From IMG/VR virus record IMGVR_UViG_3300018962_000001, positions 1 to 64,000 of that record: a DNA stretch of 64,000 bases; one strand, written 5' to 3'. This stretch comes from a virus. The position numbers and the translations under genes are program-made. Numbering within the stretch: the stretch's first letter is position 1; each line of letters starts with the position of its first letter. This document shows, one piece after another, positions 1 through 64,000 of the stretch. Under the pieces are notes generated by a model. That model made no database searches. It saw only the letters and a list, made by a program, of their open reading frames with translations, and was not told where the DNA came from.

Positions 1-35
1 CAAGGGGGTATAGCAGCGACCACGCAGGTCGTGTG

Positions 36-425
36 CTACGTGCCTGACCGCTCCGCCTCGGTTGCGTCGGTCACGGTGCCCTCGCCGCCGCAGCGGTTGC
101 AGATCGTCTCCTCACAATGGCAGGGATGCGACACCTCGCCCTGGTCACACCAGCAAGTCTCGCTATCGCAGGGTTCGTCACCGTCAACCGGATGAATCAC
201 CGTGCGGCCTGCGCAAGCCGGGCAGGGGATCGGGCCGTGGGCGGCTTCATGGGCGTGCGCGGCGGCCTTATCGATCGCCGCGTACTCCAGCCCCCAGACA
301 TCGGCAAAGGCGCGCAGATCGCGTACGATAGCCGCGACTGCCTCCGGCAGCGGCAGATCGCCATAGGCGGTATTCATCGCGGCTGCCGCGCGGTCGGCGG
401 CAGCTTGTAAGCGTGCATCAGGCAT
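36..425 (-). CDS. Cys-rich zinc-binding protein, DnaJ-like cysteine motifs
   Basis: 129 aa, not assigned to a named family. The N-terminal half is Ala-rich and helical. The C-terminal half carries CPAC near residue 68, several Cys between 86 and 99, and CNRCGGEG near 111, which resembles the DnaJ zinc-finger repeat CxxCxGxG. A zinc-bound fold is inferred. The start follows AAAGGATACC and the leader is only about 18 nt from its own promoter (450-477). It is a single-gene unit. Confidence 0.8.
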   Translation of the reverse strand: MPDARLQAAADRAAAAMNTAYGDLPLPEAVAAIVRDLRAFADVWGLEYAAIDKAAAHAHEAAHGPIPCPACAGRTVIHPVDGDEPCDSETCWCDQGEVSHPCHCEETICNRCGGEGTVTDATEAERSGT

Positions 426-449
426 GGCCGGTATCCTTTCGTTTCGTTC

Positions 450-477
450 AGCTTAGCAAAACCACCGGATATGTCAA
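450..477 (-). promoter_or_regulatory. sigma70-type promoter, phage family
   Basis: TTGACA (477-472) and TAAGCT (455-450), spacer 16 bp, preceded by CCCC. It drives the gene ending at 36. The spacer lacks the GCGC half-sites of the main family, so this is a divergent member. Confidence 0.75.
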
Positions 478-483
478 GGGGTT

Positions 484-741
484 TTAAGAGCGACCGTTCG
501 CACGTTCCGCACCGAAGCGTTCCGCTGCCAGGTTGTACAGGCGCGTGTAGGGATTCTGCGCCGAGAAGGTCACGAATGAACTGGTGACGGAGATCCCGTC
601 ATGGCGGCAGGCCGCTTCCCACACCGCCCGGTGCGTTTTGGACCAATTAATCCGGCTACCCGTCACGATCAACAAGGCTCCGAAGGATTCACGCTGGCGT
701 TTTGTAAGCGGTCGCGGCTGGCTCGTTGGAGTGTTCATCAT
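484..741 (-). CDS. small basic protein, unknown
   Basis: 85 aa from ATG 741, chosen because AAAGGAAT lies just upstream. A longer in-frame start at 783 would sit only a few bases from the -10 box. Lys/Arg-rich at the start (PLTKRQRESF), then a motif NWSKTHRAVWEAA. No recognised family. Single-gene unit with its own promoter at 790-818. Confidence 0.7.
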   Translation of the reverse strand: MMNTPTSQPRPLTKRQRESFGALLIVTGSRINWSKTHRAVWEAACRHDGISVTSSFVTFSAQNPYTRLYNLAAERFGAERANGRS

Positions 742-789
742 CAGATTCCTTTCGCGCTCGGCGATCCCGCCGGTGGTGTGCATGGATGC

Positions 790-818
790 AGCTTACAGGT
801 GGTCGGCTACGAAGTCAA
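790..818 (-). promoter_or_regulatory. promoter for the 741-484 gene
   Basis: TTGACT (818-813), 17-bp spacer, TAAGCT (795-790), preceded by CCCC. The spacer lacks GCGC half-sites. Confidence 0.7.
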
Positions 819-838
819 GGGGTCACAATACTGTTGAT

Positions 839-871
839 GGCTCGGATGCGAGCCACCGCCGCATCCGAGCC
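839..871. other. perfect inverted repeat in divergent intergenic region
   Basis: 12-bp arms (839-850 and 860-871) around a 9-nt loop, in the 285-bp gap between the divergent genes starting at 741 and 1027. It may be a regulator site or an RNA hairpin. Nothing else apart from the two promoters was recognised in this gap. Confidence 0.55.
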
Positions 872-973
872 GCGTCCAGGCGACAGGACCAGCACCCGTG
901 TCCATCTCCCCAAGCGCACGTACGGCCAACCAGCGATTCTGAGGCAACCGCAGCCCTGGTCGGTAATACCCCC

Positions 974-1002
974 TTGACAAGCGCTGTATCATGCGCTATG
1001 CT
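974..1002 (+). promoter_or_regulatory. promoter, phage family
   Basis: CCCCC then TTGACA (974-979), 17-bp spacer ending in TGCGC, TATGCT (997-1002). It drives the 1027-2325 genes. GCGC half-sites lie at both ends of the spacer. Confidence 0.85.
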
Positions 1003-1026
1003 TGGCATAGCTGACAGGAGGACTCA

Positions 1027-1401
1027 ATGGCCCGTATAACCGCAGACATGAAGGCATTTAGCCATCATGGATCGTCCGTGTATCGCGATCGCGTGCCGAT
1101 CGCGGCAGCCGATGAGGTTCTTTTTGGCATTTATCGCCAGAGTTCCATTCACGAGATGGCAATCCGCTGGTATCGCCACGGACGTGAACCCCTGGTTGCC
1201 AGGCTGGAAGCCTTCGCCGATAGCTGGGTGATGTTGACCGAGCTGGCGGAGGTGTTTAGCGCACTCCAACACCTCGCCCACACCCCGATCACCCCGGAGC
1301 AGGTGTGTGATCTCCTCCGATCGCACGGATTTGTTGATCGCACGCCTCGGCAGGAAGCACGCCTCGCCTCAAAAGCTATGAAGGACATCGATCATGGATG
1401 A
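1027..1401 (+). CDS. hypothetical protein
   Basis: 124 aa, mostly helical, no family recognised. ATG 1027 follows CAGGAGGACTCA, a strong ribosome-binding site, about 18 nt after the predicted transcript start. It overlaps the next gene by 8 bp, suggesting translational coupling. Confidence 0.8.
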   Translation: MARITADMKAFSHHGSSVYRDRVPIAAADEVLFGIYRQSSIHEMAIRWYRHGREPLVARLEAFADSWVMLTELAEVFSALQHLAHTPITPEQVCDLLRSHGFVDRTPRQEARLASKAMKDIDHG

Positions 1402-1915
1402 CAAGACGACCGACGCCGCGTTCGAGGACATTCTGCGCCGCGTGCGCGCACGCGATGTAGCGCACGAGCAGCAGATTCGCGATCCCTTCACTCAACTGGC
1501 GGTTGCCCTGGGGCAGTCGCAACATGGCCGTGGATCGCATCGCTACTTCTACCATACGACCAATCCCGACGCCGTGCTCGCGTATAGCCATTACAGCGAC
1601 CCACTGTTTAACCGGGAACGGGGAATTTGTATCTATGGAGCCGACGCGGGTAATCTGACGTGGGTCTATGCCGACCGGCTGCTGCATGCCGATCCTGACA
1701 AATCAGACGCGGCCTGGAAGCAGGCGGTCGAACAGCATGGCAAGGAGCGCACCGCTCGCCGGATCGAAACCTATCTCCGCCTCTACTTTGAGCGTTCCCT
1801 AACACTCGCGTGTATCATCAGTGGGACCCAACAGAGTAATGGGTATCCCTGGTATGCCTACGGCATCCGCTTCCTCAGCGACCAACCAACCCCGCCCGAT
1901 CCGCCCACGGACTAA
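1394..1915 (+). CDS. hypothetical protein
   Basis: 173 aa, unknown. Charged helical N-terminus, then a mixed region rich in Tyr and aromatic residues. Start ATG 1394 lies inside the end of the upstream gene. A large hairpin (1923-1966) follows the stop and may end the transcript. Confidence 0.8.
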   Translation: MDDKTTDAAFEDILRRVRARDVAHEQQIRDPFTQLAVALGQSQHGRGSHRYFYHTTNPDAVLAYSHYSDPLFNRERGICIYGADAGNLTWVYADRLLHADPDKSDAAWKQAVEQHGKERTARRIETYLRLYFERSLTLACIISGTQQSNGYPWYAYGIRFLSDQPTPPDPPTD

Positions 1916-1922
1916 CCCCACA

Positions 1923-1966
1923 TACGCGCAGATTCACGCAAACCTTTCTGCGTGAATCTGCGCGTA
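1923..1966 (+). terminator. large perfect hairpin, probable terminator
   Basis: 18-bp perfect arms (1923-1940, 1949-1966) with an 8-nt loop, directly after the 1394-1915 gene. There is no clear U-tract, so it may instead be an RNA-processing hairpin or a mRNA stabiliser. Confidence 0.55.
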
Positions 1967-1998
1967 CGGCCCACCAGAGCATTGGAGGAATCCCGTTT

Positions 1999-2325
1999 AT
2001 GTTTGCCTACGAGCGGTCATCGAATCCCCTTGATCCCCAGAATCCCCCAACGTACCGCGTGTATGAGCTGGTCAATGGGCGGCAGATCTGGCTCTGCCGG
2101 TCGAATGAGGAGGGAAATGCCCAGCGAATCGTCCGGCTGCTTAACCTGATCGTCGAGGTGGCCCAGGTCGTACGGGCCTATGCTGACCGCGATCTTCCAT
2201 CTGAAGTCTGTCTCTCACTTATCCAGACTCTCGTGCGGACGGCCAACGATCCGGCGGCGGCGGCGGGATCGACACGCGCCCAAGCGCTGCCTGAAGATCC
2301 TCCGCCCGATAGTGCTCCAGCGTGA
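1999..2325 (+). CDS. hypothetical protein
   Basis: 108 aa, unknown. Start ATG 1999 follows GGAGGAATCCCGTTT. Central helix near residues 40-75. The Ala run in the C-terminal third is encoded by a (CGG)n tract at 2251-2265. The last 107 bp overlap the convergent gene 2219-2494, where the same tract encodes prolines. Confidence 0.65.
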   Translation: MFAYERSSNPLDPQNPPTYRVYELVNGRQIWLCRSNEEGNAQRIVRLLNLIVEVAQVVRAYADRDLPSEVCLSLIQTLVRTANDPAAAAGSTRAQALPEDPPPDSAPA

Positions 2326-2494
2326 CGGAATGCACCACGCGCCCATCGGCCACATTCACCGTGTCAAAGCGCAGGTTGGTATTCGGCATCTGCCAGACCT
2401 GGAGGCGGCGCTGCACCTCGTTGGCCCAGGCATCAAAGATCAACACCGCGCCGCCTGGGTCGCGATCTCCGATCGCACGCCACTGCATGGTCAT
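2219..2494 (-). CDS. hypothetical protein, last gene of a leftward operon
   Basis: 91 aa, unknown. Start ATG 2494 follows AAAGGGGAATCCGC and overlaps the previous gene by 4 bp. The C-terminus has five prolines in a row, encoded by the CGG tract shared with the opposite-strand gene. Fourth gene of the 3471-2219 operon. Confidence 0.7.
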   Translation of the reverse strand: MTMQWRAIGDRDPGGAVLIFDAWANEVQRRLQVWQMPNTNLRFDTVNVADGRVVHSVTLEHYRAEDLQAALGRVSIPPPPPDRWPSARESG

Positions 2495-2775
2495 GCGGAT
2501 TCCCCTTTCTGGCGGATCGGTGGTACGGCCAGTGGGCCATTCTCATGGAATCGCCGAGGTCGCCACTCGCGTACATGACGAAACCGAAGGTGCGGAGCTG
2601 CCTGCTGTATCGAGTCAAGATCATCAGGATGGCAGATCAGGAACTCCGGTCCAATGGTCGACTCTGGTATGATCAGCACCTTCCCTGGAATGGCGTGATC
2701 CCAGGTCGCATACCAGATCGTGACGAGATCGAGGAGGGTCCGGTAGGTGTCCAGAATCGAGTCAAGCGTTTGCAT
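2491..2775 (-). CDS. hypothetical protein
   Basis: 94 aa, unknown. Start chosen at ATG 2775 (MQTLDSIL), inside the end of the upstream gene. A longer ORF from 2835 is only the antiparallel shadow of that gene. The second half looks like alternating beta strands (KVLIIPES). Confidence 0.75.
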   Translation of the reverse strand: MQTLDSILDTYRTLLDLVTIWYATWDHAIPGKVLIIPESTIGPEFLICHPDDLDSIQQAAPHLRFRHVREWRPRRFHENGPLAVPPIRQKGESA

Positions 2776-3010
2776 GCGGACCCTCCTCGATCGGACGAAT
2801 CGCCTCCAGCGCATCTTCGATCTCGCGCCAGGCATCGGTCATACGACACCCGATCGATCCATCCGGGTAGTGCGTACAGGTAAACATCTGCGGCCAGGTG
2901 GCGGCTCCATCGCCTTCCCAGAAGAAACACGTCTGACACAGGATAAAGTCTAGATCGCCATACTGGTCAATTCGCTTGGGCAGGGAGGTTCGACAGATCG
3001 CACAACGCAT
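2762..3010 (-). CDS. small zinc-finger protein
   Basis: 82 aa. N-terminal zinc-ribbon pattern CAIC at 3-6 and CQTC at 25-28, then CTHY and C. ATG 3010 follows AAGGATGCGTG and shares one base with the stop of the upstream gene (TGATG), so translation is coupled. Role unknown; nucleic-acid binding or protein docking is only inferred. Confidence 0.8.
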   Translation of the reverse strand: MRCAICRTSLPKRIDQYGDLDFILCQTCFFWEGDGAATWPQMFTCTHYPDGSIGCRMTDAWREIEDALEAIRPIEEGPHANA

Positions 3011-3471
3011 CACGCATCCTTCCCACAGACCGCACACCAATTACGGAAGCGGCCATATATTTTCATGCCGACACGATGCCCGCAGCGGAGCGTTGGCCCA
3101 GATCCATCCCAGCACTGGTCGAGCGTCTGAAGCACCTGCTTCGTTAAGTCGATGTGCCGCCGTTCCTCATCCGAAAGATCCTCAGGAATGGGGCGACGCC
3201 CTTCTGCCATTTCATAGAGTTCGTCTGCGCGATCGGTGGTGATGTCCATGTCGACTCCAGTCGGTGAATAGCGCACGACCCGCCGTGCGTGGAGCACCGC
3301 CGCGCGGGTCGAACATCCGGCGCGGCGAAAGATCGTCACGAGATCAAGATCGCCAAAGTCCCCCCGCGCAACGCGGGACGCCGTGAGCATCCCAACATAG
3401 GTGAGATGATCCAGTCGCCACGCCAGGTGTGCCCGCTGGTCTGTGGTCAGTTGGGAAAGATACCGATGCAT
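3010..3471 (-). CDS. hypothetical protein with C-terminal CxxC
   Basis: 153 aa. Helical N-terminal two thirds, possibly an HTH near residues 38-62 (DLVTIFRRAGCSTRAAVL). Cys at about 131 and CAVC at about 147-150 suggest a metal site. First gene of the operon; promoter at 3493-3521. Confidence 0.8.
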   Translation of the reverse strand: MHRYLSQLTTDQRAHLAWRLDHLTYVGMLTASRVARGDFGDLDLVTIFRRAGCSTRAAVLHARRVVRYSPTGVDMDITTDRADELYEMAEGRRPIPEDLSDEERRHIDLTKQVLQTLDQCWDGSGPTLRCGHRVGMKIYGRFRNWCAVCGKDA

Positions 3472-3492
3472 GGCGTTCTCGCTGTCGCGTTG

Positions 3493-3521
3493 ATCTTAGC
3501 GCATCATACCGCGCGTGTCAA
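3493..3521 (-). promoter_or_regulatory. promoter, phage family
   Basis: TTGACA (3521-3516), 17-bp spacer beginning CGCGC and ending TGCGC, TAAGAT (3498-3493). Heads the 3471-2219 operon. Confidence 0.85.
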
Positions 3522-3524
3522 GGA

Positions 3525-4949
3525 CTAGAGTCCGACAAAATCTTGGAGGGCGTCGGCAATGTCCTCGTCCAGGGGATCAATGGATTGAGCATCACCATCG
3601 AGATAATTGCAGAGGTAGCGAGTCGTGTCCATCCCGTGGTCATTTTCCTTGATCGGTACTTCTCGCACGGGCCGCCCTTCTCGACCTTGTGGATACACAT
3701 AGAGATCGAATTCCTGGGTGGTTTCCCACGGATGGTTCTTTTTCTCAAGCTCATCATCTTTCTCGACCAGGGCATAATCAAGAAAAAAGAGCCGGGGGCG
3801 CTTATCGCCCGCAACGCGCAGACGACCCTGCACTTTTTGAATCCCGATCTCAATGCGTTTGTCAGCGGGAATATTGGGAATGCCCTCGGCCTCCAGGGTT
3901 TCCCGGCCTTCGCGATCCCAGTCGCAGATAGTGGTTTCAATCGACTCGCCCTCGCTGAGCGCCACAATCAACTTTGCGTGATCGGACACGAGCCGCTGGC
4001 TCATGTAGATCTCGCGGTAGCGGTACGCACGGCCATCCGGGTCAATCGCCCACCACTGACAGACGAATGGGTGCATGAACCCAAAGTCGATGACGCGGAT
4101 ACGTCGCCACTCACGCGGAATCGGGTAGTCGCTGGGCAAGGTGTGGACACCACGTTGAAACTCATACACCGCCCCTTCGGCAGCGACCCATCGCCCATAG
4201 CGCAGGCGATCTTTGCGCACGCCAGTCAACCGATCCAACCGGGCGATGTAGAGTTCTCCGTAGGGCGTCCAGTGCTCCTCGATCTGATTCCACAAGCGCG
4301 GATTGTCGGTGTGCTGTGCGGCGATCATCCGACAGTCTCCGCGATCGCAGCGTTGTTTCAACCAGTGCGTGGGCGGACCGGGGTTACAATCGGCCATGAT
4401 TTGCTGATAGTCCGCCATCCCGTTGCGCAACCGGGTAGTCAGCGACTCCCAATCCTCGGCGGTCAGCTCGGTGGCTTCCTGGACGTAAATAAAATCGTAC
4501 TCGGTCGACATGATCTTGGTGGATTTGTCGATGCCGCCGACATTAAGCATGGAGCCGTTCGGATAGCGATAGCTCTGGCGAATATTGCGCTGCCGGGTGC
4601 CAGCCAGGGGATGGCCGGGTCCCAGCACATGATCTTCAAAGGTTTGGAGCGCGGATTCAGACACGGATTCGCGCGTTTTACGGATGATCAGCCCGCGCGA
4701 TCGGGGATAGCGACGCCCCAGCAACCAGTGGAGCTTTTCCAGGGCCGCACGACTCTTGCCGGTGCCTGCCGGACCACTTAAGAGGACTTCGGGATCACGC
4801 GATTCTTTGAGATCCCACGCCGCGCCATACGGGTGATACTGGCGGTGCTGCGCGCCCTCTTTACGCTTCTGCTCCAGCGTGGCCCGCGCCACATTGCGCG
4901 GCGTCCACCGGGGCAGGGCCGGTTGTTTGGGAGATGATCCGATCGCCAC
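3525..4949 (-). CDS. terL: terminase large subunit
   Basis: 474 aa DNA-packaging motor ATPase and nuclease. The N-terminal ATPase domain has Walker A GPAGTGKS at 59-66 and a Walker B-like FIYVQEATEL at 153-162, with E158 as likely catalytic Glu. The C-terminal RNase H-like nuclease has candidate metal ligands D288 (VIDFG), D343 (ICDWDREG) and D437 (NDHG). Length is normal for the family. GTG 4949 is the first possible start after an in-frame stop. It follows the small subunit gene by 25 bp and is the last gene of the late leftward block; no portal gene is found next to it. Confidence 0.93.
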   Translation of the reverse strand: MAIGSSPKQPALPRWTPRNVARATLEQKRKEGAQHRQYHPYGAAWDLKESRDPEVLLSGPAGTGKSRAALEKLHWLLGRRYPRSRGLIIRKTRESVSESALQTFEDHVLGPGHPLAGTRQRNIRQSYRYPNGSMLNVGGIDKSTKIMSTEYDFIYVQEATELTAEDWESLTTRLRNGMADYQQIMADCNPGPPTHWLKQRCDRGDCRMIAAQHTDNPRLWNQIEEHWTPYGELYIARLDRLTGVRKDRLRYGRWVAAEGAVYEFQRGVHTLPSDYPIPREWRRIRVIDFGFMHPFVCQWWAIDPDGRAYRYREIYMSQRLVSDHAKLIVALSEGESIETTICDWDREGRETLEAEGIPNIPADKRIEIGIQKVQGRLRVAGDKRPRLFFLDYALVEKDDELEKKNHPWETTQEFDLYVYPQGREGRPVREVPIKENDHGMDTTRYLCNYLDGDAQSIDPLDEDIADALQDFVGL

Positions 4950-4974
4950 AACGATTCATTCTTGGGGGGCGTGG

Positions 4975-5526
4975 TTAAGGAAGGCTCGGCTCGTCTGCCT
5001 GGTCCCACGTGGGAGCCATCGGATCAGACGACCAATCAACGTCAATAATGTCACCGGCCATCGCGCCCTCAATGTCGGGCGGCACCTGGCGGGTGCGTAA
5101 GTAGAACTGGATCTGTTCGGGAGTCCACGTCGAGAAGTCATACTCCACGGTGATCGCCTGCGGCAAGTTCAGGCCCATCAGTCGGGCACGTTGCTCCTCG
5201 ATCTTCAACACCCGATCGATCGCGCCCAATTCGCCTTTCTTGGCGCGGACATAGACCGCCTTAATCATCTCGTCGAACCGGGCATTGACCAGTTCGCGGA
5301 GGTCATCAACGGTTTCCGCGCGGCGCTCCTCCATAATGCGCTGATACAGCCGCCGTGGGCCGGACTCATCGGCATACCCTAGCTGCTGCGCGATCTGGCT
5401 GAAGTTATAGCCCATCTTCCGCATCTCAAAGATACGATTGATTCGCGCATGCACCTCTACTTCGGCGGCACCGCGTGGACGACCCGGCTGGGGCAGGTGC
5501 GGGGGGGGATGGAGATCGTCGCTCAT
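4975..5526 (-). CDS. terS: terminase small subunit
   Basis: 183 aa DNA-recognition subunit of the packaging motor. An HTH-like region near residues 25-68 contains NFSQIAQQLGY, followed by a helical oligomerisation segment (DRVLKIEEQRARLMGL near 105-125) and an acidic tail. ATG 5526 follows AAAGGTGAACGCG. A GTG at 5535 overlaps that ribosome-binding site and is less likely. Assigned from HTH content and position directly upstream of terL. Confidence 0.8.
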   Translation of the reverse strand: MSDDLHPPPHLPQPGRPRGAAEVEVHARINRIFEMRKMGYNFSQIAQQLGYADESGPRRLYQRIMEERRAETVDDLRELVNARFDEMIKAVYVRAKKGELGAIDRVLKIEEQRARLMGLNLPQAITVEYDFSTWTPEQIQFYLRTRQVPPDIEGAMAGDIIDVDWSSDPMAPTWDQADEPSLP

Positions 5527-5544
5527 CGCGTTCACCTTTAACGC

Positions 5545-5949
5545 TTAGTAGGCGGGCAACTGGCTCAGATCCCGATCGCCCGGTTCATTCCACAGCCCAG
5601 GCGCGGGAAGGACAAAGGGGGGCTTGAATCCTAACGCTTCCAATAAATCATCCACCGACCGCGCCACGATCACCAGATGCCCGCGCTGTCGGAGATCGCG
5701 ATGCATGGCAACCTGGGCTGGAGAAAGACGGCCTTTTTTATACTTACACTCAACCCACACGACGCGGCCATCCAACAGGACGGCCATCACATCAGGCGTT
5801 CCAGGGGGGCACAATTCCACGTGCATCCGTTGCCCGCGAAGGTCCGTCCCATCAATTGCCCCCGAGTTAAGCCGAAACACCAGGCAGCCGAGTGTTTGGA
5901 GCGCTTCGATGATCGCGCGTTGGACTGCCGTTTCTTTTCCTTTCGCCAC
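5545..5949 (-). CDS. VRR-NUC family endonuclease
   Basis: 134 aa, the usual size of stand-alone phage VRR-NUC proteins. The PD-(D/E)xK core shows an early Glu (KETAVQ), PGTPD with D53, VECKYKKG with E67 and K69, then SPAQ near Q79. Predicted to cut branched or nicked DNA, possibly resolving replication junctions before packaging. GTG start. It sits directly upstream of the terminase genes behind a promoter at 6006-6034, which fits late DNA processing. Confidence 0.9.
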   Translation of the reverse strand: MAKGKETAVQRAIIEALQTLGCLVFRLNSGAIDGTDLRGQRMHVELCPPGTPDVMAVLLDGRVVWVECKYKKGRLSPAQVAMHRDLRQRGHLVIVARSVDDLLEALGFKPPFVLPAPGLWNEPGDRDLSQLPAY

Positions 5950-6005
5950 CGTGCCACCCTCTCCCGATTCCCGCCTGCGTGCTCAATGGGTTGACCTCAG
6001 CAGGT

Positions 6006-6034
6006 ATCGTACCATATCCGACAAGGGTTGTCAG
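6006..6034 (-). promoter_or_regulatory. possible promoter for nuclease-terminase genes
   Basis: CTGACA (6034-6029), 17-bp spacer, TACGAT (6011-6006) in the 96-bp gap between 6046 and 5949. The spacer lacks the GCGC half-sites, as might suit a late promoter outside the early family. Confidence 0.5.
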
Positions 6035-6045
6035 CCGGAGGGATT

Positions 6046-6270
6046 TCAATCGACAACATTTGGCTCGAACCGACCCTCGCGCCGCATCTGGATCTTCTCG
6101 CGAATCGTGCCCAGCATGATGGCTGCATGACGGTGTTTCTCGAACGCGATGCGATCTTCACGCGCCAGGAGGAGACGCGCACAGGTCATTTCCGCATCCT
6201 CCAGGGCGCGGATCTGCGCAAGACACGCATCCAATTCTCGAAGAATCAACTCATCAGCAACCGACAGCAT
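6046..6270 (-). CDS. small helical protein, probable coiled coil
   Basis: 74 aa. Start ATG 6270 follows AAGGAGGGATCGTG. Almost entirely helical with many Leu, Ala, Glu and Arg residues (DELILRELDACLAQIRALED). No family recognised. It could be a small assembly or scaffold-type factor; this is a guess from position only. Confidence 0.75.
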   Translation of the reverse strand: MLSVADELILRELDACLAQIRALEDAEMTCARLLLAREDRIAFEKHRHAAIMLGTIREKIQMRREGRFEPNVVD

Positions 6271-6322
6271 CACGATCCCTCCTTCAAACTGGCGCACATC
6301 TGCATCTTGATCGGGGTAAGCG

Positions 6323-6868
6323 CTACGGGGTCGATTCCATAAGCACCGGCCCGTTGCAATGCGTATCCAGATCGATCGCAAGCTGGACCACCATGTGCAG
6401 CCGGTCCAGCGGCTCCGGTTCGGCGGCGGCGGCGTTCAGTGCCCAATAGGCTCCAGTCGCGTAATCGCAGCCGCACCCGATCGCGGCAAACGGTCCCTTA
6501 AGCAGAACCACCGATCCGTTGCCATCGATTCGATACAACCGCCCATCACAGCCCAGGAGGACATTGCCGGGTCGTTGATTGCCCTCGGCCAATCCATCGC
6601 GCTCCTTCAGCGCGGCATGAATGGCCGGACTATAGGTGACGACCAGATATGAAAATACCGCGTCGGGATCAGCGGGCAGATCCAAGGGGACCACATAGCG
6701 CAGAAGCTGGTTCAGCAGGTAGGTGCCGCTCGATCCAACGACCGCCCGATCCATCCTCCAGATCTTCGGCATCGCGGTTTTATCCAGCTCCGATTGTCCC
6801 ACCACGCCATACGAATCGGCAGCGATCGTCACGCCGCCAGCATGCACTAATCCAGCAATAATCGTCAT
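6323..6868 (-). CDS. HslV/proteasome-like Ntn-hydrolase
   Basis: 181 aa, near the size of HslV. Removing Met1 would expose Thr2 as N-terminal nucleophile (MTIIAG, compare HslV TTIVS). Asp18 in IAADS and Lys35 in MPKIWRM match the HslV pattern of D17 and K33, and GSSGT at 46-49 matches the HslV GFAGGT loop. A self-compartmentalising protease of this fold is inferred. Next to virion-type genes it might mature head proteins or degrade host proteins. No HslU-like ATPase is in the window. ATG follows AAGGAACATGACGAG. Confidence 0.8.
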   Translation of the reverse strand: MTIIAGLVHAGGVTIAADSYGVVGQSELDKTAMPKIWRMDRAVVGSSGTYLLNQLLRYVVPLDLPADPDAVFSYLVVTYSPAIHAALKERDGLAEGNQRPGNVLLGCDGRLYRIDGNGSVVLLKGPFAAIGCGCDYATGAYWALNAAAAEPEPLDRLHMVVQLAIDLDTHCNGPVLMESTP

Positions 6869-6886
6869 CTCGTCATGTTCCTTGTG

Positions 6887-7249
6887 TTAGGCGCAGATCG
6901 CCTGCTCGATGGGGATTCCGCCAACATCGCGCAACGCTTCATCCACTGCGCCCTGCGCAACGAGCGGCAGACCCTGCCGTGATTGCGGATGCACGGCCCA
7001 CCCTCGCCCTGGAGCCGTTCCGGTCAGCAAATACACGCGATACAAGGTCACGGGCTGGCGGCGGCAGGACGGATCAGCCCAGGTTGCCAGGAGATACGTA
7101 TAGCCATCCCCCTGTGGTTCCCACTGCACAATCAGCAGCCATAACCGAGCGCCTGACGGGACTAAGGGTTCAAGATCCGTGAGCAACGGTCCACCTACTT
7201 CATAGGCAGCAGCTTCTGTTGCAACCATTGGATGCGGATCATGGAACAT
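6887..7249 (-). CDS. hypothetical protein
   Basis: 120 aa, unknown. Mostly beta in appearance (LWLLIVQWEPQGDGYTYLLATW). Start ATG 7249 follows AAAGGATCTGCT. It lies between a hairpin terminator (7297-7329) and the Ntn-hydrolase gene. Confidence 0.75.
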   Translation of the reverse strand: MFHDPHPMVATEAAAYEVGGPLLTDLEPLVPSGARLWLLIVQWEPQGDGYTYLLATWADPSCRRQPVTLYRVYLLTGTAPGRGWAVHPQSRQGLPLVAQGAVDEALRDVGGIPIEQAICA

Positions 7250-7296
7250 AGCAGATCCTTTCTGGATAGGATGGGGAGGAGCGGGGGGGGAAGGAG

Positions 7297-7329
7297 ACGC
7301 GGCGTGCCGGGGGGAGCGACACGCCGCGT
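7297..7329 (-). terminator. hairpin after the 91-aa gene
   Basis: 10-bp arms (7297-7306, 7320-7329), GC-rich, just downstream of the stop at 7334 in the leftward direction. No long U-tract. Confidence 0.5.
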
Positions 7330-7333
7330 TCGA

Positions 7334-7609
7334 TTAAGACTCGCTGATCACGCGCTGCACTTCGTCAGCGACCGCCTTGGCGATCGTGCGCCGATCCTTG
7401 CCCGTGAGATCCGGGCTGAGCCGTCCGTGCATCTGGCGTGCGGCATCGATGGGGACGGCAATCTGATCGGCAAGCTCGCGCGTGACGCGCGTGCCTCCGG
7501 CCTGAATGGTATCGGCAACCCGCGTGAGATCGCCCTGCCGGGATTCCCGCGCGGCGTCGGCAGCCTCCGTCGATTCTTTCAACGTGTACTGGTGGGTAAT
7601 CGGAACCAT
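7334..7609 (-). CDS. hypothetical 91-aa protein A
   Basis: 91 aa, unknown, helical and charged. ATG 7609 follows GCAAGGAGCGCACG, a strong ribosome-binding site. It is flanked by strong hairpins on both sides (7297-7329 and 7626-7656), which suggests separately tuned expression, as for an abundant virion protein. That role is inference. Confidence 0.8.
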   Translation of the reverse strand: MVPITHQYTLKESTEAADAARESRQGDLTRVADTIQAGGTRVTRELADQIAVPIDAARQMHGRLSPDLTGKDRRTIAKAVADEVQRVISES

Positions 7610-7625
7610 CGTGCGCTCCTTGCGG

Positions 7626-7656
7626 GTGTGCCCGGACGGGTTCCGTCCGGGCACAC
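7626..7656 (-). terminator. strong GC hairpin between two 91-aa genes
   Basis: 14-bp perfect arms (7626-7639, 7643-7656) with a GTT loop on the plus strand. No U-tract. Likely a partial terminator or 3-prime stabiliser for the upstream gene. Confidence 0.6.
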
Positions 7657-7661
7657 CACGG

Positions 7662-7937
7662 TTAACTCGCTGCGCGTTGATCGGCCCGGCGCGGCTGGGA
7701 GTCACGGAGGATCTGCAAGCGCTGCTGCGTGCGCGCCGCCTGAACTTCCGCAACCTGCGTTTGCAGGTCCTGAAGGATCGACACCAGATCATCCGTATCA
7801 ACCACCGCCGTTGAGGCGGGACACCGAATTTCGGTGCGACCATCCTCGCGCATCAACACTTCCACTTTTCCAACCCCGCGAGACGACGGGTAGGTCGCCT
7901 CAAGCACCGCTCCATGTGCTGCAAACTGGTCCGCCAT
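7662..7937 (-). CDS. hypothetical 91-aa protein B
   Basis: 91 aa with a C-terminal heptad-rich helix (LVSILQDLQTQVAEVQ), probably a coiled coil that oligomerises. ATG 7937 follows GCAAGGAGTGACGCT. It has its own promoter (7979-8008) and a strong hairpin after the stop. No sequence similarity to the 91-aa neighbour was seen. Confidence 0.8.
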   Translation of the reverse strand: MADQFAAHGAVLEATYPSSRGVGKVEVLMREDGRTEIRCPASTAVVDTDDLVSILQDLQTQVAEVQAARTQQRLQILRDSQPRRADQRAAS

Positions 7938-7978
7938 AGCGTCACTCCTTGCACAGATCAAGTAGAACAGATGTGCGT

Positions 7979-8008
7979 ATTGTAGCACACCGTCAGTCAT
8001 CTGATCAA
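7979..8008 (-). promoter_or_regulatory. promoter for the 91-aa gene pair
   Basis: TTGATC (8008-8003), 18-bp spacer, TACAAT (7984-7979). The TGA stop of the peptidase gene (8007-8005) lies inside the -35 hexamer, as at the early promoters. Confidence 0.6.
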
Positions 8009-8931
8009 CCGATTCGGATACTCGGCGGCGGCTCGCGATAGGCAGCTTCGTACGCATCGGCATCGGTGCGGCTCGTTGCCACGCGACGGCCTGGACGCGG
8101 CAACTCGATCGCGGTGAGCGCTTCGCCCCAGCGATCTTGGGCCAGCAGCGGATTGAGAGCGGACGCCGCCATTTTGAATCGCCCACCCGCTCCCTTGCCA
8201 CGCTGCACACTGTTGCCATGAAATCCCCAGGAATCATCGCCCCAGCTATTCGTGCCAAACAGGATCGGCTCGGAATCAGTTCCGACTTTCCCAAGATCAA
8301 CCCCATCTAAACACACGCAGTGCCCACCGACCACCCGCCCCGTCGCATGCAGGAATCCTTCGGCGTCCGTTTCGAGCATCCCCTCGTACCAATCCACGCC
8401 GATAACGACGCAGCCGAGGCCACCAAGCAGATGGTCGATCACCGGCTGAATCTCCCAGGCCCAAGTATACTCGCCAACCAGGGGGATCGGCTCCTGGTGG
8501 CGTGGGGGAATAGCCCGCAGCACCTTCTGGCAGGCTTTCGCCGCTGCCAGCACCGACGTACCGAAATGCAGGTCACCCGCATCATTTTGCGGCCACACAT
8601 CATGTTTACACGACTCGGTATAGATAGCATAGGGATCTGGCCCGGTGGGGGTAAAGGCATACCATCGCCCGGTGCCCAGCATGAACGGGCCACAATCGAG
8701 CTTCCACCGCATCCCATGCCCAACGCAGGTCCCGCCGCGCTGGGTATAGGCGCGTGGAGGGCGTTGATAGTGACGACGACGGACGGCAAAGCGGGGGCGC
8801 TCCGTGCCAAAGGCTGCCGCAATCCGTCGCCGCATCGGAAACTGCTCCGATGCGGGATCGAATTCACGGACGCGCCCGAAGCGATCGACGAACTGCGGAT
8901 CAATCTGATAGGGCGCTGGCCGATCGGTCAT
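8005..8931 (-). CDS. papain-like (C1 family) cysteine peptidase
   Basis: 308 aa. Catalytic signature in the order expected for papain: Gln64 and Cys69 in QRGGTCVGHG, His204 in VGGHCVCLDG, and Asn228 in GTNSWG, followed by GDDSWGFHG as in papain GTxWGxxGYF. No signal peptide or clear propeptide beyond about 60 N-terminal residues. It overlaps the next gene by 4 bp inside the late block, so processing of virion proteins or an injected host-targeted protease are both possible. Confidence 0.88.
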   Translation of the reverse strand: MTDRPAPYQIDPQFVDRFGRVREFDPASEQFPMRRRIAAAFGTERPRFAVRRRHYQRPPRAYTQRGGTCVGHGMRWKLDCGPFMLGTGRWYAFTPTGPDPYAIYTESCKHDVWPQNDAGDLHFGTSVLAAAKACQKVLRAIPPRHQEPIPLVGEYTWAWEIQPVIDHLLGGLGCVVIGVDWYEGMLETDAEGFLHATGRVVGGHCVCLDGVDLGKVGTDSEPILFGTNSWGDDSWGFHGNSVQRGKGAGGRFKMAASALNPLLAQDRWGEALTAIELPRPGRRVATSRTDADAYEAAYREPPPSIRIG

Positions 8932-9116
8932 CGTCGCCTCCCACCACTCGTCGGAGGTTTCACGGGTCGGGTATGGGACGGCTCCACGCCCGGATCGGGC
9001 CGGGTATTCCCGACACTATGGGGCGTTCGTGGTTCCTGTGGGCCGCGTTCGGCATTGCGCGGGGGAGTGCCACGGGGGGTCGGCACGCGCTGATTCGGAT
9101 TTTGTTGCTTTGCCAT
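8928..9116 (-). CDS. small Pro/Arg-rich disordered protein
   Basis: 62 aa from ATG 9116 (MAKQQNPNQR), rich in Pro, Arg, Thr and Gly, predicted disordered. Its end overlaps the start of the peptidase gene by 4 bp. Possibly an inhibitor or chaperone of that peptidase, by position only. Confidence 0.65.
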   Translation of the reverse strand: MAKQQNPNQRVPTPRGTPPRNAERGPQEPRTPHSVGNTRPDPGVEPSHTRPVKPPTSGGRRR

Positions 9117-9153
9117 TGCATCCTCCCTCGGTAGGTAGAGATAGCATACCATG

Positions 9154-9624
9154 CTACAGGTCCAATGCGGTCAGGATCATGCGCGCGGGATCGTCCCGGA
9201 GATCCGATCCTGCCACCCGAACGACGCGATAGCCGTGGGATTCGAGATCGGCATCGCGCTGCTGATCGCGCCGCCGCTGGGTCAGCTGATGATGCTGCGA
9301 CCCATCGATCTCCAGGACCACCCGCCCCACCAGAAAATCAACACGGTAGGGACCAACTTGCGCCTGCCAGCGATAGGCGATCCCCGAACTGTTCAGCACT
9401 GCCGCTGTTAAGACTTCCCCGTGCGAAATCTTGCCGCGCGGATAGCCCTGCTGCCGCTGCTGTGCCGCGAGCTGCTGCCGGGCCGCGCGAATCACCAGCG
9501 CGCGGAGCGCCGTGCTGGACCATCCCCGCCGGATCTGATTCGCCATGCGCGTGACATCCTGGGCCGTCAGCGACCGACCACGATGTTTCCCGCAGCGGCA
9601 GTCAGGAGCGCAGTGCTGCGACAT
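9154..9624 (-). CDS. DUF559/Vsr-like endonuclease with N-terminal zinc knuckle
   Basis: 156 aa. The core is like DUF559 PD-(D/E)xK nucleases: E70 in SHGE, D96 in RVDFLV, E105 and D107 in VLEIDGSQHH, then a Gly-Tyr-x-Val-x-Arg strand (HGYRVVRV). An N-terminal CxxxCxC...H cluster (residues 5-14, CRCGKH) resembles NUMOD-type DNA-binding knuckles of homing nucleases. Start ATG 9624 overlaps the previous gene by 23 bp. It may be a free-standing mobile nuclease or part of DNA processing. Confidence 0.8.
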   Translation of the reverse strand: MSQHCAPDCRCGKHRGRSLTAQDVTRMANQIRRGWSSTALRALVIRAARQQLAAQQRQQGYPRGKISHGEVLTAAVLNSSGIAYRWQAQVGPYRVDFLVGRVVLEIDGSQHHQLTQRRRDQQRDADLESHGYRVVRVAGSDLRDDPARMILTALDL

Positions 9625-10129
9625 AGGCTGCAATCTCCGATTCCAGACGCTCCATCCCTGGCATAATCCCGCGTCGGAGATACAGGCGCATCCCTGGGAT
9701 AACCACCGGATCGTTTTCCGGCAGCAGCGGAATCCACTGGTCCGGCGGCGGCGGCGCAGAGTCAGGATGCACCTGGAGATAGGTTTCCACGAGAACACAG
9801 ATCGATAACAGGGAAAGATGAGGGACCTGCGTATGGATCTGCTCAGCGACCACGGGAATCCAGCCGTCGCTTCCAATCGGGGTCTGGAGGAGCCGCTCGT
9901 GCAGCGCCTGCATCTCCTGCATCAGCGCGTCGGGGGTCGTTGGGAGCATCATTGTTGTGCCTTTCACTAGCGGGTGCCAGCCGTCCTCGCCGACCCACCC
10001 GGCACAGGGGACGGACTGCCCATTGAACGTATCACCGGCCACCAGAAAGACCGGCAGGTGCTCACTCGGCGGAAGGGTCCAATGCATCACTGCCCAAGCA
10101 AGCTCGTCGTCGTCGGGACGATCACGCAT
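9602..10129 (-). CDS. hypothetical protein
   Basis: 175 aa, unknown. A proline run near residues 125-129 comes from a CGG tract at 9743-9758. The C-terminus is helical (RLESEIAAYVAAL). ATG 10129 follows GCGGAGTAACCT. Position suggests a virion-associated protein; no family seen. Confidence 0.75.
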   Translation of the reverse strand: MRDRPDDDELAWAVMHWTLPPSEHLPVFLVAGDTFNGQSVPCAGWVGEDGWHPLVKGTTMMLPTTPDALMQEMQALHERLLQTPIGSDGWIPVVAEQIHTQVPHLSLLSICVLVETYLQVHPDSAPPPPDQWIPLLPENDPVVIPGMRLYLRRGIMPGMERLESEIAAYVAALRS

Positions 10130-10132
10130 AGG

Positions 10133-11731
10133 TTACTCCGCAGCACCCTGCGCCGCCAGGCGCACCAGAATCTGTAACGGCCAGTGATCATCCACCATCG
10201 CCGTCTGTATCCAGACCGTTGATCCTGCCGCCCACGGATGCGTCGGCTCCAGGAGCACGGTCCAGTTCGAGGGTGGCGTGGTGTCCTGGACCTGAATGGC
10301 CTGCGAAAGAAGCTGCTGGAGAGTCGAGCTGCTAGGGGGATAGATCAACTGGGAGCGGACGAGGCGGGTCAGGAGTGGAAGAAACTGATCGGTTCCCGCG
10401 GGATGGCGGCGCAGTTGGGCGTCGAAATCCGCCACATTCGTCGCGAGGGACTCCTGAATACGATCGATAGTCTGACGTTCCAGGTGCCGCTGCATCGTGC
10501 GGTGGGTGTTCGCAATCGTGTGCTGGGTCCCCGCAAACGCCGATTGCCGAATTCGGACCTCCTTGCCTGCCGGAATCCAAGGGCTGCCCTCCGCGTCAAA
10601 CACCAGCCACGGATCGTTGGGATCGTCCGATGGCTCGATTTTGGCCGACACCCTGTACGGAGGCCGTTGAATCGTGGCAAACCCATACACCTGGCGAATC
10701 GTCTGCTCCTCGGCCCGCAGAATCGCCTTCTCAACTTCTTGCGCAACCTGCCGATCGCGGGCCGCATCCTCCTCGGTCCACTGCCGGAGGATATTGAAAT
10801 ACTCGGCTGATCCGGACGTGACTCCGGCGAGCTGCGCCTGGCGGTCCCGCACGCGGTCCAGGGCGATCCGCGCCCCGGAGGGATCGGCGGTGATTCGCAC
10901 CGCCGGTTGCGAGACGGTCTGCCCACCCCAGCGTTGCAATGGCCCTTTGCCGAGATTGGGGATCTCACTCGGCCCAGCAGGTAATGGGTTTGGAACAGTC
11001 CAGTGCCCCATACGCAGTGCTGCCCGTGTAATCGGCCCTGGAGCCGGGGGGGACTCATCGGGAAACGTATCAAGAATGAGCTGATGCAGGATCTGGATCG
11101 TATCCGCGATGACCAGGCGGGCGACCGGGCTATCCACACTCAACTTCGCATAGAAGCGCCCCGATCCATCGCCCTGATACCCAAACCGCAGGCCCAAGGG
11201 AAGATCAGGCAACCGACCTTCCAGATCTTTGGGCCGATCAACCACCGGGCCAAGATACGCAGTCGCAGGCTCCTCGCCGCCCGGCTGCCCCCCAGGGGAG
11301 CGAGACCACACTTCATTCTGAAATCCAATCCAGGTGGTATCGGTTCGGGCGAGGGCCGCGCGCTGGGCAATCGCGGTTGGGGCATCAACCAGGGCACGGG
11401 CGTTCATCGGATGGGTCGGATCGGGGGACACGTGCTTAACCGAAGCGGGAGCGACCTCCCACACGAGATCCTCACCAACGATTCGATACGTCAGCGGTGG
11501 AGAGGTCGCTTCAATGGCACTCCACCCCTCGCTCGTATCATCGACCGTCACGATACGCGCGGCAGGAACGAACGGAGCCAGGACATAGGGCACCGCTTGC
11601 GCATCCGGGCCAAAGATGATGGCCCGTGGTCCATCGTCGTGCTCGTTATACCCAATATACGGGTGCTGTCCGCTACAGATCCGGCACGTCCGGCGGGCAT
11701 TATTCCGAATGCGGTAAAAGGATTCTGCCAT
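10133..11731 (-). CDS. large hypothetical late protein with N-terminal zinc-ribbon-like start
   Basis: 532 aa, the largest unknown of the late block. Starts with RRTCRICSGQHP, a CxxC that may pair with other residues to bind metal. The middle has long helical charged stretches (residues about 300-350), and the C-terminal third alternates helices and strands. No signal peptide, ATPase or glycosidase motif was seen. ATG 11731 follows GAGAGGAGGGTCCG. A virion structural role is plausible but unproven. Confidence 0.8.
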   Translation of the reverse strand: MAESFYRIRNNARRTCRICSGQHPYIGYNEHDDGPRAIIFGPDAQAVPYVLAPFVPAARIVTVDDTSEGWSAIEATSPPLTYRIVGEDLVWEVAPASVKHVSPDPTHPMNARALVDAPTAIAQRAALARTDTTWIGFQNEVWSRSPGGQPGGEEPATAYLGPVVDRPKDLEGRLPDLPLGLRFGYQGDGSGRFYAKLSVDSPVARLVIADTIQILHQLILDTFPDESPPAPGPITRAALRMGHWTVPNPLPAGPSEIPNLGKGPLQRWGGQTVSQPAVRITADPSGARIALDRVRDRQAQLAGVTSGSAEYFNILRQWTEEDAARDRQVAQEVEKAILRAEEQTIRQVYGFATIQRPPYRVSAKIEPSDDPNDPWLVFDAEGSPWIPAGKEVRIRQSAFAGTQHTIANTHRTMQRHLERQTIDRIQESLATNVADFDAQLRRHPAGTDQFLPLLTRLVRSQLIYPPSSSTLQQLLSQAIQVQDTTPPSNWTVLLEPTHPWAAGSTVWIQTAMVDDHWPLQILVRLAAQGAAE

Positions 11732-11746
11732 CGGACCCTCCTCTCG

Positions 11747-12079
11747 TTAAGCCGTCAGCGGCGTGGGGCGATCATCGGAAATGCCGTCAGGAAAAACCAT
11801 CTCGGCAACCTGGACCTGAAAGCGATTCATCGGTTGCGCATGCGGTCCCAGGGACGAATAACCTGCGGCAACGGCCATTGCCTGCCCAAGAAACCACCCG
11901 ATCTGGTGGAGATTACCGCGAAGGATCGTAATGCAAAATCGACGATCCAGCACCAGCTCGATCGCGGCAGAGTCTGCCTGATCCTGGGGATTGACAGGGT
12001 GGGCAGTCAGATACGGCACCCGATACCCATCCACAACCACATCATAGCCATCGGGTCGCGGGCCAATCAACTCAACCAT
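11747..12079 (-). CDS. hypothetical protein
   Basis: 110 aa, unknown, mixed alpha/beta. ATG 12079 follows GGAAGGACGAACCT and overlaps the upstream gene by 8 bp. Member of the 13327-9154 late operon. Confidence 0.75.
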   Translation of the reverse strand: MVELIGPRPDGYDVVVDGYRVPYLTAHPVNPQDQADSAAIELVLDRRFCITILRGNLHQIGWFLGQAMAVAAGYSSLGPHAQPMNRFQVQVAEMVFPDGISDDRPTPLTA

Positions 12080-12704
12080 AGGTTCGTCCTTCCAGATCGT
12101 CGGTCAGGACTCCGGCCTGAAGAAATCCATGATACCGCTCGGTTAAGATACTCGGCTGGGCGGTGATCATCGGTGGGGTGCCTGATCGGGTCCACCCCGG
12201 ATCACCCGTGCGCGAGCTTGGCCCGTCAATGCTCCAGTCACGACCATCCGGCAAGCGAACCGTTAAACTCCGCCCATCGCTGCCCCGCCAGAACGACAGC
12301 CAGGGAGCATCCCACATCGCTCCTGGCGGGGCAGCGGGAGTCCCGTCCGGCGGTGCCTGAAAACGCAGGACATACCGACTCCCCGGAACGATCAAACATC
12401 CTGGGACAGTGGTGGTTACCACGAAGATCTGCTCGTGCCGGACCTGCCACTCGTCGTCGTCGGTAAAGACCACCCCACAGGCATCGCAGCTGGTGGGCCA
12501 GCGGGGATCATCATGCGGCCAGAGATCCCCGCTGGTTTGGATCAGGCCGGATGCATTGCGCGCCGCCCCGGCGTCGTCGATCCGTCGCTGGGCCTCATGT
12601 CCAGCCGATCCCACCGCACAGGGACGCTTCGATCCATACGTGAACCGCCGAAGCCATCGTTCGACCTGATCACCGGGTTCAAGCCAAAAACAGGGCGTTG
12701 GCAT
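12072..12704 (-). CDS. hypothetical protein with CxxC
   Basis: 210 aa from ATG 12704 (MPTPCFW), which follows GCGGAGGAAGC. CDAC near residue 73-76 could be half of a zinc site. The second half is rich in Trp, Pro and Gly beta segments. A longer ORF from 12830 runs antiparallel to the upstream gene and is rejected. Confidence 0.75.
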   Translation of the reverse strand: MPTPCFWLEPGDQVERWLRRFTYGSKRPCAVGSAGHEAQRRIDDAGAARNASGLIQTSGDLWPHDDPRWPTSCDACGVVFTDDDEWQVRHEQIFVVTTTVPGCLIVPGSRYVLRFQAPPDGTPAAPPGAMWDAPWLSFWRGSDGRSLTVRLPDGRDWSIDGPSSRTGDPGWTRSGTPPMITAQPSILTERYHGFLQAGVLTDDLEGRTYG

Positions 12705-12715
12705 GCTTCCTCCGC

Positions 12716-13327
12716 TCACGCATCGTGCGCAAGATACAACGCATCTTGAATCGTGACCCGCTGCCATCCGGCGGCGGCGGCGGCTTCCAAACAGCGCACC
12801 CGCAGCCGCGTATCGGGAACGGTTAAACACAGCGCCGCTTCGGGAATGACGCGCGCGATCAGGCGGCTCCGCTCATAATCATCCGGCGTGCGCACGGTTA
12901 CCTGAATACTCCCCCGCGATGGACCATGTGCCAGCATGGCACGGACGGCCTGCGCCTGATCGATCACGCTGCCGGTCGTCCGTGGCACTGTGACCACTAA
13001 ATAGTCAAGCAGCCGGTGCCACGATTCGGAAGGAACCGGCGGCGATTCGAGGACCACCTGATCCTCGCGCTCATGGACGGCCTGGATAAACAAACGGATC
13101 GCACTTGGCTGATCCGTTTGGTTGTCGAGGAGCCGGATCAGCGTGGGGCCAGGCGCACGCGACCGCACCGATCGGAGGATCTCGCCGGGCAGGCAGGCGC
13201 TCCCGATCGACTTCGCAAGCCGAACCGTCACACAGACTCGGCCCTGAAGCACGCCGTGCGGCACGAGCATCGGCCCGTTGATTCCAGATACCGCGAGCGG
13301 TATCCCTGGCGGGGCATTCATAATCAT
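12716..13327 (-). CDS. hypothetical protein, possible leaderless mRNA
   Basis: About 203 aa, unknown. Three in-frame ATGs (13333, 13327, 13321) follow the -10 box at 13339-13334 directly. The expected transcript start, about 7 nt after the -10, falls on the ATG at 13327, so translation may be leaderless. No Shine-Dalgarno is visible. First gene of the leftward late operon. The C-terminal Ala run is encoded by a CGG tract at 12770-12785. Confidence 0.7.
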   Translation of the reverse strand: MIMNAPPGIPLAVSGINGPMLVPHGVLQGRVCVTVRLAKSIGSACLPGEILRSVRSRAPGPTLIRLLDNQTDQPSAIRLFIQAVHEREDQVVLESPPVPSESWHRLLDYLVVTVPRTTGSVIDQAQAVRAMLAHGPSRGSIQVTVRTPDDYERSRLIARVIPEAALCLTVPDTRLRVRCLEAAAAAGWQRVTIQDALYLAHDA

Positions 13328-13333
13328 AGCCAT

Positions 13334-13362
13334 AGTATAGCGCAAAGATTCGCGCATGTCAC
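13334..13362 (-). promoter_or_regulatory. leftward promoter of a divergent pair
   Basis: GTGACA (13362-13357), spacer starting TGCGCG and ending TGCGC, TATACT (13339-13334). It fires into the 13327-9154 operon. Its -35 is 27 bp from the rightward -35 at 13390. Confidence 0.8.
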
Positions 13363-13389
13363 CTGGCGCAACAACCTTGCTCCATCCCC

Positions 13390-13418
13390 TTGACGTGCGC
13401 GCATAGTTGCGCTATACT
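13390..13418 (+). promoter_or_regulatory. rightward promoter of a divergent pair
   Basis: CCCC then TTGACG (13390-13395), 17-bp spacer with TGCGC at both ends, TATACT (13413-13418). Heads the 13444-15334 cassette. Confidence 0.9.
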
Positions 13419-13443
13419 GGCACGGCAAAGGAAGGATAGGGGC

Positions 13444-13722
13444 ATGGGTACGCACGACGGTGTTCACCGCGGCATGATCGTCTTCAAATGGCACGACACC
13501 CGCGCCTTCGGCATGACCCAAATGTACGCCGAGGTGATCCGGGTCAATCGAGTCACCGTGACCGTTGAATGGCTCCGATCTGGGATACGGCAGCGCCTGC
13601 CGTTTGGCGACCTGCATCCTACGCATCCCGACGAACGGGCCGATATTCTGGCCGCTGAGGATCGGCGCATGCAGGTGATTGATCGGAACCCCTATGCCTA
13701 TGTGGAGATCGAAGATGCCTGA
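13444..13722 (+). CDS. hypothetical protein
   Basis: 92 aa, small beta-rich protein with VIRVNRVTVTVEW, which looks like an SH3- or KOW-like barrel. ATG 13444 follows AAGGATAGGGGC, 26 nt after the -10. A related pattern (EVLRVNRKRLRIRV) occurs in the protein at 15701-16000, so the two may be diverged paralogs. Confidence 0.8.
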   Translation: MGTHDGVHRGMIVFKWHDTRAFGMTQMYAEVIRVNRVTVTVEWLRSGIRQRLPFGDLHPTHPDERADILAAEDRRMQVIDRNPYAYVEIEDA

Positions 13723-14146
13723 ACCATTGAAGGTCCACTACAGCGATTGTGATTCCATTCGTGGCGTCGGGCGCTGTAATTGTGGCGTACTCTGCCACGG
13801 GCGGGACTGTGACTGCTGCCCGATCCCCGAATCAGTCCCGGAAGGGACCGAGCACCCGGTGGAGCGCCCGATCGGTGAAACGTTCCTGGTTACGTTGCAG
13901 CGCGAGTGGGTTGTGCTGGACGGGACAACGCCCCCTGGACGGCGCGGCCATGCAACCATTCCTGCCGGAACGCATCGGATGGAGCGCATTCGACAACCCG
14001 GTGGGAAGGCGTATTGGTTGGTGCTGGAAGGCACGCTGACCGGCATGAGCGAAGGGGCCTGGCGGCAATGGGGCATGGATGACACGTGGGACCGGACTGA
14101 TCCCGCCTTTGTGCAGATTGATCCGCTCTCCCCGGAGGACGCATGA
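13715..14146 (+). CDS. Cys-rich N-terminus, hypothetical protein
   Basis: 143 aa. The N-terminal 40 residues carry eight Cys, including CNCGVLC and CDCCP, probably a metal cluster. The rest is beta-rich (FLVTLQREWVVLDG). Start ATG 13715 overlaps the previous gene by 8 bp. Confidence 0.75.
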   Translation: MPEPLKVHYSDCDSIRGVGRCNCGVLCHGRDCDCCPIPESVPEGTEHPVERPIGETFLVTLQREWVVLDGTTPPGRRGHATIPAGTHRMERIRQPGGKAYWLVLEGTLTGMSEGAWRQWGMDDTWDRTDPAFVQIDPLSPEDA

Positions 14147-14850
14147 CCACATTTGATGATCTGGTGGAACGGCTGCGCCTCGCGCTGAATGAGGCCGATC
14201 AGTCCTTTAGCTGGAATCAGGACCCACGCTACCGGTCTAGCACCGTTGGTGTGCTCACCGATCGCGGAGGGGCGAGCCTCTTGATCCGTGCCGAAGGAAC
14301 GGGCGACGATCCACAAGCGCTGGTGGTGATCGGACGCTATAGCGACGCAGAGCGCCAGTTCCTCCAGCCGGACGAATATGACTTGGCGGCGGTTTCGGTG
14401 AGCGACCGCGCCCGGTCGCGACCGCACGGGTTTGCTCAGGCCATTCTCAGGCATCTCCTGCCGGTGTATCAGCCGCTGCTCGCTACTGTCAAGCTCCGCA
14501 TGCAGAACCAGAGCCAGGCCGGGGCAGGGAATGAGACTCCCCTGCCTAAGCATAAGCACGAATCCCCGACGCAGCTTGTTGCGCGCACCAGCTATGCGTA
14601 CGGACGATCCAACGGCTGGAGTCATGAAGACTCCCTCCGCGTGACAATCCGCGAGATTCGAGACCAAACCGCCTTGTCGCTCGACGACGCCCACAGGGTC
14701 GCGCTCATGACAGCGATTGACTGGATCGACGATCAGGATCGCCAGCTCCACGCGCTGCGATCCTCCTGCGTGGAAGCACTGATCACCCTACGTCGAGCCA
14801 GCCTGTCCATCCCGGCGGAATCCCCAGAACAACAAGAAGGAGAATCCTGA
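14143..14850 (+). CDS. hypothetical protein
   Basis: 235 aa, unknown. It may have two domains: an N-terminal alpha/beta region (residues 1-110) and a C-terminal helical region from about 145. Linked to neighbours by an ATGA overlap upstream and a TGATG junction downstream. Confidence 0.8.
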   Translation: MTTFDDLVERLRLALNEADQSFSWNQDPRYRSSTVGVLTDRGGASLLIRAEGTGDDPQALVVIGRYSDAERQFLQPDEYDLAAVSVSDRARSRPHGFAQAILRHLLPVYQPLLATVKLRMQNQSQAGAGNETPLPKHKHESPTQLVARTSYAYGRSNGWSHEDSLRVTIREIRDQTALSLDDAHRVALMTAIDWIDDQDRQLHALRSSCVEALITLRRASLSIPAESPEQQEGES

Positions 14851-15065
14851 TGACGGATCGAGTCCATGTATTGACGGTTGCGCTGAAAGAACCGATGCGT
14901 ACCGATGATGTTGAAGCCCTAGTGAATGCCATCCGGCTGTTGCACAACGTCGCCTCCGTGACGACGGAGATCGTCACCCCCGATGCCTACTGGGCCGCCG
15001 AACGGGCACGTCAAGACTTAGCGAGTCAAATCTGGGCCGTCCTGCATCCAACAATGCGGCCATGA
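14850..15065 (+). CDS. hypothetical small protein
   Basis: 71 aa with a beta-alpha-beta look: VLTVALKEP, then DDVEALVNAIRLL, then VASVTTEIV. This resembles a ferredoxin-like half, as in ACT or RRM folds. ATG 14850 follows AAGAAGGAGAATCCTG and shares a base with the upstream stop. Confidence 0.75.
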   Translation: MTDRVHVLTVALKEPMRTDDVEALVNAIRLLHNVASVTTEIVTPDAYWAAERARQDLASQIWAVLHPTMRP

Positions 15066-15334
15066 CGTTTCGGGTTCCTCGGTGGGTATCCTGGCTCCTG
15101 GTTATCTGGGCGGCGATCTACACCATCAGCGTGTGTCCGATGGCCGCCTTCTGGATCGCGCTGGCCTGGCTGAGCTTTTGGACGCTGATCCTCGACTTCC
15201 CCCCCAACCCGTCACCACCCCTTGACGTATGCGCCAAACTGCGCTATACTCTGAGCATGACGAACCGGCGATCCCGCCGAGCGAGAAAGGATACGACACA
15301 TGGCTCAGATGACCGTCCGGGGGCAGAGCTTTGA
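15062..15334 (+). CDS. small membrane protein
   Basis: 90 aa. Two adjacent hydrophobic segments (about residues 9-27 and 29-45) followed by a basic soluble tail. The 3-prime half is crossed by the next promoter (15222-15250) and overlaps the next gene by 35 bp. Confidence 0.7.
   Translation: MTFRVPRWVSWLLVIWAAIYTISVCPMAAFWIALAWLSFWTLILDFPPNPSPPLDVCAKLRYTLSMTNRRSRRARKDTTHGSDDRPGAEL
15222..15250 (+). promoter_or_regulatory. promoter, phage family
   Basis: CCCC then TTGACG, spacer TATGCGC-N5-TGCGC, TATACT (15245-15250). It lies inside the 3-prime part of the 15062-15334 gene and heads the 15300-18736 cassette. Confidence 0.9.
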
Positions 15335-15701
15335 AGCGGTGAGCGCCCAATGGGCCGGGATGACCGCCCACGCGCAAGCACGCTACGAGCGGCAGGCCCG
15401 GTTTGATCGCGAGATCGTTCCCCTGTGGGACTCGCTCACAGACGGCGAGCGCCGCGCCCACGATCTGTTTGCCGCCCAACGACGACGCGCCGAGATCTAC
15501 GGCTGGCACGAGGAACGCCGATGGGACGATGCGATTCAGGCGGCGGATCGGGCCGATATGGACCGGGCCATGCACTATAAGCTATTTCAACGCGATCAGG
15601 TTCCGCATACCAATGTCTGTCCACTCCACGCGGAGCACTACGACGGCGAGGACTTCGGTCCCTGTCCCATGTGTCTGCGGGGCATGGGAAGGGAACAGTA
15701 A
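15300..15701 (+). CDS. hypothetical protein with C-terminal zinc site
   Basis: 133 aa. Helical, Arg-rich body. The C-terminus has CPLH, HYDGEDFGPCPMC, a likely zinc-binding set. ATG 15300 follows AAAGGATACGACAC. First gene of its cassette. Confidence 0.8.
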   Translation: MAQMTVRGQSFEAVSAQWAGMTAHAQARYERQARFDREIVPLWDSLTDGERRAHDLFAAQRRRAEIYGWHEERRWDDAIQAADRADMDRAMHYKLFQRDQVPHTNVCPLHAEHYDGEDFGPCPMCLRGMGREQ

Positions 15702-16000
15702 TGCACGAGCAGTATGACGCGATCGGCACGCTGATCGCCAAAGACGGTTGGCGGAAACCGTCTCCGTACACCAGCACCGAGCGCTTCCGCACGGGTGATC
15801 GCATCCGGCTCAAATGGACCGGCGAGGCCGGGCTTCCCCACATCCACGACAATTCCCGTGCGGAGGTGCTGCGGGTGAACCGGAAACGCCTCCGCATCCG
15901 GGTGATCGGATGCAACACGATCCTCCATATCTATCCCAGCCAGGTACTGGAGATTTGTGAGCGTCCGGTGCCGGTGATGGAGCACACCCATGCAGGATAA
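15701..16000 (+). CDS. hypothetical small beta protein
   Basis: 99 aa from ATG 15701 (TAATG junction, GGGAAGGGAACAGT upstream). Central strands (RIRLKWTG, AEVLRVNRKRLRIRV) resemble an SH3- or KOW-like fold, and the RVNR-x-VxV pattern recalls the protein at 13444. Confidence 0.75.
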   Translation: MHEQYDAIGTLIAKDGWRKPSPYTSTERFRTGDRIRLKWTGEAGLPHIHDNSRAEVLRVNRKRLRIRVIGCNTILHIYPSQVLEICERPVPVMEHTHAG

Positions 16001-16472
16001 CCTGGAACGCGCCCTCCCGCGGGTTGAGTACGAGCGACGGCGCGATCTGATGGAACAGGTCAAAACCATTGATGGCGCGGACGCCCGCCTGGTCGGCCTG
16101 CGCTGCCGGTTCCCGATTATTCAGAATCGCGAAACCGGGGCGGAATACGAATATAGCTGGGAAACCGTGGCTCGGATCTGTGCCGCCGGAGGACACTTTC
16201 AGACCGGCGCGAAAGCGCGGCCCACCGGCCCGATCGATCTCGATACTCCACAAGGGTTTAAGTGGGCACTCCAGGCCGCCGTGGACCTGGCAATCGACGA
16301 CCATGCCACTGCTGAGCCGACACGAACCGCCAAGGACGTGCTCAGTGCGATCCAGGTCCGCGGCAGAGACGAAACGCGGCACCCCATCCGATCCCGGCAC
16401 GGCCATCTCCGCGCGCTGTTGGCAACCTATACAACAACGCGCCAGATGTTGAATGGATGGAATCCACTATGA
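15990..16472 (+). CDS. hypothetical protein
   Basis: 160 aa, unknown. Helical N-terminus, then a central ETVARICAAGGHFQ segment that could be an HTH. ATG 15990 overlaps the previous gene by 11 bp. Confidence 0.75.
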   Translation: MQDNLERALPRVEYERRRDLMEQVKTIDGADARLVGLRCRFPIIQNRETGAEYEYSWETVARICAAGGHFQTGAKARPTGPIDLDTPQGFKWALQAAVDLAIDDHATAEPTRTAKDVLSAIQVRGRDETRHPIRSRHGHLRALLATYTTTRQMLNGWNPL

Positions 16473-16714
16473 CCTACTCGTATAAAGGAGCTACCGCGCA
16501 TACCGCAGCGGAGGTGGTAGGCACCGATACGGTCATCCAGGAGTTTCGCACCCGCCGCGACGCGCGCATCATGGCCGAGGCCGACATGGTTGGAGCGCTG
16601 GCCCGCTTGGCGTGGAAGCCGGTCAAAGTTGGCCGGTGGTGGCGCATTCAGGTCGAGGACGCTTTTTGGCTTGATAGTCATGGCTGGCTATGGGAAAAGG
16701 AGGCACCGGAATGA
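16469..16714 (+). CDS. hypothetical small protein
   Basis: 81 aa from ATG 16469, giving an ATGA overlap with the previous stop (a second ATG lies at 16457). Trp-rich C-terminal half (GRWWRIQVEDAFW). No family recognised. Confidence 0.75.
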   Translation: MTYSYKGATAHTAAEVVGTDTVIQEFRTRRDARIMAEADMVGALARLAWKPVKVGRWWRIQVEDAFWLDSHGWLWEKEAPE

Positions 16715-17172
16715 TCGACCCAGACGGAGCACCCGCACCCGATGATCGCCGCGATGCCCTGCGGGCACGGAAGCTGTCCACGCTCCTACCGTTAGCCCAA
16801 CGTGGGTATATTCGCCTGTGTGTCGCCGCCGATGCTCTGGTGGCCGTCCTGGACCGGCCTGGAGATGACCGGGAGCGCATCGCTGCCGAGCAACGACTGC
16901 TGGAAGCCAACGCGGACCAGAAGGCGATCCTGCTGTATCATCCGGTGGTCGATCCAGCAGCCGATCCGGCAGCCGTGGGATTGCGTCTGATCGCCGTGTG
17001 GGAAAGTCTCGATGAGCGGGGCAAGCAGCTCTATGCTGATCTGTGCGCGGCGACGGATCAGCACCATGTGGTTGCTGGCTACTCGTCCGACCATCCCGAT
17101 CGGCGGGCGACGGAAACGGCGGCGGCGGCGGCGTATCGGGCAATGGCGCAGTATTGGGAGGAAATGCCATGA
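16711..17172 (+). CDS. hypothetical helical protein
   Basis: 153 aa, mostly helical, Ala- and Asp-rich. ATG 16711 follows AAAAGGAGGCACCGGA. A five-Ala run near the C-terminus is encoded by a CGG tract (17117-17133). Confidence 0.75.
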   Translation: MIDPDGAPAPDDRRDALRARKLSTLLPLAQRGYIRLCVAADALVAVLDRPGDDRERIAAEQRLLEANADQKAILLYHPVVDPAADPAAVGLRLIAVWESLDERGKQLYADLCAATDQHHVVAGYSSDHPDRRATETAAAAAYRAMAQYWEEMP

Positions 17173-17477
17173 GTTCCATACGGAAAACCGCCGATCTCGT
17201 TCGCCAATTGGCCCAGGAACATCTCGGTCCCTTGGCGGACCTTGATCCGGCGCTGGTCGCGCGGATTGATGCGATTCTTGATGACCAACCAACCGGGCGA
17301 CATGCCCGGTTGGCGATCGAGGCCGCCGGAATCACTATCAGTGACCGTCACCTCCGGGCACGCTGGAATGCGGCCATGCAGCGCCGACTTCGTTGGATGG
17401 TCGCAGCGGCGGCTGCGAATGGGGAAACACCGCTGATTCTCGCGCACGGGTGCGATCAGAAGGATCTGCCGAGATGA
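17169..17477 (+). CDS. hypothetical protein, possible DNA-binding
   Basis: 102 aa, helical. AAGITISDRHLRARWNAAMQRR near residues 60-80 looks like an HTH. ATG 17169 follows GGGAGGAAATGCC and overlaps the upstream stop by 4 bp. It precedes an excisionase-like gene. Confidence 0.75.
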   Translation: MSSIRKTADLVRQLAQEHLGPLADLDPALVARIDAILDDQPTGRHARLAIEAAGITISDRHLRARWNAAMQRRLRWMVAAAAANGETPLILAHGCDQKDLPR

Positions 17478-17713
17478 TCTTTCAAGCGTTGTCGCCGTGG
17501 CAAGCGGCCCATGTCGTGAAGCGGAGTCCCGATGCCATCCGCCGGGCGTATCGATCCGGCAAGCTCCCGGCCCGCAACCTGGGCACCGCAACCCGGCCCC
17601 AGTACGTTATTGATCGGGACGACCTGTTGCGGTGGCACGCGGCGAATCCGCCGCGTGCCACGCGCAGGCAACCCCAGGAGGCTCCTGATGTCTCAGAATC
17701 TTCCCGACCCTGA
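17474..17713 (+). CDS. excisionase-like HTH protein
   Basis: 79 aa. It matches the HTH_17/MerR-like excisionase layout: LSPWQAAHVVKRSPDAIRR (residues 6-24), a wing with SGKLPARNLG, then YVIDRDDLLRWHAAN. Such proteins bind DNA as recombination directionality factors or small transcription regulators. No integrase is in the window, so regulation is as likely as excision. It could bind the shared promoter operators. Confidence 0.85.
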   Translation: MIFQALSPWQAAHVVKRSPDAIRRAYRSGKLPARNLGTATRPQYVIDRDDLLRWHAANPPRATRRQPQEAPDVSESSRP

Positions 17714-17942
17714 GTCCGATTTGGCAGAGTCCGTGCGCGAGCTTGCGGATCGGCTGCACGTCGTCGCACGGTACCCGTATCTCTTGGAAGGACAACTCCA
17801 GAAAACCGACCCCCTGATTCGAGCCGCGGTTCGTGCGTTTGTCGGCGAGATGGAGCAGTATCTTGCGGTCCACACCTTTGCGCTCACCCTGGCTGAAGCC
17901 ACTACGTCACCGCCTCCGGAGACTCCTGATGGATGCGGTTGA
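17688..17942 (+). CDS. hypothetical helical protein
   Basis: 84 aa, acidic and helical (DLAESVRELADRLHVVARY). ATG 17688 follows CCAGGAGGCTCCTG and overlaps the previous gene by 26 bp. No family. Confidence 0.75.
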   Translation: MSQNLPDPESDLAESVRELADRLHVVARYPYLLEGQLQKTDPLIRAAVRAFVGEMEQYLAVHTFALTLAEATTSPPPETPDGCG

Positions 17943-18228
17943 GCAGATCGATCGGATGGGGGATGCCACCGTGGCGGATTGGGCGGCCACGGTGCGGCAG
18001 TGTTGGGTCCGCGCGTGCGAAGCCGATGGGATTGATCCGGCGGCGGCGGCGGTCGTCTTTTCTGCCGACAACCCGGTGGTTCTCTACTTAAATCGGGCGA
18101 TCCAGTCGTACCAAGAAGCGCTGGCGAATCGTACCGCGTTCGGATACACCGGTCTCGTCATTACCGGGGGGAAGGCCAAGATTCCCCCACCAGTGAAAGG
18201 AACCCGTCGTGGAAAAAAGCCCGTGTGA
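17929..18228 (+). CDS. hypothetical protein
   Basis: 99 aa, unknown. Helical N-terminus, a (CGG)n-encoded Ala run at residues 37-40, and a basic C-terminal tail (KGTRRGKKPV). Overlaps the upstream gene by 14 bp. Confidence 0.75.
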   Translation: MDAVEQIDRMGDATVADWAATVRQCWVRACEADGIDPAAAAVVFSADNPVVLYLNRAIQSYQEALANRTAFGYTGLVITGGKAKIPPPVKGTRRGKKPV

Positions 18229-18736
18229 GGTTGGCACCCCGGCCAGCCGTGGCTACCAGGCCGCCGCTGCGATGTATGGAGTACGCAGGGAAATGGGGCA
18301 CGCCCATGAGGATGCTCTGCGGAGCGCCACGGCCATCACCATCTTGTACGTCCCCCCATCAGAGGCGCGGGAGATCGCCGCACGCGCGGCCCTGCTTTGG
18401 GCACGAAGCCATGAGCGGGATCACCTCGGTGCGCGACTCCACGCCTGGGGGGAAAGTCGCCGGGTTCCTGGCGTCCCTCGCCCCGCCGCCGATCGATCCG
18501 GCACATGGCGACTCACCTGCCTCATCGATGCGTGTTGTTTCCAAACATGCTCCTTGATCGCGATGCAGGAACATCAGATGGATGCGCATGGGATCTCGCG
18601 CCGCGATCTTATGCTGGCCGAACGCTGGCCCGTCGATGATGGTCTCGACCACTACCAGTGGAGCTTCCCAAGCCAGGACCAGCTCCCCAGTATGCACGCC
18701 GATCGAATTACCCGCCCCACCGAACAGCACCCCTAG
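18209..18736 (+). CDS. hypothetical protein
   Basis: 175 aa from GTG 18209, which follows AAAGGAACCCGTC. Helical first half with an Ala/Arg pattern. CLIDACCFQTC at about 104-114 gives four Cys that may bind metal. Last gene of the 15300-18736 cassette. Confidence 0.75.
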   Translation: MEKSPCEVGTPASRGYQAAAAMYGVRREMGHAHEDALRSATAITILYVPPSEAREIAARAALLWARSHERDHLGARLHAWGESRRVPGVPRPAADRSGTWRLTCLIDACCFQTCSLIAMQEHQMDAHGISRRDLMLAERWPVDDGLDHYQWSFPSQDQLPSMHADRITRPTEQHP

Positions 18737-18811
18737 ACGTGGACCATGATCAGAGCGGCGACAGTGGGGCACGTCTGCCCGTCCAACCCTGTATGATCTC
18801 TGTATAACCCC

Positions 18812-18840
18812 TTGACGACCTCGGCCCGCTCCGGTAAGAT
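18812..18840 (+). promoter_or_regulatory. promoter, phage family (degenerate spacer)
   Basis: CCCC then TTGACG (18812-18817), 17-bp spacer without clean GCGC half-sites, TAAGAT (18835-18840). Heads 18867-20683. The 130-bp gap around it contains nothing else recognised. Confidence 0.8.
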
Positions 18841-18866
18841 GCGTGCGTAGCAGAAAGAGGAGCAAG

Positions 18867-19187
18867 ATGTTTCGACGACCACGCCGGGCCAGTGAGCCGG
18901 TTGATCCGCAGCTTGAACAGCGGATGCGTGAGCAGGACTGGGCCTTTACGGAAACGGATCTCCAGGCAATGGCGGCCCATGTTCGATCGACCAATAGCCG
19001 CACCCGGACCCTGACGGGTCGGGCCACACGCACGTTACCGGGACTGGGGCCAGTGAGCTTGATGGACAGCCCGAACGGCTGGATCTTACTTCGGGAACGC
19101 ACCGCTCTGGTAGTCGGGGATATGGCGACCATTAAGCGGTATATTCGACAGCAGCAAGGATTCCCTGATCCCCCGGAGGAAGCATGA
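18867..19187 (+). CDS. hypothetical protein
   Basis: 106 aa, unknown. Basic N-terminus (MFRRPRRASE), helical middle, and beta C-terminal half with SPNGWILLRERTALVVGD. ATG 18867 follows AAGAGGAGCAAG. Confidence 0.8.
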   Translation: MFRRPRRASEPVDPQLEQRMREQDWAFTETDLQAMAAHVRSTNSRTRTLTGRATRTLPGLGPVSLMDSPNGWILLRERTALVVGDMATIKRYIRQQQGFPDPPEEA

Positions 19188-19339
19188 GGGGACGGACGCG
19201 CGCCTGGGCACGCTACCGGCTGGAATCGTGGGCACGGCTCATGGGGATCAGTTGGCGCATCCGGTGGCGCATGGCGCACCAATCGCTGACTCGGCGACGA
19301 TCAACACCATCTGTGGAGGCACCGCATGCGGGCAAATGA
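19184..19339 (+). CDS. 51-aa very basic Arg/Trp-rich peptide
   Basis: Read directly from the sequence: ATG 19184 (ATGA overlap with the previous stop, CGGAGGAAGC upstream) to TGA 19337-19339, overlapping the next gene by 14 bp. About one residue in four is Arg, with several Trp (RAWARYRLESWARLMG). It resembles nucleic-acid-binding or membrane-active peptides; function unknown. Confidence 0.65.
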   Translation: MRGRTRAWARYRLESWARLMGISWRIRWRMAHQSLTRRRSTPSVEAPHAGK

Positions 19340-20141
19340 ATTTACGTATTATCGCTGGTTCAATCTGATCAGTCCTGAAGCACGGTTTCTGACCAATATT
19401 CTGGATCGCTATACGATCCAAACCATCATCGATCCGTGGAATCAATGGACGGAAGATCAGATTCCAGCAGCACGGGTCTTACCGTTTAACCTGGATGCCC
19501 ACGGCCACTATCTTAGGCCGGTGCTCATGGAGGCGTTGCACTGGATTGAATCACATCCGCGCCTGCGGAAACCGGAGAAGGGTCCCGTGCTCCGCTTAGT
19601 TGCCGCGTATCGTACGGGGATGCCCACGTCCACTGATCACGAGGGCGGGGGGTATCGGACCTGGGATGAGATCGCGGCAGCGATCGGGACATCATCGAAG
19701 TATGCGCAAACCCTGGGCGGGTGGGCGTTTCGGATCTTGCGCCATCGGAGTGATGGCAATCCGGTAGCGCCCATGTTAAATGTGTACCATCAAGCCCATG
19801 CATTATTGTTAGCCGATGGCGTGCCGGACTATCCTCCCCCCGGACTCTTCCGGTGCGCCCGGTGTTATCGTCCGTGGGCCGGGGATCTCCTGTTTCGGCC
19901 AGGGCCGCGCGACGAGGGTGGCGTGCCCAATCCCGGCCACTGGGATACGATGGAGTGCCCCGACCCGCAGTGCCGCGGAGCACTGCGCACTGTCATGCCA
20001 CCGTGGAACGAGCACGACTCCACCGTGTATCCGTTCCAACGAACGCGAGACGGCTATGCCGTGGTGCCGAACACGCCGGACGAGCTGCGCCAGCTGCGGG
20101 AGGGTGAGGATGCCCAAAAGGTGAAGGTGGTGGTGCGATGA
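19326..20141 (+). CDS. hypothetical protein with zinc ribbon
   Basis: 271 aa. The N-terminal half is helical with an HTH-like segment (TWDEIAAAIGTSSKYAQTLGG near 112-132). The second half has CARCYRPW near 177 and CPDPQC near 210, a two-knuckle zinc ribbon. Predicted DNA- or RNA-binding; no named family. Confidence 0.8.
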   Translation: MRANEFTYYRWFNLISPEARFLTNILDRYTIQTIIDPWNQWTEDQIPAARVLPFNLDAHGHYLRPVLMEALHWIESHPRLRKPEKGPVLRLVAAYRTGMPTSTDHEGGGYRTWDEIAAAIGTSSKYAQTLGGWAFRILRHRSDGNPVAPMLNVYHQAHALLLADGVPDYPPPGLFRCARCYRPWAGDLLFRPGPRDEGGVPNPGHWDTMECPDPQCRGALRTVMPPWNEHDSTVYPFQRTRDGYAVVPNTPDELRQLREGEDAQKVKVVVR

Positions 20142-20683
20142 CGAGTGATCCCGACTATCCCTACAAACGCTTCCTTGATCTGGTTGCTGCCGCGCTGGAA
20201 CGTGGGGATACGACCAGCGCGGTGGCAATCATTCGTCCGTTTCTGGATAAAGTCGTCGATCGGGCACGGCACTTCCTGGCCTTGCCCCTGGACGACATCA
20301 TCGATGATGCCGCTGATGCGGCGTCGGAAACCGCAGATCTCCAACGCATTGCTGCGCGACGGGCGGTGCGCACCTGGCAAACCGGGCAGGAGTGGATTGC
20401 CGAGCAAGAAGCTGCCGGAGCTACCGCGATTCAGGCGCGGGTCGCGGCCCAGGGAGGACCGCCGCCGCCGCCGGAGTCCCCTGGTCCCGCCACGCCACCC
20501 GTTCCTCCACGAAATCGCGCCGTGCGTCGTCCCGGAGTAAGCCCACTCGCCGAAGTCGAGGATATTCCAATCCCGCCCCTCGCAACACGTGACTCCAACG
20601 ACCCATCGCCCGCGCTGCGCCAGGTTGATCCCGCCGAGGTCGAGCGGCTGCGCGCGGCGATGGACTCGGAAGATTATCTTTAA
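20138..20683 (+). CDS. hypothetical protein with Pro-rich linker
   Basis: 181 aa. Helical residues 1-108, then a Pro-rich linker whose five prolines come from a (CCG)n tract (20461-20475), and an acidic helical C-terminal peptide. Perhaps an adaptor that docks through its C-terminus. Last gene of its cassette. Confidence 0.75.
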   Translation: MTSDPDYPYKRFLDLVAAALERGDTTSAVAIIRPFLDKVVDRARHFLALPLDDIIDDAADAASETADLQRIAARRAVRTWQTGQEWIAEQEAAGATAIQARVAAQGGPPPPPESPGPATPPVPPRNRAVRRPGVSPLAEVEDIPIPPLATRDSNDPSPALRQVDPAEVERLRAAMDSEDYL

Positions 20684-20697
20684 CCCGATCTTACCCC

Positions 20698-20726
20698 TTG
20701 ACGTGCGCGTGCCTACGCGGTAAGCT
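20698..20726 (+). promoter_or_regulatory. promoter, phage family
   Basis: CCCC then TTGACG (20698-20703), spacer TGCGCG...ACGCGG, TAAGCT (20721-20726). Heads 20759-22025. Confidence 0.88.
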
Positions 20727-20758
20727 GTCCAGCAGACGAAGCACGAAAGGATACGAGG

Positions 20759-21433
20759 ATGATCGATACACAGACCTTCCGATTTAACCTGAAACAGATC
20801 GCTGCCCATGTTGATCACGCCAAAACGACGAGTTCCGACCCGCAGCTGTTGTTTGTCCATGATCAGGGCTGGTACCTGATGAGCAACGGCGATTATGCCT
20901 CCCGTCCGCCGGTCGTCTATGCCGCCGGATCAGGGCCGAACGACGGAGGGTATGGTGATGATTTTGCTGAGCCGTTGCCCATCGCCGACTTTGAAGCGGC
21001 CCTGGCCGGTGGCGGAACCAGCCTGACGATCAAGGTCAAGGATCTCGGACTCGATGAAGGAATCAGCTTTCAACTTGGTTATACCCAGATCATTCGCCCC
21101 GAAGATGTGACTCCCCGGATACGCGCGGAGGCCATGTTCAAAGGCGCAGCGGCAAAGGCCCGCAAGTGTCCCGGCGGGTGCCGGTTCACGATCCAGGACC
21201 GGCCCTGGCTCCTGCGGTTCATGGGAGGGCAGACCTATAGCATTGCCCCGCTGAGCAGCGCCGAACGACCGCAGCATGGAAGTCGTAAACAGATCATCAC
21301 GATCATGGAGCGGTTGTATCAGGATGGCTCACCCGCGCCCCACTCGACGCCTACGGCACCACCATCCTCCGCCGCGCAGCCTGCGCGTAGGCCCCGGCAA
21401 GGCACAACGCCGCTTGTGCCGCTTAAAAAGTAA
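20759..21433 (+). CDS. DUF3085-like phage protein
   Basis: 224 aa. FVHDQGWYLMSNGDYA at about 32-47 resembles the core of DUF3085 proteins, found in phages and plasmids with unknown function; this match is from memory of the pattern. A second conserved-looking block is KARKCPGGCRF near 135. The C-terminus is low-complexity Pro/Ala/Arg. ATG follows AAAGGATACGAGG. Confidence 0.75.
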   Translation: MIDTQTFRFNLKQIAAHVDHAKTTSSDPQLLFVHDQGWYLMSNGDYASRPPVVYAAGSGPNDGGYGDDFAEPLPIADFEAALAGGGTSLTIKVKDLGLDEGISFQLGYTQIIRPEDVTPRIRAEAMFKGAAAKARKCPGGCRFTIQDRPWLLRFMGGQTYSIAPLSSAERPQHGSRKQIITIMERLYQDGSPAPHSTPTAPPSSAAQPARRPRQGTTPLVPLKK

Positions 21434-21438
21434 TACCT

Positions 21439-21690
21439 ATGCCGCCATCTTCTGAATCAGAACCCAGGAGCGTTCTCGCGGTCCTGGGCGACTTGCACCG
21501 AAAATGCCATGCCCACGGAAAGGCGTTTCAGCGGACCTTCGGGGTGCCAATCACCCCGTTTATCGACATCGGCTTTGATGTGGTCGCCTTCGATGCCTGG
21601 CTTGGGGTTCCCGACGATCGTTCTACCGAGGATGTGGTGCGCGAGCGGTTTGGTGACGACGCTGTTGCGCTAATCTATCGATTGATCTAA
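21439..21690 (+). CDS. hypothetical small protein
   Basis: 83 aa, acidic, unknown. VLAVLGDLHRKCHAHGKAF near the N-terminus, then a helical acidic C-terminus. It starts 5 bp after the upstream stop without an obvious strong ribosome-binding site, so coupling by reinitiation is likely. Confidence 0.7.
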   Translation: MPPSSESEPRSVLAVLGDLHRKCHAHGKAFQRTFGVPITPFIDIGFDVVAFDAWLGVPDDRSTEDVVRERFGDDAVALIYRLI

Positions 21691-21710
21691 GCCGCCGCAA
21701 GGAGTCACCC

Positions 21711-22025
21711 ATGCCGCCTCGGATTACCGATCAGGCAATGGCCGCGTTTATGGTCAGCCTGCCGTGGATGTCAATGATGAGCCACCCAACGCAGGCGGTC
21801 ATCTGCGGAGCCATGATTCATTTCGGCATTTCGGAGCGTGCGGCAGCGCGCTTGTATGGCCGCGTGACTGAGCGGGGGTTGGTCCAGCGTCAATGGGAGG
21901 ATCGGTGGAGCAAAACGCACCGAGATGGAGCGCTGAGTCCAGGCGGCTGGCTGGCGCTCACGCGGTATCAGCGGTGGACCTACCCTGACTCCCAACCCGG
22001 CCAGGTGGACGCCGAAACCCCTTGA
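21711..22025 (+). CDS. hypothetical protein, possible winged helix
   Basis: 104 aa. FGISERAAARLYGRVTERGLVQRQW looks like an HTH plus wing. ATG 21711 follows GCAAGGAGTCACCC. The stop TGA (22023-22025) lies inside the -35 box of the next promoter. Confidence 0.75.
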   Translation: MPPRITDQAMAAFMVSLPWMSMMSHPTQAVICGAMIHFGISERAAARLYGRVTERGLVQRQWEDRWSKTHRDGALSPGGWLALTRYQRWTYPDSQPGQVDAETP

Positions 22026-22050
22026 CATACGCTAGGTACTGCGCTAAGCT
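22022..22050 (+). promoter_or_regulatory. promoter overlapping upstream stop codon
   Basis: CCCC then TTGACA (22022-22027), 17-bp spacer ending TGCGC, TAAGCT (22045-22050). The preceding gene ends on the TGA of the -35. Heads 22073-24752. Confidence 0.9.
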
Positions 22051-22072
22051 TATAGCAATGAAGGAGGACACG

Positions 22073-22528
22073 ATGCCCATGCAGCCGAATGATGCCGCCG
22101 CGACGAAGATTCGACGTGACTATGAAACGCGCGTGTGGTTTGCCACAGCTCGGATTACGGAAGCCGCTGCGGTGTTTTGTTTTGACCTGTTGTATCACGG
22201 CTATCTGCCGGACTTCAACGACGTGCCAGGCAATATAGACGCGATCGAAGCGGCGGCGGCGGACTTTTACGAGATCGACGAGGGAGATGTCGAACTGGGC
22301 GACCCAGAACGCGCCGCCTACGGCATCTGGGAGCGTCTGGGGAAGCCCCTCGCCGACGACGCGGCCCGCACGCGCATTGCAACCGTCGAAGACCGGATCG
22401 CGATGGATGCCGAGGAGTGGGAGTCGTGGTTTCCCCCAATCCAGCCGTATTTCGAGGAGCGACGGATTCTGAGTCCGAAGCGCGAAAGCGAGACGATCGA
22501 TGGCCCTGCTTCCACGACACGAGGATAG
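22073..22528 (+). CDS. hypothetical protein
   Basis: 151 aa, acidic. ATG 22073 follows AAGGAGGACACG, 23 nt from the -10; earlier in-frame ATGs lie over the ribosome-binding site or promoter. Ala run at a CGG tract (22250-22262). No family. Confidence 0.78.
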   Translation: MPMQPNDAAATKIRRDYETRVWFATARITEAAAVFCFDLLYHGYLPDFNDVPGNIDAIEAAAADFYEIDEGDVELGDPERAAYGIWERLGKPLADDAARTRIATVEDRIAMDAEEWESWFPPIQPYFEERRILSPKRESETIDGPASTTRG

Positions 22529-22679
22529 CTTTTTCTGGAACGGCAAGCTCAGTGCGGAGCGAAAGCAGCAGATTATCACGTTCCTTCAGCAGCTCCCGCC
22601 AGAGCAACAAGATCTCATCAAAGATCTGCTGGATGACCAACGTGCGGAGACGAAATGGGAATGCAGCGATCCCGATTAA
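22500..22679 (+). CDS. 59-aa helical protein
   Basis: Read directly: ATG 22500 to TAA 22677-22679, overlapping the previous gene by 29 bp. Strongly helical and Gln/Leu-rich (KQQIITFLQQLPPEQQDLIK). Codon use matches neighbours and it fills an otherwise empty 150-bp gap. Confidence 0.65.
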   Translation: MALLPRHEDSFFWNGKLSAERKQQIITFLQQLPPEQQDLIKDLLDDQRAETKWECSDPD

Positions 22680-22702
22680 TGACCGATGAGCAAGGAGAAT
22701 CC

Positions 22703-22960
22703 ATGCGGTACCTCGTCACCGGCCTGCCCTACGCGCGGGCCATCCAATTACAGGCGGCGCTTAATAGCGCCGGGATCGATGCTGGAATCATCCCCAGCGC
22801 GCTGGGGATCTACCCGACCGAGGACCAAACCGCAACCATGCAGAGCATCTGCGCGCAGTTCGACACCGAGGCGGTCCAGGGTTATACCAACACCGAGGCG
22901 CGCATCGAAAGCCTCCGTCAATCCATGTATCCAGCTGACCACAACGAGAGTGCAGGGTAG
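22703..22960 (+). CDS. hypothetical protein
   Basis: 85 aa from ATG 22703, which follows AAGGAGAATCC. Beta-alpha start (YLVTGLPYARAIQLQAAL) like a ferredoxin-fold domain. No family. Confidence 0.75.
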   Translation: MRYLVTGLPYARAIQLQAALNSAGIDAGIIPSALGIYPTEDQTATMQSICAQFDTEAVQGYTNTEARIESLRQSMYPADHNESAG

Positions 22961-22961
22961 T

Positions 22962-23255
22962 ATGGCCGAATCCATGCCCCCTGCGGCGATCGACGACTCG
23001 CCATCGCAGATGCGATCAGCCACCGAGATCGCGGATCAGATCGCCAAGCTTGAACGGCGCAGTCAGGAATTGCACGCACTCTTACTCCAACACTGCCGCG
23101 ATGTGGTCCATCCACAGCTTGTGGATGATCGACCAAGTTTCTGGCAGATTACTGAGACGATCGCGCGCTGGCGACGCGAGGCCGAACGAATCGATGATCA
23201 ACTCCGAGTCCTGAAGTGGGTGAGTGGCAAATACGAGGTGTTTCCGTGGCATTAG
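22962..23255 (+). CDS. coiled-coil protein
   Basis: 97 aa. Two long helices rich in Arg, Glu and Leu (ADQIAKLERRSQELHALL and RWRREAERIDDQLRVLKW) are predicted to form a coiled coil. Start ATG 22962 comes 1 bp after the upstream stop. Confidence 0.7.
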   Translation: MAESMPPAAIDDSPSQMRSATEIADQIAKLERRSQELHALLLQHCRDVVHPQLVDDRPSFWQITETIARWRREAERIDDQLRVLKWVSGKYEVFPWH

Positions 23256-23276
23256 CCACCAGATGGGAGAACAGGG

Positions 23277-23582
23277 ATGGGACAACGATTTACCCCTAGT
23301 GAGCCGCCGAAGGCCGGGATCAGCTTGAAGCTTTGGATCTGGTTTACCAATCAAGCATTTCTGATTCCGCACCGCAGCCAGGAAAAACCGCAGGGCGTTC
23401 CTCCAGATGGCCTGTATGTGATTCGACCTGGGGCGGTGCAACGGAATCACGGTGCGGCCAGCTACGAGATTCGCTGGCAAGGGACCGCGTTTTTGGTCCA
23501 TGAAGCAACCGAAACCCTGAACCGCCCGTTACAGCTCAACATCGCCGACACGATTCATTCGATCTGTAGTTATTCCATTTAA
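23277..23582 (+). CDS. hypothetical beta protein
   Basis: 101 aa with several predicted strands (LKLWIWFTN, GLYVIRPG, YEIRWQGTAFLVHE). ATG 23277 follows GGGAGAACAGGG. Unknown function. Confidence 0.75.
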   Translation: MGQRFTPSEPPKAGISLKLWIWFTNQAFLIPHRSQEKPQGVPPDGLYVIRPGAVQRNHGAASYEIRWQGTAFLVHEATETLNRPLQLNIADTIHSICSYSI

Positions 23583-23596
23583 CAGGAGCCTGGATC

Positions 23597-23917
23597 ATGA
23601 CTCGGATGATGCGCCCGTGGGCAATCCTGCGTCCCCTGTTAGTCGCGCAGGGCGGAACCCACCTCATCCCGGCAGATCGCCGCCAGCCCGATCGCATGAT
23701 CGCGCAGGTCTATCGCACGCTGCCGGACGGGAAGATTCAAGTCCGTGAGCTGGAGCCGAGCCGCCGGGCCGACTATTGGCGACCCATCTATCGCTGGGTG
23801 ACCGTCGACTCAATTCCGAGCGCGGCGATCACGCTGGACACTGCCGCGAGTGGATTCGGGCAGGCGACCTGCCCAACCGAGCGCGCCGAGGAGATCGCGT
23901 ATGCCCAGGCCATCTGA
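23597..23917 (+). CDS. hypothetical protein
   Basis: 106 aa, unknown, mostly beta with charged loops. ATG 23597 follows AACAGGAGCCTGGATC. Overlaps the next gene by 17 bp. Confidence 0.75.
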   Translation: MTRMMRPWAILRPLLVAQGGTHLIPADRRQPDRMIAQVYRTLPDGKIQVRELEPSRRADYWRPIYRWVTVDSIPSAAITLDTAASGFGQATCPTERAEEIAYAQAI

Positions 23918-24464
23918 GCACGATCGCATCACCGCCGGGCTGCCGTACCTGATCGCCAGTGATCGGGCTGCTCACATTGCGGAGGAGGCCTATCGCGCGT
24001 TGCACCACCTCCGCAAGACCGCCATCCCGCAGCTTGCTGCGGCGATTCAGGCGGCGCAGGAGGCCAGCGACCATCTCGGCGACTTCAGTGAATCAGGATG
24101 GCGCACGGTGTATCGCTTTCTGTATGAGCAAACCATGCAGATCCCCCTGGTCCCTCGTGTCTCCACCGCAGGCGATCAGTTGGTCGTGGACACACGGGCC
24201 TCCTGTATCCAGGCATGCCGGGAACTGCACGCCTTGCTGGAACCGGCCCGCCGTCAGGCGATCGTCCACGCGGCGCAGAGCGCCTATCAGGCGGAGCTGC
24301 GCCCTCCGGTAGCGCAGCCCGGCGCGGATGACGCAGCGCGGCGCAGCGCGGCCCTCGATAGGCTCCAGCGCACGCTCACCCGTGCGGCGATTGATCAGCT
24401 CTCGACCGAGGAACTCGAAGCCTTGGTCGCCGACCTTCATCGTACCCTTCATCGTACCCGTTAA
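23901..24464 (+). CDS. hypothetical helical protein
   Basis: 187 aa, almost fully helical and Ala/Arg-rich. Start ATG 23901 (MPRPSEH). Helical heptads suggest oligomerisation. The end (HRTLHRTR) comes from a short tandem repeat, CATCGTACC twice, at about 24438-24456. Confidence 0.75.
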   Translation: MPRPSEHDRITAGLPYLIASDRAAHIAEEAYRALHHLRKTAIPQLAAAIQAAQEASDHLGDFSESGWRTVYRFLYEQTMQIPLVPRVSTAGDQLVVDTRASCIQACRELHALLEPARRQAIVHAAQSAYQAELRPPVAQPGADDAARRSAALDRLQRTLTRAAIDQLSTEELEALVADLHRTLHRTR

Positions 24465-24476
24465 GGAGTCTCCGCT

Positions 24477-24752
24477 ATGTCTCACCCCATGATCGACCAT
24501 CCCGCCCAGCGCGCGGCCTGCGTTCCTGACTATTGGCACCTCCTCGAAACCAGGCTGCACGCAGGCTGTTTGACTCTGGTGTATGCGGTGCCCCAACCCG
24601 AAGCGCAGGCCGCGTATGCCGCGCTGGCGATCGATCTCGTGACGTTGAAGCAGGTCGCGAGCGTTGATCATGCCGCCTCGTTGGAACAGGCACGCGAGTC
24701 GATCGCCGCCGCCGCCGCCGCCCTCGACCTGGATAGGTATCATCGTCGTTGA
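24477..24752 (+). CDS. hypothetical helical protein
   Basis: 91 aa, helical, ends with an Ala run from a (GCC)n tract (24704-24723). ATG 24477 follows TTAAGGAGTCTCCGCT. Last gene of the 22073-24752 cassette. Confidence 0.75.
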   Translation: MSHPMIDHPAQRAACVPDYWHLLETRLHAGCLTLVYAVPQPEAQAAYAALAIDLVTLKQVASVDHAASLEQARESIAAAAAALDLDRYHRR

Positions 24753-24763
24753 CAGTCGTACCC

Positions 24764-24792
24764 TTGATATACGCGCCGAACTGCGCTAAGCT
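24764..24792 (+). promoter_or_regulatory. promoter, phage family
   Basis: CCC then TTGATA (24764-24769), spacer TACGCGC-N5-TGCGC, TAAGCT (24787-24792). Heads the single gene 24830-25177. Confidence 0.88.
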
Positions 24793-24829
24793 GATGCAGA
24801 GAGTCGCTGGCGATGAAAGGAGCGAGACC

Positions 24830-25177
24830 ATGCCGTTACGGATAACCGGCTATACCATTATGCAAGCTGCGCTGGGCGACTCGGTCGTCATCGCAGGCGC
24901 GGACGCCGAGAACGACGAGATCGGGACGGTCGTTGGATTTGACGTACTCCAGGACAGCGATCTCCTGGTGGCCGTCGTGTATTCTACAAATACCGGCGTG
25001 ATTCACTTTCTCCGGGAGCCATACGCCTATACCTATCCCGATCTTCCGTTCGTCAAGGTCTGGCGACGAGAAACCACGGTTGCCGGGATCATGGATGCCC
25101 TACGATCAAACGCCGCCCATTATCGCGACCACCGCACGGGGCCGGAATGGCGCTTCTTCCCCGTGGTGATCGGGTGA
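24830..25177 (+). CDS. hypothetical protein
   Basis: 115 aa, unknown; beta-rich N-terminal half (DSVVIAGADAENDEIGTVVGFDV) and helical end. ATG 24830 follows GAAAGGAGCGAGACC. Single-gene transcription unit between two promoters. Confidence 0.8.
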   Translation: MPLRITGYTIMQAALGDSVVIAGADAENDEIGTVVGFDVLQDSDLLVAVVYSTNTGVIHFLREPYAYTYPDLPFVKVWRRETTVAGIMDALRSNAAHYRDHRTGPEWRFFPVVIG

Positions 25178-25185
25178 TCCAACTC

Positions 25186-25214
25186 TTGACATACGCATCA
25201 ATATACGATAGTAT
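25186..25214 (+). promoter_or_regulatory. promoter, phage family (variant)
   Basis: TTGACA (25186-25191), 17-bp spacer with one TACGC but no terminal TGCGC, TAGTAT (25209-25214). Followed by a 90-nt leader containing a terminator hairpin. Confidence 0.75.
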
Positions 25215-25220
25215 AGACAG

Positions 25221-25290
25221 GCAGCAGTATCCCATCCGACCACGCCCCCCAGTGCGGCGGTGACTCCTTTGAGTCACCGCCGCAGTTTTA
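25221..25290 (+). ncRNA. short leader RNA or attenuator with intrinsic terminator
   Basis: From the predicted transcript start near 25221 to a classic terminator: 14-bp perfect stem (25253-25266, 25271-25284), CTTT loop, then GTTTTATA. The terminator lies before the ribosome-binding site of the downstream gene. This predicts either a roughly 65-nt small RNA or an attenuated leader. No peptide ORF with a good start was seen in it. Confidence 0.6.
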
Positions 25291-25307
25291 TACAGGAGGA
25301 AAATCTC

Positions 25308-25487
25308 GTGAGTTCCAAAAAAACAACGTACACCTGGCTCTTTATTTTGACCCTCGGCCCAGTTCCAGCGCAGGATCAGGCCATGCATCGGCTGTTGGTG
25401 GCCTTAAGCGAGAGTTTACAGATTAAGCAGCGGATTGGTGCTAACGAGCAGGTGGACGTGTATCTTCGTGATTGCCTGGATTCCTAG
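25308..25487 (+). CDS. 59-aa protein behind an attenuator
   Basis: Starts at GTG 25308 after an excellent AGGAGGAAAATCTC. An ATG at 25260 lies inside the terminator stem and is rejected. Short hydrophobic strand then helices (TWLFILTLGPVPAQDQAMHRLL). Stop TAG shares CTAG with the stop of the convergent gene. Confidence 0.7.
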   Translation: MSSKKTTYTWLFILTLGPVPAQDQAMHRLLVALSESLQIKQRIGANEQVDVYLRDCLDS

Positions 25488-25918
25488 ATCGATCGCGCGG
25501 GAGCGGGACGCCAGACGGGACACAGGCGGGAATGATTCCACGGCGGGCGATTTGCCGGGTGCCCACAGTGCGGGCACAGATCGGGGATATTCGGCAGCGC
25601 CGGTGCCAGATCCTGGGGCGGATCGACGCTGGCAACATGGGCAAAGGCCGCATCCCACCGGCGGTCGGTCCGTGTGTAGGAGAGGGAATCGAGCCGACTC
25701 ACGCCGTCATCGCCAAGGGAATCGATCGACTCGGTAGCGCTCCACACCGATCCATCGGGATCGAGTCGATAGGCATGAGCGTCGGTGCCAAGGGCATACA
25801 CAGGGTGGCCGGTATGCCAGATCGCCTGCGCGCGCAGAACACCATCAAGAATCCAGCCCGTGGCCGAGTCAAAGAGAATGGGGGACCGACGCAAACCAAA
25901 GCGATCAGCAGGGTCCAT
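25484..25918 (-). CDS. hypothetical protein with C-terminal CxxC
   Basis: 144 aa from ATG 25918, which follows GGGGAGGAGCCAGCGG. Beta-rich body, then CPHCGHPAN near 118 and a later Cys that may complete a zinc site. Last gene of the leftward island 26763-25484. Confidence 0.75.
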   Translation of the reverse strand: MDPADRFGLRRSPILFDSATGWILDGVLRAQAIWHTGHPVYALGTDAHAYRLDPDGSVWSATESIDSLGDDGVSRLDSLSYTRTDRRWDAAFAHVASVDPPQDLAPALPNIPDLCPHCGHPANRPPWNHSRLCPVWRPAPARSI

Positions 25919-26111
25919 CCGCTGGCTCCTCCCCATCCGCAGCGGCCAACCCGTGCGCGGCCAGGCGGCGTTGTACCGATTGGGCCGCGCACGGCGGGAT
26001 CATGCCCTGCGCGACCAGCAACCGGCACGCATCACAAATCTGGCGATTCTGGGTTGGCACATTGCCACACCCAAAATCACAGAAGCGAACAACGTTGTTG
26101 ATCTGGGCCAT
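25905..26111 (-). CDS. small Cys-rich protein
   Basis: 68 aa. CDFGC near 11-15 and CDAC near 26-29 give a compact zinc-ribbon. Overlaps the next gene by 14 bp. Function unknown. Confidence 0.7.
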   Translation of the reverse strand: MAQINNVVRFCDFGCGNVPTQNRQICDACRLLVAQGMIPPCAAQSVQRRLAAHGLAAADGEEPADGPC

Positions 26112-26131
26112 CAGCTATCCTTCGGGGGGTG

Positions 26132-26491
26132 CTAGTCATCTGGTGCAAGGGCCGTCCACACCGCCGCATTCTCCGCAACAATCTGGTCAATGCGGGCACT
26201 GATCTCCGGTCGGACGCTGGACTCAGCAGCGGTTATCCGCCGGAAGGCTTCGGTGACATCGACGGATTCCAGGGTGTTCCAATCAAGATTATTAATCCGA
26301 TCGGCGTCGGTAGGTTCAAGCGTCGGACACTGCGGACAGAGATCGACGAGGTGACCATCTACATACGTGGTGCGGTACCCATAGTGGCGCGCAACATGGG
26401 CACGCGCACGCCGCACCTGGGCCGTTCCACCACCGGATTCCCAACTCCCACAATTATCACAAAAAACATCCACATAGGTCCGCGCTGCCAT
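26132..26491 (-). CDS. zinc-finger protein
   Basis: 119 aa from ATG 26491 (MAARTYV). CDNCGSW near 11-17, a His-containing helix, then CPQC near 53-56: an arrangement like a C2H2/C4 ribbon. The helical C-terminal half is charged. Second gene of the leftward island. Confidence 0.75.
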   Translation of the reverse strand: MAARTYVDVFCDNCGSWESGGGTAQVRRARAHVARHYGYRTTYVDGHLVDLCPQCPTLEPTDADRINNLDWNTLESVDVTEAFRRITAAESSVRPEISARIDQIVAENAAVWTALAPDD

Positions 26492-26499
26492 ACGGCCTC

Positions 26500-26763
26500 C
26501 TACCGCCGAGGAATCGGCCCACACCGAATCGTGGAGCAGCGAGGCACGCGCGGACGAACCTCCTGATCCGCGACCGCCTCCACCGCCGTCAGATAATCCG
26601 CAAGCGCTTGATCGTAGCAGGCCCAGTCACCCTCGGTGGCGTCCATACAATTAAGCTGGGCGTGGGCCTGCGTGAGCCGCTCCCACAAGGTAAGGATTTC
26701 AGGATAAGCCATACTGCGCAACCAATCGGTATGCGCGATCGCACGATAGTTCAGCCCTGCCAT
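26500..26763 (-). CDS. hypothetical helical protein
   Basis: 87 aa, helical. The start at 26763 follows AGCAGGAGCACTAATCT. First gene of the leftward island; promoter at 26797-26825. Confidence 0.75.
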   Translation of the reverse strand: MAGLNYRAIAHTDWLRSMAYPEILTLWERLTQAHAQLNCMDATEGDWACYDQALADYLTAVEAVADQEVRPRVPRCSTIRCGPIPRR

Positions 26764-26796
26764 AGATTAGTGCTCCTGCTACTCATTGTTCCTGGC

Positions 26797-26825
26797 ATCT
26801 TAGCGCGCCTGCGTGCGCGTGTCAA
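26797..26825 (-). promoter_or_regulatory. promoter, phage family, divergent
   Basis: TTGACA (26825-26820), spacer CGCGC...GCGCGC, TAAGAT (26802-26797). Divergent from the promoter at 26847. Confidence 0.85.
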
Positions 26826-26846
26826 GCCCATTGCCTCCAACACCCC

Positions 26847-26875
26847 TTGACTTTTGCGGTGCCGTGCGCTATGCT
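26847..26875 (+). promoter_or_regulatory. promoter, phage family, divergent
   Basis: CCCC then TTGACT (26847-26852), spacer TTTGCGG...GTGCGC, TATGCT (26870-26875). Heads 26907-28971. Confidence 0.88.
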
Positions 26876-26906
26876 CCTGGTACATAGCAGGAAGCGAGGG
26901 ACCGTG

Positions 26907-27371
26907 ATGGCAGCAATGAGTCCGAACAATGCGGTTGGTACATCCCTGATCGAACGGGCGATCAAGATCGCCGTAGAGGCCCATGCCAGCCAGCGCGACA
27001 AGCAGGATAAACCCTATCTTCTGCATGTGTTTCGCGTTGCGATGGCCGGACGGACGGAGGAGGAACAGATCGTCGGATTCCTCCATGATGTCGTCGAGGA
27101 TACCAGCTACACCCTGGACGACCTGCGGGGATTCGGCTTTCCAGCCCCGATCGTGGATGCCGTAGATGCCCTGACTCGGCGGTCGGAAACAGGCGAAAGC
27201 TATACCGCGTTTATCGAGCGGGTTGCGACGAATGATCTGGCCCGGCGGGTCAAACTCCATGATCTCCGAGATAACCTCAGTCGGATTGGTGGTGTTCCTC
27301 CGGCGACGGCGGCGGGACTCGGCAAACGGTATGGGCTGGCTCTCGCGCGGCTGAGCCGCGAGGAAGGATAG
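26907..27371 (+). CDS. RelA/SpoT-type HD hydrolase (small alarmone hydrolase-like)
   Basis: 154 aa, close to stand-alone (p)ppGpp hydrolases of the MESH1/SAH type. Metal-site signatures: H40 in YLLHVFRV, H60-D61 in FLHDVVEDT with E64-D65, and KLHDLRDN at 116-123 in place of the usual KxxDRxxN. ALTRR at 89-93 also fits. Expected to remove pyrophosphate from (p)ppGpp or a related nucleotide and so block the host stringent response during infection. No synthetase domain. ATG 26907 follows GGAAGCGAGGGACCGTG. Confidence 0.88.
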   Translation: MAAMSPNNAVGTSLIERAIKIAVEAHASQRDKQDKPYLLHVFRVAMAGRTEEEQIVGFLHDVVEDTSYTLDDLRGFGFPAPIVDAVDALTRRSETGESYTAFIERVATNDLARRVKLHDLRDNLSRIGGVPPATAAGLGKRYGLALARLSREEG

Positions 27372-27377
27372 CGCGAC

Positions 27378-27647
27378 ATGGGCGCTCGGAAAGCCTGCTT
27401 TTGCTGCGGGCGCTACCTCCGAAAACTCGCAGGACTCAAGGGAGGCCGAGCGTGTCCGGTGTGCGATCCCCGCTGCGGGAGCGGCTGTCCGGTCTGCAAA
27501 AACCAATGGCGCAAGCTGTGGAAAGATCAGGCCGCGCACGATCAGGCGGTCACACGCCGGGCGGCGACAGCAAAACCCCCGCCGAAGGTACTCCGGCAGG
27601 CGTTGTTAGAATTTGATCTCGCTATGATCCGCGACGGCGAGGATTAA
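27378..27647 (+). CDS. Cys-rich zinc protein
   Basis: 89 aa. CFCCGRY, CPVCDPRCGSGCPVC give at least eight Cys in the first 41 residues, probably two zinc sites, followed by a helical basic tail. ATG 27378 follows GAGGAAGGATAGCGAC, 6 bp after the HD hydrolase. Confidence 0.78.
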   Translation: MGARKACFCCGRYLRKLAGLKGGRACPVCDPRCGSGCPVCKNQWRKLWKDQAAHDQAVTRRAATAKPPPKVLRQALLEFDLAMIRDGED

Positions 27648-27702
27648 TCGTGTAACGTGATCGGCTCACGATCGTATGAATACGTATAAGGAGGCGAGTT
27701 CT

Positions 27703-28431
27703 ATGCTGAAGATAAGATGGCGTGCGTGGGCGGGGATTATGGCCCTAGTGGTGCTAATCCTGACCGGCTGTGGATCAGTGGTGCAACCAAATGCGGAGGC
27801 CGCGATTGAAGCTGCTCCAGCGATCGGCAAAGAAAACTTCTTGGAGCGACAAATGATCAATCGCATCGAGTGGATCACGGACCAGCCAGGCGGGATCTAC
27901 TTCGTGTATTTTCTCGGACCGGATGGGGTATCCCCGCTCCAACTGGCCTGTATTGGTCGCCCAACCTCATCCACCGAGTCGCTGGAACCCAACGATGCGC
28001 AGTACGCCTATAAACACAGCGATGGCGATTATACGTTTAGGCCGTTTCTTTTCCCGCTCGGCGAGAATGCTGACGGGGTGGAAGTCATGGCTGGAACAAC
28101 GGAGCAAGCTGGTCGGGACGGGACCTATGGCGAACCCGTGGACTTCCGACAATGTGCAACGCCCACCAACGGTTATCGTGACTTTCCGGCAGGACAGGGA
28201 GCCTATCTGCCGATTGTCAGTAATGAACCGCTGAGCTTTAACAACGGTATTCAGGAGATCAACCGCGAGATGCTGGCAAAACAGCTGATCGCCGAGAAAG
28301 CCCTAATGGACGGCAAGTGCGTGGATGCAAATCTCGATGTCACCGAGTGTCCACGTATTATCCCAACCCCGGTACCAAGCGGGAATCCCGCTCCGGCGGT
28401 CACGCCAACCACGGTACCAATCCAACCCTAA
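27703..28431 (+). CDS. secreted lipoprotein
   Basis: 242 aa. Type II signal peptide: basic start MLKIRWRAW, hydrophobic core, lipobox LTGC with Cys23. The mature part is Pro/Thr-rich at its C-terminus (PTPVPSGNPAPAVTPTT), a style seen in Chloroflexota exported proteins. Anchored outside the membrane; might act in superinfection exclusion or receptor masking, by analogy only. ATG follows AAGGAGGCGAGTTCT. Confidence 0.85.
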   Translation: MLKIRWRAWAGIMALVVLILTGCGSVVQPNAEAAIEAAPAIGKENFLERQMINRIEWITDQPGGIYFVYFLGPDGVSPLQLACIGRPTSSTESLEPNDAQYAYKHSDGDYTFRPFLFPLGENADGVEVMAGTTEQAGRDGTYGEPVDFRQCATPTNGYRDFPAGQGAYLPIVSNEPLSFNNGIQEINREMLAKQLIAEKALMDGKCVDANLDVTECPRIIPTPVPSGNPAPAVTPTTVPIQP

Positions 28432-28455
28432 CCAGAGGATCGAGCAGGAGATTCT

Positions 28456-28971
28456 ATGAGCTATTATGACGACGATGATCGGGTCCGTGATCGACGCGCG
28501 TTCCGGGCCGATGTCCGCGAGGGCAGCTATTTCTTCAGCGTGTTATTGGGCTACTGGTGGATCTGGCTGCTGGTCATCATGCTGCTGGCAACGGCAACCG
28601 GCATCATCGGTACCCGGCTGAACTGGTGGGCCGACTGGCAGAACGAGCCGTATGATCGGACCGGCGTTCAGAACGTCAAGCGCGAATACAGCTGGTTCTA
28701 TGAGAATCGACGCGGCCTGGAAGCAGCAGCGTCCAGCATCCAAGGAACGGATGCTAAAATCGCCAACCTCAAAGCGGTACATGGCGACGAGGTTGCTCAG
28801 TGGCCTGCTGCTGCAAAGATCGAATTCCAGTCGCTTTCCGATGCGCAACAATCGCAGATCCAGGGCTATAACAATCTGTGCGCAAGTTATCTGGCGCGCT
28901 GGGATAACGAGTTTCATAGCAGCGTTGCGCCGCCCGATCTGCCCCGATCCTGCGAGTACGCCAAACCTTAA
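28456..28971 (+). CDS. single-pass membrane protein
   Basis: 171 aa. Very acidic/basic N-terminus (DDDDRVRDRR), one TM segment at about residues 33-52, then an extracytoplasmic helical domain with one Cys pair (near 142 and 166). Paired with the lipoprotein upstream in the same unit, so the two may form one envelope complex. Confidence 0.82.
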   Translation: MSYYDDDDRVRDRRAFRADVREGSYFFSVLLGYWWIWLLVIMLLATATGIIGTRLNWWADWQNEPYDRTGVQNVKREYSWFYENRRGLEAAASSIQGTDAKIANLKAVHGDEVAQWPAAAKIEFQSLSDAQQSQIQGYNNLCASYLARWDNEFHSSVAPPDLPRSCEYAKP

Positions 28972-28991
28972 CAACCGCGCACCGGAAGCCG

Positions 28992-29027
28992 TATCAAGGG
29001 GGAGTGATGTATCACTCCCCCTTGATA
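28992..29027 (+). terminator. perfect hairpin overlapping the next -35 box
   Basis: 17-bp perfect arms (28992-29008, 29011-29027) around GT. The right arm contains the CCCCCTTGATA of the next promoter, so one sequence serves as terminator and as -35 region. A TTGATA is also present on the opposite strand in the left arm. Confidence 0.65.
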
Positions 29028-29050
29028 TATGCACTGATATGCGCTATACT
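29022..29050 (+). promoter_or_regulatory. promoter embedded in a terminator hairpin
   Basis: TTGATA (29022-29027), spacer TATGCAC...ATGCGC, TATACT (29045-29050). Heads 29078-30882. Confidence 0.88.
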
Positions 29051-29077
29051 GAAGGCACAAGCAGGAGATGTGTCTGT

Positions 29078-29332
29078 ATGTTTATTGAACACCCGGAGCA
29101 GCGACGATCCTTTCTGGTCTATCAGGACGAGGATGATACCTACTATCTTAACTCGTACTGGCGTGATCCCGATGCCCAGTTGACCATGCGCACGACGATC
29201 GCCTCCGGCATACCGACCCAGGAGCTTGCGGAGCAGATTTGCCACACTTGGGAATCCTATGAAGCGGCGCGCTGGAAGGCGCACACGGCCTATGTCGATG
29301 CCCAGCAGGCGACGGGCATCTATAAGCACTAA
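29078..29332 (+). CDS. hypothetical protein
   Basis: 84 aa. Beta-hairpin start (RRSFLVYQDEDDTYYLNSYW), then a helix rich in Ala/Glu. ATG 29078 follows GCAGGAGATGTGTCTGT. Upstream in-frame codons read through the promoter and are not used. Confidence 0.78.
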   Translation: MFIEHPEQRRSFLVYQDEDDTYYLNSYWRDPDAQLTMRTTIASGIPTQELAEQICHTWESYEAARWKAHTAYVDAQQATGIYKH

Positions 29333-29341
29333 GGAGAACTG

Positions 29342-29857
29342 ATGAACGAGTCACCGGCGGGACTTCATTTCATATCGATCCCTCACTGGCTCCGGGAAGG
29401 CACAGTTCTAAACAATATCCCGACCGACGAGGAGATTGCGGCGGCGGCGGCGGCGTATGTAGCAGCGGCAATGGACGTGTTTCGATCGGTTCATGCGTCA
29501 CCGGAGACCTTAATGCGTCGCCTGGATGCTCATCATGCGTTATACGCGATGATGCAACGCTGTCCCTGGGTTGGCGCGCACTACCATATCATCGGAAGCG
29601 CAAGCGGAGAACGAATCGGGTGTTTATACGACGGGGCGAACTATCGAGATGTGCTTGCCGAGGAACCAGGGGCCAGCTTTGTTCTGGTTGATCCAACGAC
29701 CTGTATCTGCCGCACTGAGAATGCCGATGAAGAAGACGAGGCGGGGCAATACGAGTGTCACGAATGTGGATCAACTTATCACCCCACCAGCGAATGCCCA
29801 AACAAGCTGCCGCCCGATCGTGAAACGATCCCTGATGAAAATGAGGACCCTCGATGA
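29342..29857 (+). CDS. hypothetical protein with zinc knuckle
   Basis: 171 aa. Helical Ala-rich segment (residues 32-50, CGG tract 29438-29456), a beta domain, then CHECGSTYHPTSECP near 139-153, a zinc-knuckle-like motif. ATG follows AAGGAGAACTG. Role unknown. Confidence 0.78.
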   Translation: MNESPAGLHFISIPHWLREGTVLNNIPTDEEIAAAAAAYVAAAMDVFRSVHASPETLMRRLDAHHALYAMMQRCPWVGAHYHIIGSASGERIGCLYDGANYRDVLAEEPGASFVLVDPTTCICRTENADEEDEAGQYECHECGSTYHPTSECPNKLPPDRETIPDENEDPR

Positions 29858-30240
29858 AACAGCGTCCGATGCACTTTGATCTGGTGCGGCCCTGCGCTGA
29901 TTGCCCATTCCGCACCGACCGAACGATGTATCTTGGCCGTGCGCGTCGCACGGAGATTAGTGACAGCTTGGCTGCCCACGACCAAATGTTCGAGTGTCAC
30001 AAAACTACGGGCGTCGGCGGCAAGCGTGCCAAAGTTGGGCAGCACTGCGCGGGAGCGCTGATCATGCTTGCAAAGGCTGGACAGCTCTGGAACAATTTTC
30101 GCCTCCGGTTGGCGGCGATGAAGGGCCTGTTCGATCCGAATCGCCTGGATTGCAGTGCGCCCGTGTATCCCTCGCCGGAGGCATTTATCCACGGCGAAGA
30201 CCGGGAAAGGACGAAGGATGATGCGCCGCATACCGAGTAG
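29854..30240 (+). CDS. DUF6283-like phage protein
   Basis: 128 aa. Hallmarks of DUF6283: CADCPFR near 14-20, FECHKTT near 46-52, HCAGALIM near 64-71. These Cys and His residues probably bind metal. The family is common in phages of GC-rich bacteria and has no known function. ATGA overlap with the previous gene. Confidence 0.8.
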   Translation: MKQRPMHFDLVRPCADCPFRTDRTMYLGRARRTEISDSLAAHDQMFECHKTTGVGGKRAKVGQHCAGALIMLAKAGQLWNNFRLRLAAMKGLFDPNRLDCSAPVYPSPEAFIHGEDRERTKDDAPHTE

Positions 30241-30421
30241 ATTCGAGCATCATCATACGCAGCATTTCGAACTGGCCCCGTTCATGCAGGGGTTGATGCA
30301 TGCTTCCCGGCGGCGGCGGCGGGATCTGCATAGGTATCGCCGGTTCAGTCCGCTGCGCTACGTCCGCACCCCGTACTGTTGGAGGAATCATGGGCAAAAG
30401 CGGGCCGTATCTGGTCTATGA
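30218..30421 (+). CDS. small basic His/Arg-rich protein
   Basis: 67 aa from ATG 30218 (a second ATG at 30221), following AAAGGACGAAGG. It overlaps 23 bp upstream and 32 bp downstream. Arg run at a CGG tract (30309-30323); FEHHHTQHFE at the N-terminus. Moderate support: good ribosome-binding site and coupling, no homology. Confidence 0.55.
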   Translation: MMRRIPSRFEHHHTQHFELAPFMQGLMHASRRRRRDLHRYRRFSPLRYVRTPYCWRNHGQKRAVSGL

Positions 30422-30626
30422 TCGTCAAACGACTAAGGACGAGGCTATCGCGATCTTGACGGCTACGGAAACGACAGAACTGTATCTCTGTGCCCGCTGC
30501 GTCTATCTGGCCGCGCGTGCGATTAGCACGTGGCGGTGGCAGGTACCGCCACGCATCTATGAAATAGCACTTAAGCTGTATATGGAACACCGCGATGATC
30601 CCCCAGTCCGACATACCCAACACTGA
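30390..30626 (+). CDS. hypothetical protein with CxxC-like site
   Basis: 78 aa. ATG 30390 follows TGGAGGAATC. YLCARCVYLAARAIS near 33-47 puts a CxxC ahead of a helix. Unknown. Confidence 0.72.
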   Translation: MGKSGPYLVYDRQTTKDEAIAILTATETTELYLCARCVYLAARAISTWRWQVPPRIYEIALKLYMEHRDDPPVRHTQH

Positions 30627-30882
30627 TACCGGCACCTGGGTATGCTGGTCCCTCGAACAAGAGGAACGATTCCGTAGCAGCATGGGCATGAACGGCTATA
30701 TTCTCGCGGTCCATCTGCAAGCTAGGGACTTCGGGGGTAAGGACGACCGGACTCTCTGCGGCATTGATACCAGCGGTGCGTGGACCTTTCTCTGGCATGC
30801 GTACCCACCCGATCAGTTTATTGGATGCCTCCGCTGTATGCGATCCTACCACGCCTGGAAACGTCGCCACGAAACCCCTTGA
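30595..30882 (+). CDS. hypothetical protein with CxxC
   Basis: 95 aa. TLCGIDTSG and CLRCMRSYHAW suggest a zinc ribbon, as in phage proteins that start their ribbon with TLCG. The stop TGA (30880-30882) lies inside the -35 box of the next promoter. Confidence 0.75.
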   Translation: MIPQSDIPNTDTGTWVCWSLEQEERFRSSMGMNGYILAVHLQARDFGGKDDRTLCGIDTSGAWTFLWHAYPPDQFIGCLRCMRSYHAWKRRHETP

Positions 30883-30907
30883 CAAGCGCGCATATGTACG
30901 CTATTGT
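30879..30907 (+). promoter_or_regulatory. promoter overlapping upstream stop codon
   Basis: CCCC then TTGACA (30879-30884), spacer AGCGCGC...TACGC, TATTGT (30902-30907). Heads the single gene 30932-31474. Confidence 0.85.
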
Positions 30908-30931
30908 ACTGACATCGCAAAGGAAAGTATT

Positions 30932-31474
30932 ATGCGCGACCAGCTTCTTATTCCATCGAGGATCGCAACTCCTGTTCTCGGCTGGCTCATTAACGTTGCT
31001 AGTGCCTATGAGCTTGAAACAGTCGAAAAAGGAGTCCTGGCGATTGTCCATGAGTCTCTCATTCCCGAACTCCGGGCTGCCATTCGGGCGGGAACTCGCT
31101 GGATCAGGTTGTGCAAATGGACGGACGATCCAAAACTTCAATATCTGGAGCGCTGGTTTGATCGCGAGGGTATTGTTCATCGCCGGAATGGACACAGCTT
31201 TCATGCTCCTATTTTGGAGGTAGCCGTCGAAGATTACAACGATGCGTATGACTTGTTGATTGGCATTTGGGATGGCGAAGAAGATGATGAAGGGAATCCG
31301 CAGCGATTCGACGATGTGCCCGATGATGCCGATTTCTTTGAGATGACCTACCAGGGAAGCTATCTCTCCTTCGATGCCGAAAGTGACCCGGATGATACAC
31401 TATTCCAGATCAGTTACCCCATCGCCTATTCGACGCTGCATCACCGAGCGACCAACCCAGACACCACCCCTTGA
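30932..31474 (+). CDS. hypothetical acidic protein
   Basis: 180 aa, acidic, unknown. N-terminal half alpha/beta, C-terminal half very acidic (DGEEDDEGNPQRFDDVPDDAD). ATG 30932 follows AAAGGAAAGTATT. GC content looks lower than in neighbours, which may mean recent acquisition. It stops on the TGA of the next -35. Confidence 0.8.
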   Translation: MRDQLLIPSRIATPVLGWLINVASAYELETVEKGVLAIVHESLIPELRAAIRAGTRWIRLCKWTDDPKLQYLERWFDREGIVHRRNGHSFHAPILEVAVEDYNDAYDLLIGIWDGEEDDEGNPQRFDDVPDDADFFEMTYQGSYLSFDAESDPDDTLFQISYPIAYSTLHHRATNPDTTP

Positions 31475-31499
31475 CTTATGCTCAGTCATGCGCTAAGAT
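31471..31499 (+). promoter_or_regulatory. promoter overlapping upstream stop codon
   Basis: CCCC then TTGACT (31471-31476), spacer TATGCTC...ATGCGC, TAAGAT (31494-31499). Heads 31548-35039. Confidence 0.88.
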
Positions 31500-31547
31500 A
31501 GCAGCACTGAGCCGTGGTGAGGATCACCGTACCGAAAGGATTCATCC

Positions 31548-32342
31548 ATGCCGGAATACAATTTACCGCTGGCGTATCTCCGACCCGTCCCGCGATTCGT
31601 GGTTGTCGCCGAGGAGCATCGGGCAACCAATACCCACACTTCAGGGCGGGACCGCGATGGGCTGGTGCTGGCAATCAACGGCGGCCACTTCAGCAAAGGC
31701 TGGCTATCCACCGGGATCGTCTCGTTTCAAACACCGTACGGGCAAGGCACCGGCCTGGGCGTACAAGCCACCGAAGTCCGCGACGCGACCTGGGATGAGA
31801 TTCGGAACGCTATCACGAGCGATCATGATCATGGCTGGCGCTTCCGCCCCAATTGCCGGGAAGCGGCGAACGCCTCCTTTCAACTCGTGATGTCCAAGGT
31901 CGTCGGCAACTGGACCACCGATGGTCCCTATGCCGGACATACCAAACCGATCCTGCCGGTCTCAACGCACCAGATCCTCTCCGCTGGAGAGCAGGCCGCC
32001 CAGCGCCACACCCAGATCCTGGGCGCGTGGACGATGCTCGTCGAGGCCCAACGCCGCGAGATCTTCACGGCCTATGGCGAACGGCTGGTCGTGGATCGCG
32101 ACTACCGGATCAAGCTGGCGCGGGATGCCTGGTTTGACCAGGGGACGATCCTGACCGAATCGAATATGTACGAGTTTCTTAACCTGATCCCCAATCTACT
32201 TGCGCCCTTTGGCGACCAGCAGTTTACGCTTTCGGACGAGTATGCCGCCAGCTTCGGATCATACGAAACCCGCTGCGCCGAGATCTTCCGCGAGCTGGAT
32301 CTGCCGATCGAGATCGATGCGTATGGCCGGAGGCGGGGATGA
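31548..32342 (+). CDS. tandem paralog 1, unknown phage protein
   Basis: 264 aa. It shares with the next gene a block SFQTPYGQ (near 60), TWDEI (near 83) and the general layout of an N-terminal beta domain plus C-terminal helical domain. No known family. ATG 31548 follows GAAAGGATTCATCC. Confidence 0.8.
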   Translation: MPEYNLPLAYLRPVPRFVVVAEEHRATNTHTSGRDRDGLVLAINGGHFSKGWLSTGIVSFQTPYGQGTGLGVQATEVRDATWDEIRNAITSDHDHGWRFRPNCREAANASFQLVMSKVVGNWTTDGPYAGHTKPILPVSTHQILSAGEQAAQRHTQILGAWTMLVEAQRREIFTAYGERLVVDRDYRIKLARDAWFDQGTILTESNMYEFLNLIPNLLAPFGDQQFTLSDEYAASFGSYETRCAEIFRELDLPIEIDAYGRRRG

Positions 32343-32971
32343 TTCACGATCTGATCGCCGTGTATAGCCTCGCGGTGCCCCGGTTTGTCACTGTTGATCC
32401 GGGGGTGCTTGGTCCCCCGGATCGCGTGTATGCGATCGTGGGGGTGCGACCGGGCGGATTCTATCTCCTGGGAGAAGTGAGCTTTCAAACGCCCTTTGGT
32501 CAAAGTCCCATCGTGACCATTCCGGCCAGCGCCTGCTGCGTCGCCACCTGGACCGAGATTCAGACGGCCCTGCTCCGGGATCATTCGAGTGCTTGGAGCT
32601 ATCGCCCGGCTGCTGATCCGTGGCAAGGCACGTTGTCGCAGGCAACGTGGGAGAAGATCCTCCGTGAGTGGGCGACACTTTGCGATCGGATGCGCCGGGT
32701 CATCTATGCCCACTACCATCAGTCTTACTATCTTTCCCGCCAAGCCTTGATTCACCGCCGCCTGCGCTTTGCCCAACGCAGGCAGAACATCCCGGCACTC
32801 GAAGAATTTGCGGTCGATCTCGCCATTGCCGTTCGCCGGACGCGCGATTGGTGCTTGGATCACGATTTCCCGCTGCCCGATCCCGGTTCACCAGAACTGA
32901 GTGTTGCCATGCAGGAGATCGAGTATCTCTTTCGGTATGACTCGCAGCAATATGCGGAGACGCTCGGATGA
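32339..32971 (+). CDS. tandem paralog 2, unknown phage protein
   Basis: 210 aa, a shorter version of the preceding protein: PRFVTVDPG, SFQTPFGQ, TWTEIQTALL and a C-terminal Arg-rich helical domain. ATGA overlaps on both sides. The pair probably arose by tandem duplication and then diverged. Confidence 0.8.
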   Translation: MIHDLIAVYSLAVPRFVTVDPGVLGPPDRVYAIVGVRPGGFYLLGEVSFQTPFGQSPIVTIPASACCVATWTEIQTALLRDHSSAWSYRPAADPWQGTLSQATWEKILREWATLCDRMRRVIYAHYHQSYYLSRQALIHRRLRFAQRRQNIPALEEFAVDLAIAVRRTRDWCLDHDFPLPDPGSPELSVAMQEIEYLFRYDSQQYAETLG

Positions 32972-33447
32972 AACAGCTCACCACCTTAATCGACGTGCAT
33001 CGTATTCTCGCGACCGAGGTGTTGGGCTGGCGCTTGGTGCGTGGGATGAATCTGCCGGGGCCGGAGCAAACGGACGAGGTGTGGGTGTACATCCACCCGC
33101 ACGATGGAGTCCTCCGAGGGCAGCCCTATCGCGTCACAACGCGAACCGGCACGACGTTTCAGGATCACTCCTGGGAACGCTGGCAGCCGCAGACCAATCC
33201 TGCGGACGCGAAGGAGGTCCTCCGGGCAATGGCCCGCCACGGATTCCTCTGTGAGATAACATATCGCGACACTGGCGATGGGCCGCCGGATGCGTGGGTG
33301 ACCTTCACCCCGCGGAAGGTCAGCTTTCCCGAAGTGTACTACCGAGGCATGGCGGACGACATCGAACCGGCGATCTGTCTGGCTGCACTCCATTGGCGCG
33401 GCTATCAGGTTGATCCGGCATTACTGCGCGCTCCGCGCGCAGACTAA
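32968..33447 (+). CDS. ABA-sandwich-like phage protein
   Basis: 159 aa. DAKEVLRAMARHG, a strand with WVTFTPRK, and EPAICLAALHWRG near the end resemble the phage ABA sandwich domain (BC1872-type) proteins, which typically end with an AICxAAL helix. Function of the family is unknown. Assignment is by pattern memory and moderate. Confidence 0.72.
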   Translation: MKQLTTLIDVHRILATEVLGWRLVRGMNLPGPEQTDEVWVYIHPHDGVLRGQPYRVTTRTGTTFQDHSWERWQPQTNPADAKEVLRAMARHGFLCEITYRDTGDGPPDAWVTFTPRKVSFPEVYYRGMADDIEPAICLAALHWRGYQVDPALLRAPRAD

Positions 33448-33462
33448 GCGTGGGAGGAATCT

Positions 33463-34587
33463 ATGCCCGAACAGTTAGTGGACATCGTTATCAGCTTCGA
33501 CACGACCGGATCGATGTATCCGGCGCTGACGCAGGTGCGGCGGCGGGTGCGTGAACTGGTGGAGCGGCTCTTTCGGGACATCCCCGGAATCCGTATCGGA
33601 ATCACCGCGCACGGTGACTATTGTGACGCGCGCAGCGCCTATGTGACGCGCCACCTCCATCTTTCGGATGATCCCGCGCATATCGTGCGTTTTGTGCAGG
33701 ACGTAGCGGCCACGCACGGCGGCGACTCGCCCGAATGCTACGAGCTGGTGCTCCACGAGGCCCGGAGCTTCTTGTGGCGACCGGGAGCGACGCGCGTCCT
33801 GGTCTTAATCGGGGACGACGTGCCACATGGTCCCGCGCAGAACCCTTCACGTCTTAACTGGCGCGACGAGGTAACCGCGCTCACCGATCTTGGGGTAACC
33901 GTTTATGGTGTCCAGGCGCTGGGTCGTGGCTACGCTACCTCGTTTTACCGGGAACTGGCGGAACGGTCGGGCGGGTATCATCTGACGCTCGATCAATTTG
34001 CGACCTTAACCGACTTGCTGCTGGGCATCGGCTATCGCCAGGCGGGCGCGGATCAGCTAGGCCAGTACGTCACCGAAGTGCAAACCAGTGGCCGCATGAA
34101 TCGGGAGTTGGCACGGGCCTTTGGCACGATGACGGGCGCGACGATTTCGTTTACGGAGCCGCGTGCTCGTCGTGATCGTGGCGTGTCGTTGGATGCACTG
34201 CCGGTTGATCCCGCATCCCTGGTTCCGGTCCATCCGTCGCGCTTCCAGGTGCTGGAGGTGGATCACACCACCGATATTAAGACCTTTGTGACCGATCAAG
34301 GACTGGGCTTCCGGGTGGGACGGGGCTTCTACGAGTTTACCAAGCCCGAAACGATTCAGTCTCGCAAAGAGGTCGTGCTTCAGCGCAAAGATGGATCGGG
34401 AGAAATGTTTACCGGCCCAGCGGCACGATCGCTCATCGGGTTGCCCCACGGGACCAATGCCCGCCTGCGGCCCACGGCCCTGGAGGAATATCGCGTCTTT
34501 GTGCAATCCACCTCCGCCAATCGGAAGTTGATCGGCGGCACCGGATTTCTCTACGAGGTCGAGGATTGGGATCGGAGTGCGGCATGA
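33463..34587 (+). CDS. von Willebrand factor A domain protein
   Basis: 374 aa. Residues about 5-205 are a VWA domain with an intact MIDAS start D13-T-T-G-S (IVISFDTTGSM), later Thr and Asp ligands likely in GGDSPEC and GDDVPH. The C-terminal 170 residues are a separate unknown domain. VWA domains bind proteins through a metal ion. No signal peptide, so it acts in the cytoplasm. ATG follows GGGAGGAATCT. Co-transcribed with two paralogs and an ABA-sandwich-like protein. Confidence 0.9.
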   Translation: MPEQLVDIVISFDTTGSMYPALTQVRRRVRELVERLFRDIPGIRIGITAHGDYCDARSAYVTRHLHLSDDPAHIVRFVQDVAATHGGDSPECYELVLHEARSFLWRPGATRVLVLIGDDVPHGPAQNPSRLNWRDEVTALTDLGVTVYGVQALGRGYATSFYRELAERSGGYHLTLDQFATLTDLLLGIGYRQAGADQLGQYVTEVQTSGRMNRELARAFGTMTGATISFTEPRARRDRGVSLDALPVDPASLVPVHPSRFQVLEVDHTTDIKTFVTDQGLGFRVGRGFYEFTKPETIQSRKEVVLQRKDGSGEMFTGPAARSLIGLPHGTNARLRPTALEEYRVFVQSTSANRKLIGGTGFLYEVEDWDRSAA

Positions 34588-35039
34588 GCAGTGGCTGGAC
34601 CCGCGGCGATCCGACTACCCTTAACGACCTGAGTCCCGGATCGCTCTTTATGACCACAGACGGAACCTGGGCCGTGAAAACCGAGTATCGGTATCCAAAC
34701 GGCCAGTGCGAATGTGCTCTCCTTGCGAGTGGTGAGTATGCTCACTTTGCAGATGGAGATGCGACGCTCGTCTGGCCGATTCAGATTCACGAGAAAGTCC
34801 CGGTCGATCCACTCTGGGAGGCGTTGGAGATCCTTCGTGTCCAGTGGACAACCGACGATCCCGGTGAACCGTACAAGTGGGAGATCACCAGCTACCCCGA
34901 TGGCTGGCGGGCCGACATCGTATGGGATCATCACGATGGCCCGATTCATTGTTGGGGCGCTCCTGGAGCAACGCCCCAGGACGCGATTCGGGAGACTCTC
35001 GCGCAGTATTCGCAGCGCCACGATCACGATGACCCTTGA
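34584..35039 (+). CDS. hypothetical protein
   Basis: 151 aa from ATG 34584 (ATGA overlap). Two-domain look: an SH3-like N-terminal part (DLSPGSLFMTTDGTWAVKTEY) and a double-stranded-RNA-binding-like C-terminal alpha/beta part. The stop TGA lies inside the next -35 box. Confidence 0.75.
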   Translation: MSSGWTRGDPTTLNDLSPGSLFMTTDGTWAVKTEYRYPNGQCECALLASGEYAHFADGDATLVWPIQIHEKVPVDPLWEALEILRVQWTTDDPGEPYKWEITSYPDGWRADIVWDHHDGPIHCWGAPGATPQDAIRETLAQYSQRHDHDDP

Positions 35040-35064
35040 CAAGCGCAAGATGATGCCGTAAGCT
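35036..35064 (+). promoter_or_regulatory. promoter overlapping upstream stop codon
   Basis: CCC then TTGACA (35036-35041), spacer AGCGC...ATGCCG, TAAGCT (35059-35064). The preceding TGA stop is 35037-35039. Heads the single gene 35095-35400. Confidence 0.87.
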
Positions 35065-35094
35065 GTCCACGTAGCAGCACAAGGAGGCAGAGAC

Positions 35095-35400
35095 ATGCAG
35101 CAGGCAGAAGGGACGACGATGGATCAAACGCTGGAGGGAGTGCTCGCGGCGCGGCAGGCAATCTTAGTCGGCCTGATCGCCCAGCGCGATGATGGAACCA
35201 AGCCGCTGGCCGAGCGGATTGCAGCGGCGCGTGATGCCTTTGGGATTCTCAAGGGAGATTATTACCAGGGGCGCGTTTCATACGAAACGGCGGCGGCGGC
35301 GGCGCGCATCCACCTGGAACTCGGCAATCAGGCCCGGACGGCACGCGGCGCGCGGCCTGTCCGCATTACCCCACTGACGATTTCGATGCAGATGCGCTAG
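35095..35400 (+). CDS. hypothetical helical protein
   Basis: 101 aa, helical. ATG 35095 follows ACAAGGAGGCAGAGAC; a second ATG at 35119. Ala run at a CGG tract (35288-35304). The last 35 bp overlap the convergent PLP-enzyme gene. Confidence 0.78.
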   Translation: MQQAEGTTMDQTLEGVLAARQAILVGLIAQRDDGTKPLAERIAAARDAFGILKGDYYQGRVSYETAAAAARIHLELGNQARTARGARPVRITPLTISMQMR

Positions 35401-36148
35401 ACAGGAGCGCACGACCCGCAGCGGTCGGCGAGGGACCGAGGACGTTCCAAAACAGGACGCGCCCGGCCCCTCGTCGTTGGCGGCAGATCTGCCAGGCTTT
35501 GCGGTCGTAATTGGGGCAGGAATCAAAGGGCACCGCGATCTTCAATTCTTTCTCAAACGGCAACGCATACTCGATTACCGTGGCGCGACCGGGATCATCC
35601 ACATGCCGTCCGACCTGCACGGCATAAAAGCGGGCAGCGGGCATACCGGCTTGCAGTCCCCGCGTTAACACCCCCGATCCCGCCGCCGACCAGACCTCAT
35701 CAAACGGGCCATAGGTCTCCCAGACCTGCCGCGCCGCCCGTGCAATCGCGGCGTGCGCCCCCGCTCCGGCCCCGCCGAACTCCATATAGTGCGCGCCCTG
35801 CTCCTTGCAGTAGAGCTGGCATTTGGCCTGCACATGACTCAAGTAGCCATGTGGAACCTGGAAGATCCGCGCGCCGAGGGCTTTGGCTTCGAGCGTGCGC
35901 GGATGTGGCTCCTTGCGCTTTGCCACAAAGATCGTCGCGCGGCGGCCTGTGATCCGCGCACAGGCCGCCAGCGCCAGCTGTGCGCCGCCATACGCGGGCG
36001 AGGCATAGGCCACTTCCGCGTAGCGGGTAAACAACTGGATGAGATACCGCCCTTTGGTTCCCCCCGGCAGGCGATCGTCGCGAACCACGGCAATGCCCTG
36101 ATGATCCTCGACGATCGGCACGGTCTCATAGATCGCAGCAGTGGTCAT
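35366..36148 (-). CDS. PLP-dependent fold II enzyme (ACC deaminase / D-cysteine desulfhydrase-like)
   Basis: 260 aa, shorter than the usual 320-340. GGTKGRYL near 29-36 puts Lys32 as the PLP Schiff-base residue (compare GGNKxRK), SPAYGGAQ near 50-57 replaces SxQSNH, and AAGSGVLTRGL is the PLP-phosphate loop. Such enzymes act on amino acids such as Cys, Ser or Thr. It overlaps the ParB-methyltransferase gene by 4 bp, which suggests a joint role, perhaps DNA modification. Substrate unknown. Confidence 0.82.
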   Translation of the reverse strand: MTTAAIYETVPIVEDHQGIAVVRDDRLPGGTKGRYLIQLFTRYAEVAYASPAYGGAQLALAACARITGRRATIFVAKRKEPHPRTLEAKALGARIFQVPHGYLSHVQAKCQLYCKEQGAHYMEFGGAGAGAHAAIARAARQVWETYGPFDEVWSAAGSGVLTRGLQAGMPAARFYAVQVGRHVDDPGRATVIEYALPFEKELKIAVPFDSCPNYDRKAWQICRQRRGAGRVLFWNVLGPSPTAAGRALLSSASASKSSVG

Positions 36149-38277
36149 AATTCCTCGCCATAGCGTCCTTCCGGCACCACCGGCGCGGCATGCCACGCTC
36201 CGGCGGACTGAATCGCGGACGGAATCGGATCAGCCACCGTGGGATCGGCAGCGGAGTCATCATAGGTGCCGGTCGGCACCTCGGCTCCGGTTTCCTCATC
36301 CACTTCGGTATCGTCCTCAATGTCGCCAAACTCGACCGGCCCGACCCACTCGGTCGCCTTGCGCCAATCGCCCTTGATGAAAATGAGGACGTTCTGATGA
36401 CTCTTACCCAACTTCCTCGCTTTTTCAAACTGACGCCCCACGCGCACGGCCAGCGATCCGATCGGCGTGACAAAGATGGCCTCATTATACAAGCGTGCCC
36501 CGGCATCTTCAAACGCCTGGATCGTGTGGCTCACAAAGTTGTGGTAGTGGCCGTCTTTATCGCGGACATCGCCAACCACAAAACACGCAAAGCGATCGGG
36601 CCGCAGCCGGGCGACCGCATGCGCGATAATTTCTCGGTAGATCGTGTGAAAATCCGCATAACTCATATTAGAAATATCACGGGGATCGTCCGAATAGACC
36701 TCCAGATCGGCATAGGGCGGACAACTGAAAATCAGATCAGCCTCAAAGTCCGGCCCCACCAGATCCGGCAACGTCCGCGAGTCGCCGCAATGCCAGATCG
36801 GCGTCGGGTCATCCGGGCGCAGGATCGATTCGATCTGGGATCGATTCGCGGCAACCTGCTCCGGGCGTAAATCAATGCCGGTATAGTGACGGCCCAGGTA
36901 GCCTGCGACGATTCCACGCACCGATCCCCCGGCAAAGGGATCAAGAATCTGCCCACCTTCCGCACAGAACCAGCGATACGCCAGCTCGGTCAGCACCGGG
37001 TCGAAGACGGACGTGCCGGTTTGCGACAAGCCCTCACCGGTCTGTTGGTTTATGTAATGGTCCCTTTGGAATTCCTCGGTCGTGAGCGGGCGGCCCAACT
37101 CCCGCTCTTTTTCGCGCTTTTGCTTATAGTAGCTCGGATCACGGCCCGAATCCGAGGTAAACAGCACGCCCGATGTATCGCGGGGAGCCTGTTTGCCGCT
37201 GGTCTTCATCCAGGCAGAATTCGGGCCGCCGCCGCCGCCGGGCGTGATCGCCTTTTCGCGTCGCCGGGCCTCACGATCGGTCCCCTCGCCTTCGGCCATG
37301 CGTGCCGAAAGTCCTCCGCCCCCGGCAGCGAGGCGATTGGACCCAGAAATGCCCTTGCCGTTGCCAATCGTATGTTCGCCCTTCATCAGATCTTGCCCGA
37401 AGGTGCGGCCATAGGACCGGGCCGCCCGTGCGCCTTGGGGCGAGTGCGCGTCCTCCCCGTCGCTGTCCGGCGGCGCATCAGCCTCTGCGCCGTCATGGTC
37501 CAATCGAGCCGCATACGCCTTCCGATCCCGGCGATACAGCTCCGATTCGCCACTGAGATTCTGGAGATTCGGGCCGCGCCCCAGCTCGCTCTGGATACCG
37601 AGTTTTAGCCAGGCTTTCTTGCGATCCGACCAATATCCTTGGCGGGCGTCGAGCACCGAGAAGGGCGGTACGCCAAACCGATCCGCCAGGGTTGCGCGCG
37701 CGGCTTCGGTGCTGGGCGTCGGAGCGGTCGCTGAGGAATCCGATCCAGAGTCATCCTGCGATTCCAGGTGCTCCAGCATATCGATCAAGGCCCGATCTTC
37801 GGCGGCCAGCTGGTCGTACAGCTCGGTATATTGTTCCTCGTCGCGAACCGCCAACGCGGCGATCGGGTCGAACGTCATCAAGGCCAGACGTTCTTCTTCC
37901 TGGCTGAGATGGACATAGATGACATCGATGAGCGGCAACCGGCGGCGCTGCGCGAGACTGACCCGGAGATGGCCGTCCACGATAAAGCCGGTTACCTCAT
38001 TGACGATGATCGGGGCGATAATCCCGATCCGGTTCATAATTTCCGTGAGGGCATCTTGTTGAATGCGAGTATGGATGCGCCAGTTTTCCGGGTGATTCAG
38101 CAGCGTATCCGGCGGTACCTTGACGAGCTTCACGATCTTGCTTTCCCACAGGGCGGCAAAATCGTCCGGGTCCGCCTGTTGGTGGGCCAGAATCTCGTCG
38201 ACGCGCTCCTCGCTGAGATCATGGATCTCAATCACGGGATGATCCGTGTCGTCCGATTCGGGGGCATGCGTGGTCAT
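36145..38277 (-). CDS. ParB-domain / DNA methyltransferase fusion
   Basis: 710 aa from ATG 38277 (MTTHAPESDD). Residues about 45-150 are a ParB/sulfiredoxin-like domain with IIVNEVTGFIVDGHLR as its nucleotide-binding core. Residues about 400-640 are a beta-class amino-methyltransferase: DPFAGGSVRG as motif I near 440 and SCPPYADLE as motif IV near 516, where SPPY-type motifs modify cytosine N4 or adenine N6. A Gly/Arg-rich linker joins them, with a five-Gly run from a CGG tract at 37224-37240. Probably protects phage DNA from restriction. Confidence 0.9.
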   Translation of the reverse strand: MTTHAPESDDTDHPVIEIHDLSEERVDEILAHQQADPDDFAALWESKIVKLVKVPPDTLLNHPENWRIHTRIQQDALTEIMNRIGIIAPIIVNEVTGFIVDGHLRVSLAQRRRLPLIDVIYVHLSQEEERLALMTFDPIAALAVRDEEQYTELYDQLAAEDRALIDMLEHLESQDDSGSDSSATAPTPSTEAARATLADRFGVPPFSVLDARQGYWSDRKKAWLKLGIQSELGRGPNLQNLSGESELYRRDRKAYAARLDHDGAEADAPPDSDGEDAHSPQGARAARSYGRTFGQDLMKGEHTIGNGKGISGSNRLAAGGGGLSARMAEGEGTDREARRREKAITPGGGGGPNSAWMKTSGKQAPRDTSGVLFTSDSGRDPSYYKQKREKERELGRPLTTEEFQRDHYINQQTGEGLSQTGTSVFDPVLTELAYRWFCAEGGQILDPFAGGSVRGIVAGYLGRHYTGIDLRPEQVAANRSQIESILRPDDPTPIWHCGDSRTLPDLVGPDFEADLIFSCPPYADLEVYSDDPRDISNMSYADFHTIYREIIAHAVARLRPDRFACFVVGDVRDKDGHYHNFVSHTIQAFEDAGARLYNEAIFVTPIGSLAVRVGRQFEKARKLGKSHQNVLIFIKGDWRKATEWVGPVEFGDIEDDTEVDEETGAEVPTGTYDDSAADPTVADPIPSAIQSAGAWHAAPVVPEGRYGEEL

Positions 38278-38287
38278 GGAACACTCC

Positions 38288-38674
38288 TTAGCGATCGAAG
38301 GCAGGCAAGACACCGGGCGTCGTTGGCGAGTCTGGAGGAAAGCGTCGCAGAAGATCGGCCAGCATCCCCTGAGTCGCGGCAAGCTGCGCTCCCAGCTCGG
38401 TCAGCTGGTCCTGCATCGCATCATCACCATCTCGACTTTGGGGAGAATCTTTGAACCGAAACCACCGCGCCAGAACGATAAACGCGCCGACCTGATGATA
38501 TTCGGACGCGAGGTTTTCAAAGGTCGTGGTGAGAAAATCAAGCCACCAGGGGGCAAGGTGCGGTGGGTAGCCCTCCTGCTGCCAATAGGTCAACATCGCA
38601 TGGGTGGCCCAGGTCAGGAGCCACCCACCGAGATACATCCAGCCTAACGAGTACTCATGCCAGAGGCGTTTCAT
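38288..38674 (-). CDS. membrane protein with coiled-coil tail
   Basis: 128 aa. N-terminal hydrophobic segment (about residues 10-29), a second amphipathic region near 60-72, and a helical C-terminus (LTELGAQLAATQGMLADLLRR). Part of the leftward membrane/lysis block. Might be an accessory lysis protein. Confidence 0.75.
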   Translation of the reverse strand: MKRLWHEYSLGWMYLGGWLLTWATHAMLTYWQQEGYPPHLAPWWLDFLTTTFENLASEYHQVGAFIVLARWFRFKDSPQSRDGDDAMQDQLTELGAQLAATQGMLADLLRRFPPDSPTTPGVLPAFDR

Positions 38675-38873
38675 CAGCGGACTCCTCTCCGAGATCGATC
38701 TGCGCGGGATCGATGATGCCCGCGTGGGTCAGCGCGCTTGCGAGCAGGCTGATCCGGTGTTCGAGGCGTTCGAGGCGCAGGCGTACCTCGGCGACCGTCT
38801 CCGGAAGATGCTCCACGTCGATCGGCGAACCGCGGGGAGCGCGCGTAGGTCCAGGCGCGGCGCGTGTCATCAT
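38655..38873 (-). CDS. small coiled-coil protein
   Basis: 72 aa from ATG 38873 (or the adjacent ATG 38870), following GAGGAGGACG. Disordered basic start, then a heptad helix (VAEVRLRLERLEHRISLL). Overlaps the next gene by 20 bp. Confidence 0.7.
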   Translation of the reverse strand: MMTRAAPGPTRAPRGSPIDVEHLPETVAEVRLRLERLEHRISLLASALTHAGIIDPAQIDLGEESADETPLA

Positions 38874-39003
38874 CGTCCTCCTCAGAATCATCGGCGAAGC
38901 GTACGGCATCGGGTTCATCGGGGAAATCGGTCGCGCCGGTGGCGCGATGAGAGATCAAGGTCGTCAAGCACCCAACGCGGGGATCAAGGGTCCGGTTCGG
39001 CAC
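38674..39003 (-). CDS. possible acidic protein, doubtful 3-prime half
   Basis: 109 aa from GTG 39003, which follows AAAGGACCGGAGCCAC. The first 40 residues are plausible (SEEDDDD acidic stretch) and fill a 110-bp gap. The second half lies entirely inside the 38655-38873 gene in another frame and looks like an out-of-frame Arg/Pro shadow. It may be a short gene, or the gap may be a leader. Confidence 0.3.
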   Translation of the reverse strand: MPNRTLDPRVGCLTTLISHRATGATDFPDEPDAVRFADDSEEDDDDTRRAWTYARSPRFADRRGASSGDGRRGTPAPRTPRTPDQPARKRADPRGHHRSRADRSRRGVR

Positions 39004-39802
39004 GTGGCTCCGGTCCTTTCTGGTCGGCAGAATCATCGGGAACCGGACGCACCGCCAGGCCCGGCGTCGCCCAGGCGCGCACTTCGTCCTCAACCGGCTC
39101 CCCACGGAGCCGAAGAATCCCGGTGAACTTCGCGCCATCCGTGGTGCGCAGCTGGGTAACGGTCAGCTCCAAGCGAATCTCGGCTCCGGCTTTGGTTAAT
39201 CCGACCACCGCGATGGGGCGGCCCAGAATAGCGCTTTCGCCCGTGAGTAGATACCGCCGAACCCCCCGCTCATGGGCTACACGATAGCGCTCCGGCATCA
39301 AGCAGGTTAGCGGCTCGCCGATCATCTCACGTGCGCTATAGCCAAACAAGAGTTCAGCCCCTGGCGACCAGGATCGGACTCGCCCCTCGCGGTCCATACT
39401 GATCACGCCATCCAGGGCCGGATCAACCGCGCCTTGGCGGCGGCGGCGGAGTTCTTGGAACAGGGCGACTCGTTCCAGACGATCCAGCAGGGTCGATGCG
39501 ATCATGGCGATGCCAATCAGGGTAAACCCAAACGCAATGAGGTAGCGCACCTCGATCGGCGACGGCGGCATAAACAAGAGCACTACGCCAATGACCAGGA
39601 CAATCAGGGTCACCGTGAAGCGGAACAGGACATTGCGGAGATTTCCGATCGCAACAATGCGCTTCCCGCCATTCACACGGGCGCGCTCAATCAAGAGGAA
39701 GTCCGTCACAGCGCACCACAACCCCCAAGCATTCAGTGCAACGCCCAGGATCGCAGCCACGATCTGGAGTACCTCCGGCCACGGGATCAGCTCAGGTCTC
39801 AT
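38984..39802 (-). CDS. membrane protein with C-terminal PAS sensor domain
   Basis: 272 aa from ATG 39802, which follows GAGGAGTCCGATC. Three TM segments (about 11-32, 61-79, 87-106), a short coiled linker, then a PAS domain (about 126-235) with DGVISMDREGRVRSWSPGAE and LFGYSAREMIGEPL, followed by a disordered tail. There is no kinase, HTH or cyclase output. The membrane part matches the separate protein at 40329-40802. It sits in the lysis block, so a sensor-gated membrane protein that times lysis is an attractive but untested idea. Confidence 0.87.
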   Translation of the reverse strand: MRPELIPWPEVLQIVAAILGVALNAWGLWCAVTDFLLIERARVNGGKRIVAIGNLRNVLFRFTVTLIVLVIGVVLLFMPPSPIEVRYLIAFGFTLIGIAMIASTLLDRLERVALFQELRRRRQGAVDPALDGVISMDREGRVRSWSPGAELLFGYSAREMIGEPLTCLMPERYRVAHERGVRRYLLTGESAILGRPIAVVGLTKAGAEIRLELTVTQLRTTDGAKFTGILRLRGEPVEDEVRAWATPGLAVRPVPDDSADQKGPEPRAEPDP

Positions 39803-40001
39803 GATCGGACTCCTCATGGTACCGCGCGTGGAGGGCGACCTGGCGCTCCACTTCCAACGCTTCTAACCGCACGGCTTGTTCTTCTTGCTGCTGGCGAAGA
39901 CGGCGCTGGCTCCGCCAGGCATCGAGGGCTTGGGGATCGGCGTGCCGTGGGGTGATGGGCTGCCCCAAGATCCAGCCTAACAACCGTAGCAACCGTAACA
40001 T
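39792..40001 (-). CDS. small protein with coiled-coil
   Basis: 69 aa from ATG 40001 (MLRLLRLLGWILG), a hydrophobic start that may insert in or lie on the membrane, then a Gln/Glu/Arg-rich coiled coil. A longer start at 40112 is possible. It overlaps the PAS protein gene by 11 bp. Spanin- or accessory-holin-like topology. Confidence 0.65.
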   Translation of the reverse strand: MLRLLRLLGWILGQPITPRHADPQALDAWRSQRRLRQQQEEQAVRLEALEVERQVALHARYHEESDHET

Positions 40002-40062
40002 GGGCGTTTCCCAATACCAGCGAGATTGCCGACTTTGCTTCAGGGCTGGTGGCGAAGCGGGT

Positions 40063-40332
40063 CTAATCTGTGCCACGGCGGCGCTCCTCGTGATTTGGGG
40101 GCGTGCTGTCACGGGGGACCGAGCGGGTGACGCGCTCGGCTAAGCCGAGCGCTTTATCTGCCGCAAGCGTCCCGTTCAAGGCGAGTTCGCGCCACTCGGT
40201 AAGTTGGGTCTGCAATTCGGTATATTGCCACCCAAAGACCCACCATTTTTTATGCCCACCGATGAGGATCAGCAGCGCAATGACCGGCAGGCCGCCCTGA
40301 GAAATAAGATTCCAAATGTCGGCAATGGTCAT
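40063..40332 (-). CDS. single-TM holin-like protein
   Basis: 89 aa from ATG 40332 (an ATG at 40341 is too close to the ribosome-binding site AAGGATC). One TM helix at about 12-26 (GGLPVIALLILIGG), then KKWWVFGWQY and a charged helix. Similar single-TM phage proteins often accompany lysis genes. Exact function unknown. Confidence 0.75.
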   Translation of the reverse strand: MTIADIWNLISQGGLPVIALLILIGGHKKWWVFGWQYTELQTQLTEWRELALNGTLAADKALGLAERVTRSVPRDSTPPNHEERRRGTD

Positions 40333-40802
40333 GTCCCCCATGATCCTTCATCTTTCTGGGATGGCCGACCCTGCGGGGGGTTTGCAGTCCCGGCCACGGG
40401 AGTTCGTCCCAGTTCTTCGCGGATCAACGCCCGCCGGTCGCGTCGATCCAATAGGGCATCGACCACAATCCAGATCTCGGCAAGCACCAATAACCAGCGA
40501 CTAATGGATTGAGTCAGCGATGCGTTGGTCCCAATCCGCGGAGGGACAAACATTTGAATCACCCCAATCGTCGCAAGGACGAGCAGAATCACCAGAAAGG
40601 AGCTTGCCTTGCGAAGATTGCTGTGAATGATAATCTTCACTGATCGGGCGATCGGAACCCCAGATTCTTCGGCGTCTGCAAGGGCATAGCGCCGATCACC
40701 CCAATAGTCAATCACTAAAAGCAGATTGATGCCCAGACCGAGCAGGGCGATCAAGGTCCAGAGTACCTCCAGAAAGTCAACGGTGCGGGTAAGTACGAGC
40801 AC
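40329..40802 (-). CDS. three-TM membrane protein, paralog of the PAS protein's membrane domain
   Basis: 157 aa. TM segments at about 10-32, 66-86 and 95-115. Shared landmarks with the 38984 protein: NLRKASSFLVILLVLATIGV against NLRNVLFRFTVTLIVLVIGV, FVPP against FMPP, and LLDRRDRRAL against LLDRLERVAL. Soluble tail after 120 is disordered. Likely derived from one ancestral holin-like protein. Confidence 0.82.
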   Translation of the reverse strand: MLVLTRTVDFLEVLWTLIALLGLGINLLLVIDYWGDRRYALADAEESGVPIARSVKIIIHSNLRKASSFLVILLVLATIGVIQMFVPPRIGTNASLTQSISRWLLVLAEIWIVVDALLDRRDRRALIREELGRTPVAGTANPPQGRPSQKDEGSWGT

Positions 40803-40989
40803 GGGTCGAATCTCCTTTCCTCCGCGCCTGGAGGCGCGCTTCTTCAGCCAGAGCGGCTAACCGCGCGTCAATCATGCGTTGGCGTTCGCGCGCGCGTGCG
40901 CGCGCAAGATCATCTGGCGTCGGCCCTGAATCGGTGGGCGTAGGTCGGTGGAACAGCTGCCGCAGCCATGTCAGCACTACGTTGCGCAC
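40777..40989 (-). CDS. small helical protein
   Basis: 70 aa from GTG 40989, positioned just after the stop of the nuclease gene with GAGGGTGAT upstream; an ATG at 41034 inside the previous gene is the alternative. Hydrophobic start (VVLTWLRQLF), then an Arg/Ala-rich helix. Confidence 0.6.
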   Translation of the reverse strand: MRNVVLTWLRQLFHRPTPTDSGPTPDDLARARARERQRMIDARLAALAEEARLQARRKGDSTRARTYPHR

Positions 40990-40990
40990 A

Positions 40991-41512
40991 TCACCCTCGA
41001 TCCGGGAGGCCGACGAGCGCACGCGCCTGAGCATAGCCAGCCGATCCTCGATACCATTCTCGATCTGGTGGAAACCCAAAGCCCCAGTTCTGGGTCGCTT
41101 CCTGAACCCCCCGCATGACCTGCACAACATCCATCAACGACTCCCAGGTCACGAGGGACGCCGGATCGGCGTGCACAGGCAGGGTGCGTACCTCGCCAAG
41201 CCAGCGGGTAAAGGTCCGCCGTTGCGGATCGCGATACGATCGCAGCACGGCAGGCGCTCCGACCGGCAGCACGCCGCGCAACATGGTTTGCGCGGCGCGA
41301 CCCGCCTCACGCTCGGCAGCGGTGCCCCGGCGGCTTTCGGGCGTTTGAAGTCCCAGCAACCGAATCTCGATGTCCAGGGCCACTTCAAACCCCGGCCCGC
41401 CCAGAACATACACGGAGTCGCCATCGACGACCTCGGTGATCACCACGCGATAGATGGGCCAGGGCGCGACGGCTTTCAACGCAGCGGGAAACAGATCAAA
41501 CGGTCGAGGCAT
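40991..41512 (-). CDS. staphylococcal-nuclease-like (SNase) protein
   Basis: 173 aa from ATG 41512 (MPRPFDL). SNase OB-fold features: VVDGDSVYV near 28-36, IRLLGLQTPES near 50-60, then an Ala-rich helix with Glu (AAEREAGRAAQTML). The last catalytic Arg may be R101 or R104 in RRTFTRWLGE. No signal peptide. Could degrade host DNA, or be a virion-associated nuclease. Located between a large putative virion protein and the membrane block. Confidence 0.8.
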   Translation of the reverse strand: MPRPFDLFPAALKAVAPWPIYRVVITEVVDGDSVYVLGGPGFEVALDIEIRLLGLQTPESRRGTAAEREAGRAAQTMLRGVLPVGAPAVLRSYRDPQRRTFTRWLGEVRTLPVHADPASLVTWESLMDVVQVMRGVQEATQNWGFGFPPDREWYRGSAGYAQARALVGLPDRG

Positions 41513-41529
41513 GCTATGCCTCCTTTCGG

Positions 41530-42585
41530 CTAAGGAATCTCCTGCGCGGGGGGGAGGGCAGGAACAGTGATCGGCGGACTGGCCGGAGCCTGTTCGAGTC
41601 GATGATGGACCACGGCGCGGCACCAGCGCTGGTAGAACAGGTCAAACAGTTCGCGCGCGTCCGGCGCATACGCCTTGGATCGATCGAGCCAGGTACGGAG
41701 CGTCGCACGGGCCTGCGTGCGGGCGATCTCGACCATCTGGCCGCGGAGCGTGTCGACAATCTGGGCGGCGATCAGATCGGGAGTACGGGCAGCAAGGTCG
41801 GCTAACGCTTGCTCAATCCGCGCACGCAAGTCATCGGGAAACACCGGACTCGTCTGACCGCCGGTATGCGCGCGGTACCGATCGATCCACCACGGGTTCC
41901 CAAACTGCCACAGGGCATCAGGAAACTTCGCCCACAGCACGCCCGCAATATGATCGTCGCTCACCGGCGACACCGCCGGAAGCTGGGCAATGCGAGTCTG
42001 TGCGTCGGCGGCGAGATCCTTGGCATAGTTGGCCCGCTCCACGGCATAGCTGGCCTGCTTCGCGGCGTCCGTTGCCAGCGTTCGGGCAGTGGTGGCAAGC
42101 CCCCGCGCCTCGGCGTCAATCGCCGGGCCAGGCGCGGGGGCTGACCCTCCTCCGCCCCCGATAGCCTCAACAAAGTGCGGCACCGACTCAAAATGACGAG
42201 CCCCAGCGGGATCGGTAAAGGCCATCTGGAGTCCCCAACCAGGCTGGTACGAAAGTTGGCCGCTTTCTTGGCGCGGGGTGACAAACTGTGCCCCCGCAGC
42301 ACTTTGACGCACCACATACCAGCCAAACTGGTTGTTGTCTTTCGGCGCATGGGCCTGGAAGAAAAACCCACTCCAAAAGATCGCGCCATCTGCCGATCGG
42401 TATGCGGCCTGCTGGTGCCCATACGTGGCATAGGAGGATGGTGATCCAATTCCCGCCTGCGCCGGACGCGGACGGTCGCCGTGGATCGCCTGAAGCTCCT
42501 CGGCAAAGCGGAGCATGGCATACTCCGCGGGATCGATCGCGGTAAATCCCGCTGGGGTATCTAACTGGAGGGTTGGAGCACTCAT
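41530..42585 (-). CDS. large hypothetical protein, possible virion or tail fibre component
   Basis: 351 aa. N-terminal beta-rich domain (residues 1-140, aromatic, ending HFVEAIGGG), a Gly/Ser/Pro linker (GGGGGSAPAPGPA), a long Ala-rich helical segment (155-200, ATTARTLATDAAKQASYAVE), and a helical C-terminal domain. It directly follows the amidase with a 4-bp overlap. Could be a tail-tip or fibre-associated protein; no homology recognised. Confidence 0.75.
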   Translation of the reverse strand: MSAPTLQLDTPAGFTAIDPAEYAMLRFAEELQAIHGDRPRPAQAGIGSPSSYATYGHQQAAYRSADGAIFWSGFFFQAHAPKDNNQFGWYVVRQSAAGAQFVTPRQESGQLSYQPGWGLQMAFTDPAGARHFESVPHFVEAIGGGGGSAPAPGPAIDAEARGLATTARTLATDAAKQASYAVERANYAKDLAADAQTRIAQLPAVSPVSDDHIAGVLWAKFPDALWQFGNPWWIDRYRAHTGGQTSPVFPDDLRARIEQALADLAARTPDLIAAQIVDTLRGQMVEIARTQARATLRTWLDRSKAYAPDARELFDLFYQRWCRAVVHHRLEQAPASPPITVPALPPAQEIP

Positions 42586-43745
42586 GATCCACCTTCCGGC
42601 CAGAAAACGCGCGCACCCGTCGCTGCGGTCCAGGCAATAATGCAGTGTGCAAAGACCTGATAGGTGGTCGAATCAATCAGGACTTCCGGGGCGGTTGCCG
42701 GGCCGGGATTGCGTCCGGCATCGACCAGCTCGCGCCACAAGCTCGCAATCCCCCACTCGGCAATATACGGAGCCTCCGTGCCCCACAGGCCGTGATAATC
42801 AGCCATATCATCGCTCCAATCGGTAATCCAGCGGCGCATGGTCAGGGCATCGGCGAATGGATTATTGGCCCCATCGCCGACCGGACTCCAGATGCACCGC
42901 ACGGTCGCAAGTTCATCATTGCCACTTGGGAAGTAGTCAGGTTTCTGCTCCAACCGATCCAGCACATCGTCCAGCGAATCCAGCCAGGAGTGAAAGACCG
43001 GCCAGCCCTCGACGGTGGCACGGACTCGACCGGGATTCATCGGCGTGCGCACATTTCCCCAATTCAGGGTGCGCGTCGCCACTCCCTCGGTGCCAAACGA
43101 CGATTCCTTCCCAATCAACGCCAGGATCGGACCCGGTTTGATTTTGCGCCGGAGAACGCGCGCGTAGCCATCCTGCGCATCCTCTGGCGACAGGATGGGC
43201 CGGAGCGCCCGAACCCACGGACTCAGGGGAATGTCGGGTGGCCCCCGAAGCTCATAGGGCGTCTGAAAACACAGATCGCGGAAGCTTGCCCAAAATGGGA
43301 AGTCGGTCGGATCGGTACGCGGCCCATTCAGCGAGGCAGGGCGACCCGCGGCGATGTCTTGGTGGCGCAGCAATCGCGGAAGCCGCAACGTTTGGCAGTC
43401 TCCCCGAATGACCTGGAGGCAGCGGGCGAGGTGTTCCGGGGACCAGCGTTCCCCCTTGCGATGCCCGATTTCCCAACCGACCCACTGGCTATTCCAGTGA
43501 TTACTCCAGGAATCAGACGCCGCGAGGCGTCCCCACCCCGCATGGTAGGCCACATGGCTCAGGGGGACCATCTCATACACGATGCCCTTGCGGCGCGGGA
43601 TGTACTTATGAATGCTGACGTTGGTGGTCAGGGCGGCGAGATCGCCCGGCTCGTGGCCCTCGGTGGTATGCACAATCCCACCGAGGGTGACCTTGCGCGG
43701 CCCACTGGTCGGTCCCCGTTTCGAGGTATTCACGCGGTAGTTCAT
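42582..43745 (-). CDS. endolysin: N-acetylmuramoyl-L-alanine amidase with C-terminal second domain
   Basis: 387 aa. Residues about 15-155 are an Amidase_2 (PGRP-like) zinc amidase: IVHTTEGH with His26, AYHAGWG with His68 and a late catalytic/zinc region HQD...TDPT near 128-148. Residues about 200-330 resemble a glucosaminidase or lysozyme-like domain: GKESSFGTEG near 212-221 with E214 as candidate acid, and NWGNVRTP. It would cut peptidoglycan at two bonds. No signal peptide, so holin-dependent release is expected. The holin-like gene lies 3 bp upstream. Confidence 0.88.
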   Translation of the reverse strand: MNYRVNTSKRGPTSGPRKVTLGGIVHTTEGHEPGDLAALTTNVSIHKYIPRRKGIVYEMVPLSHVAYHAGWGRLAASDSWSNHWNSQWVGWEIGHRKGERWSPEHLARCLQVIRGDCQTLRLPRLLRHQDIAAGRPASLNGPRTDPTDFPFWASFRDLCFQTPYELRGPPDIPLSPWVRALRPILSPEDAQDGYARVLRRKIKPGPILALIGKESSFGTEGVATRTLNWGNVRTPMNPGRVRATVEGWPVFHSWLDSLDDVLDRLEQKPDYFPSGNDELATVRCIWSPVGDGANNPFADALTMRRWITDWSDDMADYHGLWGTEAPYIAEWGIASLWRELVDAGRNPGPATAPEVLIDSTTYQVFAHCIIAWTAATGARVFWPEGGS

Positions 43746-43748
43746 CGC

Positions 43749-44126
43749 TTAGCCCTCCGGGATCGGATCATCCGACCTGGATTCAGTGGTGGACTCAGGA
43801 GCCGGGCGGCGGCGGCGGCGGTTTTGACGGCCTGCCGCCGCCTGGCTGGTGCTATTGAGTCCCGTCGCCGTGAGCCAGGCGCTGATGCTGGTAATCCCGA
43901 TCTGTGCCCAGGTTTGCCGAGTCCACGGATCGTCCACGGGCAGGGTTGCGGCAGCGAGAATGATCGTGAGCAGGATAGAGAGGCCCAAACCACCAAAAAA
44001 GGCGACCCAGCCCGGTCGTTCGGGCCAGTACATCGTTAACCCATTAATGGTGGCGAAAATAACCGCCGCGATCGACGATGCAAAAAGACCGATCTCGCCA
44101 GCCGTTTGAATTAAAGAACTATCCAT
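43749..44126 (-). CDS. holin-like membrane protein
   Basis: 125 aa from ATG 44126, following CGGAGGAATGGT. Three hydrophobic segments (about 9-28, 34-54, 66-84) and a very basic C-terminal tail (RRRRR from a CGG tract at 43805-43821), the usual topology of phage holins. It precedes the amidase by 3 bp. First gene of the leftward lysis block. Confidence 0.82.
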   Translation of the reverse strand: MDSSLIQTAGEIGLFASSIAAVIFATINGLTMYWPERPGWVAFFGGLGLSILLTIILAAATLPVDDPWTRQTWAQIGITSISAWLTATGLNSTSQAAAGRQNRRRRRPAPESTTESRSDDPIPEG

Positions 44127-44231
44127 ACCATTCCTCCGCACGGTTGGCGGGGCATGCGCGAGGTGCGCCGGTGGGGGCTGGGCACAACACCTCTGGGGGG
44201 CGCGGCAGTCACCGCAGGTTGTGTTCTTGCA

Positions 44232-44237
44232 AGTGTA
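44232..44237 (-). promoter_or_regulatory. possible extended -10 for the lysis block
   Basis: TGTGGTACACT on the minus strand gives an extended -10 (TACACT 44237-44232) without a good -35. It lies in the 244-bp gap between the holin start and the divergent regulator gene. Apart from the rightward promoter, nothing else is recognised in that gap. Confidence 0.3.
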
Positions 44238-44290
44238 CCACAGCCAAGCAGCATGTTGCACGCCACGAGCGAATTGATGGCGGTGCTGTA

Positions 44291-44319
44291 TTGACATGGG
44301 CAGATCAGCGCGCTATACT
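44291..44319 (+). promoter_or_regulatory. promoter of the HTH regulator gene
   Basis: TTGACA (44291-44296), spacer TGGGCAG...GCGCGC, TATACT (44314-44319). Long leader of about 45 nt to ATG 44371. Same family as the early promoters, so the regulator could control itself. Confidence 0.85.
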
Positions 44320-44370
44320 ATACAGCAAACTCGGTGTATGCCGACACATGTCTAGTGAGGATGAACCACA

Positions 44371-44766
44371 ATGGCAACAGGCAGTAGCCCGCGGACGACC
44401 CGGACGATCCGGGCACGCGGACGCTTAATTACTTTCCCAGAAAAGCTCAAAGCGCTGGGACCCAATGATCAAGCGCGCGGCCAGGCGCTCGGCTTGTCGC
44501 GGCGCTGTGTCCAGGCATACTCGCAAGGCGAGTTTCCGCACGGGTTAGAACAATTGATGTTATCGCCCGACTTGCTGCGCGCCTTGGCCGATGATGCCGA
44601 CCGTATCCTGCTCGAAAATGCGGAACAGATCGCCGACCAGGCCAATCCAGAGTCGAACGCTGATAGCACGACCAGCGACTCCGCGCAGGACGGCAGCCTC
44701 ACCGAGTCCCCGGAGACCGAGCAGCCCGTGCTCGCGGTCCAGGACTCCCCGGTCGATCCTACGTAG
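44371..44766 (+). CDS. HTH transcription regulator, candidate phage repressor
   Basis: 131 aa. Residues about 20-62 look like an HTH (FPEKLKALGPNDQARGQALG, then SRRCVQAYSQGEFP as recognition helix). The C-terminal half is acidic and disordered (ESNADSTTSDSAQDG). It stands alone upstream of the replication module, where lambda-type phages carry their regulators. It has its own family promoter and is followed by a terminator, so it is a candidate binder of the shared GCGC operators. Confidence 0.78.
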   Translation: MATGSSPRTTRTIRARGRLITFPEKLKALGPNDQARGQALGLSRRCVQAYSQGEFPHGLEQLMLSPDLLRALADDADRILLENAEQIADQANPESNADSTTSDSAQDGSLTESPETEQPVLAVQDSPVDPT

Positions 44767-44767
44767 C

Positions 44768-44794
44768 CATCCCCGGTCACCCTGACCGGGGATG
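44768..44794 (+). terminator. hairpin terminator after the regulator gene
   Basis: 12-bp perfect arms (44768-44779, 44783-44794), CCC loop, directly after the stop at 44766. Weak U-tract (TGATTC). Confidence 0.6.
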
Positions 44795-44869
44795 TGATTC
44801 CCCGCCGATCGTCCAGGGCGGTGCGCTCCCACCGCCGGATTCGGAGTCACCCCAACCTCTTGACATAGG

Positions 44870-44898
44870 CACGTTCTTGCGCTATCCTTGAGCCGAAG
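44870..44898 (+). promoter_or_regulatory. promoter, phage family
   Basis: TTGACA (44870-44875), spacer TAGGCAC...TTGCGC, TATCCT (44893-44898). Heads the 44910-45377 gene and possibly the replication module. Confidence 0.87.
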
Positions 44899-44909
44899 AA
44901 GGAGGCGTG

Positions 44910-45377
44910 ATGACGACACCACCCCTGCCCCACCGCAATCGCACGACGGCGGGCCGCACCAAGATCCCGGATGATGCCGTGCTCGTTCCCGGCGAGCTGG
45001 TGATTTGGGGCAATGGATCGCCGACCAATGCCCTGCCCATGCGCGTTGTTCGCGTGGTCGGTCAGCACCACGATCTCGATCGTGAGATTTTCTGCGATGA
45101 TGATCCCAAGATCTGCTACGACATCTCGGCGCTCTATTACCCGACCGACGAGGAGAAGGACGCATACTATGCGTGGGAGTCCCGTGCGCCGATTCAGATG
45201 ATCCATGCCGCGCTGTGGAAACATGGCATGACTCTATTCCGAGTCCATTCCCACCAAATCCCGACCCATGATTGGTGTAGTATTAACGGCGCGGCCCTTT
45301 TGGGAGTCGAGTGGATTGGAAAGCACGCGCTGGATGTCGATCGCCGCCGCCTGGCGCAAAACGATGCGCTATGGTAA
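44910..45377 (+). CDS. hypothetical protein
   Basis: 155 aa, alpha/beta, unknown. ATG 44910 follows AAGAAGGAGGCGTG. SH3-like start (VLVPGELVIWGNG) and an acidic middle (FCDDDPKICYD). It precedes a structured 200-bp leader in front of the replication genes. Confidence 0.75.
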   Translation: MTTPPLPHRNRTTAGRTKIPDDAVLVPGELVIWGNGSPTNALPMRVVRVVGQHHDLDREIFCDDDPKICYDISALYYPTDEEKDAYYAWESRAPIQMIHAALWKHGMTLFRVHSHQIPTHDWCSINGAALLGVEWIGKHALDVDRRRLAQNDALW

Positions 45378-45453
45378 GATAGCACGGACGCCCCCCGGCG
45401 AAAGGCTCTGGCAGGCCGAACGATGTGGAGCACCAATACGCGAGTCCGAGTGG

Positions 45454-45533
45454 CACCTGCCCTGCGGGCTGGTCTTTGACATTCCCTGCATCGGGAATTG
45501 CCAGATGTCAAAGCCCGGCCCAGAGGGCAGGTG
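45454..45533 (+). ncRNA. long structured hairpin in the replication leader
   Basis: 28-nt arms (45454-45481 and 45506-45533) with only three mismatches and one wobble, enclosing a small inner stem (45482-45486 with 45493-45497). It lies in the 206-bp gap before the initiator gene. No ORF of note. It could be an attenuator, a ligand-sensing leader, a priming structure or a separate small RNA. Confidence 0.55.
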
Positions 45534-45583
45534 TCTTGCTATCGTGAAAAGAAGCCCTGACCTGAAACATGGAAGGAGCACGT

Positions 45584-46498
45584 ATGCCCCCAGCGAAAAT
45601 ACATGACCGGCGACGATGGGGCTTTGGACAGGTTGATGAGGAAGTCGTGAAAGTGCATGGTCCCCAGATCGGCGCGATCGGGATTGCCATTTACACGGCG
45701 CTCGCAACCTATGCCCACGGGAAAGACGAATGCGATCCCAGTATCGGGACGATCGCCGAGCATCTTGATGTCACCAAACCCACCGTCCGCAAATATCTCA
45801 ATAAGCTCCGGGCCGCTGGACTCGTCGATTGGCCCGATCCCCCGGAACGAATCAAAGGAACCCCTGGTGATCCACGGCTGTACCGCTTATTACCCGTTGA
45901 TAAAGCCGATCCCCTGAAGGTGAATGCGCGGTACTACCGCCAACTCGCGGCCCAAACCCCGCATCAGAACGTAGGAAACGACGTTGACTACCCGCAGGGG
46001 GTAGGAAACGACGTTGACCACGGGGGTCAATCTCCTTTACCACCCCAGGAAACGACGTTGACTACCCCTGGTCAAACAGCTATACCACCCGTAGTAAATG
46101 ACGTTGACCCGAATAAGAGATCCGGCGAAAGAGTCTTAGATCGGCGGCGGCGTGAGTCGGATGCGCCGGAGGATCGCGTTCAGGCTGTGCGCAAAGTGCT
46201 GGCTGAAATGAATATGTTTCGGTCGCAGATCGAGAAATGTTTACGGGGCCGACCGGATCTCACGGTCGAGGAGCTGACGACCTATGCGCCGAAGTTTCTG
46301 GCGGCCAAGAAACGGGAGGGCAAGTTCAAGCCGATCGTCTTTTTAGTCGAGTTATTCGAGAACGGGGGAAGTTTGATTCCGGCCACGCGCGAGGACGATT
46401 CTCCGGCGGCGGCGGCGGAAACCCAGGCCGATGAGATTCGGCGGCGTGCCTTGGAACGCAACCGTCGATCCGATCCGACCTATCCCGGAGACCGCTAA
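45584..46498 (+). CDS. replication initiator with internal iterons (lambda O-like)
   Basis: 304 aa from ATG 45584, following GGAAGGAGCACGT. Residues about 15-100 form a winged helix of the replication-protein O / DnaD type (IGTIAEHLDVTKPTVRKYLNKLRAAGLV). The middle (120-185) is repetitive because it is encoded by four iterons (GNDVDYPQ, GNDVDHGG, VVNDVDPN). The C-terminal part is helical and may load the helicase encoded next door. Expected to melt the origin and recruit the DnaB-type helicase. Confidence 0.87.
   Translation: MPPAKIHDRRRWGFGQVDEEVVKVHGPQIGAIGIAIYTALATYAHGKDECDPSIGTIAEHLDVTKPTVRKYLNKLRAAGLVDWPDPPERIKGTPGDPRLYRLLPVDKADPLKVNARYYRQLAAQTPHQNVGNDVDYPQGVGNDVDHGGQSPLPPQETTLTTPGQTAIPPVVNDVDPNKRSGERVLDRRRRESDAPEDRVQAVRKVLAEMNMFRSQIEKCLRGRPDLTVEELTTYAPKFLAAKKREGKFKPIVFLVELFENGGSLIPATREDDSPAAAAETQADEIRRRALERNRRSDPTYPGDR
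45971..46110 (+). repeat. iteron cluster, probable origin of replication
   Basis: Four direct repeats of about 20 bp with core AAACGACGTTGAC (fourth copy AAATGACGTTGAC) start at 45971, 46001, about 46045 and 46091. Spacings of 30, 44 and 46 bp. They sit inside the initiator gene, the arrangement of lambda ori within gene O. Two GGTCAA half-copies lie between them near 46026 and 46070. Confidence 0.82.
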
Positions 46499-47860
46499 AT
46501 GGAAAAAGCACTACCGCACAATGAAAGCGCGGAACGGGCCACGCTCGGCGCAATCCTCCTGGATCGCGATGCCATCATCCCCGTCGCTTCCTGGTTGGAC
46601 GAGTCACATTTTTATGTCGAAAAGCATGGGTGGGTGTACGCGGCGCAGGTAGCCTGCCTTAAGCGCCATGTGCCACCGGATCTCGTCAATGTTGCCGAGG
46701 AGTTACGCACGCGCGGGCAGTTAGATCAGATTGGTGGCGTTCCCTTCCTCGTCGATCTCTCCAATAGCGCACCGACCTCCGTTCATGTGGAGTATTATGC
46801 GCACGCGGTTTGGAAAACCGCGAGGAATCGTCGCGGGATCGCGGCTGGTGGGCAGATCGCCGCGCTCTATTACGAGGAAGATCGCGACTCCGAGGAGCTT
46901 GACCAGGAAGCGCGGCGGCTGCTCCACGCCGCCCAGTCGGAACAACTCGACACCGATCTTCAAACGATCGCACAGGTTGTTGCCGAGCGCGAAGCGCAGT
47001 TTAACAAGCCTGTGGAACCGGCGATCTCGACGGGGTTGATCGATCTGGACCGGCTGCTGAATGGTGGCTATCACAAGGACGATCAGATCATCATTGCCGC
47101 GCGGCCCGGTATCGGCAAAAGCTCGCTGATGGGGCATACCATGCGCCATAACCTGTTTTTGCCAGCGCCGCCGCGCATCCATACGTGCGAACTGGAAATG
47201 CGCAATCTGAACCTGCTCGACCGCATGCTCGCGTCCGATACCGGCCTGGATCTGTCCTTGTTTCGGCGCAATGACTTTACCGATGAGCAACTCGTCATGG
47301 TCATGGAGGCCATGTATCGGTACGAGGGCGTGCCGCTCTCACTCGATCAACGCATGAGCGTGGATATTGATGGCCTGTGGAAACGGATTGAGCTTCAGGC
47401 CAGTCGCGTTGGCAAGCCGGATCTCTTGTTCGTTGATTATCTCCAACTCGTCGGCGGCGGCTTTGTGAAAAAGGGTCGATCGGCAGCGAACCGCCAGGAA
47501 GAAGTGGCGTATGTGTCGGCACGACTCAAAGCGCTGGCACGCGAGTTAAATATCCCCGTGGTGGCGTTGGCGCAATTATCGCGGGAGATCGAGAAACGGG
47601 GCGGCCCGCCCATGCTCGCCGACTTACGCGAATCCGGCGCGATCGAGCAGAACGCCGATATAGTGATTCTGGCCTGGCGTCCCGATCTGGAAGAAGAAAC
47701 GCAGGAGGAGCGGACCGAACGGCAACGGTTAAAAATTCCGGTTCGCGTCGAACTGATTGTGGCAAAACATCGCAACGGACCAACCGGCGCGGTGAACGTG
47801 CTGGTGCAGGATTGGGATGGGGTCTGGTTAAACGCATCCGATCGGGTTGATCAGTACTAA
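46499..47860 (+). CDS. dnaB: replicative DNA helicase, DnaB family
   Basis: 453 aa, normal DnaB length. N-terminal helical domain (1-105) starts with the typical HNESAERATLGAILLD. RecA-like motor: STGLIDLDRLLNGG at 177-190, Walker A ARPGIGKS at 201-208, LLFVDYLQL as Walker B near 312-320, then QLSREIEKR and DLRESGAIEQNAD. Unwinds DNA at the fork as a hexamer. Start ATG 46499 follows the initiator stop with a one-base overlap (TAAATG). Confidence 0.97.
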   Translation: MEKALPHNESAERATLGAILLDRDAIIPVASWLDESHFYVEKHGWVYAAQVACLKRHVPPDLVNVAEELRTRGQLDQIGGVPFLVDLSNSAPTSVHVEYYAHAVWKTARNRRGIAAGGQIAALYYEEDRDSEELDQEARRLLHAAQSEQLDTDLQTIAQVVAEREAQFNKPVEPAISTGLIDLDRLLNGGYHKDDQIIIAARPGIGKSSLMGHTMRHNLFLPAPPRIHTCELEMRNLNLLDRMLASDTGLDLSLFRRNDFTDEQLVMVMEAMYRYEGVPLSLDQRMSVDIDGLWKRIELQASRVGKPDLLFVDYLQLVGGGFVKKGRSAANRQEEVAYVSARLKALARELNIPVVALAQLSREIEKRGGPPMLADLRESGAIEQNADIVILAWRPDLEEETQEERTERQRLKIPVRVELIVAKHRNGPTGAVNVLVQDWDGVWLNASDRVDQY

Positions 47861-47874
47861 GGAGGAGACGAAGC

Positions 47875-48435
47875 ATGAGCCAGAGGAACCCAAGCTTATT
47901 CGATCCGCCCCCACCGGAGGCGACCGGCCTGCGCGTGGTCTGCCGAAAATGCGGCACCATTGTCACGGAGGGCGTGCCGCCGAATCAGGTGGTGGACACC
48001 TGTGGGTCGTGTCGATCAACGCCACGCGCTGCTCCGGTTGCGGCGGCCATTCGCCCGCCGCGCTATTTTGGGATGGTTCGCATGCTGCCCTTAGATGCGG
48101 CGACCTACACGTTCCCACCGCAAGGACCGGAGGCGGAACCGGCAGCGATTCGCCTCCTGTATGACCAATCGCGCCGGACCAGTACCCGGCGGGTGGCGGA
48201 GAATCTGCGCAAAATGCGCGTGAGTCTCCATTGCTGGCGGGGATGGGTGTTTCTTACGCTGGCGCGCAAAGAACGACGCATCAGTGACACCGAGATCTTA
48301 AATGCCCGTACGGTATTCGGCATTCCCGGCGGTGCCGTGCGGTGTCCGCCCACCGGGTTGCAATCGACGATCATCAGCGGCAGTGTTTGGTATGACGTGT
48401 GCTATGCTTGGTGGGAACCACAGGAGAGTCGCTAA
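47875..48435 (+). CDS. zinc-ribbon protein of the replication operon
   Basis: 186 aa. Zinc ribbon CRKCGTIV near 23-30 and CGSC near 43-46. The rest is an unknown alpha/beta domain with many Arg. ATG 47875 follows AAGGAGGAGACGAAGC. Co-transcribed with dnaB, so a role in replication or transcription is plausible. Confidence 0.78.
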   Translation: MSQRNPSLFDPPPPEATGLRVVCRKCGTIVTEGVPPNQVVDTCGSCRSTPRAAPVAAAIRPPRYFGMVRMLPLDAATYTFPPQGPEAEPAAIRLLYDQSRRTSTRRVAENLRKMRVSLHCWRGWVFLTLARKERRISDTEILNARTVFGIPGGAVRCPPTGLQSTIISGSVWYDVCYAWWEPQESR

Positions 48436-48459
48436 CCATTGAGCAGCGTGGAGGCTTTG

Positions 48460-50355
48460 ATGAAGTGTTTGGTTCTTCGTTCCCTGATGCTGGTCAGCGT
48501 GCTGGCCCTACTGATCAGCATCTCGTCCACCCACCCCCCAATCGCCCGCGCGGCATCCGCGAATTTACTCTGGAAGCCGTATTTACAACAACTGACCGAT
48601 ACCGGCGTGGTCGTCCGGTGGACGACCAAAACAGGAACGACCTCGGTGGTCCGCTATCGAACCGGGAGCGACGCGCTCGCCTCGGCATCGGGCACGCCAC
48701 GGACGATTGCCGCCTTGGGCGCGCAGATGCATCGCGTTGCGTTAACCGGCCTGCGTCCGAACACGACCTATACGTATGAGATCGTCACCGATGGAGAAAC
48801 GTTGTGGCCGGACGGCGTGATGTCCTTCCGCACCGCTCCCGCGCGCGGGAGCGGCACGCCGGTCACATTTGCCGCGTTTGGGGACATGGGCAAAGGCACG
48901 ACGAGTCAACGCCTCCTGCGGGATCAGATGGCTGCCGACTCGTTGTCGTTCGTGCTGTCCACGGGCGACAACGCCTATGATGCCGGAACGTATGCGGAGT
49001 TTGACACAAAGGTCTTCCAGATCTACGGCGACGTGTTCTCCAGGGCAGCGTTCTTTCCGACTCTGGGCAATCATGACTATGCAACCAGCAGTGGTGCCCC
49101 GTATCTCGATCTCGTCAGCCTGCCGTACCAGGCGCTGCGCGCGAGTGATCACGAACGGTATTACTCGTTTGACTATGGCAATGTGCATGTCGTCGCTCTC
49201 GATACGAATGCTCCCTTGAATGTGACCGATAGCGCCGCGACCGATGATATGTTTGACTGGCTGCGGGCGGATCTCGGGGCGACGCAGCAGCCCTGGATTA
49301 TTGCGGTCACGCATCATGCGCCGTACTCGACGGGATCGCATGGGTCGGACGCGCGCGTGCGATCCAAGTTGGTCCCGATCTTTGAGCAGTACGGCGTCGA
49401 TCTGGTGTTAAGCGGCCATGATCATATTTATCAACGGAGCAAGCCGCTGCGCGGCGGCGTGGTGACTCCGATTGCGCAGGGCGGCATTCCCTATATTGTC
49501 ACGGGCGCGGGTGACGCCGCATTGTATGCCTGCGGGACCGCCGAGTGGGTTGTCGTTTCGTATTGCGCGAAGCCGTATGGAATCTATAACCGTATCCGCG
49601 TGGCAGGCGATCAGCTGGTGATTGAGGCGATTGATAATACCGGCGTGCTACGGGATTCCTATACGATGGGAGAGGCAACGCCGCCGCCGGGCATTCCCGT
49701 GCCCGGTACGATCCAGGCCGAGGACTATCGTGTTGGTGGGCCACAGGTAGGCTACGCGGATAGTACCGCAGGGAATAGTGGCGGTGTGTATCGCACGGAT
49801 GACGTGGACATCCAGGCAACCAACGATCCGGCGGGTGGTGGCTACAATATCGGGTGGATGACCGCCGGGGAATGGCTGGCGTATGACATCGAGGTGACCA
49901 CGCCGGGAATGTATCAGCCGTCGCTTCGCATCGCGACACCGCATAGTGCCCGGCAGGTGAGTCTGGTCGTTGATGAAGTCAGCTCGCCCCCCGTGATCCT
50001 CCCCACGACGGGTGACTGGCAAACCTGGACCACCGTTCGCGCCGATCCGATCAGCCTTACGGCTGGGCGGCATACGCTCCGCATGGTGGTCGATACCCCC
50101 AGCCAGAACATAAACTGGATTCGCCTTGATCTGGTCCCGCCAACCCCGACTCCCGCGCCAACCCAGACCGCAACGGCGACGACCGTTGCCACGGAGACCG
50201 TGGAGCCAACGGCCACGGCGACGGTGACCGCTTCCCCGACGAGGACGCCCACTCCTACGGTCGCGCCAACTTCGACCCCTGTGGTCTTGCGGTTCCCACT
50301 GGTGACCGATCCCTACCCGCGTCCTGAGGAGCCACCCCCGTATCCCGCCCCGTAG
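48460..50355 (+). CDS. secreted purple-acid-phosphatase-like enzyme with CBM6-like domain
   Basis: 631 aa from ATG 48460 (GTGGAGGCTTTG upstream; a TTG at 48439 is rejected). Signal peptide about 1-31. Domains: fibronectin-like N-terminal domain of purple acid phosphatases (35-125), metallophosphatase (130-390) with FGDMGKG, STGDNAYD, LGNHDY, THHAPY and SGHDHIYQR, a CBM6-like beta sandwich (415-545, starting IQAEDYRVGG), then a Thr/Pro-rich linker. It would release phosphate outside the cell. Odd cargo for a phage, and likely of host origin. Confidence 0.9.
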   Translation: MKCLVLRSLMLVSVLALLISISSTHPPIARAASANLLWKPYLQQLTDTGVVVRWTTKTGTTSVVRYRTGSDALASASGTPRTIAALGAQMHRVALTGLRPNTTYTYEIVTDGETLWPDGVMSFRTAPARGSGTPVTFAAFGDMGKGTTSQRLLRDQMAADSLSFVLSTGDNAYDAGTYAEFDTKVFQIYGDVFSRAAFFPTLGNHDYATSSGAPYLDLVSLPYQALRASDHERYYSFDYGNVHVVALDTNAPLNVTDSAATDDMFDWLRADLGATQQPWIIAVTHHAPYSTGSHGSDARVRSKLVPIFEQYGVDLVLSGHDHIYQRSKPLRGGVVTPIAQGGIPYIVTGAGDAALYACGTAEWVVVSYCAKPYGIYNRIRVAGDQLVIEAIDNTGVLRDSYTMGEATPPPGIPVPGTIQAEDYRVGGPQVGYADSTAGNSGGVYRTDDVDIQATNDPAGGGYNIGWMTAGEWLAYDIEVTTPGMYQPSLRIATPHSARQVSLVVDEVSSPPVILPTTGDWQTWTTVRADPISLTAGRHTLRMVVDTPSQNINWIRLDLVPPTPTPAPTQTATATTVATETVEPTATATVTASPTRTPTPTVAPTSTPVVLRFPLVTDPYPRPEEPPPYPAP

Positions 50356-50394
50356 TTATGTCAAACGGTCGGACGTTCCACAGGTTGACCATAA

Positions 50395-50427
50395 ACCAAC
50401 CCGCGCTCACTGTGAGCGCGGGTTGGT
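50395..50427 (+). terminator. strong hairpin terminator
   Basis: 16-bp perfect arms (50395-50410, 50412-50427) with a one-base centre, 40 bp after the phosphatase stop and immediately before the next promoter. Ends CCT rather than a U-tract. Confidence 0.65.
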
Positions 50428-50429
50428 CC

Positions 50430-50458
50430 TAGACAAGCGCATCAATATGCGCTATACT
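50430..50458 (+). promoter_or_regulatory. promoter with perfect inverted half-sites
   Basis: TAGACA (50430-50435), spacer where GCGCAT and ATGCGC form a perfect inverted repeat, TATACT (50453-50458). The clearest operator-like member of the family. Heads 50487-53214. Confidence 0.87.
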
Positions 50459-50486
50459 GGACAGGAATACGAGGAGGTACAGGCAC

Positions 50487-51518
50487 ATGAGTATCGTTCC
50501 CGCCCCGAATAGTGGCGTATCGATCGAGACGTTCAACTCCGATATGCTGATGCCTGCATTTAGTGTGCAGGAAGCCGCCCGGCGGCATAAAGCGATCATC
50601 GACTATGTTTCGAAGCTCCTGGTTCCCGGTCAGGATTATGGCATCGTCCCTGGGACCAGTCGCAAAGATCCGCAGACCGGCGAAGAGTTGGCGAAGAACA
50701 CGTTATACCTACCGGGCGCACAAAAGCTCTGCTCCTTTTTTGCCCTTACGCCGATCTTCGAGGTCGAGGACAAAGAGAAAGACTGGACGGGCGAACGCCA
50801 CCGGGATAAGAACGGCAATCCCGAACCGTTCTTTGCCTTCGACATTAAGTGTAAGTTGTATCGGGGATCATATCTGGTCGCCGAAGGCAACGGCCACTGC
50901 AATAGCTGGGAGAAGAAGTATCGGTATCGAGAAGCGAAGCGACTCTGCCCGGAGTGCCAACAGCCAACCCTGAACAAATCCAAGAAACGACCCGATGGCA
51001 GTGGCGGCAAAGGCTATTACTGCTGGCAAAAGATCGGGGGCTGTGGGCAACAGTTTGATTCTCCTGACCTGATTGCCGAGATCGAGCGGCAGGAGGTCGG
51101 CCAGATCCCGAATCCCGATATTGCCGATGTCGTGAACACGGTGCGGAAGATTGCCGACAAACGCGCGTTTGTCGCTGCGATCTTGACAGCCACCGGAGCC
51201 TCGCAGTTCTTTACCCAGGATCTCGAAGATCTGTATATGGATCGGTTATCTCAGGTGCTTCCCGCTCCCCCACGTATCGCCTCCGTCGAGGAAGCCGAGG
51301 ATCGGTTCTGGCAGAAGTTCGCGGGGATCGTTGGCGGTGCGGAATGGGAAGCCGTCCAACTGTATCTCAACGATCGACAGCGCATGAAGCCAACTACCAT
51401 CGACGGGTGGATCGAGGCCGGGAAGTTCCTCAATGACGCGGTGCTTGCGAAGGCCGCCTTGCAGCAGCATCTGGGGCCGCTGGCCGAGGATATGGCGGGC
51501 CAGGAGGTAGCTCCGTGA
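50487..51518 (+). CDS. zinc-ribbon phage protein, possible recombination or DNA-annealing factor
   Basis: 343 aa. Residues 28-140 hold KLLVPGQDYGIVPGT and LYLPGAQKLCSFF; residues 150-190 hold a zinc ribbon (CPECQQP, CWQKIGGCG); residues 210-240 hold VRKIADKRAFVAAILTATGAS followed by FTQDLEDL. That last block recurs in many phage and plasmid proteins linked to recombination, but I cannot name a family with certainty. ATG follows GAGGAGGTACAGGCAC. First gene of its cassette. Confidence 0.8.
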   Translation: MSIVPAPNSGVSIETFNSDMLMPAFSVQEAARRHKAIIDYVSKLLVPGQDYGIVPGTSRKDPQTGEELAKNTLYLPGAQKLCSFFALTPIFEVEDKEKDWTGERHRDKNGNPEPFFAFDIKCKLYRGSYLVAEGNGHCNSWEKKYRYREAKRLCPECQQPTLNKSKKRPDGSGGKGYYCWQKIGGCGQQFDSPDLIAEIERQEVGQIPNPDIADVVNTVRKIADKRAFVAAILTATGASQFFTQDLEDLYMDRLSQVLPAPPRIASVEEAEDRFWQKFAGIVGGAEWEAVQLYLNDRQRMKPTTIDGWIEAGKFLNDAVLAKAALQQHLGPLAEDMAGQEVAP

Positions 51519-52066
51519 ACCTTGATCCCGATCGCCTTGCGGATCTGATCCATGCGCTCGACCAATGGGGGAGGCCCACGCCACCTCCCCCAGCTCCGGG
51601 TGATCCAGTCCCGGTGGACCCTGAGAAGCTGCGGCACGCGCTGCGCTATTTCGACCGCATGGACTCGGTGCTTTCGGATGTCGCGCGTGCCGCCGCGCAT
51701 GAACTCAGCCCCCAGGATGATATGCCGGAACTGCTGGCGGCGGCGGCGGCGGCGCGGGCGCTCGTGGGTGAAATGATCTATCCCATGAACTGGCCGCAGG
51801 AGGTTCGTCGCCTGTCCGAGCAGCAGGCCGCGTTGGAGCGAACACTCCCACTTGTGCTCGTCGCCGCGATTCGGGGCCGCCCCATGCCCGATCTACCACT
51901 GACGATTCTGGATGTTCGCGCCGATCACCGGACTCAGACGCTGCATCTCCGGCTGACCGATGGCCCAAACCATTACGAGGCCATTCTTGAGACGCGCCAT
52001 ACCCTCGGCTTCGCGATCCCCCAAAAAGGAGAGTCTGATGGATCAGTCCCCCCGGCCAACGAATAG
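51515..52066 (+). CDS. hypothetical protein
   Basis: 183 aa from GTG 51515, following CAGGAGGTAGCTCC. Helical N-terminal part with a six-Ala run (CGG tract 51736-51755), and a beta C-terminal part (LTILDVRADHRTQTLHLRL). GTGA overlap with the previous stop. Confidence 0.75.
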   Translation: MNLDPDRLADLIHALDQWGRPTPPPPAPGDPVPVDPEKLRHALRYFDRMDSVLSDVARAAAHELSPQDDMPELLAAAAAARALVGEMIYPMNWPQEVRRLSEQQAALERTLPLVLVAAIRGRPMPDLPLTILDVRADHRTQTLHLRLTDGPNHYEAILETRHTLGFAIPQKGESDGSVPPANE

Positions 52067-52802
52067 CGCCGAAGATCACTATGGGGTCTTCGTCCTGGCG
52101 CGGCTTGATGGGCAGGCACTTCCCACGGACGGACGCTATTTTGTCCTGAACTATGCCCATGACCCCCTCGCGCGGCGCGCGTTGTGGTCGTATATGCAGG
52201 CGGCAAAGGCGGCAGGATCGACGGCGCTGGCGGACGATCTGCGGATCGAGTTGACCCGGACGGAGTACCGCGCAACCGGCGAGAGTCCGAGTGGCCTGGC
52301 CGTCGCCAATCGTCCGCCCGCGTTGGAAGAACATCTGCGCGCCACGGAAATCGCCCTGTACTATTTTCTGAAGGATAGTACGGGCATGCCCGCGCCATAC
52401 CGCGCGCAGCTTGATGAAATCTATAGCGCGATCGCCATCGCCGCCCAGGTACCGGAACGCCCCTTGCCCCCCCCACGTCAGGCCGAGTGGGAGGCGCAGG
52501 TGGATGCGATGATCGCCCTCCATCAGATCCTCGGTGGTTCACTGGATAGCCCGATCGACGAGACCGATGTGATTCAGCGCGCGATCGACCGGATTAAGGC
52601 TGATAGGGCATACAGTGCTGCCCTGGAACAGAAATGTCGGTCCCGCCTTGATCGCGGAGATGCGTACCGGGTGGCGGAAACGGAACTCCACGCGACTCTG
52701 GTTGCCCGTGGCGCGATTGGCCCGGATGCCGATCCCACCCGTGTCTTGTTGGTCGCCGATCGGCTCCTGGCCGACACCGCCGAGGTGCGCGATGACTCGT
52801 GA
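52038..52802 (+). CDS. hypothetical helical protein
   Basis: 254 aa from ATG 52038, following AAAAAGGAGAGTCTG. Almost all helical after residue 40, Ala/Arg/Asp-rich. No catalytic motif seen. Confidence 0.77.
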   Translation: MDQSPRPTNSAEDHYGVFVLARLDGQALPTDGRYFVLNYAHDPLARRALWSYMQAAKAAGSTALADDLRIELTRTEYRATGESPSGLAVANRPPALEEHLRATEIALYYFLKDSTGMPAPYRAQLDEIYSAIAIAAQVPERPLPPPRQAEWEAQVDAMIALHQILGGSLDSPIDETDVIQRAIDRIKADRAYSAALEQKCRSRLDRGDAYRVAETELHATLVARGAIGPDADPTRVLLVADRLLADTAEVRDDS

Positions 52803-53214
52803 GCGCGATCTGGATGCGGCGATCAGTCTGGTGCAGGCCCATCTCACTGATCAGCGTCCGATGACTCTCGATTCGCTGGCAGAAATGCAGCACTTCCTTG
52901 CCAATATCGCCGCCGCCGGGGAAACGACCCTGGTTGGATGTCATAGCTGTGGGCGGGGCGTACGGCCCCGTGATGCGGTGTTGGGTCGTTGTGCGGCCTG
53001 TGCGGCAGCGTGTTTAACCGGCCAGATCGATGACGCGCTCCGGCTGGCCCAGGAGTTTCTCGCGGGCTATTTTGCCATTATTCCCTTCGAGGATTTGGGC
53101 GACGCCCAGGGGATGGGCCTCGATCACCTGCGGACCACGCTACGGACCACGCGGAGACTCATCCGGGAGGAATATCCGAGCGCGCCAGCGCCTTCCCTAG
53201 AGTCGTCCCCTTAA
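52792..53214 (+). CDS. hypothetical protein with zinc site
   Basis: 140 aa. Helical, with CHSCGRGV near 49-56 and CAACAAAC near 66-73, a zinc-ribbon pair. ATG 52792 overlaps the previous gene by 11 bp. Confidence 0.75.
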   Translation: MTRERDLDAAISLVQAHLTDQRPMTLDSLAEMQHFLANIAAAGETTLVGCHSCGRGVRPRDAVLGRCAACAAACLTGQIDDALRLAQEFLAGYFAIIPFEDLGDAQGMGLDHLRTTLRTTRRLIREEYPSAPAPSLESSP

Positions 53215-53220
53215 TACCTC

Positions 53221-53249
53221 TTGACATATGCGTATATCTGCGCTACACT
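53221..53249 (+). promoter_or_regulatory. promoter, phage family
   Basis: TTGACA (53221-53226), spacer TATGCGT...CTGCGC, TACACT (53244-53249). Heads 53283-57477. Confidence 0.9.
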
Positions 53250-53275
53250 CCTGATACGATCCCCTATCAGGAGTG
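53247..53275 (+). promoter_or_regulatory. palindrome spanning -10 end, transcript start and ribosome-binding site
   Basis: 11-bp perfect arms CACTCCTGATA and TATCAGGAGTG with an 8-nt loop. In DNA it could be an operator over the start site. In RNA it would partly hide the AGGAG of the 53283 gene. Confidence 0.55.
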
Positions 53276-53282
53276 TTTGTCT

Positions 53283-53546
53283 ATGAGACGAGTCTGGTTG
53301 GAGGGCGAAGGCTGGGTGGAAGAATATGACCTTGCCGACCTCGTGCCGCTTCCGGCGATATGCCCACGGTGTCGGCGTGCGTTCGTTGGCCGGGAGGCAA
53401 TTCTCGCGCCGAGCCTCGCTAATGTCTGTTGCTTTTGGTGTGGGCCAAGTCGAGCCATCCGGCTCCAGCCCCATCCCGACTATCCGGGCGTGGTGGATGC
53501 CCGCACACGGGCGCATGCCGCCGGATGGCAGGAGTCCTTGCTATGA
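53283..53546 (+). CDS. zinc-ribbon protein
   Basis: 87 aa. CPRCRRAFVG near 27 and CCFWCG near 49 form a zinc ribbon. ATG 53283 follows CAGGAGTGTTTGTCT inside the palindrome described above. Confidence 0.78.
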   Translation: MRRVWLEGEGWVEEYDLADLVPLPAICPRCRRAFVGREAILAPSLANVCCFWCGPSRAIRLQPHPDYPGVVDARTRAHAAGWQESLL

Positions 53547-53848
53547 CCTGTGTTGATTGTGGGGTCCCACTTGATGTGTATTACGGCGACACAACTGCGC
53601 CGCGCTGCCTGGAGGACTGGATTATCTCCTATTACGAGGTCACTCCGGCGGAACGCGCCACGATCGATCAGCAGATCACGCTCTACCGGGAGTTAGGAAA
53701 ATCCGAGGAGTTCCTAGCGTCCCTGCGCCGCCGCCGGTTGTGTCAGATTGCGGCCAGTCGGTCCCGTGCGGTCTTTGCGGAGCCAGTGGCCGCGAATCCG
53801 CGAGACGCGGCCACCATGCCACCGGAGGAACCACGCGATGCCGCTTGA
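53543..53848 (+). CDS. hypothetical protein with CxxC
   Basis: 101 aa. MTCVDCGVPL gives an N-terminal CxxC; later helical basic region (ASLRRRRLCQIAASRSR). ATGA overlap with the upstream gene. Confidence 0.75.
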   Translation: MTCVDCGVPLDVYYGDTTAPRCLEDWIISYYEVTPAERATIDQQITLYRELGKSEEFLASLRRRRLCQIAASRSRAVFAEPVAANPRDAATMPPEEPRDAA

Positions 53849-54380
53849 AATCATTGTGGTGATTGACCGGGTGCGTCGTCCGACTGGGGCGACGGAGCTG
53901 CGTTTGCGCGGCGCGTTCTCGGCTGCGTGGCTGGCACAGATCGCGGAGACGCTTGACTTTGATCATTGGTTGGACGAGGGTGAAGTCCTGATCGGGCGAG
54001 TCCAGCAGATCGTGTATGTCGATGTTCGCGACTCGACTCGCCTGCTGCTTGACGACTCACTCGGTCCTCAGGGCCAGCCGCATCCCCTGCTCCTCCCTTC
54101 GGAGGATCGGCTCACGCTGGCCTTGCTGGTTGCCGAGTATGGCTGTGATCGGTGTCATACCAGCCAGGACGACCCTTCGTGGCGCTGGAATGGTACGCGC
54201 TGGGAGCACAAGTGTCGACTCGATCATCCGCAATGTGGCTATGACGTGATGCTGCCCCTGCCGCTGGAGATGACCGATCGTGGGGCCATTCAGTATCTTC
54301 GTCCCTATGCCATTCAGAATCGTTATGGTCAAACAGTCGAACGTTCGACCACGGAGCCGGACGACGATGCCGATCGCTGA
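53838..54380 (+). CDS. hypothetical protein with zinc-like site
   Basis: 180 aa. Alpha/beta start (LEIIVVIDRVRRP), then CDRCHTS near 102-108 and CRLDHPQCGYD near 125-135, a probable zinc site. Overlaps the previous gene by 11 bp. Confidence 0.75.
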   Translation: MPLEIIVVIDRVRRPTGATELRLRGAFSAAWLAQIAETLDFDHWLDEGEVLIGRVQQIVYVDVRDSTRLLLDDSLGPQGQPHPLLLPSEDRLTLALLVAEYGCDRCHTSQDDPSWRWNGTRWEHKCRLDHPQCGYDVMLPLPLEMTDRGAIQYLRPYAIQNRYGQTVERSTTEPDDDADR

Positions 54381-54657
54381 ACGCTGTGAAAACCACTACG
54401 ATCCCGATCCTTGTGTGACCTGTCGGGGTGTCGGCGGCAAGAGTGAACGGGACTATCAGGGTGTTGCTCCCTGGGGGGAGCAGGTGGCCTATTTTGATCC
54501 CTGCGCCGATTGTTGGGATAAAGGCGTGTGTCCCGGCTGTGGCGAACCGATCGACACCCGTGTTGGCATGGATGACGCTGGCTGCGAGTCGTGCGGCTGG
54601 ATCTATGACCCGGATCGTGAGACCGTGGTGTGGGAGGACCCCGAACCGTGGGATTAA
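54367..54657 (+). CDS. multi-zinc-ribbon protein
   Basis: 96 aa with about ten Cys: CENHYDPDPCVTC, CADCWDKGVCPGCG, CESCG. At least two zinc sites. Ends in an acidic peptide. Overlaps its neighbours by 14 and 10 bp. Confidence 0.78.
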   Translation: MPIAERCENHYDPDPCVTCRGVGGKSERDYQGVAPWGEQVAYFDPCADCWDKGVCPGCGEPIDTRVGMDDAGCESCGWIYDPDRETVVWEDPEPWD

Positions 54658-54812
54658 GACGGCAACACCGACCATCCCGATCCTATCCGATCGGGTATCT
54701 GACGGACTGGAGGCGCGGGATTCGGGCGCTCCGCACGCTCAATCCGCGCACAGGCCGGTGGTATCGAGCGCGGGTGTATGAGCGTGTTCTTTTTGTCGAG
54801 AGGTGGATATGA
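54648..54812 (+). CDS. 54-aa basic protein
   Basis: GTG 54648 to TGA 54812, following GGGAGGACCCCGAACC. Arg/Trp/Tyr-rich (LTDWRRGIRALRTL, TGRWYRARVYERVLF). Overlaps the next gene by 4 bp. Supported by spacing and ribosome-binding site only. Confidence 0.6.
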   Translation: MGLRRQHRPSRSYPIGYLTDWRRGIRALRTLNPRTGRWYRARVYERVLFVERWI

Positions 54813-55165
54813 TCTGTTCGCTGTGCCAGGATCGCGGATGTCTCGCCTGTCCCCAGGCGCGGGTGCGGTATCTGAAACGACTCACCGAACCGGCCTTTGT
54901 CGCGCGAACCCCGGAGGATCTCGATCTGCTGAAGCAGGCGGTTGGCGCGGAGGAACTCCAGCGGATTCACGCGGCGACCGGCGGTGATCCGCAACGGATG
55001 GCAGCGGAAATCACCTATAACCTCGGCGTTGCCCAGTTTATTCAGGGGATGCACGCCCTCCAGAACAAGCCGCCCCGGCGGGCACGGATCTATAAGATCC
55101 CAACGCCGGTGCAAGAATCGCCCGACTGGATGCAGCCCCAATTCCCGAAACGGCGGCGGCGATGA
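54809..55165 (+). CDS. hypothetical protein with N-terminal zinc ribbon
   Basis: 118 aa from ATG 54809. CSLCQDRGCLACP at residues 3-15, a helical body, and a basic tail ending KRRRR from a CGG tract (55151-55162). ATGA overlap downstream. Confidence 0.76.
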   Translation: MICSLCQDRGCLACPQARVRYLKRLTEPAFVARTPEDLDLLKQAVGAEELQRIHAATGGDPQRMAAEITYNLGVAQFIQGMHALQNKPPRRARIYKIPTPVQESPDWMQPQFPKRRRR

Positions 55166-55416
55166 CACCCGAACGACAACGGGGACGACGGCAGGTGATC
55201 TGGACGGAGGTTCAGGACAACGGGATCTGGTGTACCCTCGACTGCGGGCACCACACCCTGGTTCGTCGTCAGAACTTTGTGAAAGCGCTCTCCCGTGGCG
55301 TGTTCCTGCGCCCACAGCGTATCCCTGAACGATTAAACTGTCCGCTGTGTGATAGTCCGGCCATGCGCATCGCCCAAGCTGCCGCAGGCGATGCCCCGAC
55401 CAACGACGTGGGATGA
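55162..55416 (+). CDS. hypothetical protein with zinc site
   Basis: 84 aa. CTLDCGHH near 24-31 and CPLCDS near 60-65 form a zinc ribbon with an Arg-rich linker. Likely nucleic-acid binding. Confidence 0.76.
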   Translation: MTPERQRGRRQVIWTEVQDNGIWCTLDCGHHTLVRRQNFVKALSRGVFLRPQRIPERLNCPLCDSPAMRIAQAAAGDAPTNDVG

Positions 55417-55420
55417 TCCG

Positions 55421-55735
55421 ATGCGCCAATGGATTGTGCCAAACCAAAGCTGGTGGACGCTTGATCGCATAGAACGATTTGCTCACTTGACGGGGATGCA
55501 AACGATTGAGCGTCCGGTTACGGGCGAGGCCTTTGGCTGTGCTACCTTTGAGACGGACGCGATCGTGTTCCTTGCCGCCCTCAAGAGTCCGCAGACCGTG
55601 CTCGCGGCGGTGTCAGAGGGACACCAAAAGCAGACGGATTGGGCAACGCGATTCAAAGATACGAACGGAACAAGCATTGTTGGCACCATGTGGGATCGCA
55701 TGGTGCGCCCGTTCCCCATTGATCAGGAAGGATAG
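55421..55735 (+). CDS. hypothetical protein
   Basis: 104 aa from ATG 55421. Alpha/beta, no Cys cluster. ERFAHLTG and VLAAVSEGHQKQT segments. No family recognised. It starts 4 bp after the upstream stop. Confidence 0.72.
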   Translation: MRQWIVPNQSWWTLDRIERFAHLTGMQTIERPVTGEAFGCATFETDAIVFLAALKSPQTVLAAVSEGHQKQTDWATRFKDTNGTSIVGTMWDRMVRPFPIDQEG

Positions 55736-55740
55736 TCAAC

Positions 55741-56673
55741 ATGGGGAAAACTAAGATTGAATGGTGTACCTATCAGCGCCCAGATGGGTCGTGGGTGCCC
55801 GGTTATACGTGGAATCCCTGGTGGGGCTGTACCAAGGTGTCGCCCGGCTGTACGCATTGCTATGCCGACAGCCTCTCGACTCGGTGGGGCTACGACATCT
55901 GGGGGCCGAAGGCCGACCGCCGATTCTTTAAGCCCGACCATTGGAAGGAACCGCTGATCTGGCAAGCCGAGGCCGCCGCCGCCGGGGAGTATCGCTATGT
56001 CTTTTGTGCCTCGATGGCCGATCTGTTTGAGTTTCATCGCCTGGGTGCCGTGCGCCGTAAGCAAGATGAAGCGCGTCAGCGAACGTGGGATCTGATCGCC
56101 ACCACCCCGAATCTTATCTGGCTGCTCCTCACCAAGCGACCCGAACAGATTCGCTACATGGTCCCCAATACCTGGCTTCAACACTGGCCGATTCATGTAT
56201 ACACCGGCACCTCCCTGGAAACGCAGGAGGAGCAAGTGCGCGTCGATGATCTGCTGCGGGTGCCGGGCACCCACTTCTTGTCCTGTGAGCCGCTGCTCGG
56301 CCCGATCGATCTGCATGATCTGGTCATCCCGCAGGTGGTTGGCGATCATCATCTCTCCTGTCTGGAAGTGGATGTGGCTGTCGAGGATGATGGCGACTAT
56401 CACGGCAGTGTGGTGAACTGGGTGATTGCCGGTGGTGAGTCCGGAGGTGGCGCACGGGCAATGGACCCGGAGTGGGCACGCGATCTGCGCGATCAATGTG
56501 CGATCTCCACGCCTCCCCCTGGAACCGCCTTCTTTATGAAGCAGATGGGGTCGATCTGGGCACGCCAGCACGGACTCAAGGGAAAGGCCGATGATCTGCA
56601 TGAGTTGCCCGAAGACCTGCGTATCCGCCAGTTCCCGCCGCTCCCGGCGCTGCCGCAGGAGGTGGTGCGATGA
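55741..56673 (+). CDS. DUF5131 (phage Gp37/Gp68) family protein
   Basis: 310 aa, usual length. Signature TWNPWWGCTKVSPGCTHCYAD (key Cys 30, 37 and 40), a radical-SAM-like iron-sulfur pattern, then FCASMADLFE, LLTKRPEQI, TGTSLETQEE, LSCEPLLGPIDL and GGESGGGARAMDPEWARDLRDQC. Members are frequent in phages and integrative elements; enzymatic role not established. ATG 55741 follows GAAGGATAGTCAAC. Confidence 0.92.
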   Translation: MGKTKIEWCTYQRPDGSWVPGYTWNPWWGCTKVSPGCTHCYADSLSTRWGYDIWGPKADRRFFKPDHWKEPLIWQAEAAAAGEYRYVFCASMADLFEFHRLGAVRRKQDEARQRTWDLIATTPNLIWLLLTKRPEQIRYMVPNTWLQHWPIHVYTGTSLETQEEQVRVDDLLRVPGTHFLSCEPLLGPIDLHDLVIPQVVGDHHLSCLEVDVAVEDDGDYHGSVVNWVIAGGESGGGARAMDPEWARDLRDQCAISTPPPGTAFFMKQMGSIWARQHGLKGKADDLHELPEDLRIRQFPPLPALPQEVVR

Positions 56674-56891
56674 GTAACGTCGGCCCGGCGGATACCTGTG
56701 ATCGATCGCCTGGAGCGCGGATTCGGGCTTGGTGCCAGGAGCGGTCATTTGCGGACGACAATTACTTTGTTCGGAATCTCCGTCAGTTTCTGCCCGACGA
56801 GCAGATTATCTTGGTGCTGGATCTTCTGGATTTAACCTGCTCCTGCTGTTTTGATTCCGATCGTGCGTGTCAGTGCTGGAATGACGACTAG
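56670..56891 (+). CDS. small Cys-rich protein
   Basis: 73 aa. Helical middle and a C-terminal CSCCFDSDRACQC cluster that may bind metal. ATGA overlap with the DUF5131 gene suggests a functional link to that iron-sulfur-type protein. Confidence 0.75.
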   Translation: MSNVGPADTCDRSPGARIRAWCQERSFADDNYFVRNLRQFLPDEQIILVLDLLDLTCSCCFDSDRACQCWNDD

Positions 56892-56899
56892 GAGGAATG

Positions 56900-57172
56900 A
56901 TGCCTGATCCCCAAGATGAGGTCCAGATTGTTGATTCGTTAATCCTCCTCCATCTCGTCGATGGACGGACGCTCCGGCTCGATCTGCATGACGGCGCGTG
57001 GGCTACCCTGATTACCTATGGCTTGGTGGACGATCGCGGGAAGTCCTCCACCTGGCATGGCCTGACGCTGCGGTTTCCTGAAGGCCGCAGCGAGGTAAGC
57101 ATCCATGCGCCGGTGCGGGAGGTAGTCCTCCCCGTCGATTTCCAGAACCCGTTTCAGGAATCCGGCGAGTGA
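56900..57172 (+). CDS. tandem paralog A
   Basis: 90 aa from ATG 56900, following AGGAGGAATG. Beta start IVDSLILLHLVDGRTLRLDL, conserved GAW, and end FQNPFQ are shared with the next gene. Unknown fold, probably a small beta sandwich. Confidence 0.78.
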   Translation: MPDPQDEVQIVDSLILLHLVDGRTLRLDLHDGAWATLITYGLVDDRGKSSTWHGLTLRFPEGRSEVSIHAPVREVVLPVDFQNPFQESGE

Positions 57173-57477
57173 CGACGATGAGTACCTTTCGGATTGTTGA
57201 TAGTTTGATCATTCTGCACCTTGATGATGGCCGGACCTTAAAGGTCGATCTGCCCGAAGGAGCCTGGGCCGATCTTCTGGCGCAGTACCCCGACATGGAG
57301 CTGATGGATGAGTATGGACCCTTTCGGTATCATCGGCCCCAGGTTGAGCATCAGCTGATCGTACGATTCGGAGCGGGAACACTCACGATCTATGACGCGG
57401 CACCGATCGGTGCGGACACGACTCCGTTTCAGAATCCCTTTGACTCCGATCCTCCAGGCAGTGGGAGCAGTGGGTGA
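57169..57477 (+). CDS. tandem paralog B
   Basis: 102 aa from GTG 57169, or 99 aa from ATG 57178. IVDSLIILHLDDGRTLKVDL, GAW and FQNPF match paralog A. GTGA overlap upstream. The pair is a clear recent duplication. Confidence 0.76.
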   Translation: MTTMSTFRIVDSLIILHLDDGRTLKVDLPEGAWADLLAQYPDMELMDEYGPFRYHRPQVEHQLIVRFGAGTLTIYDAAPIGADTTPFQNPFDSDPPGSGSSG

Positions 57478-57485
57478 TATGGGTC

Positions 57486-57514
57486 TTACCGAGCGCACAT
57501 AATTGCGCTATACT
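57486..57514 (+). promoter_or_regulatory. promoter with weak -35, intact operator
   Basis: TTACCG (57486-57491), spacer AGCGCA...TTGCGC with inverted GCGCA/TGCGC, TATACT (57509-57514). The spacer is conserved although the -35 has decayed, which argues that the spacer has its own function. Heads 57548-58207. Confidence 0.82.
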
Positions 57515-57547
57515 AGACCGGACGTACCGTGATTCAAGGAGGGCTGT

Positions 57548-58207
57548 ATGCCTGAACAAGATCCTGAATTTTCGATTGCCGAGGACGGACGGCGGATCGC
57601 TGAGGAACTGATCCCACAGTTTCACGCCGATCTGGTCGATGTTCCCATTCTGTATATCTATACGTACAAGGAAAAGAAAAAGAGCGGCAAGCGAATATTG
57701 GGCACGCTCAAAAAAGCCAGCGGCCTGACGCGCTGGTTGTCGCGCGGCTATTGCAGCGCGGATTCGGAGGACATGCGCGAGGCCGAGTACATCATGACTC
57801 TCGACTGGGGCTTCTGGCATAACGAGGCCACCAATGCCCAACGATATGCCCTGGTCGATCACGAACTCTGTCACGCCGAGGTCACGTTTGATGATGAGAC
57901 CGATGAGCCAAACTACGGTCTGAAGGGGCATGACATCGAAGAGTTTGGGATCATCGTGGAGCGGCACGGACTCTATCTGCTCGATCTTCAGGTCTTCGCC
58001 GATAAGATTGAGCAATTGCGACTGCCTGGCATGGAGCGCCGGGTGCCCCGCGGCCCGGCGTCCAGTGGGCGGTGGCACGATGGGCCGGTCCAGCCAGATC
58101 GCACGACCGAGACTCCAGAGGTAGAGCTTCGCGGACGGTTGTTGGGGCAGGACATCAACTGGTCGGGCAGCGCGGAGGATCTCAGCCGCCTGGCCGACGA
58201 TCGCTAG
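57548..58207 (+). CDS. putative phage metallopeptidase
   Basis: 219 aa. Zinc-peptidase motif HELCH: His105, Glu106, His109 in ALVDHELCHAE, with His128 (LKGHDIEEFG) as possible third ligand. The layout fits the PhageMetallopep family, whose substrate is unknown. ATG follows CAAGGAGGGCTGT. Single-gene transcription unit, or coupled to RNase H 47 bp downstream. Confidence 0.87.
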   Translation: MPEQDPEFSIAEDGRRIAEELIPQFHADLVDVPILYIYTYKEKKKSGKRILGTLKKASGLTRWLSRGYCSADSEDMREAEYIMTLDWGFWHNEATNAQRYALVDHELCHAEVTFDDETDEPNYGLKGHDIEEFGIIVERHGLYLLDLQVFADKIEQLRLPGMERRVPRGPASSGRWHDGPVQPDRTTETPEVELRGRLLGQDINWSGSAEDLSRLADDR

Positions 58208-58254
58208 ACCGGATCGGCGCGGCGATCGTCAGAGTCATACAAAGGAGCCGGAGC

Positions 58255-58815
58255 ATGATTGCCGCGCTGTACACCGATGGGGGACTCATCCTGGGAAATC
58301 CCAGCCCCTTCGGTGGCACCTGGGCCTATTGCCAGGTGGATGAACACAATGAACGGATCGAATCGGGATCGGCCTGGGGCATGGTGTATCTCCATCAATT
58401 TCCAGGCTGGCCGATGACGAACAACGTAACGGAGATGGCTGCGGTGATTCGCGGCCTGGAATCCCTGCCGCTGCGGTGGCAGGGAACCATCTATTGTGAT
58501 TCCAAGATCACCATTGAGCGGGTCAGTGAAGGCGCGTCGATGGAGGGGATTCCCGACGCCATGATCCAGCGCCTGGCCTTGGCGTGTCGGCGGGTCTGCA
58601 TGCCCCGCATCCAGTGGATTCATGTTGCCGGTCATCCAACGCGCGCCGAACTCGCCGCCGGGGTGAGTGTGGAGGGTGTCCCGGTCAGTCGGCACAATGT
58701 CTGGTGCGATACGCAGTGCAAGGCCGTCGCGACCCGCTGGAAGGCCAAGCATCCTGAAGAAGTCGCGCGCTGGCAGGCGCAGCGACGGCGACGGCAGGAG
58801 GAGGTGGCCGCATGA
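58255..58815 (+). CDS. ribonuclease H-like protein
   Basis: 186 aa. RNase HI-type acidic residues: Asp8 in LYTDGG, Glu60 in NVTEMAAVI, Asp82 in YCDSK and Asp152 in NVWCDTQC. Expected to cut RNA in RNA-DNA hybrids, for example primers. C-terminal basic helix. ATG 58255 follows AAAGGAGCCGGAGC. Confidence 0.9.
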   Translation: MIAALYTDGGLILGNPSPFGGTWAYCQVDEHNERIESGSAWGMVYLHQFPGWPMTNNVTEMAAVIRGLESLPLRWQGTIYCDSKITIERVSEGASMEGIPDAMIQRLALACRRVCMPRIQWIHVAGHPTRAELAAGVSVEGVPVSRHNVWCDTQCKAVATRWKAKHPEEVARWQAQRRRRQEEVAA

Positions 58816-59129
58816 TCTTCGAAGCCGTATGGGAGAGTGCCCAACGAGGTGAATTAATCCTTGTCGATGGCGGGATGGTCCGCTTTCACGTCCGGCGAGA
58901 CGGTCAGCTTACCATCCATGAGCTGATCGTGCTCACGCCACGGCAGGGCATTGGGACGCGCCTCCTGGACCGCTTGAAACAGGTGCCGGGCGTGGTCCGG
59001 ATCGCCGCGCGTTGCCCCGCCGATCTGGCGGCGAATTCCTGGTATCAGGCGCGGGGCTTTCAGTTTGGCGGGTCGGCCCTCACGCGATCAAACCGACGAA
59101 TCAACACATGGTATCTCCCCCTCGCTTAA
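58812..59129 (+). CDS. GNAT-family acetyltransferase, compact
   Basis: 105 aa, shorter than typical 140-170. Core motif A: LIVLTPRQGIGTRLLDRL (R/Q-x-x-G-x-G for acetyl-CoA), then ANSWYQARGFQ as motif B. It may modify an amine on a host protein, tRNA or small molecule. ATGA overlap with RNase H. Confidence 0.82.
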   Translation: MIFEAVWESAQRGELILVDGGMVRFHVRRDGQLTIHELIVLTPRQGIGTRLLDRLKQVPGVVRIAARCPADLAANSWYQARGFQFGGSALTRSNRRINTWYLPLA

Positions 59130-59887
59130 TCTTCTGTGCGGGCGGCAACGCGGGCTTCTACGAGATCGCCGCCGCCGCCGGATTTGCCTACGGATCGCAG
59201 CTTCCTGAGACGGTCTATGGCCCGCTGCTGTTTGCCGACCAGGATTTCAAGCGTCCCAATCGCGCGGCCTATATGGCCGCGCTCGCGCACCATCGCCCCC
59301 AGATGGCAACCGTCCTGGATTTGGAGCAGGCAGCCCAATGCACGACTGTGTTGGACTGGGCCGCCGAGGCTGCGCACTATGTCGCCCAGGTGATTATCAT
59401 TCCGAAATATCCAGGCGCGATTCAGCGCCTCCCTCGATCGATCGGACCGGCAGAGGTGGTCCTTGGGTACAGTATCCCCACTCGCTATGGCGGTGCGCCG
59501 CCGGAGCTTGATCTGGCCGAGTTTGCTGGGTTTCCTGTCCATCTCCTGGGCGGGTCGCCGCATCACCAAATCGCGTTTTATTGTGCGTTTACGGGTCGCC
59601 CCGCCCCGCGGTGGATGGGACCGCGCCTGCGCCACTTTCTCGCTCGATATGCAACCTTTGGCCCCATCGCCGAGGTCCGCAGCGTTGACGGCAATATGAT
59701 GCAGCTCCAGGCAAACCGGCGTTGTGCCTTTTGGCGACAGGAAGTCGGGGCACGTGGGCATTGGGTGCAGCTGTCGGAGGTTGGAGCCGGTGGCTTTGGC
59801 CGGGACAGCCACCGTGAGGCCTTTCGGCGATCCTGTCGAAACATTATTCAGGCGTGGAGCGATCTCCATGCCAGGGAGGACGAATGA
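59108..59887 (+). CDS. DUF6610 / TGT-like TIM-barrel protein
   Basis: 259 aa from ATG 59108. AGGNAGFYEIAAAAGFAYG at the start, VIIIPKYPGAI, LGYSIPTRYGG, VHLLGGSPHHQIAF and VRSVDGNMMQ follow the pattern I associate with DUF6610, related to tRNA-guanine transglycosylase barrels that act on 7-deazaguanine. No queuosine-pathway gene is present here, so base exchange is only a possibility. Confidence 0.72.
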   Translation: MVSPPRLIFCAGGNAGFYEIAAAAGFAYGSQLPETVYGPLLFADQDFKRPNRAAYMAALAHHRPQMATVLDLEQAAQCTTVLDWAAEAAHYVAQVIIIPKYPGAIQRLPRSIGPAEVVLGYSIPTRYGGAPPELDLAEFAGFPVHLLGGSPHHQIAFYCAFTGRPAPRWMGPRLRHFLARYATFGPIAEVRSVDGNMMQLQANRRCAFWRQEVGARGHWVQLSEVGAGGFGRDSHREAFRRSCRNIIQAWSDLHAREDE

Positions 59888-60726
59888 CTCATCCTGACAT
59901 CCCCCGGAGCATCCGGCGTTGGCTGGAAGAACGTGGCTGGTATGGGTCCGTGAGGAATCTGAATCGCAATCAGCTCGATCTGGTCAAAGGGTCGATCCTG
60001 CGGCATGGCCGACTCTCGCTCCATGCGCCCCACTCCCGTGCGCTTTATGTCGAATGGTATGGGCCGGACCCACGGATCGGTGGGCGCATACGCTGGAGTG
60101 AAAATCTCCACCTGTCGGTGCATGCAGGCCTCGTCCATCTGCACCTTTCTGTCCAGGGACTCCTGCGGGAACCACGTGACCCCCGGACACCACGACTCTG
60201 GCGGGGCGAGAAGCGCTACTACGGGGATCGTGAGTTGAGTGTCCAGCTCGCCTACGATCGTGATTGCATCACGCCCCTTGGCGTGTACTACACCCTCTGG
60301 ACCGCTGATGACGACCTGTGGGAGCAACGACCGCGCTGGCGGCACGGCGTGATCTGGCCCTTTGAGACTCTGTTTGGGGCAATGGATGTGCAGTGGCGTG
60401 ATGTGCGCCGAACAACGCTGGCAATCCCGCTGCCGGAGCGCACATACACGGCGACTGCGGTGTATCGCGAGGGGATCTGGACCTGGCGGCGGTTGCCCTT
60501 CTATCGCAAACGCCTGGTGCGAGTCGAGGTGACCCCCGATCTCCCGATCCCGTATCCAGGGAAAGGCGAAAATAGCTGGGATGGCGGCGAACGGGGCATG
60601 GAGGACTTTTCTGGACCCTACCAGACCGATCATGAGGCGGTGGGGGCAATCGTGCAAACGATCCTGCGCGATCGCATGCGCTACGGAGGAGCGGACTGGC
60701 AACCCGCAGAGTTTACCGAGTCGTAA
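59884..60726 (+). CDS. hypothetical beta-rich protein
   Basis: 280 aa from ATG 59884 (ATGA overlap). Rich in Trp, Tyr and Arg and in predicted strands (LHLSVHAGLVHLHLSV). The N-terminus resembles a helical docking motif (SIRRWLEERGWYG). Unknown function. A perfect palindrome follows the stop. Confidence 0.78.
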   Translation: MTHPDIPRSIRRWLEERGWYGSVRNLNRNQLDLVKGSILRHGRLSLHAPHSRALYVEWYGPDPRIGGRIRWSENLHLSVHAGLVHLHLSVQGLLREPRDPRTPRLWRGEKRYYGDRELSVQLAYDRDCITPLGVYYTLWTADDDLWEQRPRWRHGVIWPFETLFGAMDVQWRDVRRTTLAIPLPERTYTATAVYREGIWTWRRLPFYRKRLVRVEVTPDLPIPYPGKGENSWDGGERGMEDFSGPYQTDHEAVGAIVQTILRDRMRYGGADWQPAEFTES

Positions 60727-60727
60727 G

Positions 60728-60749
60728 CGGGTATGAGCGCTCATACCCG
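60728..60749. terminator. 22-bp perfect palindrome after the cassette
   Basis: Arms 60728-60738 and 60739-60749 with no spacer, immediately after the stop at 60726 and 3 bp before the next -35. It may be a terminator or a protein-binding site. Confidence 0.55.
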
Positions 60750-60752
60750 TCC

Positions 60753-60781
60753 TTGACATATGCGCCATCTTGCGCTACACT
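60753..60781 (+). promoter_or_regulatory. promoter, phage family (best consensus)
   Basis: TTGACA (60753-60758), spacer TATGCGC-N5-TGCGC, TACACT (60776-60781). Heads 60810-62934. Confidence 0.92.
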
Positions 60782-60809
60782 GGCCGCGATCACGGAGGTG
60801 TGTGTAACG

Positions 60810-61625
60810 ATGGCAGGAACATGGCGACCCACAGATAAAGAGTTGTTCGAGTTGACGCGCAGCGAGCTGGCCGCTCGTACCGGGCACTCAACCCGGCAGA
60901 TCGGGCGATGGCGGGGAGCTGCGCGTCAACGGCTACGGGTCCCTGCGGACATGGACCCCATCTTTGACTCCCAGGGCCGGGTCACGGGTACCCGTCCGAC
61001 GCGGATCGAACAGCGTCCTCAGGAACCGATCCCCTACGTCCCACCCCTTCGTCCTGAGCCATTTGTGCCGCCGCCGCCGGTCATTTCTGGCGGACGTGCC
61101 CCCCAATCGCCCCCAGACACCCTCCGTACCGGAGGCGGATCACCATCCGTCGATCGTGAGTCCGCGACTCAGCCGATCACCTTGGACGATCTCTTAGCCG
61201 CTGATCCCGGCCCGTCCAGGCCAGCAACCCCCCCAGCAACGTCCCCGGCAGCACCCGGTCGTCCCCCCCGGACAGGCCCACCAGCAGCCCCCCGGACACG
61301 TCCTATGGACCAACTCCCGGACACCGCCCGGTTTTCGAGCCAGAGCCAGGACCAACCCCTGCTGGCACCCCTGCTTGGCCGGTTGGCGGCTCGCGTGCAA
61401 CGACCGACCAGGCGGGCCACCCCGCCTGATCCGTTGGTGAGGGTGCTGGTGACACGAGGCCGATCGTTCGTGATTGCGGTCGGGTGGCTCGCGGTGGTGC
61501 TGGTGCAGGGGCTTGGGCTTGGAGCCAGCCGGGGGTGGTTTCTCTGGCAGGGCTGGGGGGATCGGAAGTGGTTAGTCCTGGCAATGCTGGTGACCTTGAT
61601 TCTGTGTAGCGTCTGGATCTTTTAG
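60810..61625 (+). CDS. membrane-tethered HTH protein
   Basis: 271 aa. N-terminal HTH (about residues 16-40, SELAARTGHSTRQIGRWRG), a long Pro/Ala/Arg-rich disordered linker (70-205), and two TM segments at the C-terminus (about 219-240 and 253-270). The order is like tail-anchored transcription factors or anti-sigma-type sensors. It could tie phage DNA to the membrane or sense envelope state. ATG follows CGGAGGTGTGTGTAACG. Confidence 0.83.
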   Translation: MAGTWRPTDKELFELTRSELAARTGHSTRQIGRWRGAARQRLRVPADMDPIFDSQGRVTGTRPTRIEQRPQEPIPYVPPLRPEPFVPPPPVISGGRAPQSPPDTLRTGGGSPSVDRESATQPITLDDLLAADPGPSRPATPPATSPAAPGRPPRTGPPAAPRTRPMDQLPDTARFSSQSQDQPLLAPLLGRLAARVQRPTRRATPPDPLVRVLVTRGRSFVIAVGWLAVVLVQGLGLGASRGWFLWQGWGDRKWLVLAMLVTLILCSVWIF

Positions 61626-61634
61626 GAGGGGCTG

Positions 61635-61916
61635 ATGGCGATTGGCGATCCGGCATGGATCAAACAGACCGAGGTGTGGCGCAGGCGGTTTCAAACCCTC
61701 GCCGATGCGCTGTCCGCCGAGCTTGCGGACGTGCCCCATGATGTGCTGCTCCGGGCCGAGCGTGATGGCTGCCAATCGATGGCAGATGATCTCCAAGCGC
61801 AGCTTGACTCGGCGCGGGCATCCCAAGAAGGAATCATACATGATCTCACGCCGAATGATGCTCAAGTTCCTCGCGAGTCTCGTTCCCAGCCTGGCGCTGG
61901 GAACGAAGCAGGCTGA
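61635..61916 (+). CDS. hypothetical helical protein
   Basis: 93 aa, helical, unknown. ATG 61635 follows GGAGGGGCTG. Its last 77 bp overlap the start of the Tat-secreted protein in another frame. Confidence 0.68.
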   Translation: MAIGDPAWIKQTEVWRRRFQTLADALSAELADVPHDVLLRAERDGCQSMADDLQAQLDSARASQEGIIHDLTPNDAQVPRESRSQPGAGNEAG

Positions 61917-62256
61917 GGCGAAGCCAACGCGCCCGGTCGTCCGGCCCGGCTTTGCCGCCCATTACCGGCCCGGCAAGATGGAACAGGTCGCGAAAAACCG
62001 GGGCTTGCCGCGGGTAAAACATATGGCCGCCAGTCCGCACCATGCGATCGGAACCTGGGTGACGGCAGAACACCCGACGAAAGGCATCCGCATTAAGGTG
62101 TTGATCGTGGACTGTCCCCAGCCGCAGCATTGGCAGCGGATCGTGAACAAGGGGATCGTCTTAGAGTTCGACTTCAAAACCGCCCAAATGCTGTATAACA
62201 TTAAGCGGGTCAATCAAAAGGCTCCCCGCGACTGTCCGATCGTGGTGTACGGATAG
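61840..62256 (+). CDS. Tat-exported RlpA-like double-psi beta-barrel protein
   Basis: 138 aa from ATG 61840, following GAAGGAATCATAC. Twin-arginine signal SRRMMLKFL at residues 3-11, hydrophobic core, AEA cleavage near 27. The mature part (HMAASPHHAIGT, VLIVDCP, FDFKTAQML, CPIVVYG) matches the RlpA/expansin-like barrel, including the VDC core with the catalytic-type Asp. RlpA-type proteins bind or cut cell-wall glycans. Export by Tat means it acts on the outside of the infected cell. Confidence 0.76.
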   Translation: MISRRMMLKFLASLVPSLALGTKQAEAKPTRPVVRPGFAAHYRPGKMEQVAKNRGLPRVKHMAASPHHAIGTWVTAEHPTKGIRIKVLIVDCPQPQHWQRIVNKGIVLEFDFKTAQMLYNIKRVNQKAPRDCPIVVYG

Positions 62257-62262
62257 AAAGAG

Positions 62263-62934
62263 ATGGGCGTGACCGATCAGGCAACGCAGGAGCGCTGGCT
62301 CTATGGTGGTGATCCCGACGCCGTTCCGACGCAGGATGACATCACGCATGAGCATTTTCGCACGCCGCTGTGGGTGATTGATGCGGCCATCCGCTTAATC
62401 ACCTGGATTCCCTCCGATTGCCCGCTCCGCATCTTGGATGCTGGAGCGGGCAATGATGCCCGCTGGGGCGTGGGAGCCAAGACTCGCTGGCCGTCCTCGC
62501 AGCTCACGGCAGTCGAGGCCCGTGCGGTTCCGGCGGCGGCGGCGGTGGATCGGTGGGTCCATGCCAGCCTCTTTGATTCCTGGGACCCGGAACCGTACGA
62601 TCTGATCGTGACCAATCCGCCGTTTAGCCGGTCTCTCGATTGGGCACAGTGGTGTATCGCGCACTGTGCCCCCGGTGGAACGATCCTGCTGTATATGCGC
62701 AACGCATTCGGGCACGGCTGGCGACGCTATTCGCAACTGCATCGCCAGCAGCCGTTTGCAATCGAGGGGAAGCTGGTGCAACGCCCCGTGCATGAACATG
62801 GCTCGTCCGACCGCGCGCAGGAATATAGTTGCTACTACTGGCGTGATCCCTGGCCCAACGCCACCCCCGATCCAATCATTAAATGGCTCAGTCGCGTGGA
62901 TCTGCCCCCCGAACAACAACAATCCTTTCTATAG
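62263..62934 (+). CDS. class I SAM-dependent DNA methyltransferase
   Basis: 223 aa. SAM-binding motif I ILDAGAGND near 57-65, acidic end of beta2 in LTAVEAR near 82, catalytic NPPF near 117 (adenine-N6 or cytosine-N4 type). No separate target-recognition domain is obvious, so it may be sequence-relaxed or a non-DNA methylase. Ala run at CGG tract 62531-62546. Start by ATG 62263 after GAAAGAG. Confidence 0.83.
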   Translation: MGVTDQATQERWLYGGDPDAVPTQDDITHEHFRTPLWVIDAAIRLITWIPSDCPLRILDAGAGNDARWGVGAKTRWPSSQLTAVEARAVPAAAAVDRWVHASLFDSWDPEPYDLIVTNPPFSRSLDWAQWCIAHCAPGGTILLYMRNAFGHGWRRYSQLHRQQPFAIEGKLVQRPVHEHGSSDRAQEYSCYYWRDPWPNATPDPIIKWLSRVDLPPEQQQSFL

Positions 62935-62945
62935 CCTGGGATGCC

Positions 62946-62974
62946 TTGACGTATGCACTATTGTGCGCTATACT
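62946..62974 (+). promoter_or_regulatory. promoter, phage family
   Basis: TTGACG (62946-62951), spacer TATGCAC...GTGCGC with inverted GCAC/GTGC, TATACT (62969-62974). Heads 63010 to beyond the window end. Confidence 0.9.
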
Positions 62975-63009
62975 CTGCCTGTGGAACTGCACGAATCAAG
63001 CGAGGCGCT

Positions 63010-63228
63010 ATGGATGGCCCAGTAGAAATTGTTTGTCCAACCTGCCGCACCCCCGTCCGCGATAAGTGGTGGTTCAGCCACTTCCGCCAGGGATCAACTG
63101 AGCTGCCCTGCCTGGATGGGTGTGGGCAATCGTTTCTCGTGATCCGTACGGGCGCGGAGATCACCACTACTGCCATTCACACCGTGGAACCGGCGAGCCA
63201 GGTGTGGATCGGGCCACCCGGAGAGTAG
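63010..63228 (+). CDS. zinc-ribbon protein
   Basis: 72 aa. CPTCRTPV near 9-16 and CLDGCGQSF near 35-43 form a four-Cys ribbon. ATG 63010 follows AAGCGAGGCGCT. Unknown role. Confidence 0.75.
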   Translation: MDGPVEIVCPTCRTPVRDKWWFSHFRQGSTELPCLDGCGQSFLVIRTGAEITTTAIHTVEPASQVWIGPPGE

Positions 63229-63231
63229 ATC

Positions 63232-63246
63232 GTGTCCACTGGACAC
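63232..63246. other. short palindrome before a start codon
   Basis: 7-bp arms around one base (GTGTCCA-C-TGGACAC), 20 bp upstream of the next start and just before its ribosome-binding site. Possible operator or mRNA structure. Confidence 0.35.
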
Positions 63247-63265
63247 TGCCCGAAAGGAGACTCGG

Positions 63266-63508
63266 ATGGTCCCAGAATACATCACCTTTGCCTGTCCGGT
63301 CGGCGAGCCATTTGTGTTGATGAACGGAGAGATGATCGCGCTCCGTGAGCTGTCTGGACAAACCTGCGGCTGCTGGTTTGTTGGGTGGGCTTCCGGGCGG
63401 GAGTATCCAATCTTTCCAGCCCAGGACACGCCCACGATTACCCTGTGGGCCGAAGCGTGCGCGCCGTGGATGCCGCAGCGCCCTGATCAGGAGATGACCC
63501 CTGTATGA
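63266..63508 (+). CDS. hypothetical small protein
   Basis: 80 aa. Beta-rich (YITFACPVGEPFVLMNGEMIALREL), Trp- and Cys-containing. ATG 63266 follows AAAGGAGACTCGG. Overlaps the next gene by 4 bp. Confidence 0.75.
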   Translation: MVPEYITFACPVGEPFVLMNGEMIALRELSGQTCGCWFVGWASGREYPIFPAQDTPTITLWAEACAPWMPQRPDQEMTPV

Positions 63509-64000
63509 GCGACCTTAAACACGGTCGGTGGTATTACTTTGAAACCGGACGTGAGTTTCCAGACAAGGAATCCGCCGCGCGTGCCTGGAACCATGCCGTT
63601 GTGCCTTCGGCCATCGGCTGGACCGACTATATCCAGGGCACGGCGGTTGCCGAAGGTGGGGAGTGCCTCCTTCCGCCGGAGCGCTGCCGGTGTAATCGAG
63701 TCTGGACCTATTGGCAGACCGAGAATCAAACGCCCGCCCGCCCGATTCATTCCCTGGTGTTTGAAGCGGCGCGCGACTCGCTTGGTATCTATCCTCAATC
63801 GATCAGGCGTGCTGGGGTTCAGGTCGAGCGCACTCCGTGGCAGGATGGCTGGAATGCCGCGATCTTCGCTATGCTGGAGGCGAGTGCCGTCCTCCATGCC
63901 TGGTATGCCGAGTTAACCCCTGAACAGGCGGATGCCTTGCTGGTGCTCTTGCGGGCAGATGCCGCCTTTTTCTCCCTGAATGCCGCGACCATTAAGTGCT
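63505..64000 (+). CDS. hypothetical protein, cut by the window end
   Basis: At least 165 aa, open to the last base. Begins MSDLKHGRWYYFETG; contains SAARAWNHAV near 26, a short Cys stretch (CRCNRVW) near 67, and a C-terminal helical part. The ATGA overlap upstream supports this start. No family recognised. Confidence 0.78.
   Translation, partial: MSDLKHGRWYYFETGREFPDKESAARAWNHAVVPSAIGWTDYIQGTAVAEGGECLLPPERCRCNRVWTYWQTENQTPARPIHSLVFEAARDSLGIYPQSIRRAGVQVERTPWQDGWNAAIFAMLEASAVLHAWYAELTPEQADALLVLLRADAAFFSLNAATIKC

Follow-up and report, generated by a model that had tools for sequence, protein, structure and literature searches.

A putative early promoter class with conserved spacer bases in a jumbo phage genome

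Polymerase is not considered to make base-specific contacts with promoter DNA between -35 and about -15. The early promoters of phage T4 (UP/-35/TGn/-10; PMC2988021) resemble the sites described here in that a large phage with no detected RNA polymerase of its own carries dozens of sigma-70-type promoters whose consensus extends beyond the hexamers. The T4 TGn element, however, has T at -15, whereas the sites of the present phage have C-15, together with a GC at -26/-25 and a CCCC that precedes the -35. The extra consensus of the T4 early type is thus present and its TGn element is not; no sequence relationship is claimed. The MotA/AsiA-dependent middle promoters of T4 combine a phage-specific element with a host -10 and are read with the help of a phage factor (PMC2988021), and a sigma region-4-related protein is encoded here too. 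The MotA box, on the other hand, replaces the -35, which is kept here with the extra bases lying inside the spacer, and the phage yielded no homologue of MotA or AsiA. The operators and stoperators of cluster A (L5-type) mycobacteriophages likewise consist of one short site in many copies genome-wide but lie mostly away from promoters (PMC9283540, PMC6550527). In the present phage, detached copies are near chance level and no integrase or recombinase was seen among the Pfam scan matches listed, so that the multi-operator immunity system which a preliminary description of this DNA had considered lacks support. MerR-family operators likewise place a dyad-like element in the promoter spacer, although this spacer measures 19-20 bp in their case (PMC8113463) and 17 bp here.

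A promoter class with a fixed spacer length

The window, that is the whole stretch of 64,000 nucleotides analysed, comprises positions 1-64000 of the 204,685-bp record of a jumbo phage. Selection on hexamers only, over the whole genome, yielded 55 TTGAC-N18-TAnnnT sites with 17-bp spacing, compared with 0-8 sites at each other spacing from 12 to 23 bp (the runners-up being 19 bp with 8 sites and 12 bp with 6). The TTGACA-like -35, the TAnnnT -10 and the distance of about 17 bp are those of sigma-70/sigma-A type promoters. A 33-column matrix derived from the sites themselves found 58 sites at or above the threshold of 12 bits; of three Markov shuffles, two contained no such site and one a single site. 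As this matrix was built from its own sites, the unbiased figure is the spacer information of the 55 hexamer-selected sites, which amounts to 9.98 bits compared with a mean of 0.01 and a maximum of 0.58 bits in random 17-mers from the same genome. The spacer is indeed conserved far beyond that of ordinary promoters, as had been proposed. The motif is present in 54 of the 58 matrix sites, 22 of them inside the window; the sites are intergenic and most lie 20-60 nt upstream of gene starts. All 25 promoters of the preliminary description exist, the one placed at 44870 being off by 10 (-35 at 44860). The GCGC spacer ascribed to them was found in 22 of the 25, with 25186 as a partial case, and is lacking at 477(-), 818(-) and 18812. 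In the following list, spans run from the start of the -35 to the end of the -10 and scores are bits from the 33-column matrix.

974..1002, plus strand: motif promoter, 41.3 bits, next gene 24 nt downstream
3493..3521, minus strand: motif promoter, 35.7 bits
13334..13362, minus strand: motif promoter, imperfect -35 GTGACA, divergent to 13390, 22.1 bits (spacer 14.3)
13390..13418, plus strand: motif promoter, 40.6 bits
15222..15250, plus strand: motif promoter, 39.6 bits
20698..20726, plus strand: motif promoter, right arm CGCGG, 34.2 bits
22022..22050, plus strand: motif promoter, 39.4 bits
24764..24792, plus strand: motif promoter, -35 TTGATA, 33.7 bits (spacer 16.2)
25186..25214, plus strand: partial motif promoter, right arm TACGA, 30.6 bits
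26797..26825, minus strand: motif promoter, divergent to 26847, 24.9 bits
26847..26875, plus strand: motif promoter, 34.6 bits
29022..29050, plus strand: motif promoter, -35 TTGATA, 36.1 bits (spacer 17.3)
30879..30907, plus strand: motif promoter, right arm TACGC, 36.2 bits
31471..31499, plus strand: motif promoter, 41.5 bits
35036..35064, plus strand: motif promoter, right arm TGCCG, 33.3 bits
44291..44319, plus strand: motif promoter upstream of the XRE-like gene 44371-44766, 23.3 bits
44860..44888, plus strand: motif promoter, 34.1 bits
50430..50458, plus strand: motif promoter, imperfect -35 TAGACA, top spacer score of all, 33.4 bits (spacer 18.2)
53221..53249, plus strand: motif promoter, 38.8 bits
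57486..57514, plus strand: motif promoter, decayed -35 TTACCG, spacer kept, 17.6 bits (spacer 15.2)
60753..60781, plus strand: motif promoter, 35.6 bits
62946..62974, plus strand: motif promoter, 34.8 bits
450..477, minus strand: CCCCTTGAC promoter with 16-bp spacer and TGC extended -10, without GCGC motif
790..818, minus strand: CCCCTTGAC promoter without spacer motif, spacer score -9.8
18812..18840, plus strand: CCCCTTGAC promoter without spacer motif, spacer score -0.5

Bases held constant in the spacer

The class is laid out as CCCC above the -35, a TTGAC -35, exactly 17 bp and a TAnnnT -10. Fixed spacer bases are W-R-Y-G-C at spacer positions sp1-5 (-29 to -25) and TGCGC at sp13-17 (-17 to -13), while sp7-12 are almost free of constraint. 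Among the 55 sites the left arm carries W at sp1 in 48 and Y, G and C at sp3, sp4 and sp5 in 49 each; the right arm has T at sp13 in 40, G at sp14 in 44, C at sp15 in 54, G at sp16 in 48 and C at sp17 in 42. With about 10 bits residing in a spacer whose positions 7-12 are free, the pattern points to constraint on positions and not to recent copying, and fixed letters where ordinary promoters vary make a reader beyond the usual polymerase contacts probable. The motif does not constitute an extended -10 of the TGn type, as G-14 is present in 48/55 sites, yet C occupies -15 in 54/55.

Half-sites about 10 bp apart in some promoters and forming an inverted repeat in others had been described, and both arrangements are possible. 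Among the symmetric fits, an inverted repeat with its centre between sp9 and sp10 scores highest (3.57), with direct repeats at shifts of 12 (3.54) and 10 (2.62) following; the two geometries are indistinguishable because GCGC is self-complementary. At the best dyad register no covariation of the arms is seen (z -0.7), whereas the arms of an N4-like hairpin promoter would pair and covary; this suggests that base identity is read and not a hairpin. Compensation between left and right arms was not found (p 0.44).

TTGAC is retained in 49/54 motif sites. The combination of a decayed -35 (TTACC) and a kept spacer reported for 57486 was confirmed and recurs at four more sites, namely 13362(-) with GTGAC, 50430 with TAGAC, and 24764 and 29022 with TTGAT. 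These five have stronger spacers than the others (14.3-18.2 bits; Mann-Whitney p 0.008-0.011), and CCCC is present at every scored site that lacks the motif (5/26 vs 0/32, p 0.014), both tests being post hoc and small and the second biased by the score cut-off. Both observations would be expected if the spacer adds promoter strength. Simple rank correlation between spacer and hexamers gave no significant result (p 0.17-0.54).

Distribution in the phage genome and in other genomes

The motif sites are spread over the genome, as had been surmised: 45 lie in 1-129 kb, nine beyond 176 kb and none in the 47-kb structural region at 129-176 kb. They mark a genome-wide set of non-structural operons, and nearly all non-structural genes appear to be switched on from these ~54 promoters. 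We judge them to be a phage-specific class of early promoters, gene content being our guide to the timing, and the sites thus list operons that this uncultivated jumbo phage probably expresses early. A few promoters, at 818(-), 18812, 85740, 200852(-) and 201358(-), have CCCC but lack the spacer motif. Minus-strand operons in the structural region and elsewhere carry promoters of the extended -10 type, with TGn and no -35. In the motif-less operons on this strand TGnTAnnnT, with T at -15, occurs eight times (1.8 +/- 1.2 expected) and TRTGnTAnnnT five times (0.4 +/- 0.6 expected), and TTGAC is not enriched. Since these operons have T at -15, the C-15 of the motif sites does not simply reflect a host TGn preference.

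In the phage the exact pattern occurs 22 times, whereas none of 84,980 species genomes shows it on more than two contigs, so within this sample the same GCGC pattern, which the preliminary description would have counted against itself, was not encountered in host promoters. Neither was a spacer no better conserved than that of host promoters, as Chloroflexota promoters have 1.6-2.4 bits, 4-6 times less than the ~10 bits found here, though the actual host may differ from this sample. GC at -26/-25 occurs in only 10/51, 6/30 and 4/31 Chloroflexota promoters, and a weak T-17 G-16 (T/C)-15 G-14 trend is seen in them, so TGCGC may in part represent a variant of the host's extended -10. The motif as a Chloroflexota host promoter type found no support in spacer logos or in counts made over 400 genomes. 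Several near-identical spacers do occur upstream of ordinary genes in one Anaerolineae MAG.

In none of the sampled species genomes and other IMG/VR contigs does the class occur in many copies. Strict IMG/VR scans gave nine and 23 contigs, each with a single copy, a loose scan was swamped by chance matches, and the motif is missing from further contigs that have promoter arrays of their own (L027, L064, L072, L111). IMG/VR queries with the terminase, major capsid, sigma-4, ParB-methyltransferase and WGR/ligase proteins retrieved no relative with an early region; they returned structural-region contigs, unrelated sigma domains and short fragments. Phage records contained no DNA match to window 40-60 kb and no capsid match.

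Possible readers of the spacer

Three window proteins had been named as candidate regulators. Each looks HTH-like, by eye or by a Pfam match below cut-off, and all three are weak candidates:

44371..44766, plus strand: candidate regulator, XRE-like HTH by eye, no Pfam, PHROG or PDB match
17474..17713, plus strand: candidate regulator, HTH_17/excisionase-like, Pfam E 3.3e-5 (below cut-off), phrog_66 E 4e-6
60810..61625, plus strand: HTH-like N-terminus by eye, proline-rich linker, hydrophobic C-terminus, no family match

The predicted fold of 44371-44766 is poor (pLDDT 55) and unfit for structure search, and 60810-61625 is unlikely to be a free regulator. Outside the window, the phage encodes a stand-alone sigma region-4 protein at 85795-86178 (E 5e-9 to RpoD region 4), whose gene is preceded by a motif-less CCCC promoter, as well as a HigA-like protein at 124609-125016 and several DNA methyltransferases.

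Our favoured explanation, to which we assign a probability of about 0.45, is that the spacer acts positively and is read by polymerase together with a further factor. Sigma-A holoenzyme would read -35 and -10, and a phage DNA-binding protein or phage-modified polymerase would contact the spacer around -26/-25 and -16/-15, two points about one turn apart. Such a contact would cause phage promoters to be preferred over host promoters. The few CCCC promoters that lack the spacer motif would come first, being read by polymerase in its unmodified state. The sigma region-4 protein could join early activation or could help to redirect polymerase later to the TGn promoters, lacking a -35, that serve other operons. 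For the canonical enzyme, base contacts upstream of -15 are not known (PMC2613000). We are more hesitant about a further step, in which base-specific contacts at -26/-25 and -17 to -13 would be made by a hitherto undescribed factor, either a product of the phage or a polymerase modified by it, and would define a new -35/spacer/-10 promoter type, with the sigma region-4 protein helping polymerase to move to TGn promoters later; this seems rather doubtful. With 54 promoters and ~10 bits in the spacer, this single genome offers an unusually clean test case: either polymerase reads more of the promoter than thought, or a phage factor does.

A dyad overlapping promoter elements would suit a dimeric repressor equally. 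A phage HTH protein might bind ~WRYGCR-N6-YGCGCW in the spacer and shut the early regulon late or in a carrier state; 44371-44766, 17474-17713 and the HigA-like protein would be candidates. The inverted repeat as best fit agrees with this, as does the fact that the opposite strand of many sites also scores as a site. Direct-repeat fits are about equal, however, spacers are strongest at the weakest -35, which is unexpected for a repressor site, and free-standing spacer-like sites number roughly 40-45 versus 31-37 in shuffles, only slightly above chance; together with the missing integrase matches this leads us to consider repression possible but unlikely.

Less probable still is an explanation by polymerase alone, in which host sigma-A holoenzyme, or a response to spacer DNA shape or supercoiling, favours these bases, the promoters being host-optimal and TGCGC a variant extended -10. 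Promoter strength can shift with spacer sequence without known contacts (PMC2613000), and the Chloroflexota trend and the spacers in the Anaerolineae MAG fit in with this. The GC at -26/-25 and the high spacer information, on the other hand, have no counterpart in Chloroflexota promoters, many copies occur in no sampled species and the other promoters of the phage use T-15.

Palindromic GCGC arms and phage methyltransferases might also suggest a spacer kept as a hairpin, cruciform or GCGC methylation site, but this is very improbable given that the arms do not covary, the left arm often reads ATGC or ACGC instead of GCGC, and GCGC occurs in the genome at 1.02 times expectation.

Definition and placement of the motif promoters

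Promoter sites were selected by TTGAC, 18 free bases and TAnnnT, so that no spacer base entered the selection. Over the whole record, this hexamer-only selection gave 55 sites with 17-bp spacing and 0-8 at each other spacing from 12 to 23, and the spacers of the hexamer-selected sites carry 9.98 bits of information, whereas 500 sets of random 17-mers never exceeded 0.58. Fixed are W at spacer position 1 (sp1), Y at sp3, GC at sp4-5 and TGCGC at sp13-17, while sp7-12 are free; CCCC upstream of the -35 element is a tendency. A matrix scan returned 58 sites (0-1 in shuffles), 54 of which bear the spacer motif, 22 inside the window. The promoter coordinates of the preliminary description were all right but one: the promoter placed at 44870 actually lies at 44860.

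The window covers positions 1-64000 of a virus record that is 204,685 bases long (G+C 60.8%) and for which a simple hexamer model called 322 genes, among them:

3525-4949, minus strand, terminase
36145-38277, minus strand, methyltransferase
46499-47860, DnaB
120926-121903, methyltransferase
166079-167140, minus strand, major head protein

Unusual phage cargo is found at 48460-50355 of the window, a purple-acid-phosphatase-like metallophosphoesterase with a CBM35/CBM6 module. Motif promoters are nearly all intergenic, usually 20-60 nt ahead of a start codon. Forty-five sites fall into 1-129 kb and nine lie beyond 176 kb; the 47-kb structural region has none (chance about 8e-7 if sites were evenly placed). 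On the minus strand at 198.4-203.0 kb, several genes share near-identical motif promoters and leaders (TATCAAATRAATC) and are perhaps a recently duplicated family.

Reading of the spacer and its possible origin

The spacer arms do not covary, and the phage genome contains GCGC 1.02 times as often as expected; neither a hairpin nor GCGC methylation is therefore favored as the cause of spacer conservation. A spacer-only scan at 11 bits or more gave 110 matches, 41 being known promoters and about two dozen their opposite strands; the roughly 40-45 detached copies left are close to chance (31-37 in shuffles). The long intergenic inverted repeat at window positions 1917-1980 (ATACGCGCAGATTCACGCA...TGCGTGAATCTGCGCGTACG), probably a two-way terminator, owes its score as a spacer site to its GCGC alone.

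Imperfect -35 sites carry stronger spacers (p about 0.01, post hoc), and all motif-less scored sites have CCCC (p 0.014, a post hoc test that the score cut-off biases). Both suggest that spacer bases contribute to promoter strength, as elements do in mix-and-match promoters (PMC2613000); plain correlations of the spacer with the hexamers were not significant. Polymerase has no known base contacts above -15 (PMC2613000), and on all these grounds we favor, at a probability of 0.45, a positive element read by polymerase together with another factor. Reading by a repressor is a less probable alternative, and reading by polymerase alone is less probable still.

T4 early promoters, which have a consensus beyond the standard elements (PMC2988021), are closest in working, but the phage motif has C-15, fails the TGn feature and has fixed spacer bases that the T4 class is not described to have. 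Stoperator systems, MerR operators, the MotA class and hairpin promoters were not matched by the features tested. We file the motif promoters as a new form of phage-specific, probably early promoters.

The same spacer pattern in host promoters had been named beforehand in the preliminary description as the refuting result. Our guesses for the host are Chloroflexota or Actinomycetota. The nearest terminase relatives are from Thermobifida and Streptomyces phages (40-50% identity); relatives of the major head protein occur in IMG/VR, and one Chloroflexota genome out of 400 matches it strongly. Preceded by CC, the exact pattern occurs 22 times in this phage and in 89 stretches across 84,980 species genomes, on at most two contigs per genome. 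Without CC, there are 27 copies in the phage, as against 17 across 400 genomes of Chloroflexota (4 in the control) and three across 397 of Actinomycetota. No many-copy genome thus appeared in a sample that may not include the host. Spacer logos of three Chloroflexota genomes, possibly not the host phylum, reach 2.0-2.4 bits (a fourth 1.6) and lean weakly to T-17, G-16, T/C-15 and G-14. As one Anaerolineae MAG has a handful of near-identical spacers ahead of ordinary genes, the phage may have built on a weak tendency of its host.

An apparent second promoter class and candidate readers

Motif-less minus-strand operons, including the one opening the structural block, are enriched in TGnTAnnnT (8 versus 1.8 +/- 1.2 expected) and TRTGnTAnnnT (5 versus 0.4 +/- 0.6) and show no TTGAC enrichment. 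The phage therefore appears to have two promoter classes, motif and TGn extended -10; judging from gene content, one would be early and the other late. One of the eight TGnTAnnnT cases, 477(-), additionally has a -35 element. TGn extended -10 elements without -35 precede these minus-strand operons:

5949(-), window
7937(-), window
44126(-), window
130238(-), record
159136(-), record
175940(-), record
192557(-), record

The promoters before 175940(-) and 192557(-) have AGGCAC and a C-rich stretch downstream in common.

Candidate readers of the spacer are:

85795-86178 (positions 1795-2178 of stretch L002), sigma region 4 protein
124609-125016, HigA-like protein
44371-44766, candidate reader
17474-17713, candidate reader

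The best new lead is the 127-residue protein at 85795-86178, which matches primary sigma factors over region 4 (E 5e-9), contains no other sigma region and thus represents a stand-alone region 4; its structure model has a mean pLDDT of 69, higher over the HTH. Two tandem, presumably early promoters, one motif and one motif-less, lie upstream. By binding either the DNA of the -35 element or the flap of polymerase, such a protein could favor -35-less promoters. TGn/-10 promoters of T4 escape AsiA, a protein blocking -35 (PMC2613000); the parallel is one of effect only.

Promoter arrays in other phage records

About ten TTGAC-N17-TAnnnT promoters with inverted-repeat spacers are present at 154.9-170.0 kb of IMGVR_UViG_3300021514_000002 (stretches L027, L297 and L298). 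Their arms differ and are complementary, e.g. TAGCCCA-AGGA-TGGGCTA, TAGTGCA-GGGA-TGCACTA and TAGCGCA-GGGA-TGCGCTA, and covary (z 3.0 over 11 L027 sites, z 2.3 over 90 sites in the whole record). Pairing is kept while the sequence changes, as a spacer hairpin or cruciform would need. Other phage contigs (L071/L072, from 259-kb and 40-kb records, L064 and L111) have dense TTGAC-N17-TATAAT-type arrays; the bases conserved around the -10 element and the start are particular to each contig (L072: GTGCTATAATGCACTTACACTAAC), and inverted-repeat spacers also occur among some of their promoters.

Follow-up and report, generated by a model that had tools for sequence, protein, structure and literature searches.

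A phage three-transmembrane protein carrying a FixL/DosP-type PAS domain and its PAS-less paralogue, encoded in a gene block with an amidase

The locus analysed here raises the question of whether a phage may attach a sensor domain directly to a membrane protein of its lysis block. An initial annotation had described two of its products, named here B1 and B2, as paralogous membrane proteins of which only B2 carries a PAS domain, and had proposed that a holin or antiholin gated in this way could couple lysis timing to redox, light or ligand. The window covers positions 1 to 64,000 of an IMG/VR virus record that is 204,685 bases long. The record is that of a tailed phage, based on its terminase large subunit (TerL), whose best named relative is the TerL of Thermobifida phage P1312 (50% identity), on the detection of a DnaB helicase gene, and on very long minus-strand open reading frames (ORFs) of 2,576 and 1,991 aa beyond the window that, judged by length only, look like tail genes.

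Gene context of B1 and B2

Both genes had been placed correctly, the ORF list giving the same boundaries (Table 1), and they belong to a dense minus-strand block of overlapping genes that also encodes an amidase, a weakly matching holin candidate, a nuclease and a protein with one transmembrane helix (TM). The description of this block as starting with a holin and an amidase holds in part: the amidase, whose gene lies in this block about 1.8 kb upstream of B1, is well matched (PF01510, E 1.4e-10), but the holin match (PF07332, E 0.007) is sub-threshold, and the real start of that candidate is probably an internal ATG. Given that the nuclease and a DUF6766 protein are also present, the block is not purely a lysis cassette.

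The start of B1, a GTG at 40802, is preceded by AAAGGAG, and that of B2, an ATG at 39802, by AGGAG at a distance of 7 nt. A second in-frame ATG lies upstream of B2 at 39817 (MRSPIM...), with the sole clear ribosome-binding site (AGGAG) serving 39802; the two in-frame ATGs (M-R-S-P-I-M) are formally alike to the dual start of lambda S. B2 is a single open frame with a steady GC3 (0.73 in the TM part, 0.70 in the PAS part).

Other features of the surroundings were recorded as well. The two small basic ORFs that each overlap the start of one paralogue may represent a duplicated partner gene; the similarity between them is not significant (shuffle p about 0.04 and 0.11). A ParB-like and DNA methyltransferase fusion (36145-38382, minus strand) is followed by a threonine-dehydratase-like protein (35366-36196, minus strand), and the same two neighbours were seen in a viral contig (L004), adjoining a terminase-like gene. 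On the plus strand, positions 48439-50355 encode a purple acid phosphatase that looks secreted and has carbohydrate-binding modules; its tail, rich in Pro and Thr, is of a kind associated with Chloroflexota, a possible hint to the host.

Table 1. Positions of the features discussed, in the window unless a contig (L) is given
Feature	Position	Strand	Evidence or remark
Terminase large subunit (TerL)	3525-4949		
128-aa protein just downstream of B2, part of DUF6766 (residues 46-90)	38288..38674	-	PF20554 E 1.4e-7
B2, 272 aa, three TM and cytoplasmic PAS, no output domain	38984..39802	-	ORF, SD, PF00989, AlphaFold (pLDDT 80.7)
B2 residues 124-232, FixL/DosP-type PAS	39107..39433	-	Pfam, PDB sequence, NCBIfam, AlphaFold, fold search
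B2 His177, ungapped to SmFixL His194 / BjFixL His200	39272..39274	-	PAS alignment
B2 residues 1-118, three-TM domain paralogous to B1, predicted N-out/C-in	39449..39802	-	Alignment, AlphaFold helices
Small basic ORF directly before B2	39792..40112	-	ORF; overlaps B2 start by 11 nt
One-TM protein, 92 aa, predicted N-out/C-in	40063..40341	-	Start overlaps B1 end by 13 nt
B1, 157 aa, three-TM paralogue without PAS, predicted N-out/C-in	40329..40802	-	ORF, topology, low-confidence AlphaFold (three helices)
Small basic ORF directly before B1	40777..41130	-	ORF; overlaps B1 start by 26 nt
Nuclease, phage endonuclease family	40991..41623	-	phrog_452 E 1.1e-9
N-acetylmuramoyl-L-alanine amidase, endolysin candidate	42582..43745	-	PF01510; phrog_1794 (lysis/amidase)
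Holin candidate directly before amidase	43749..44297	-	PF07332 E 0.0068, sub-threshold
Bacterial two-TM and PAS proteins	L035:1129-1854; L047:1174-1845; L052:1486-2091		
Cellulophaga phage one-TM proteins with PAS-like fold	L060:39102-39620; L061:3703-4425; L063:3411-4046; L064:4094-4723		Annotated hypothetical

Paralogy and predicted topology

The proposed paralogy between B1 and the N-terminal part of B2 (residues 1-118) was recovered with BLASTP (28% identity over 74 aa, pairwise E 3e-6), and a search of B2 against the entire 204,685-base record returned B1 as the only match (E 1.1e-4). Their Smith-Waterman score of 83 has a z of 9.0 against plain shuffles; when shuffling preserved the hydrophobic pattern, z was about 7.6-8.1, and 0 of 2,000 and 0 of 1,000 shuffles reached the score. 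The shared landmarks pointed out earlier (NLR, F[VM]PP and LLDRxxR, the last within LLDRxxRxALxxE) align between the two proteins, and the similarity stops at about B2 residue 118, with the PAS domain starting at about residue 124. Judged from these alignments, the TM parts of B1 and B2 are divergent paralogues.

Structure prediction, named at the time as a check on the pair, gave three long helices for each protein. For B2 the TM helices span residues 8-43, 49-76 and 83-125 (pLDDT 80.7 overall, about 95 in the PAS domain), the third being continuous to residue 125, directly before the PAS domain, whereas the helices of B1 (residues 2-46, 52-85 and 93-133) come from a model of low confidence (pLDDT 66). 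The B2 structure was built without B1 in the PAS alignment, where it had been misplaced, and the B1 model, made without relatives, was too uncertain for a fold search.

In both proteins Lys and Arg are frequent in the TM1-TM2 loop and behind TM3, but not at the N-terminus or between TM2 and TM3 (in B2, loop 1 has 6 K/R and 1 D/E and the linker after TM3 has 6 K/R). Following the positive-inside rule, this distribution indicates an N-out/C-in orientation and a cytoplasmic PAS domain in B2. Hydropathy and charge therefore predict for B1 and B2 three TM helices in the N-out/C-in arrangement, which is the definition of a class I holin (PMC9636201; PMC9671378). Searches of Pfam and PHROGs and fold searches did not connect the TM part to any known holin in sequence or fold, with the B1 model being uncertain.

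The PAS domain of B2

PF00989 matches B2 at residues 123-230 with an E value of 4.3e-8 (33.6 bits versus a curated cut-off of 22.6) and has no further match in the 204,685-base record, in keeping with the earlier observation that the PAS domain is found on B2 only. That B2 has no kinase or other output was likewise borne out, as the Pfam profile search identified neither a kinase nor any other domain beyond the PAS. The eight best PDB sequence matches are all heme PAS domains, namely FixL (1d06 from SmFixL, E 2.5e-14; 1y28, 1dp6 and others) and 10jx, listed in the fold search as a heme-binding PAS; DosP ranks after these eight, with the structural-genomics PAS 3lyx in between. The NCBIfam FixL model matches B2 over the PAS domain only (E 7e-15). 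The predicted PAS structure superposes on BjFixL heme domains with an rmsd of 1.1-1.2 A and a TM-score of 0.91-0.94 over about 103 residues, and the best ~29 matches of the fold search are heme PAS domains or full-length DosP. By these sequence and model comparisons, the B2 PAS is of the FixL/DosP type. Since these best sequence and fold matches are heme PAS domains or DosP, with LOV domains ranking lower, the light-sensing reading put forward initially is disfavoured, and a gas or redox stimulus is the favoured one.

The alignment to the SmFixL PAS is ungapped, with 37 identities in 108 positions. B2 residues H177, R183, I192, L213 and V215 align with His200, Arg206, Ile215, Leu236 and Ile238 of BjFixL and with His194, Arg200, Ile209, Leu230 and Val232 of SmFixL, and are thus kept or conservatively replaced. 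H177 lies within model helix 171-187, at the heme-ligating position of helix F-alpha; in FixL this histidine (His194 in S. meliloti, His200 in B. japonicum) is the proximal heme ligand (PMC10765370). The control set consisted of 37 full-length FixL-like PAS domains, most of them from bacterial genomes of one phylum. As 35 of the 37 have the equivalent histidine, H177 is a mark of the subfamily, and it was rejected as proof of heme. FixL Arg220, reported to be important for O2 sensing, is replaced by Ile197 in B2, and FixL Tyr203 by Gly; an Arg at the Arg220 position is present in 15 of the 37 control domains, and the heme domain of BjFixL R220A has been solved (1y28). Altogether, we consider it fairly probable that the B2 PAS binds heme. 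Beyond the initial annotation, the PAS domain is now assigned by sequence to the FixL/DosP type, with the heme-ligating histidine position at H177, and the observation gains strength, since a candidate cofactor and a single residue to mutate can be proposed for the sensor.

Possible roles and comparison with known systems

Gene context and predicted topology make a role of B1 and B2 in lysis plausible. Our leading explanation, held tentatively and at somewhat less than even chances, is that the two are duplicated holin-like proteins of the lysis block, with B2 as an antiholin or co-holin whose effect on B1 or another holin is gated by its sensor. The paralogy, the FixL-type PAS, the predicted class I topology and the context of amidase, holin candidate and one-TM protein speak for it, as do the actinophage cassettes with several holin-like proteins and the gene order of viral contig L005 (both described below). 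Against it stand the separate holin candidate before the amidase, the occurrence of H177 in most relatives, the loss of Arg220 and Tyr203, the lack of similarity to known holins, the failure to find a second phage with the fusion, the dissimilar three-TM protein of a contig with a related TerL (see below), and the nuclease and DUF6766 protein in the block.

Under this explanation a gene for a holin-like three-TM protein would have been duplicated to give B1 and B2, and B2 would then have gained a cytoplasmic FixL/DosP-type PAS, probably heme-binding, right where the shared three-TM domain stops. As the third TM helix continues unbroken to the PAS domain, a ligand- or redox-dependent change in the PAS dimer could pass through the TM3-PAS helix and alter which partners the TM helices of B2 take (B2 itself, B1 or the protein of the holin candidate gene at 43749-44297), so that the lysis threshold would be raised or lowered. 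Heme binding, co-expression with lysis, heteromer formation and the direction of the effect are the steps that we infer. A more specific version is doubtful: a duplicated holin of class I kind would have captured a FixL-type heme PAS, and the lysis clock would be coupled directly to oxygen, NO, CO or redox, with neither transcription nor a kinase involved.

The PAS domain could instead be a ligand-free dimerisation module, leaving B2 as a constitutive holin or antiholin whose PAS sets oligomer size only, which we regard as unlikely, though worth keeping in mind. PAS domains commonly dimerise, and the loss of the regulatory FixL arginine and the lack of an output domain in B2 are consistent with such a module. 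FixL itself forms dimers (PMC10765370). A mere dimerisation module, however, would not need a heme-ligating histidine and hydrophobic distal residues, both of which are kept. Slightly less credible is that B1 and B2 serve the membrane in a different way, such as superinfection exclusion or membrane remodelling, and are found in the block by happenstance; the nuclease and the DUF6766 fragment in the same block and the lack of similarity to known holins would fit, but the class I topology, the overlap with the one-TM gene and the closeness of the amidase suit lysis better. Still less likely, B2 might be a membrane decoy whose PAS pairs with FixL-like sensors of the host or mimics bacterial membrane PAS proteins, changing host physiology and not lysis. 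Cellular genomes often encode FixL-like PAS domains (120 of 150 sampled in one phylum) and bacteria have output-less two-TM and PAS proteins, yet in its TM part B2 is similar to phage B1 and unlike those bacterial proteins, and the place beside the amidase would be left without explanation. Finally, spurious similarity arises easily among TM proteins and B1 and B2 share only 28% identity, but a compositional TM similarity combined with an artefactual PAS fusion is barely credible, given that pattern-keeping shuffles never reach the score and that B2 is one open frame of even GC3.

The reading of B2 as a holin-like lysis-block protein with a sensor domain, its link to lysis drawn from context, remains plausible. 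The phage lysis clock responds to environmental conditions (PMC9636201), and our searches gave no other protein of a lysis block in which a cytoplasmic domain is devoted to sensing a ligand. Should B2 gate lysis, a single protein would link the sensing of gas or redox state to the bursting of the cell, a modular holin-sensor fusion would have been gained, and it would be testable whether phages of low-oxygen hosts delay or hasten lysis by oxygen.

A search for the same fusion in other phages, also suggested initially, found no second phage with it in the viral contigs or in 50,697 phage records. Pattern scans of the viral contigs with B2, B1, the B1 and B2 alignment and the PAS alignment identified no relatives, and since these scans reach close relatives only, absence from the viral contigs is not proven. 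Neither B2 nor B1 retrieved relatives from the 50,697 phage records, where a match to the TM part (E 6) was rejected as chance, and FixL-like PAS domains were found neither in these records, with B2 (E 0.1) and cellular PAS (E 0.01) as queries, nor in PHROGs. A profile of the TM pair had no match in the PDB, in 111 Deinococcota genomes or in related phage loci; relatives sought through the amidase and threonine-dehydratase-like neighbours were not obtained, and searches with the ParB-methyltransferase and TerL led to short contigs without B1 or B2.

Membrane PAS proteins without a kinase are not unique to this phage. Several bacterial genomes encode stand-alone proteins of about 200-240 aa that share with B2 membrane helices followed by a FixL-like PAS and no output domain; they have two TM helices, their TM part is unlike that of B2, and they belong to cellular genomes. 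Short phage proteins with PAS-like folds were also listed in a fold search of viral models. Assigned from length and position, these include Cellulophaga phage phi18:3 gp090 (172 aa), encoded two genes ahead of the endolysin, and phi19:1 gp108 (240 aa), within a run of small membrane proteins leading to a lysozyme; a homologue in phi38:2 (gp11) directly precedes an L-alanoyl-D-glutamate peptidase, and in Nekkels_1 a homologue precedes the lysozyme by a few genes. Like B2, the phi18:3, phi19:1 and phi38:2 proteins are short, membrane-anchored and kinase-less, with a PAS-like fold and a place near an endolysin or lysozyme. They differ in having one TM helix and a PAS-like part that is probably periplasmic, and show neither a Pfam PAS match nor sequence similarity to B2. 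By charge they look N-in with the PAS-like part outside and may therefore be spanin-like and not sensors; they are possibly a spanin-like or a sensor family, and are a lead, not B2 homologues.

Actinophages are known to have cassettes with several holin-like genes next to the endolysin (PMC9671378), and LysF1b and LysF1a of F1 mycobacteriophages jointly set lysis timing. In the Gordonia and F1 mycobacteriophage cassettes, as here, the endolysin is accompanied by a number of small TM proteins, among them one-TM N-out/C-in proteins, which the one-TM protein overlapping B1 resembles (those of Gordonia and LysF1b). In the Gordonia survey, TM genes of one cassette never belong to the same family (PMC9671378), a pattern from which the paralogous B1 and B2 depart; the term "PAS domain" is absent from its text. 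A viral contig with a related TerL (L005) has the gene order 3TM-1TM-lysozyme, and its 3TM protein was rejected as a homologue of B1 or B2, having no sequence similarity. As a separate observation, in Thermobifida phage P1312 a gene annotated as "sensory protein kinase CreC" (L006:25530-25973) directly precedes the amidase; with one apparent N-terminal TM helix and no kinase, its product is probably a misannotated lysis-cassette protein.

Compared with class I holins of the lambda S105/S107 type, B1 and B2 share the predicted three TM helices, the N-out/C-in topology and the place beside the endolysin, but are larger and without sequence similarity, and B2 adds a sensor domain of 109 residues. 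The B2 PAS shares with FixL and DosP the fold, the heme-ligating histidine and an ungapped alignment, and in SmFixL a membrane anchor precedes the PAS domain as in B2; B2 differs in having no kinase or phosphodiesterase, an Ile in place of Arg220, and a TM part paralogous to a phage protein. VqmA of vibriophage VP882 is, unlike B2, a cytosolic transcription factor for a quorum-sensing signal and not a membrane protein of the lysis block, but, as would be the case for B2 under our proposal, it is a phage-encoded receptor linking a ligand to the lytic programme.
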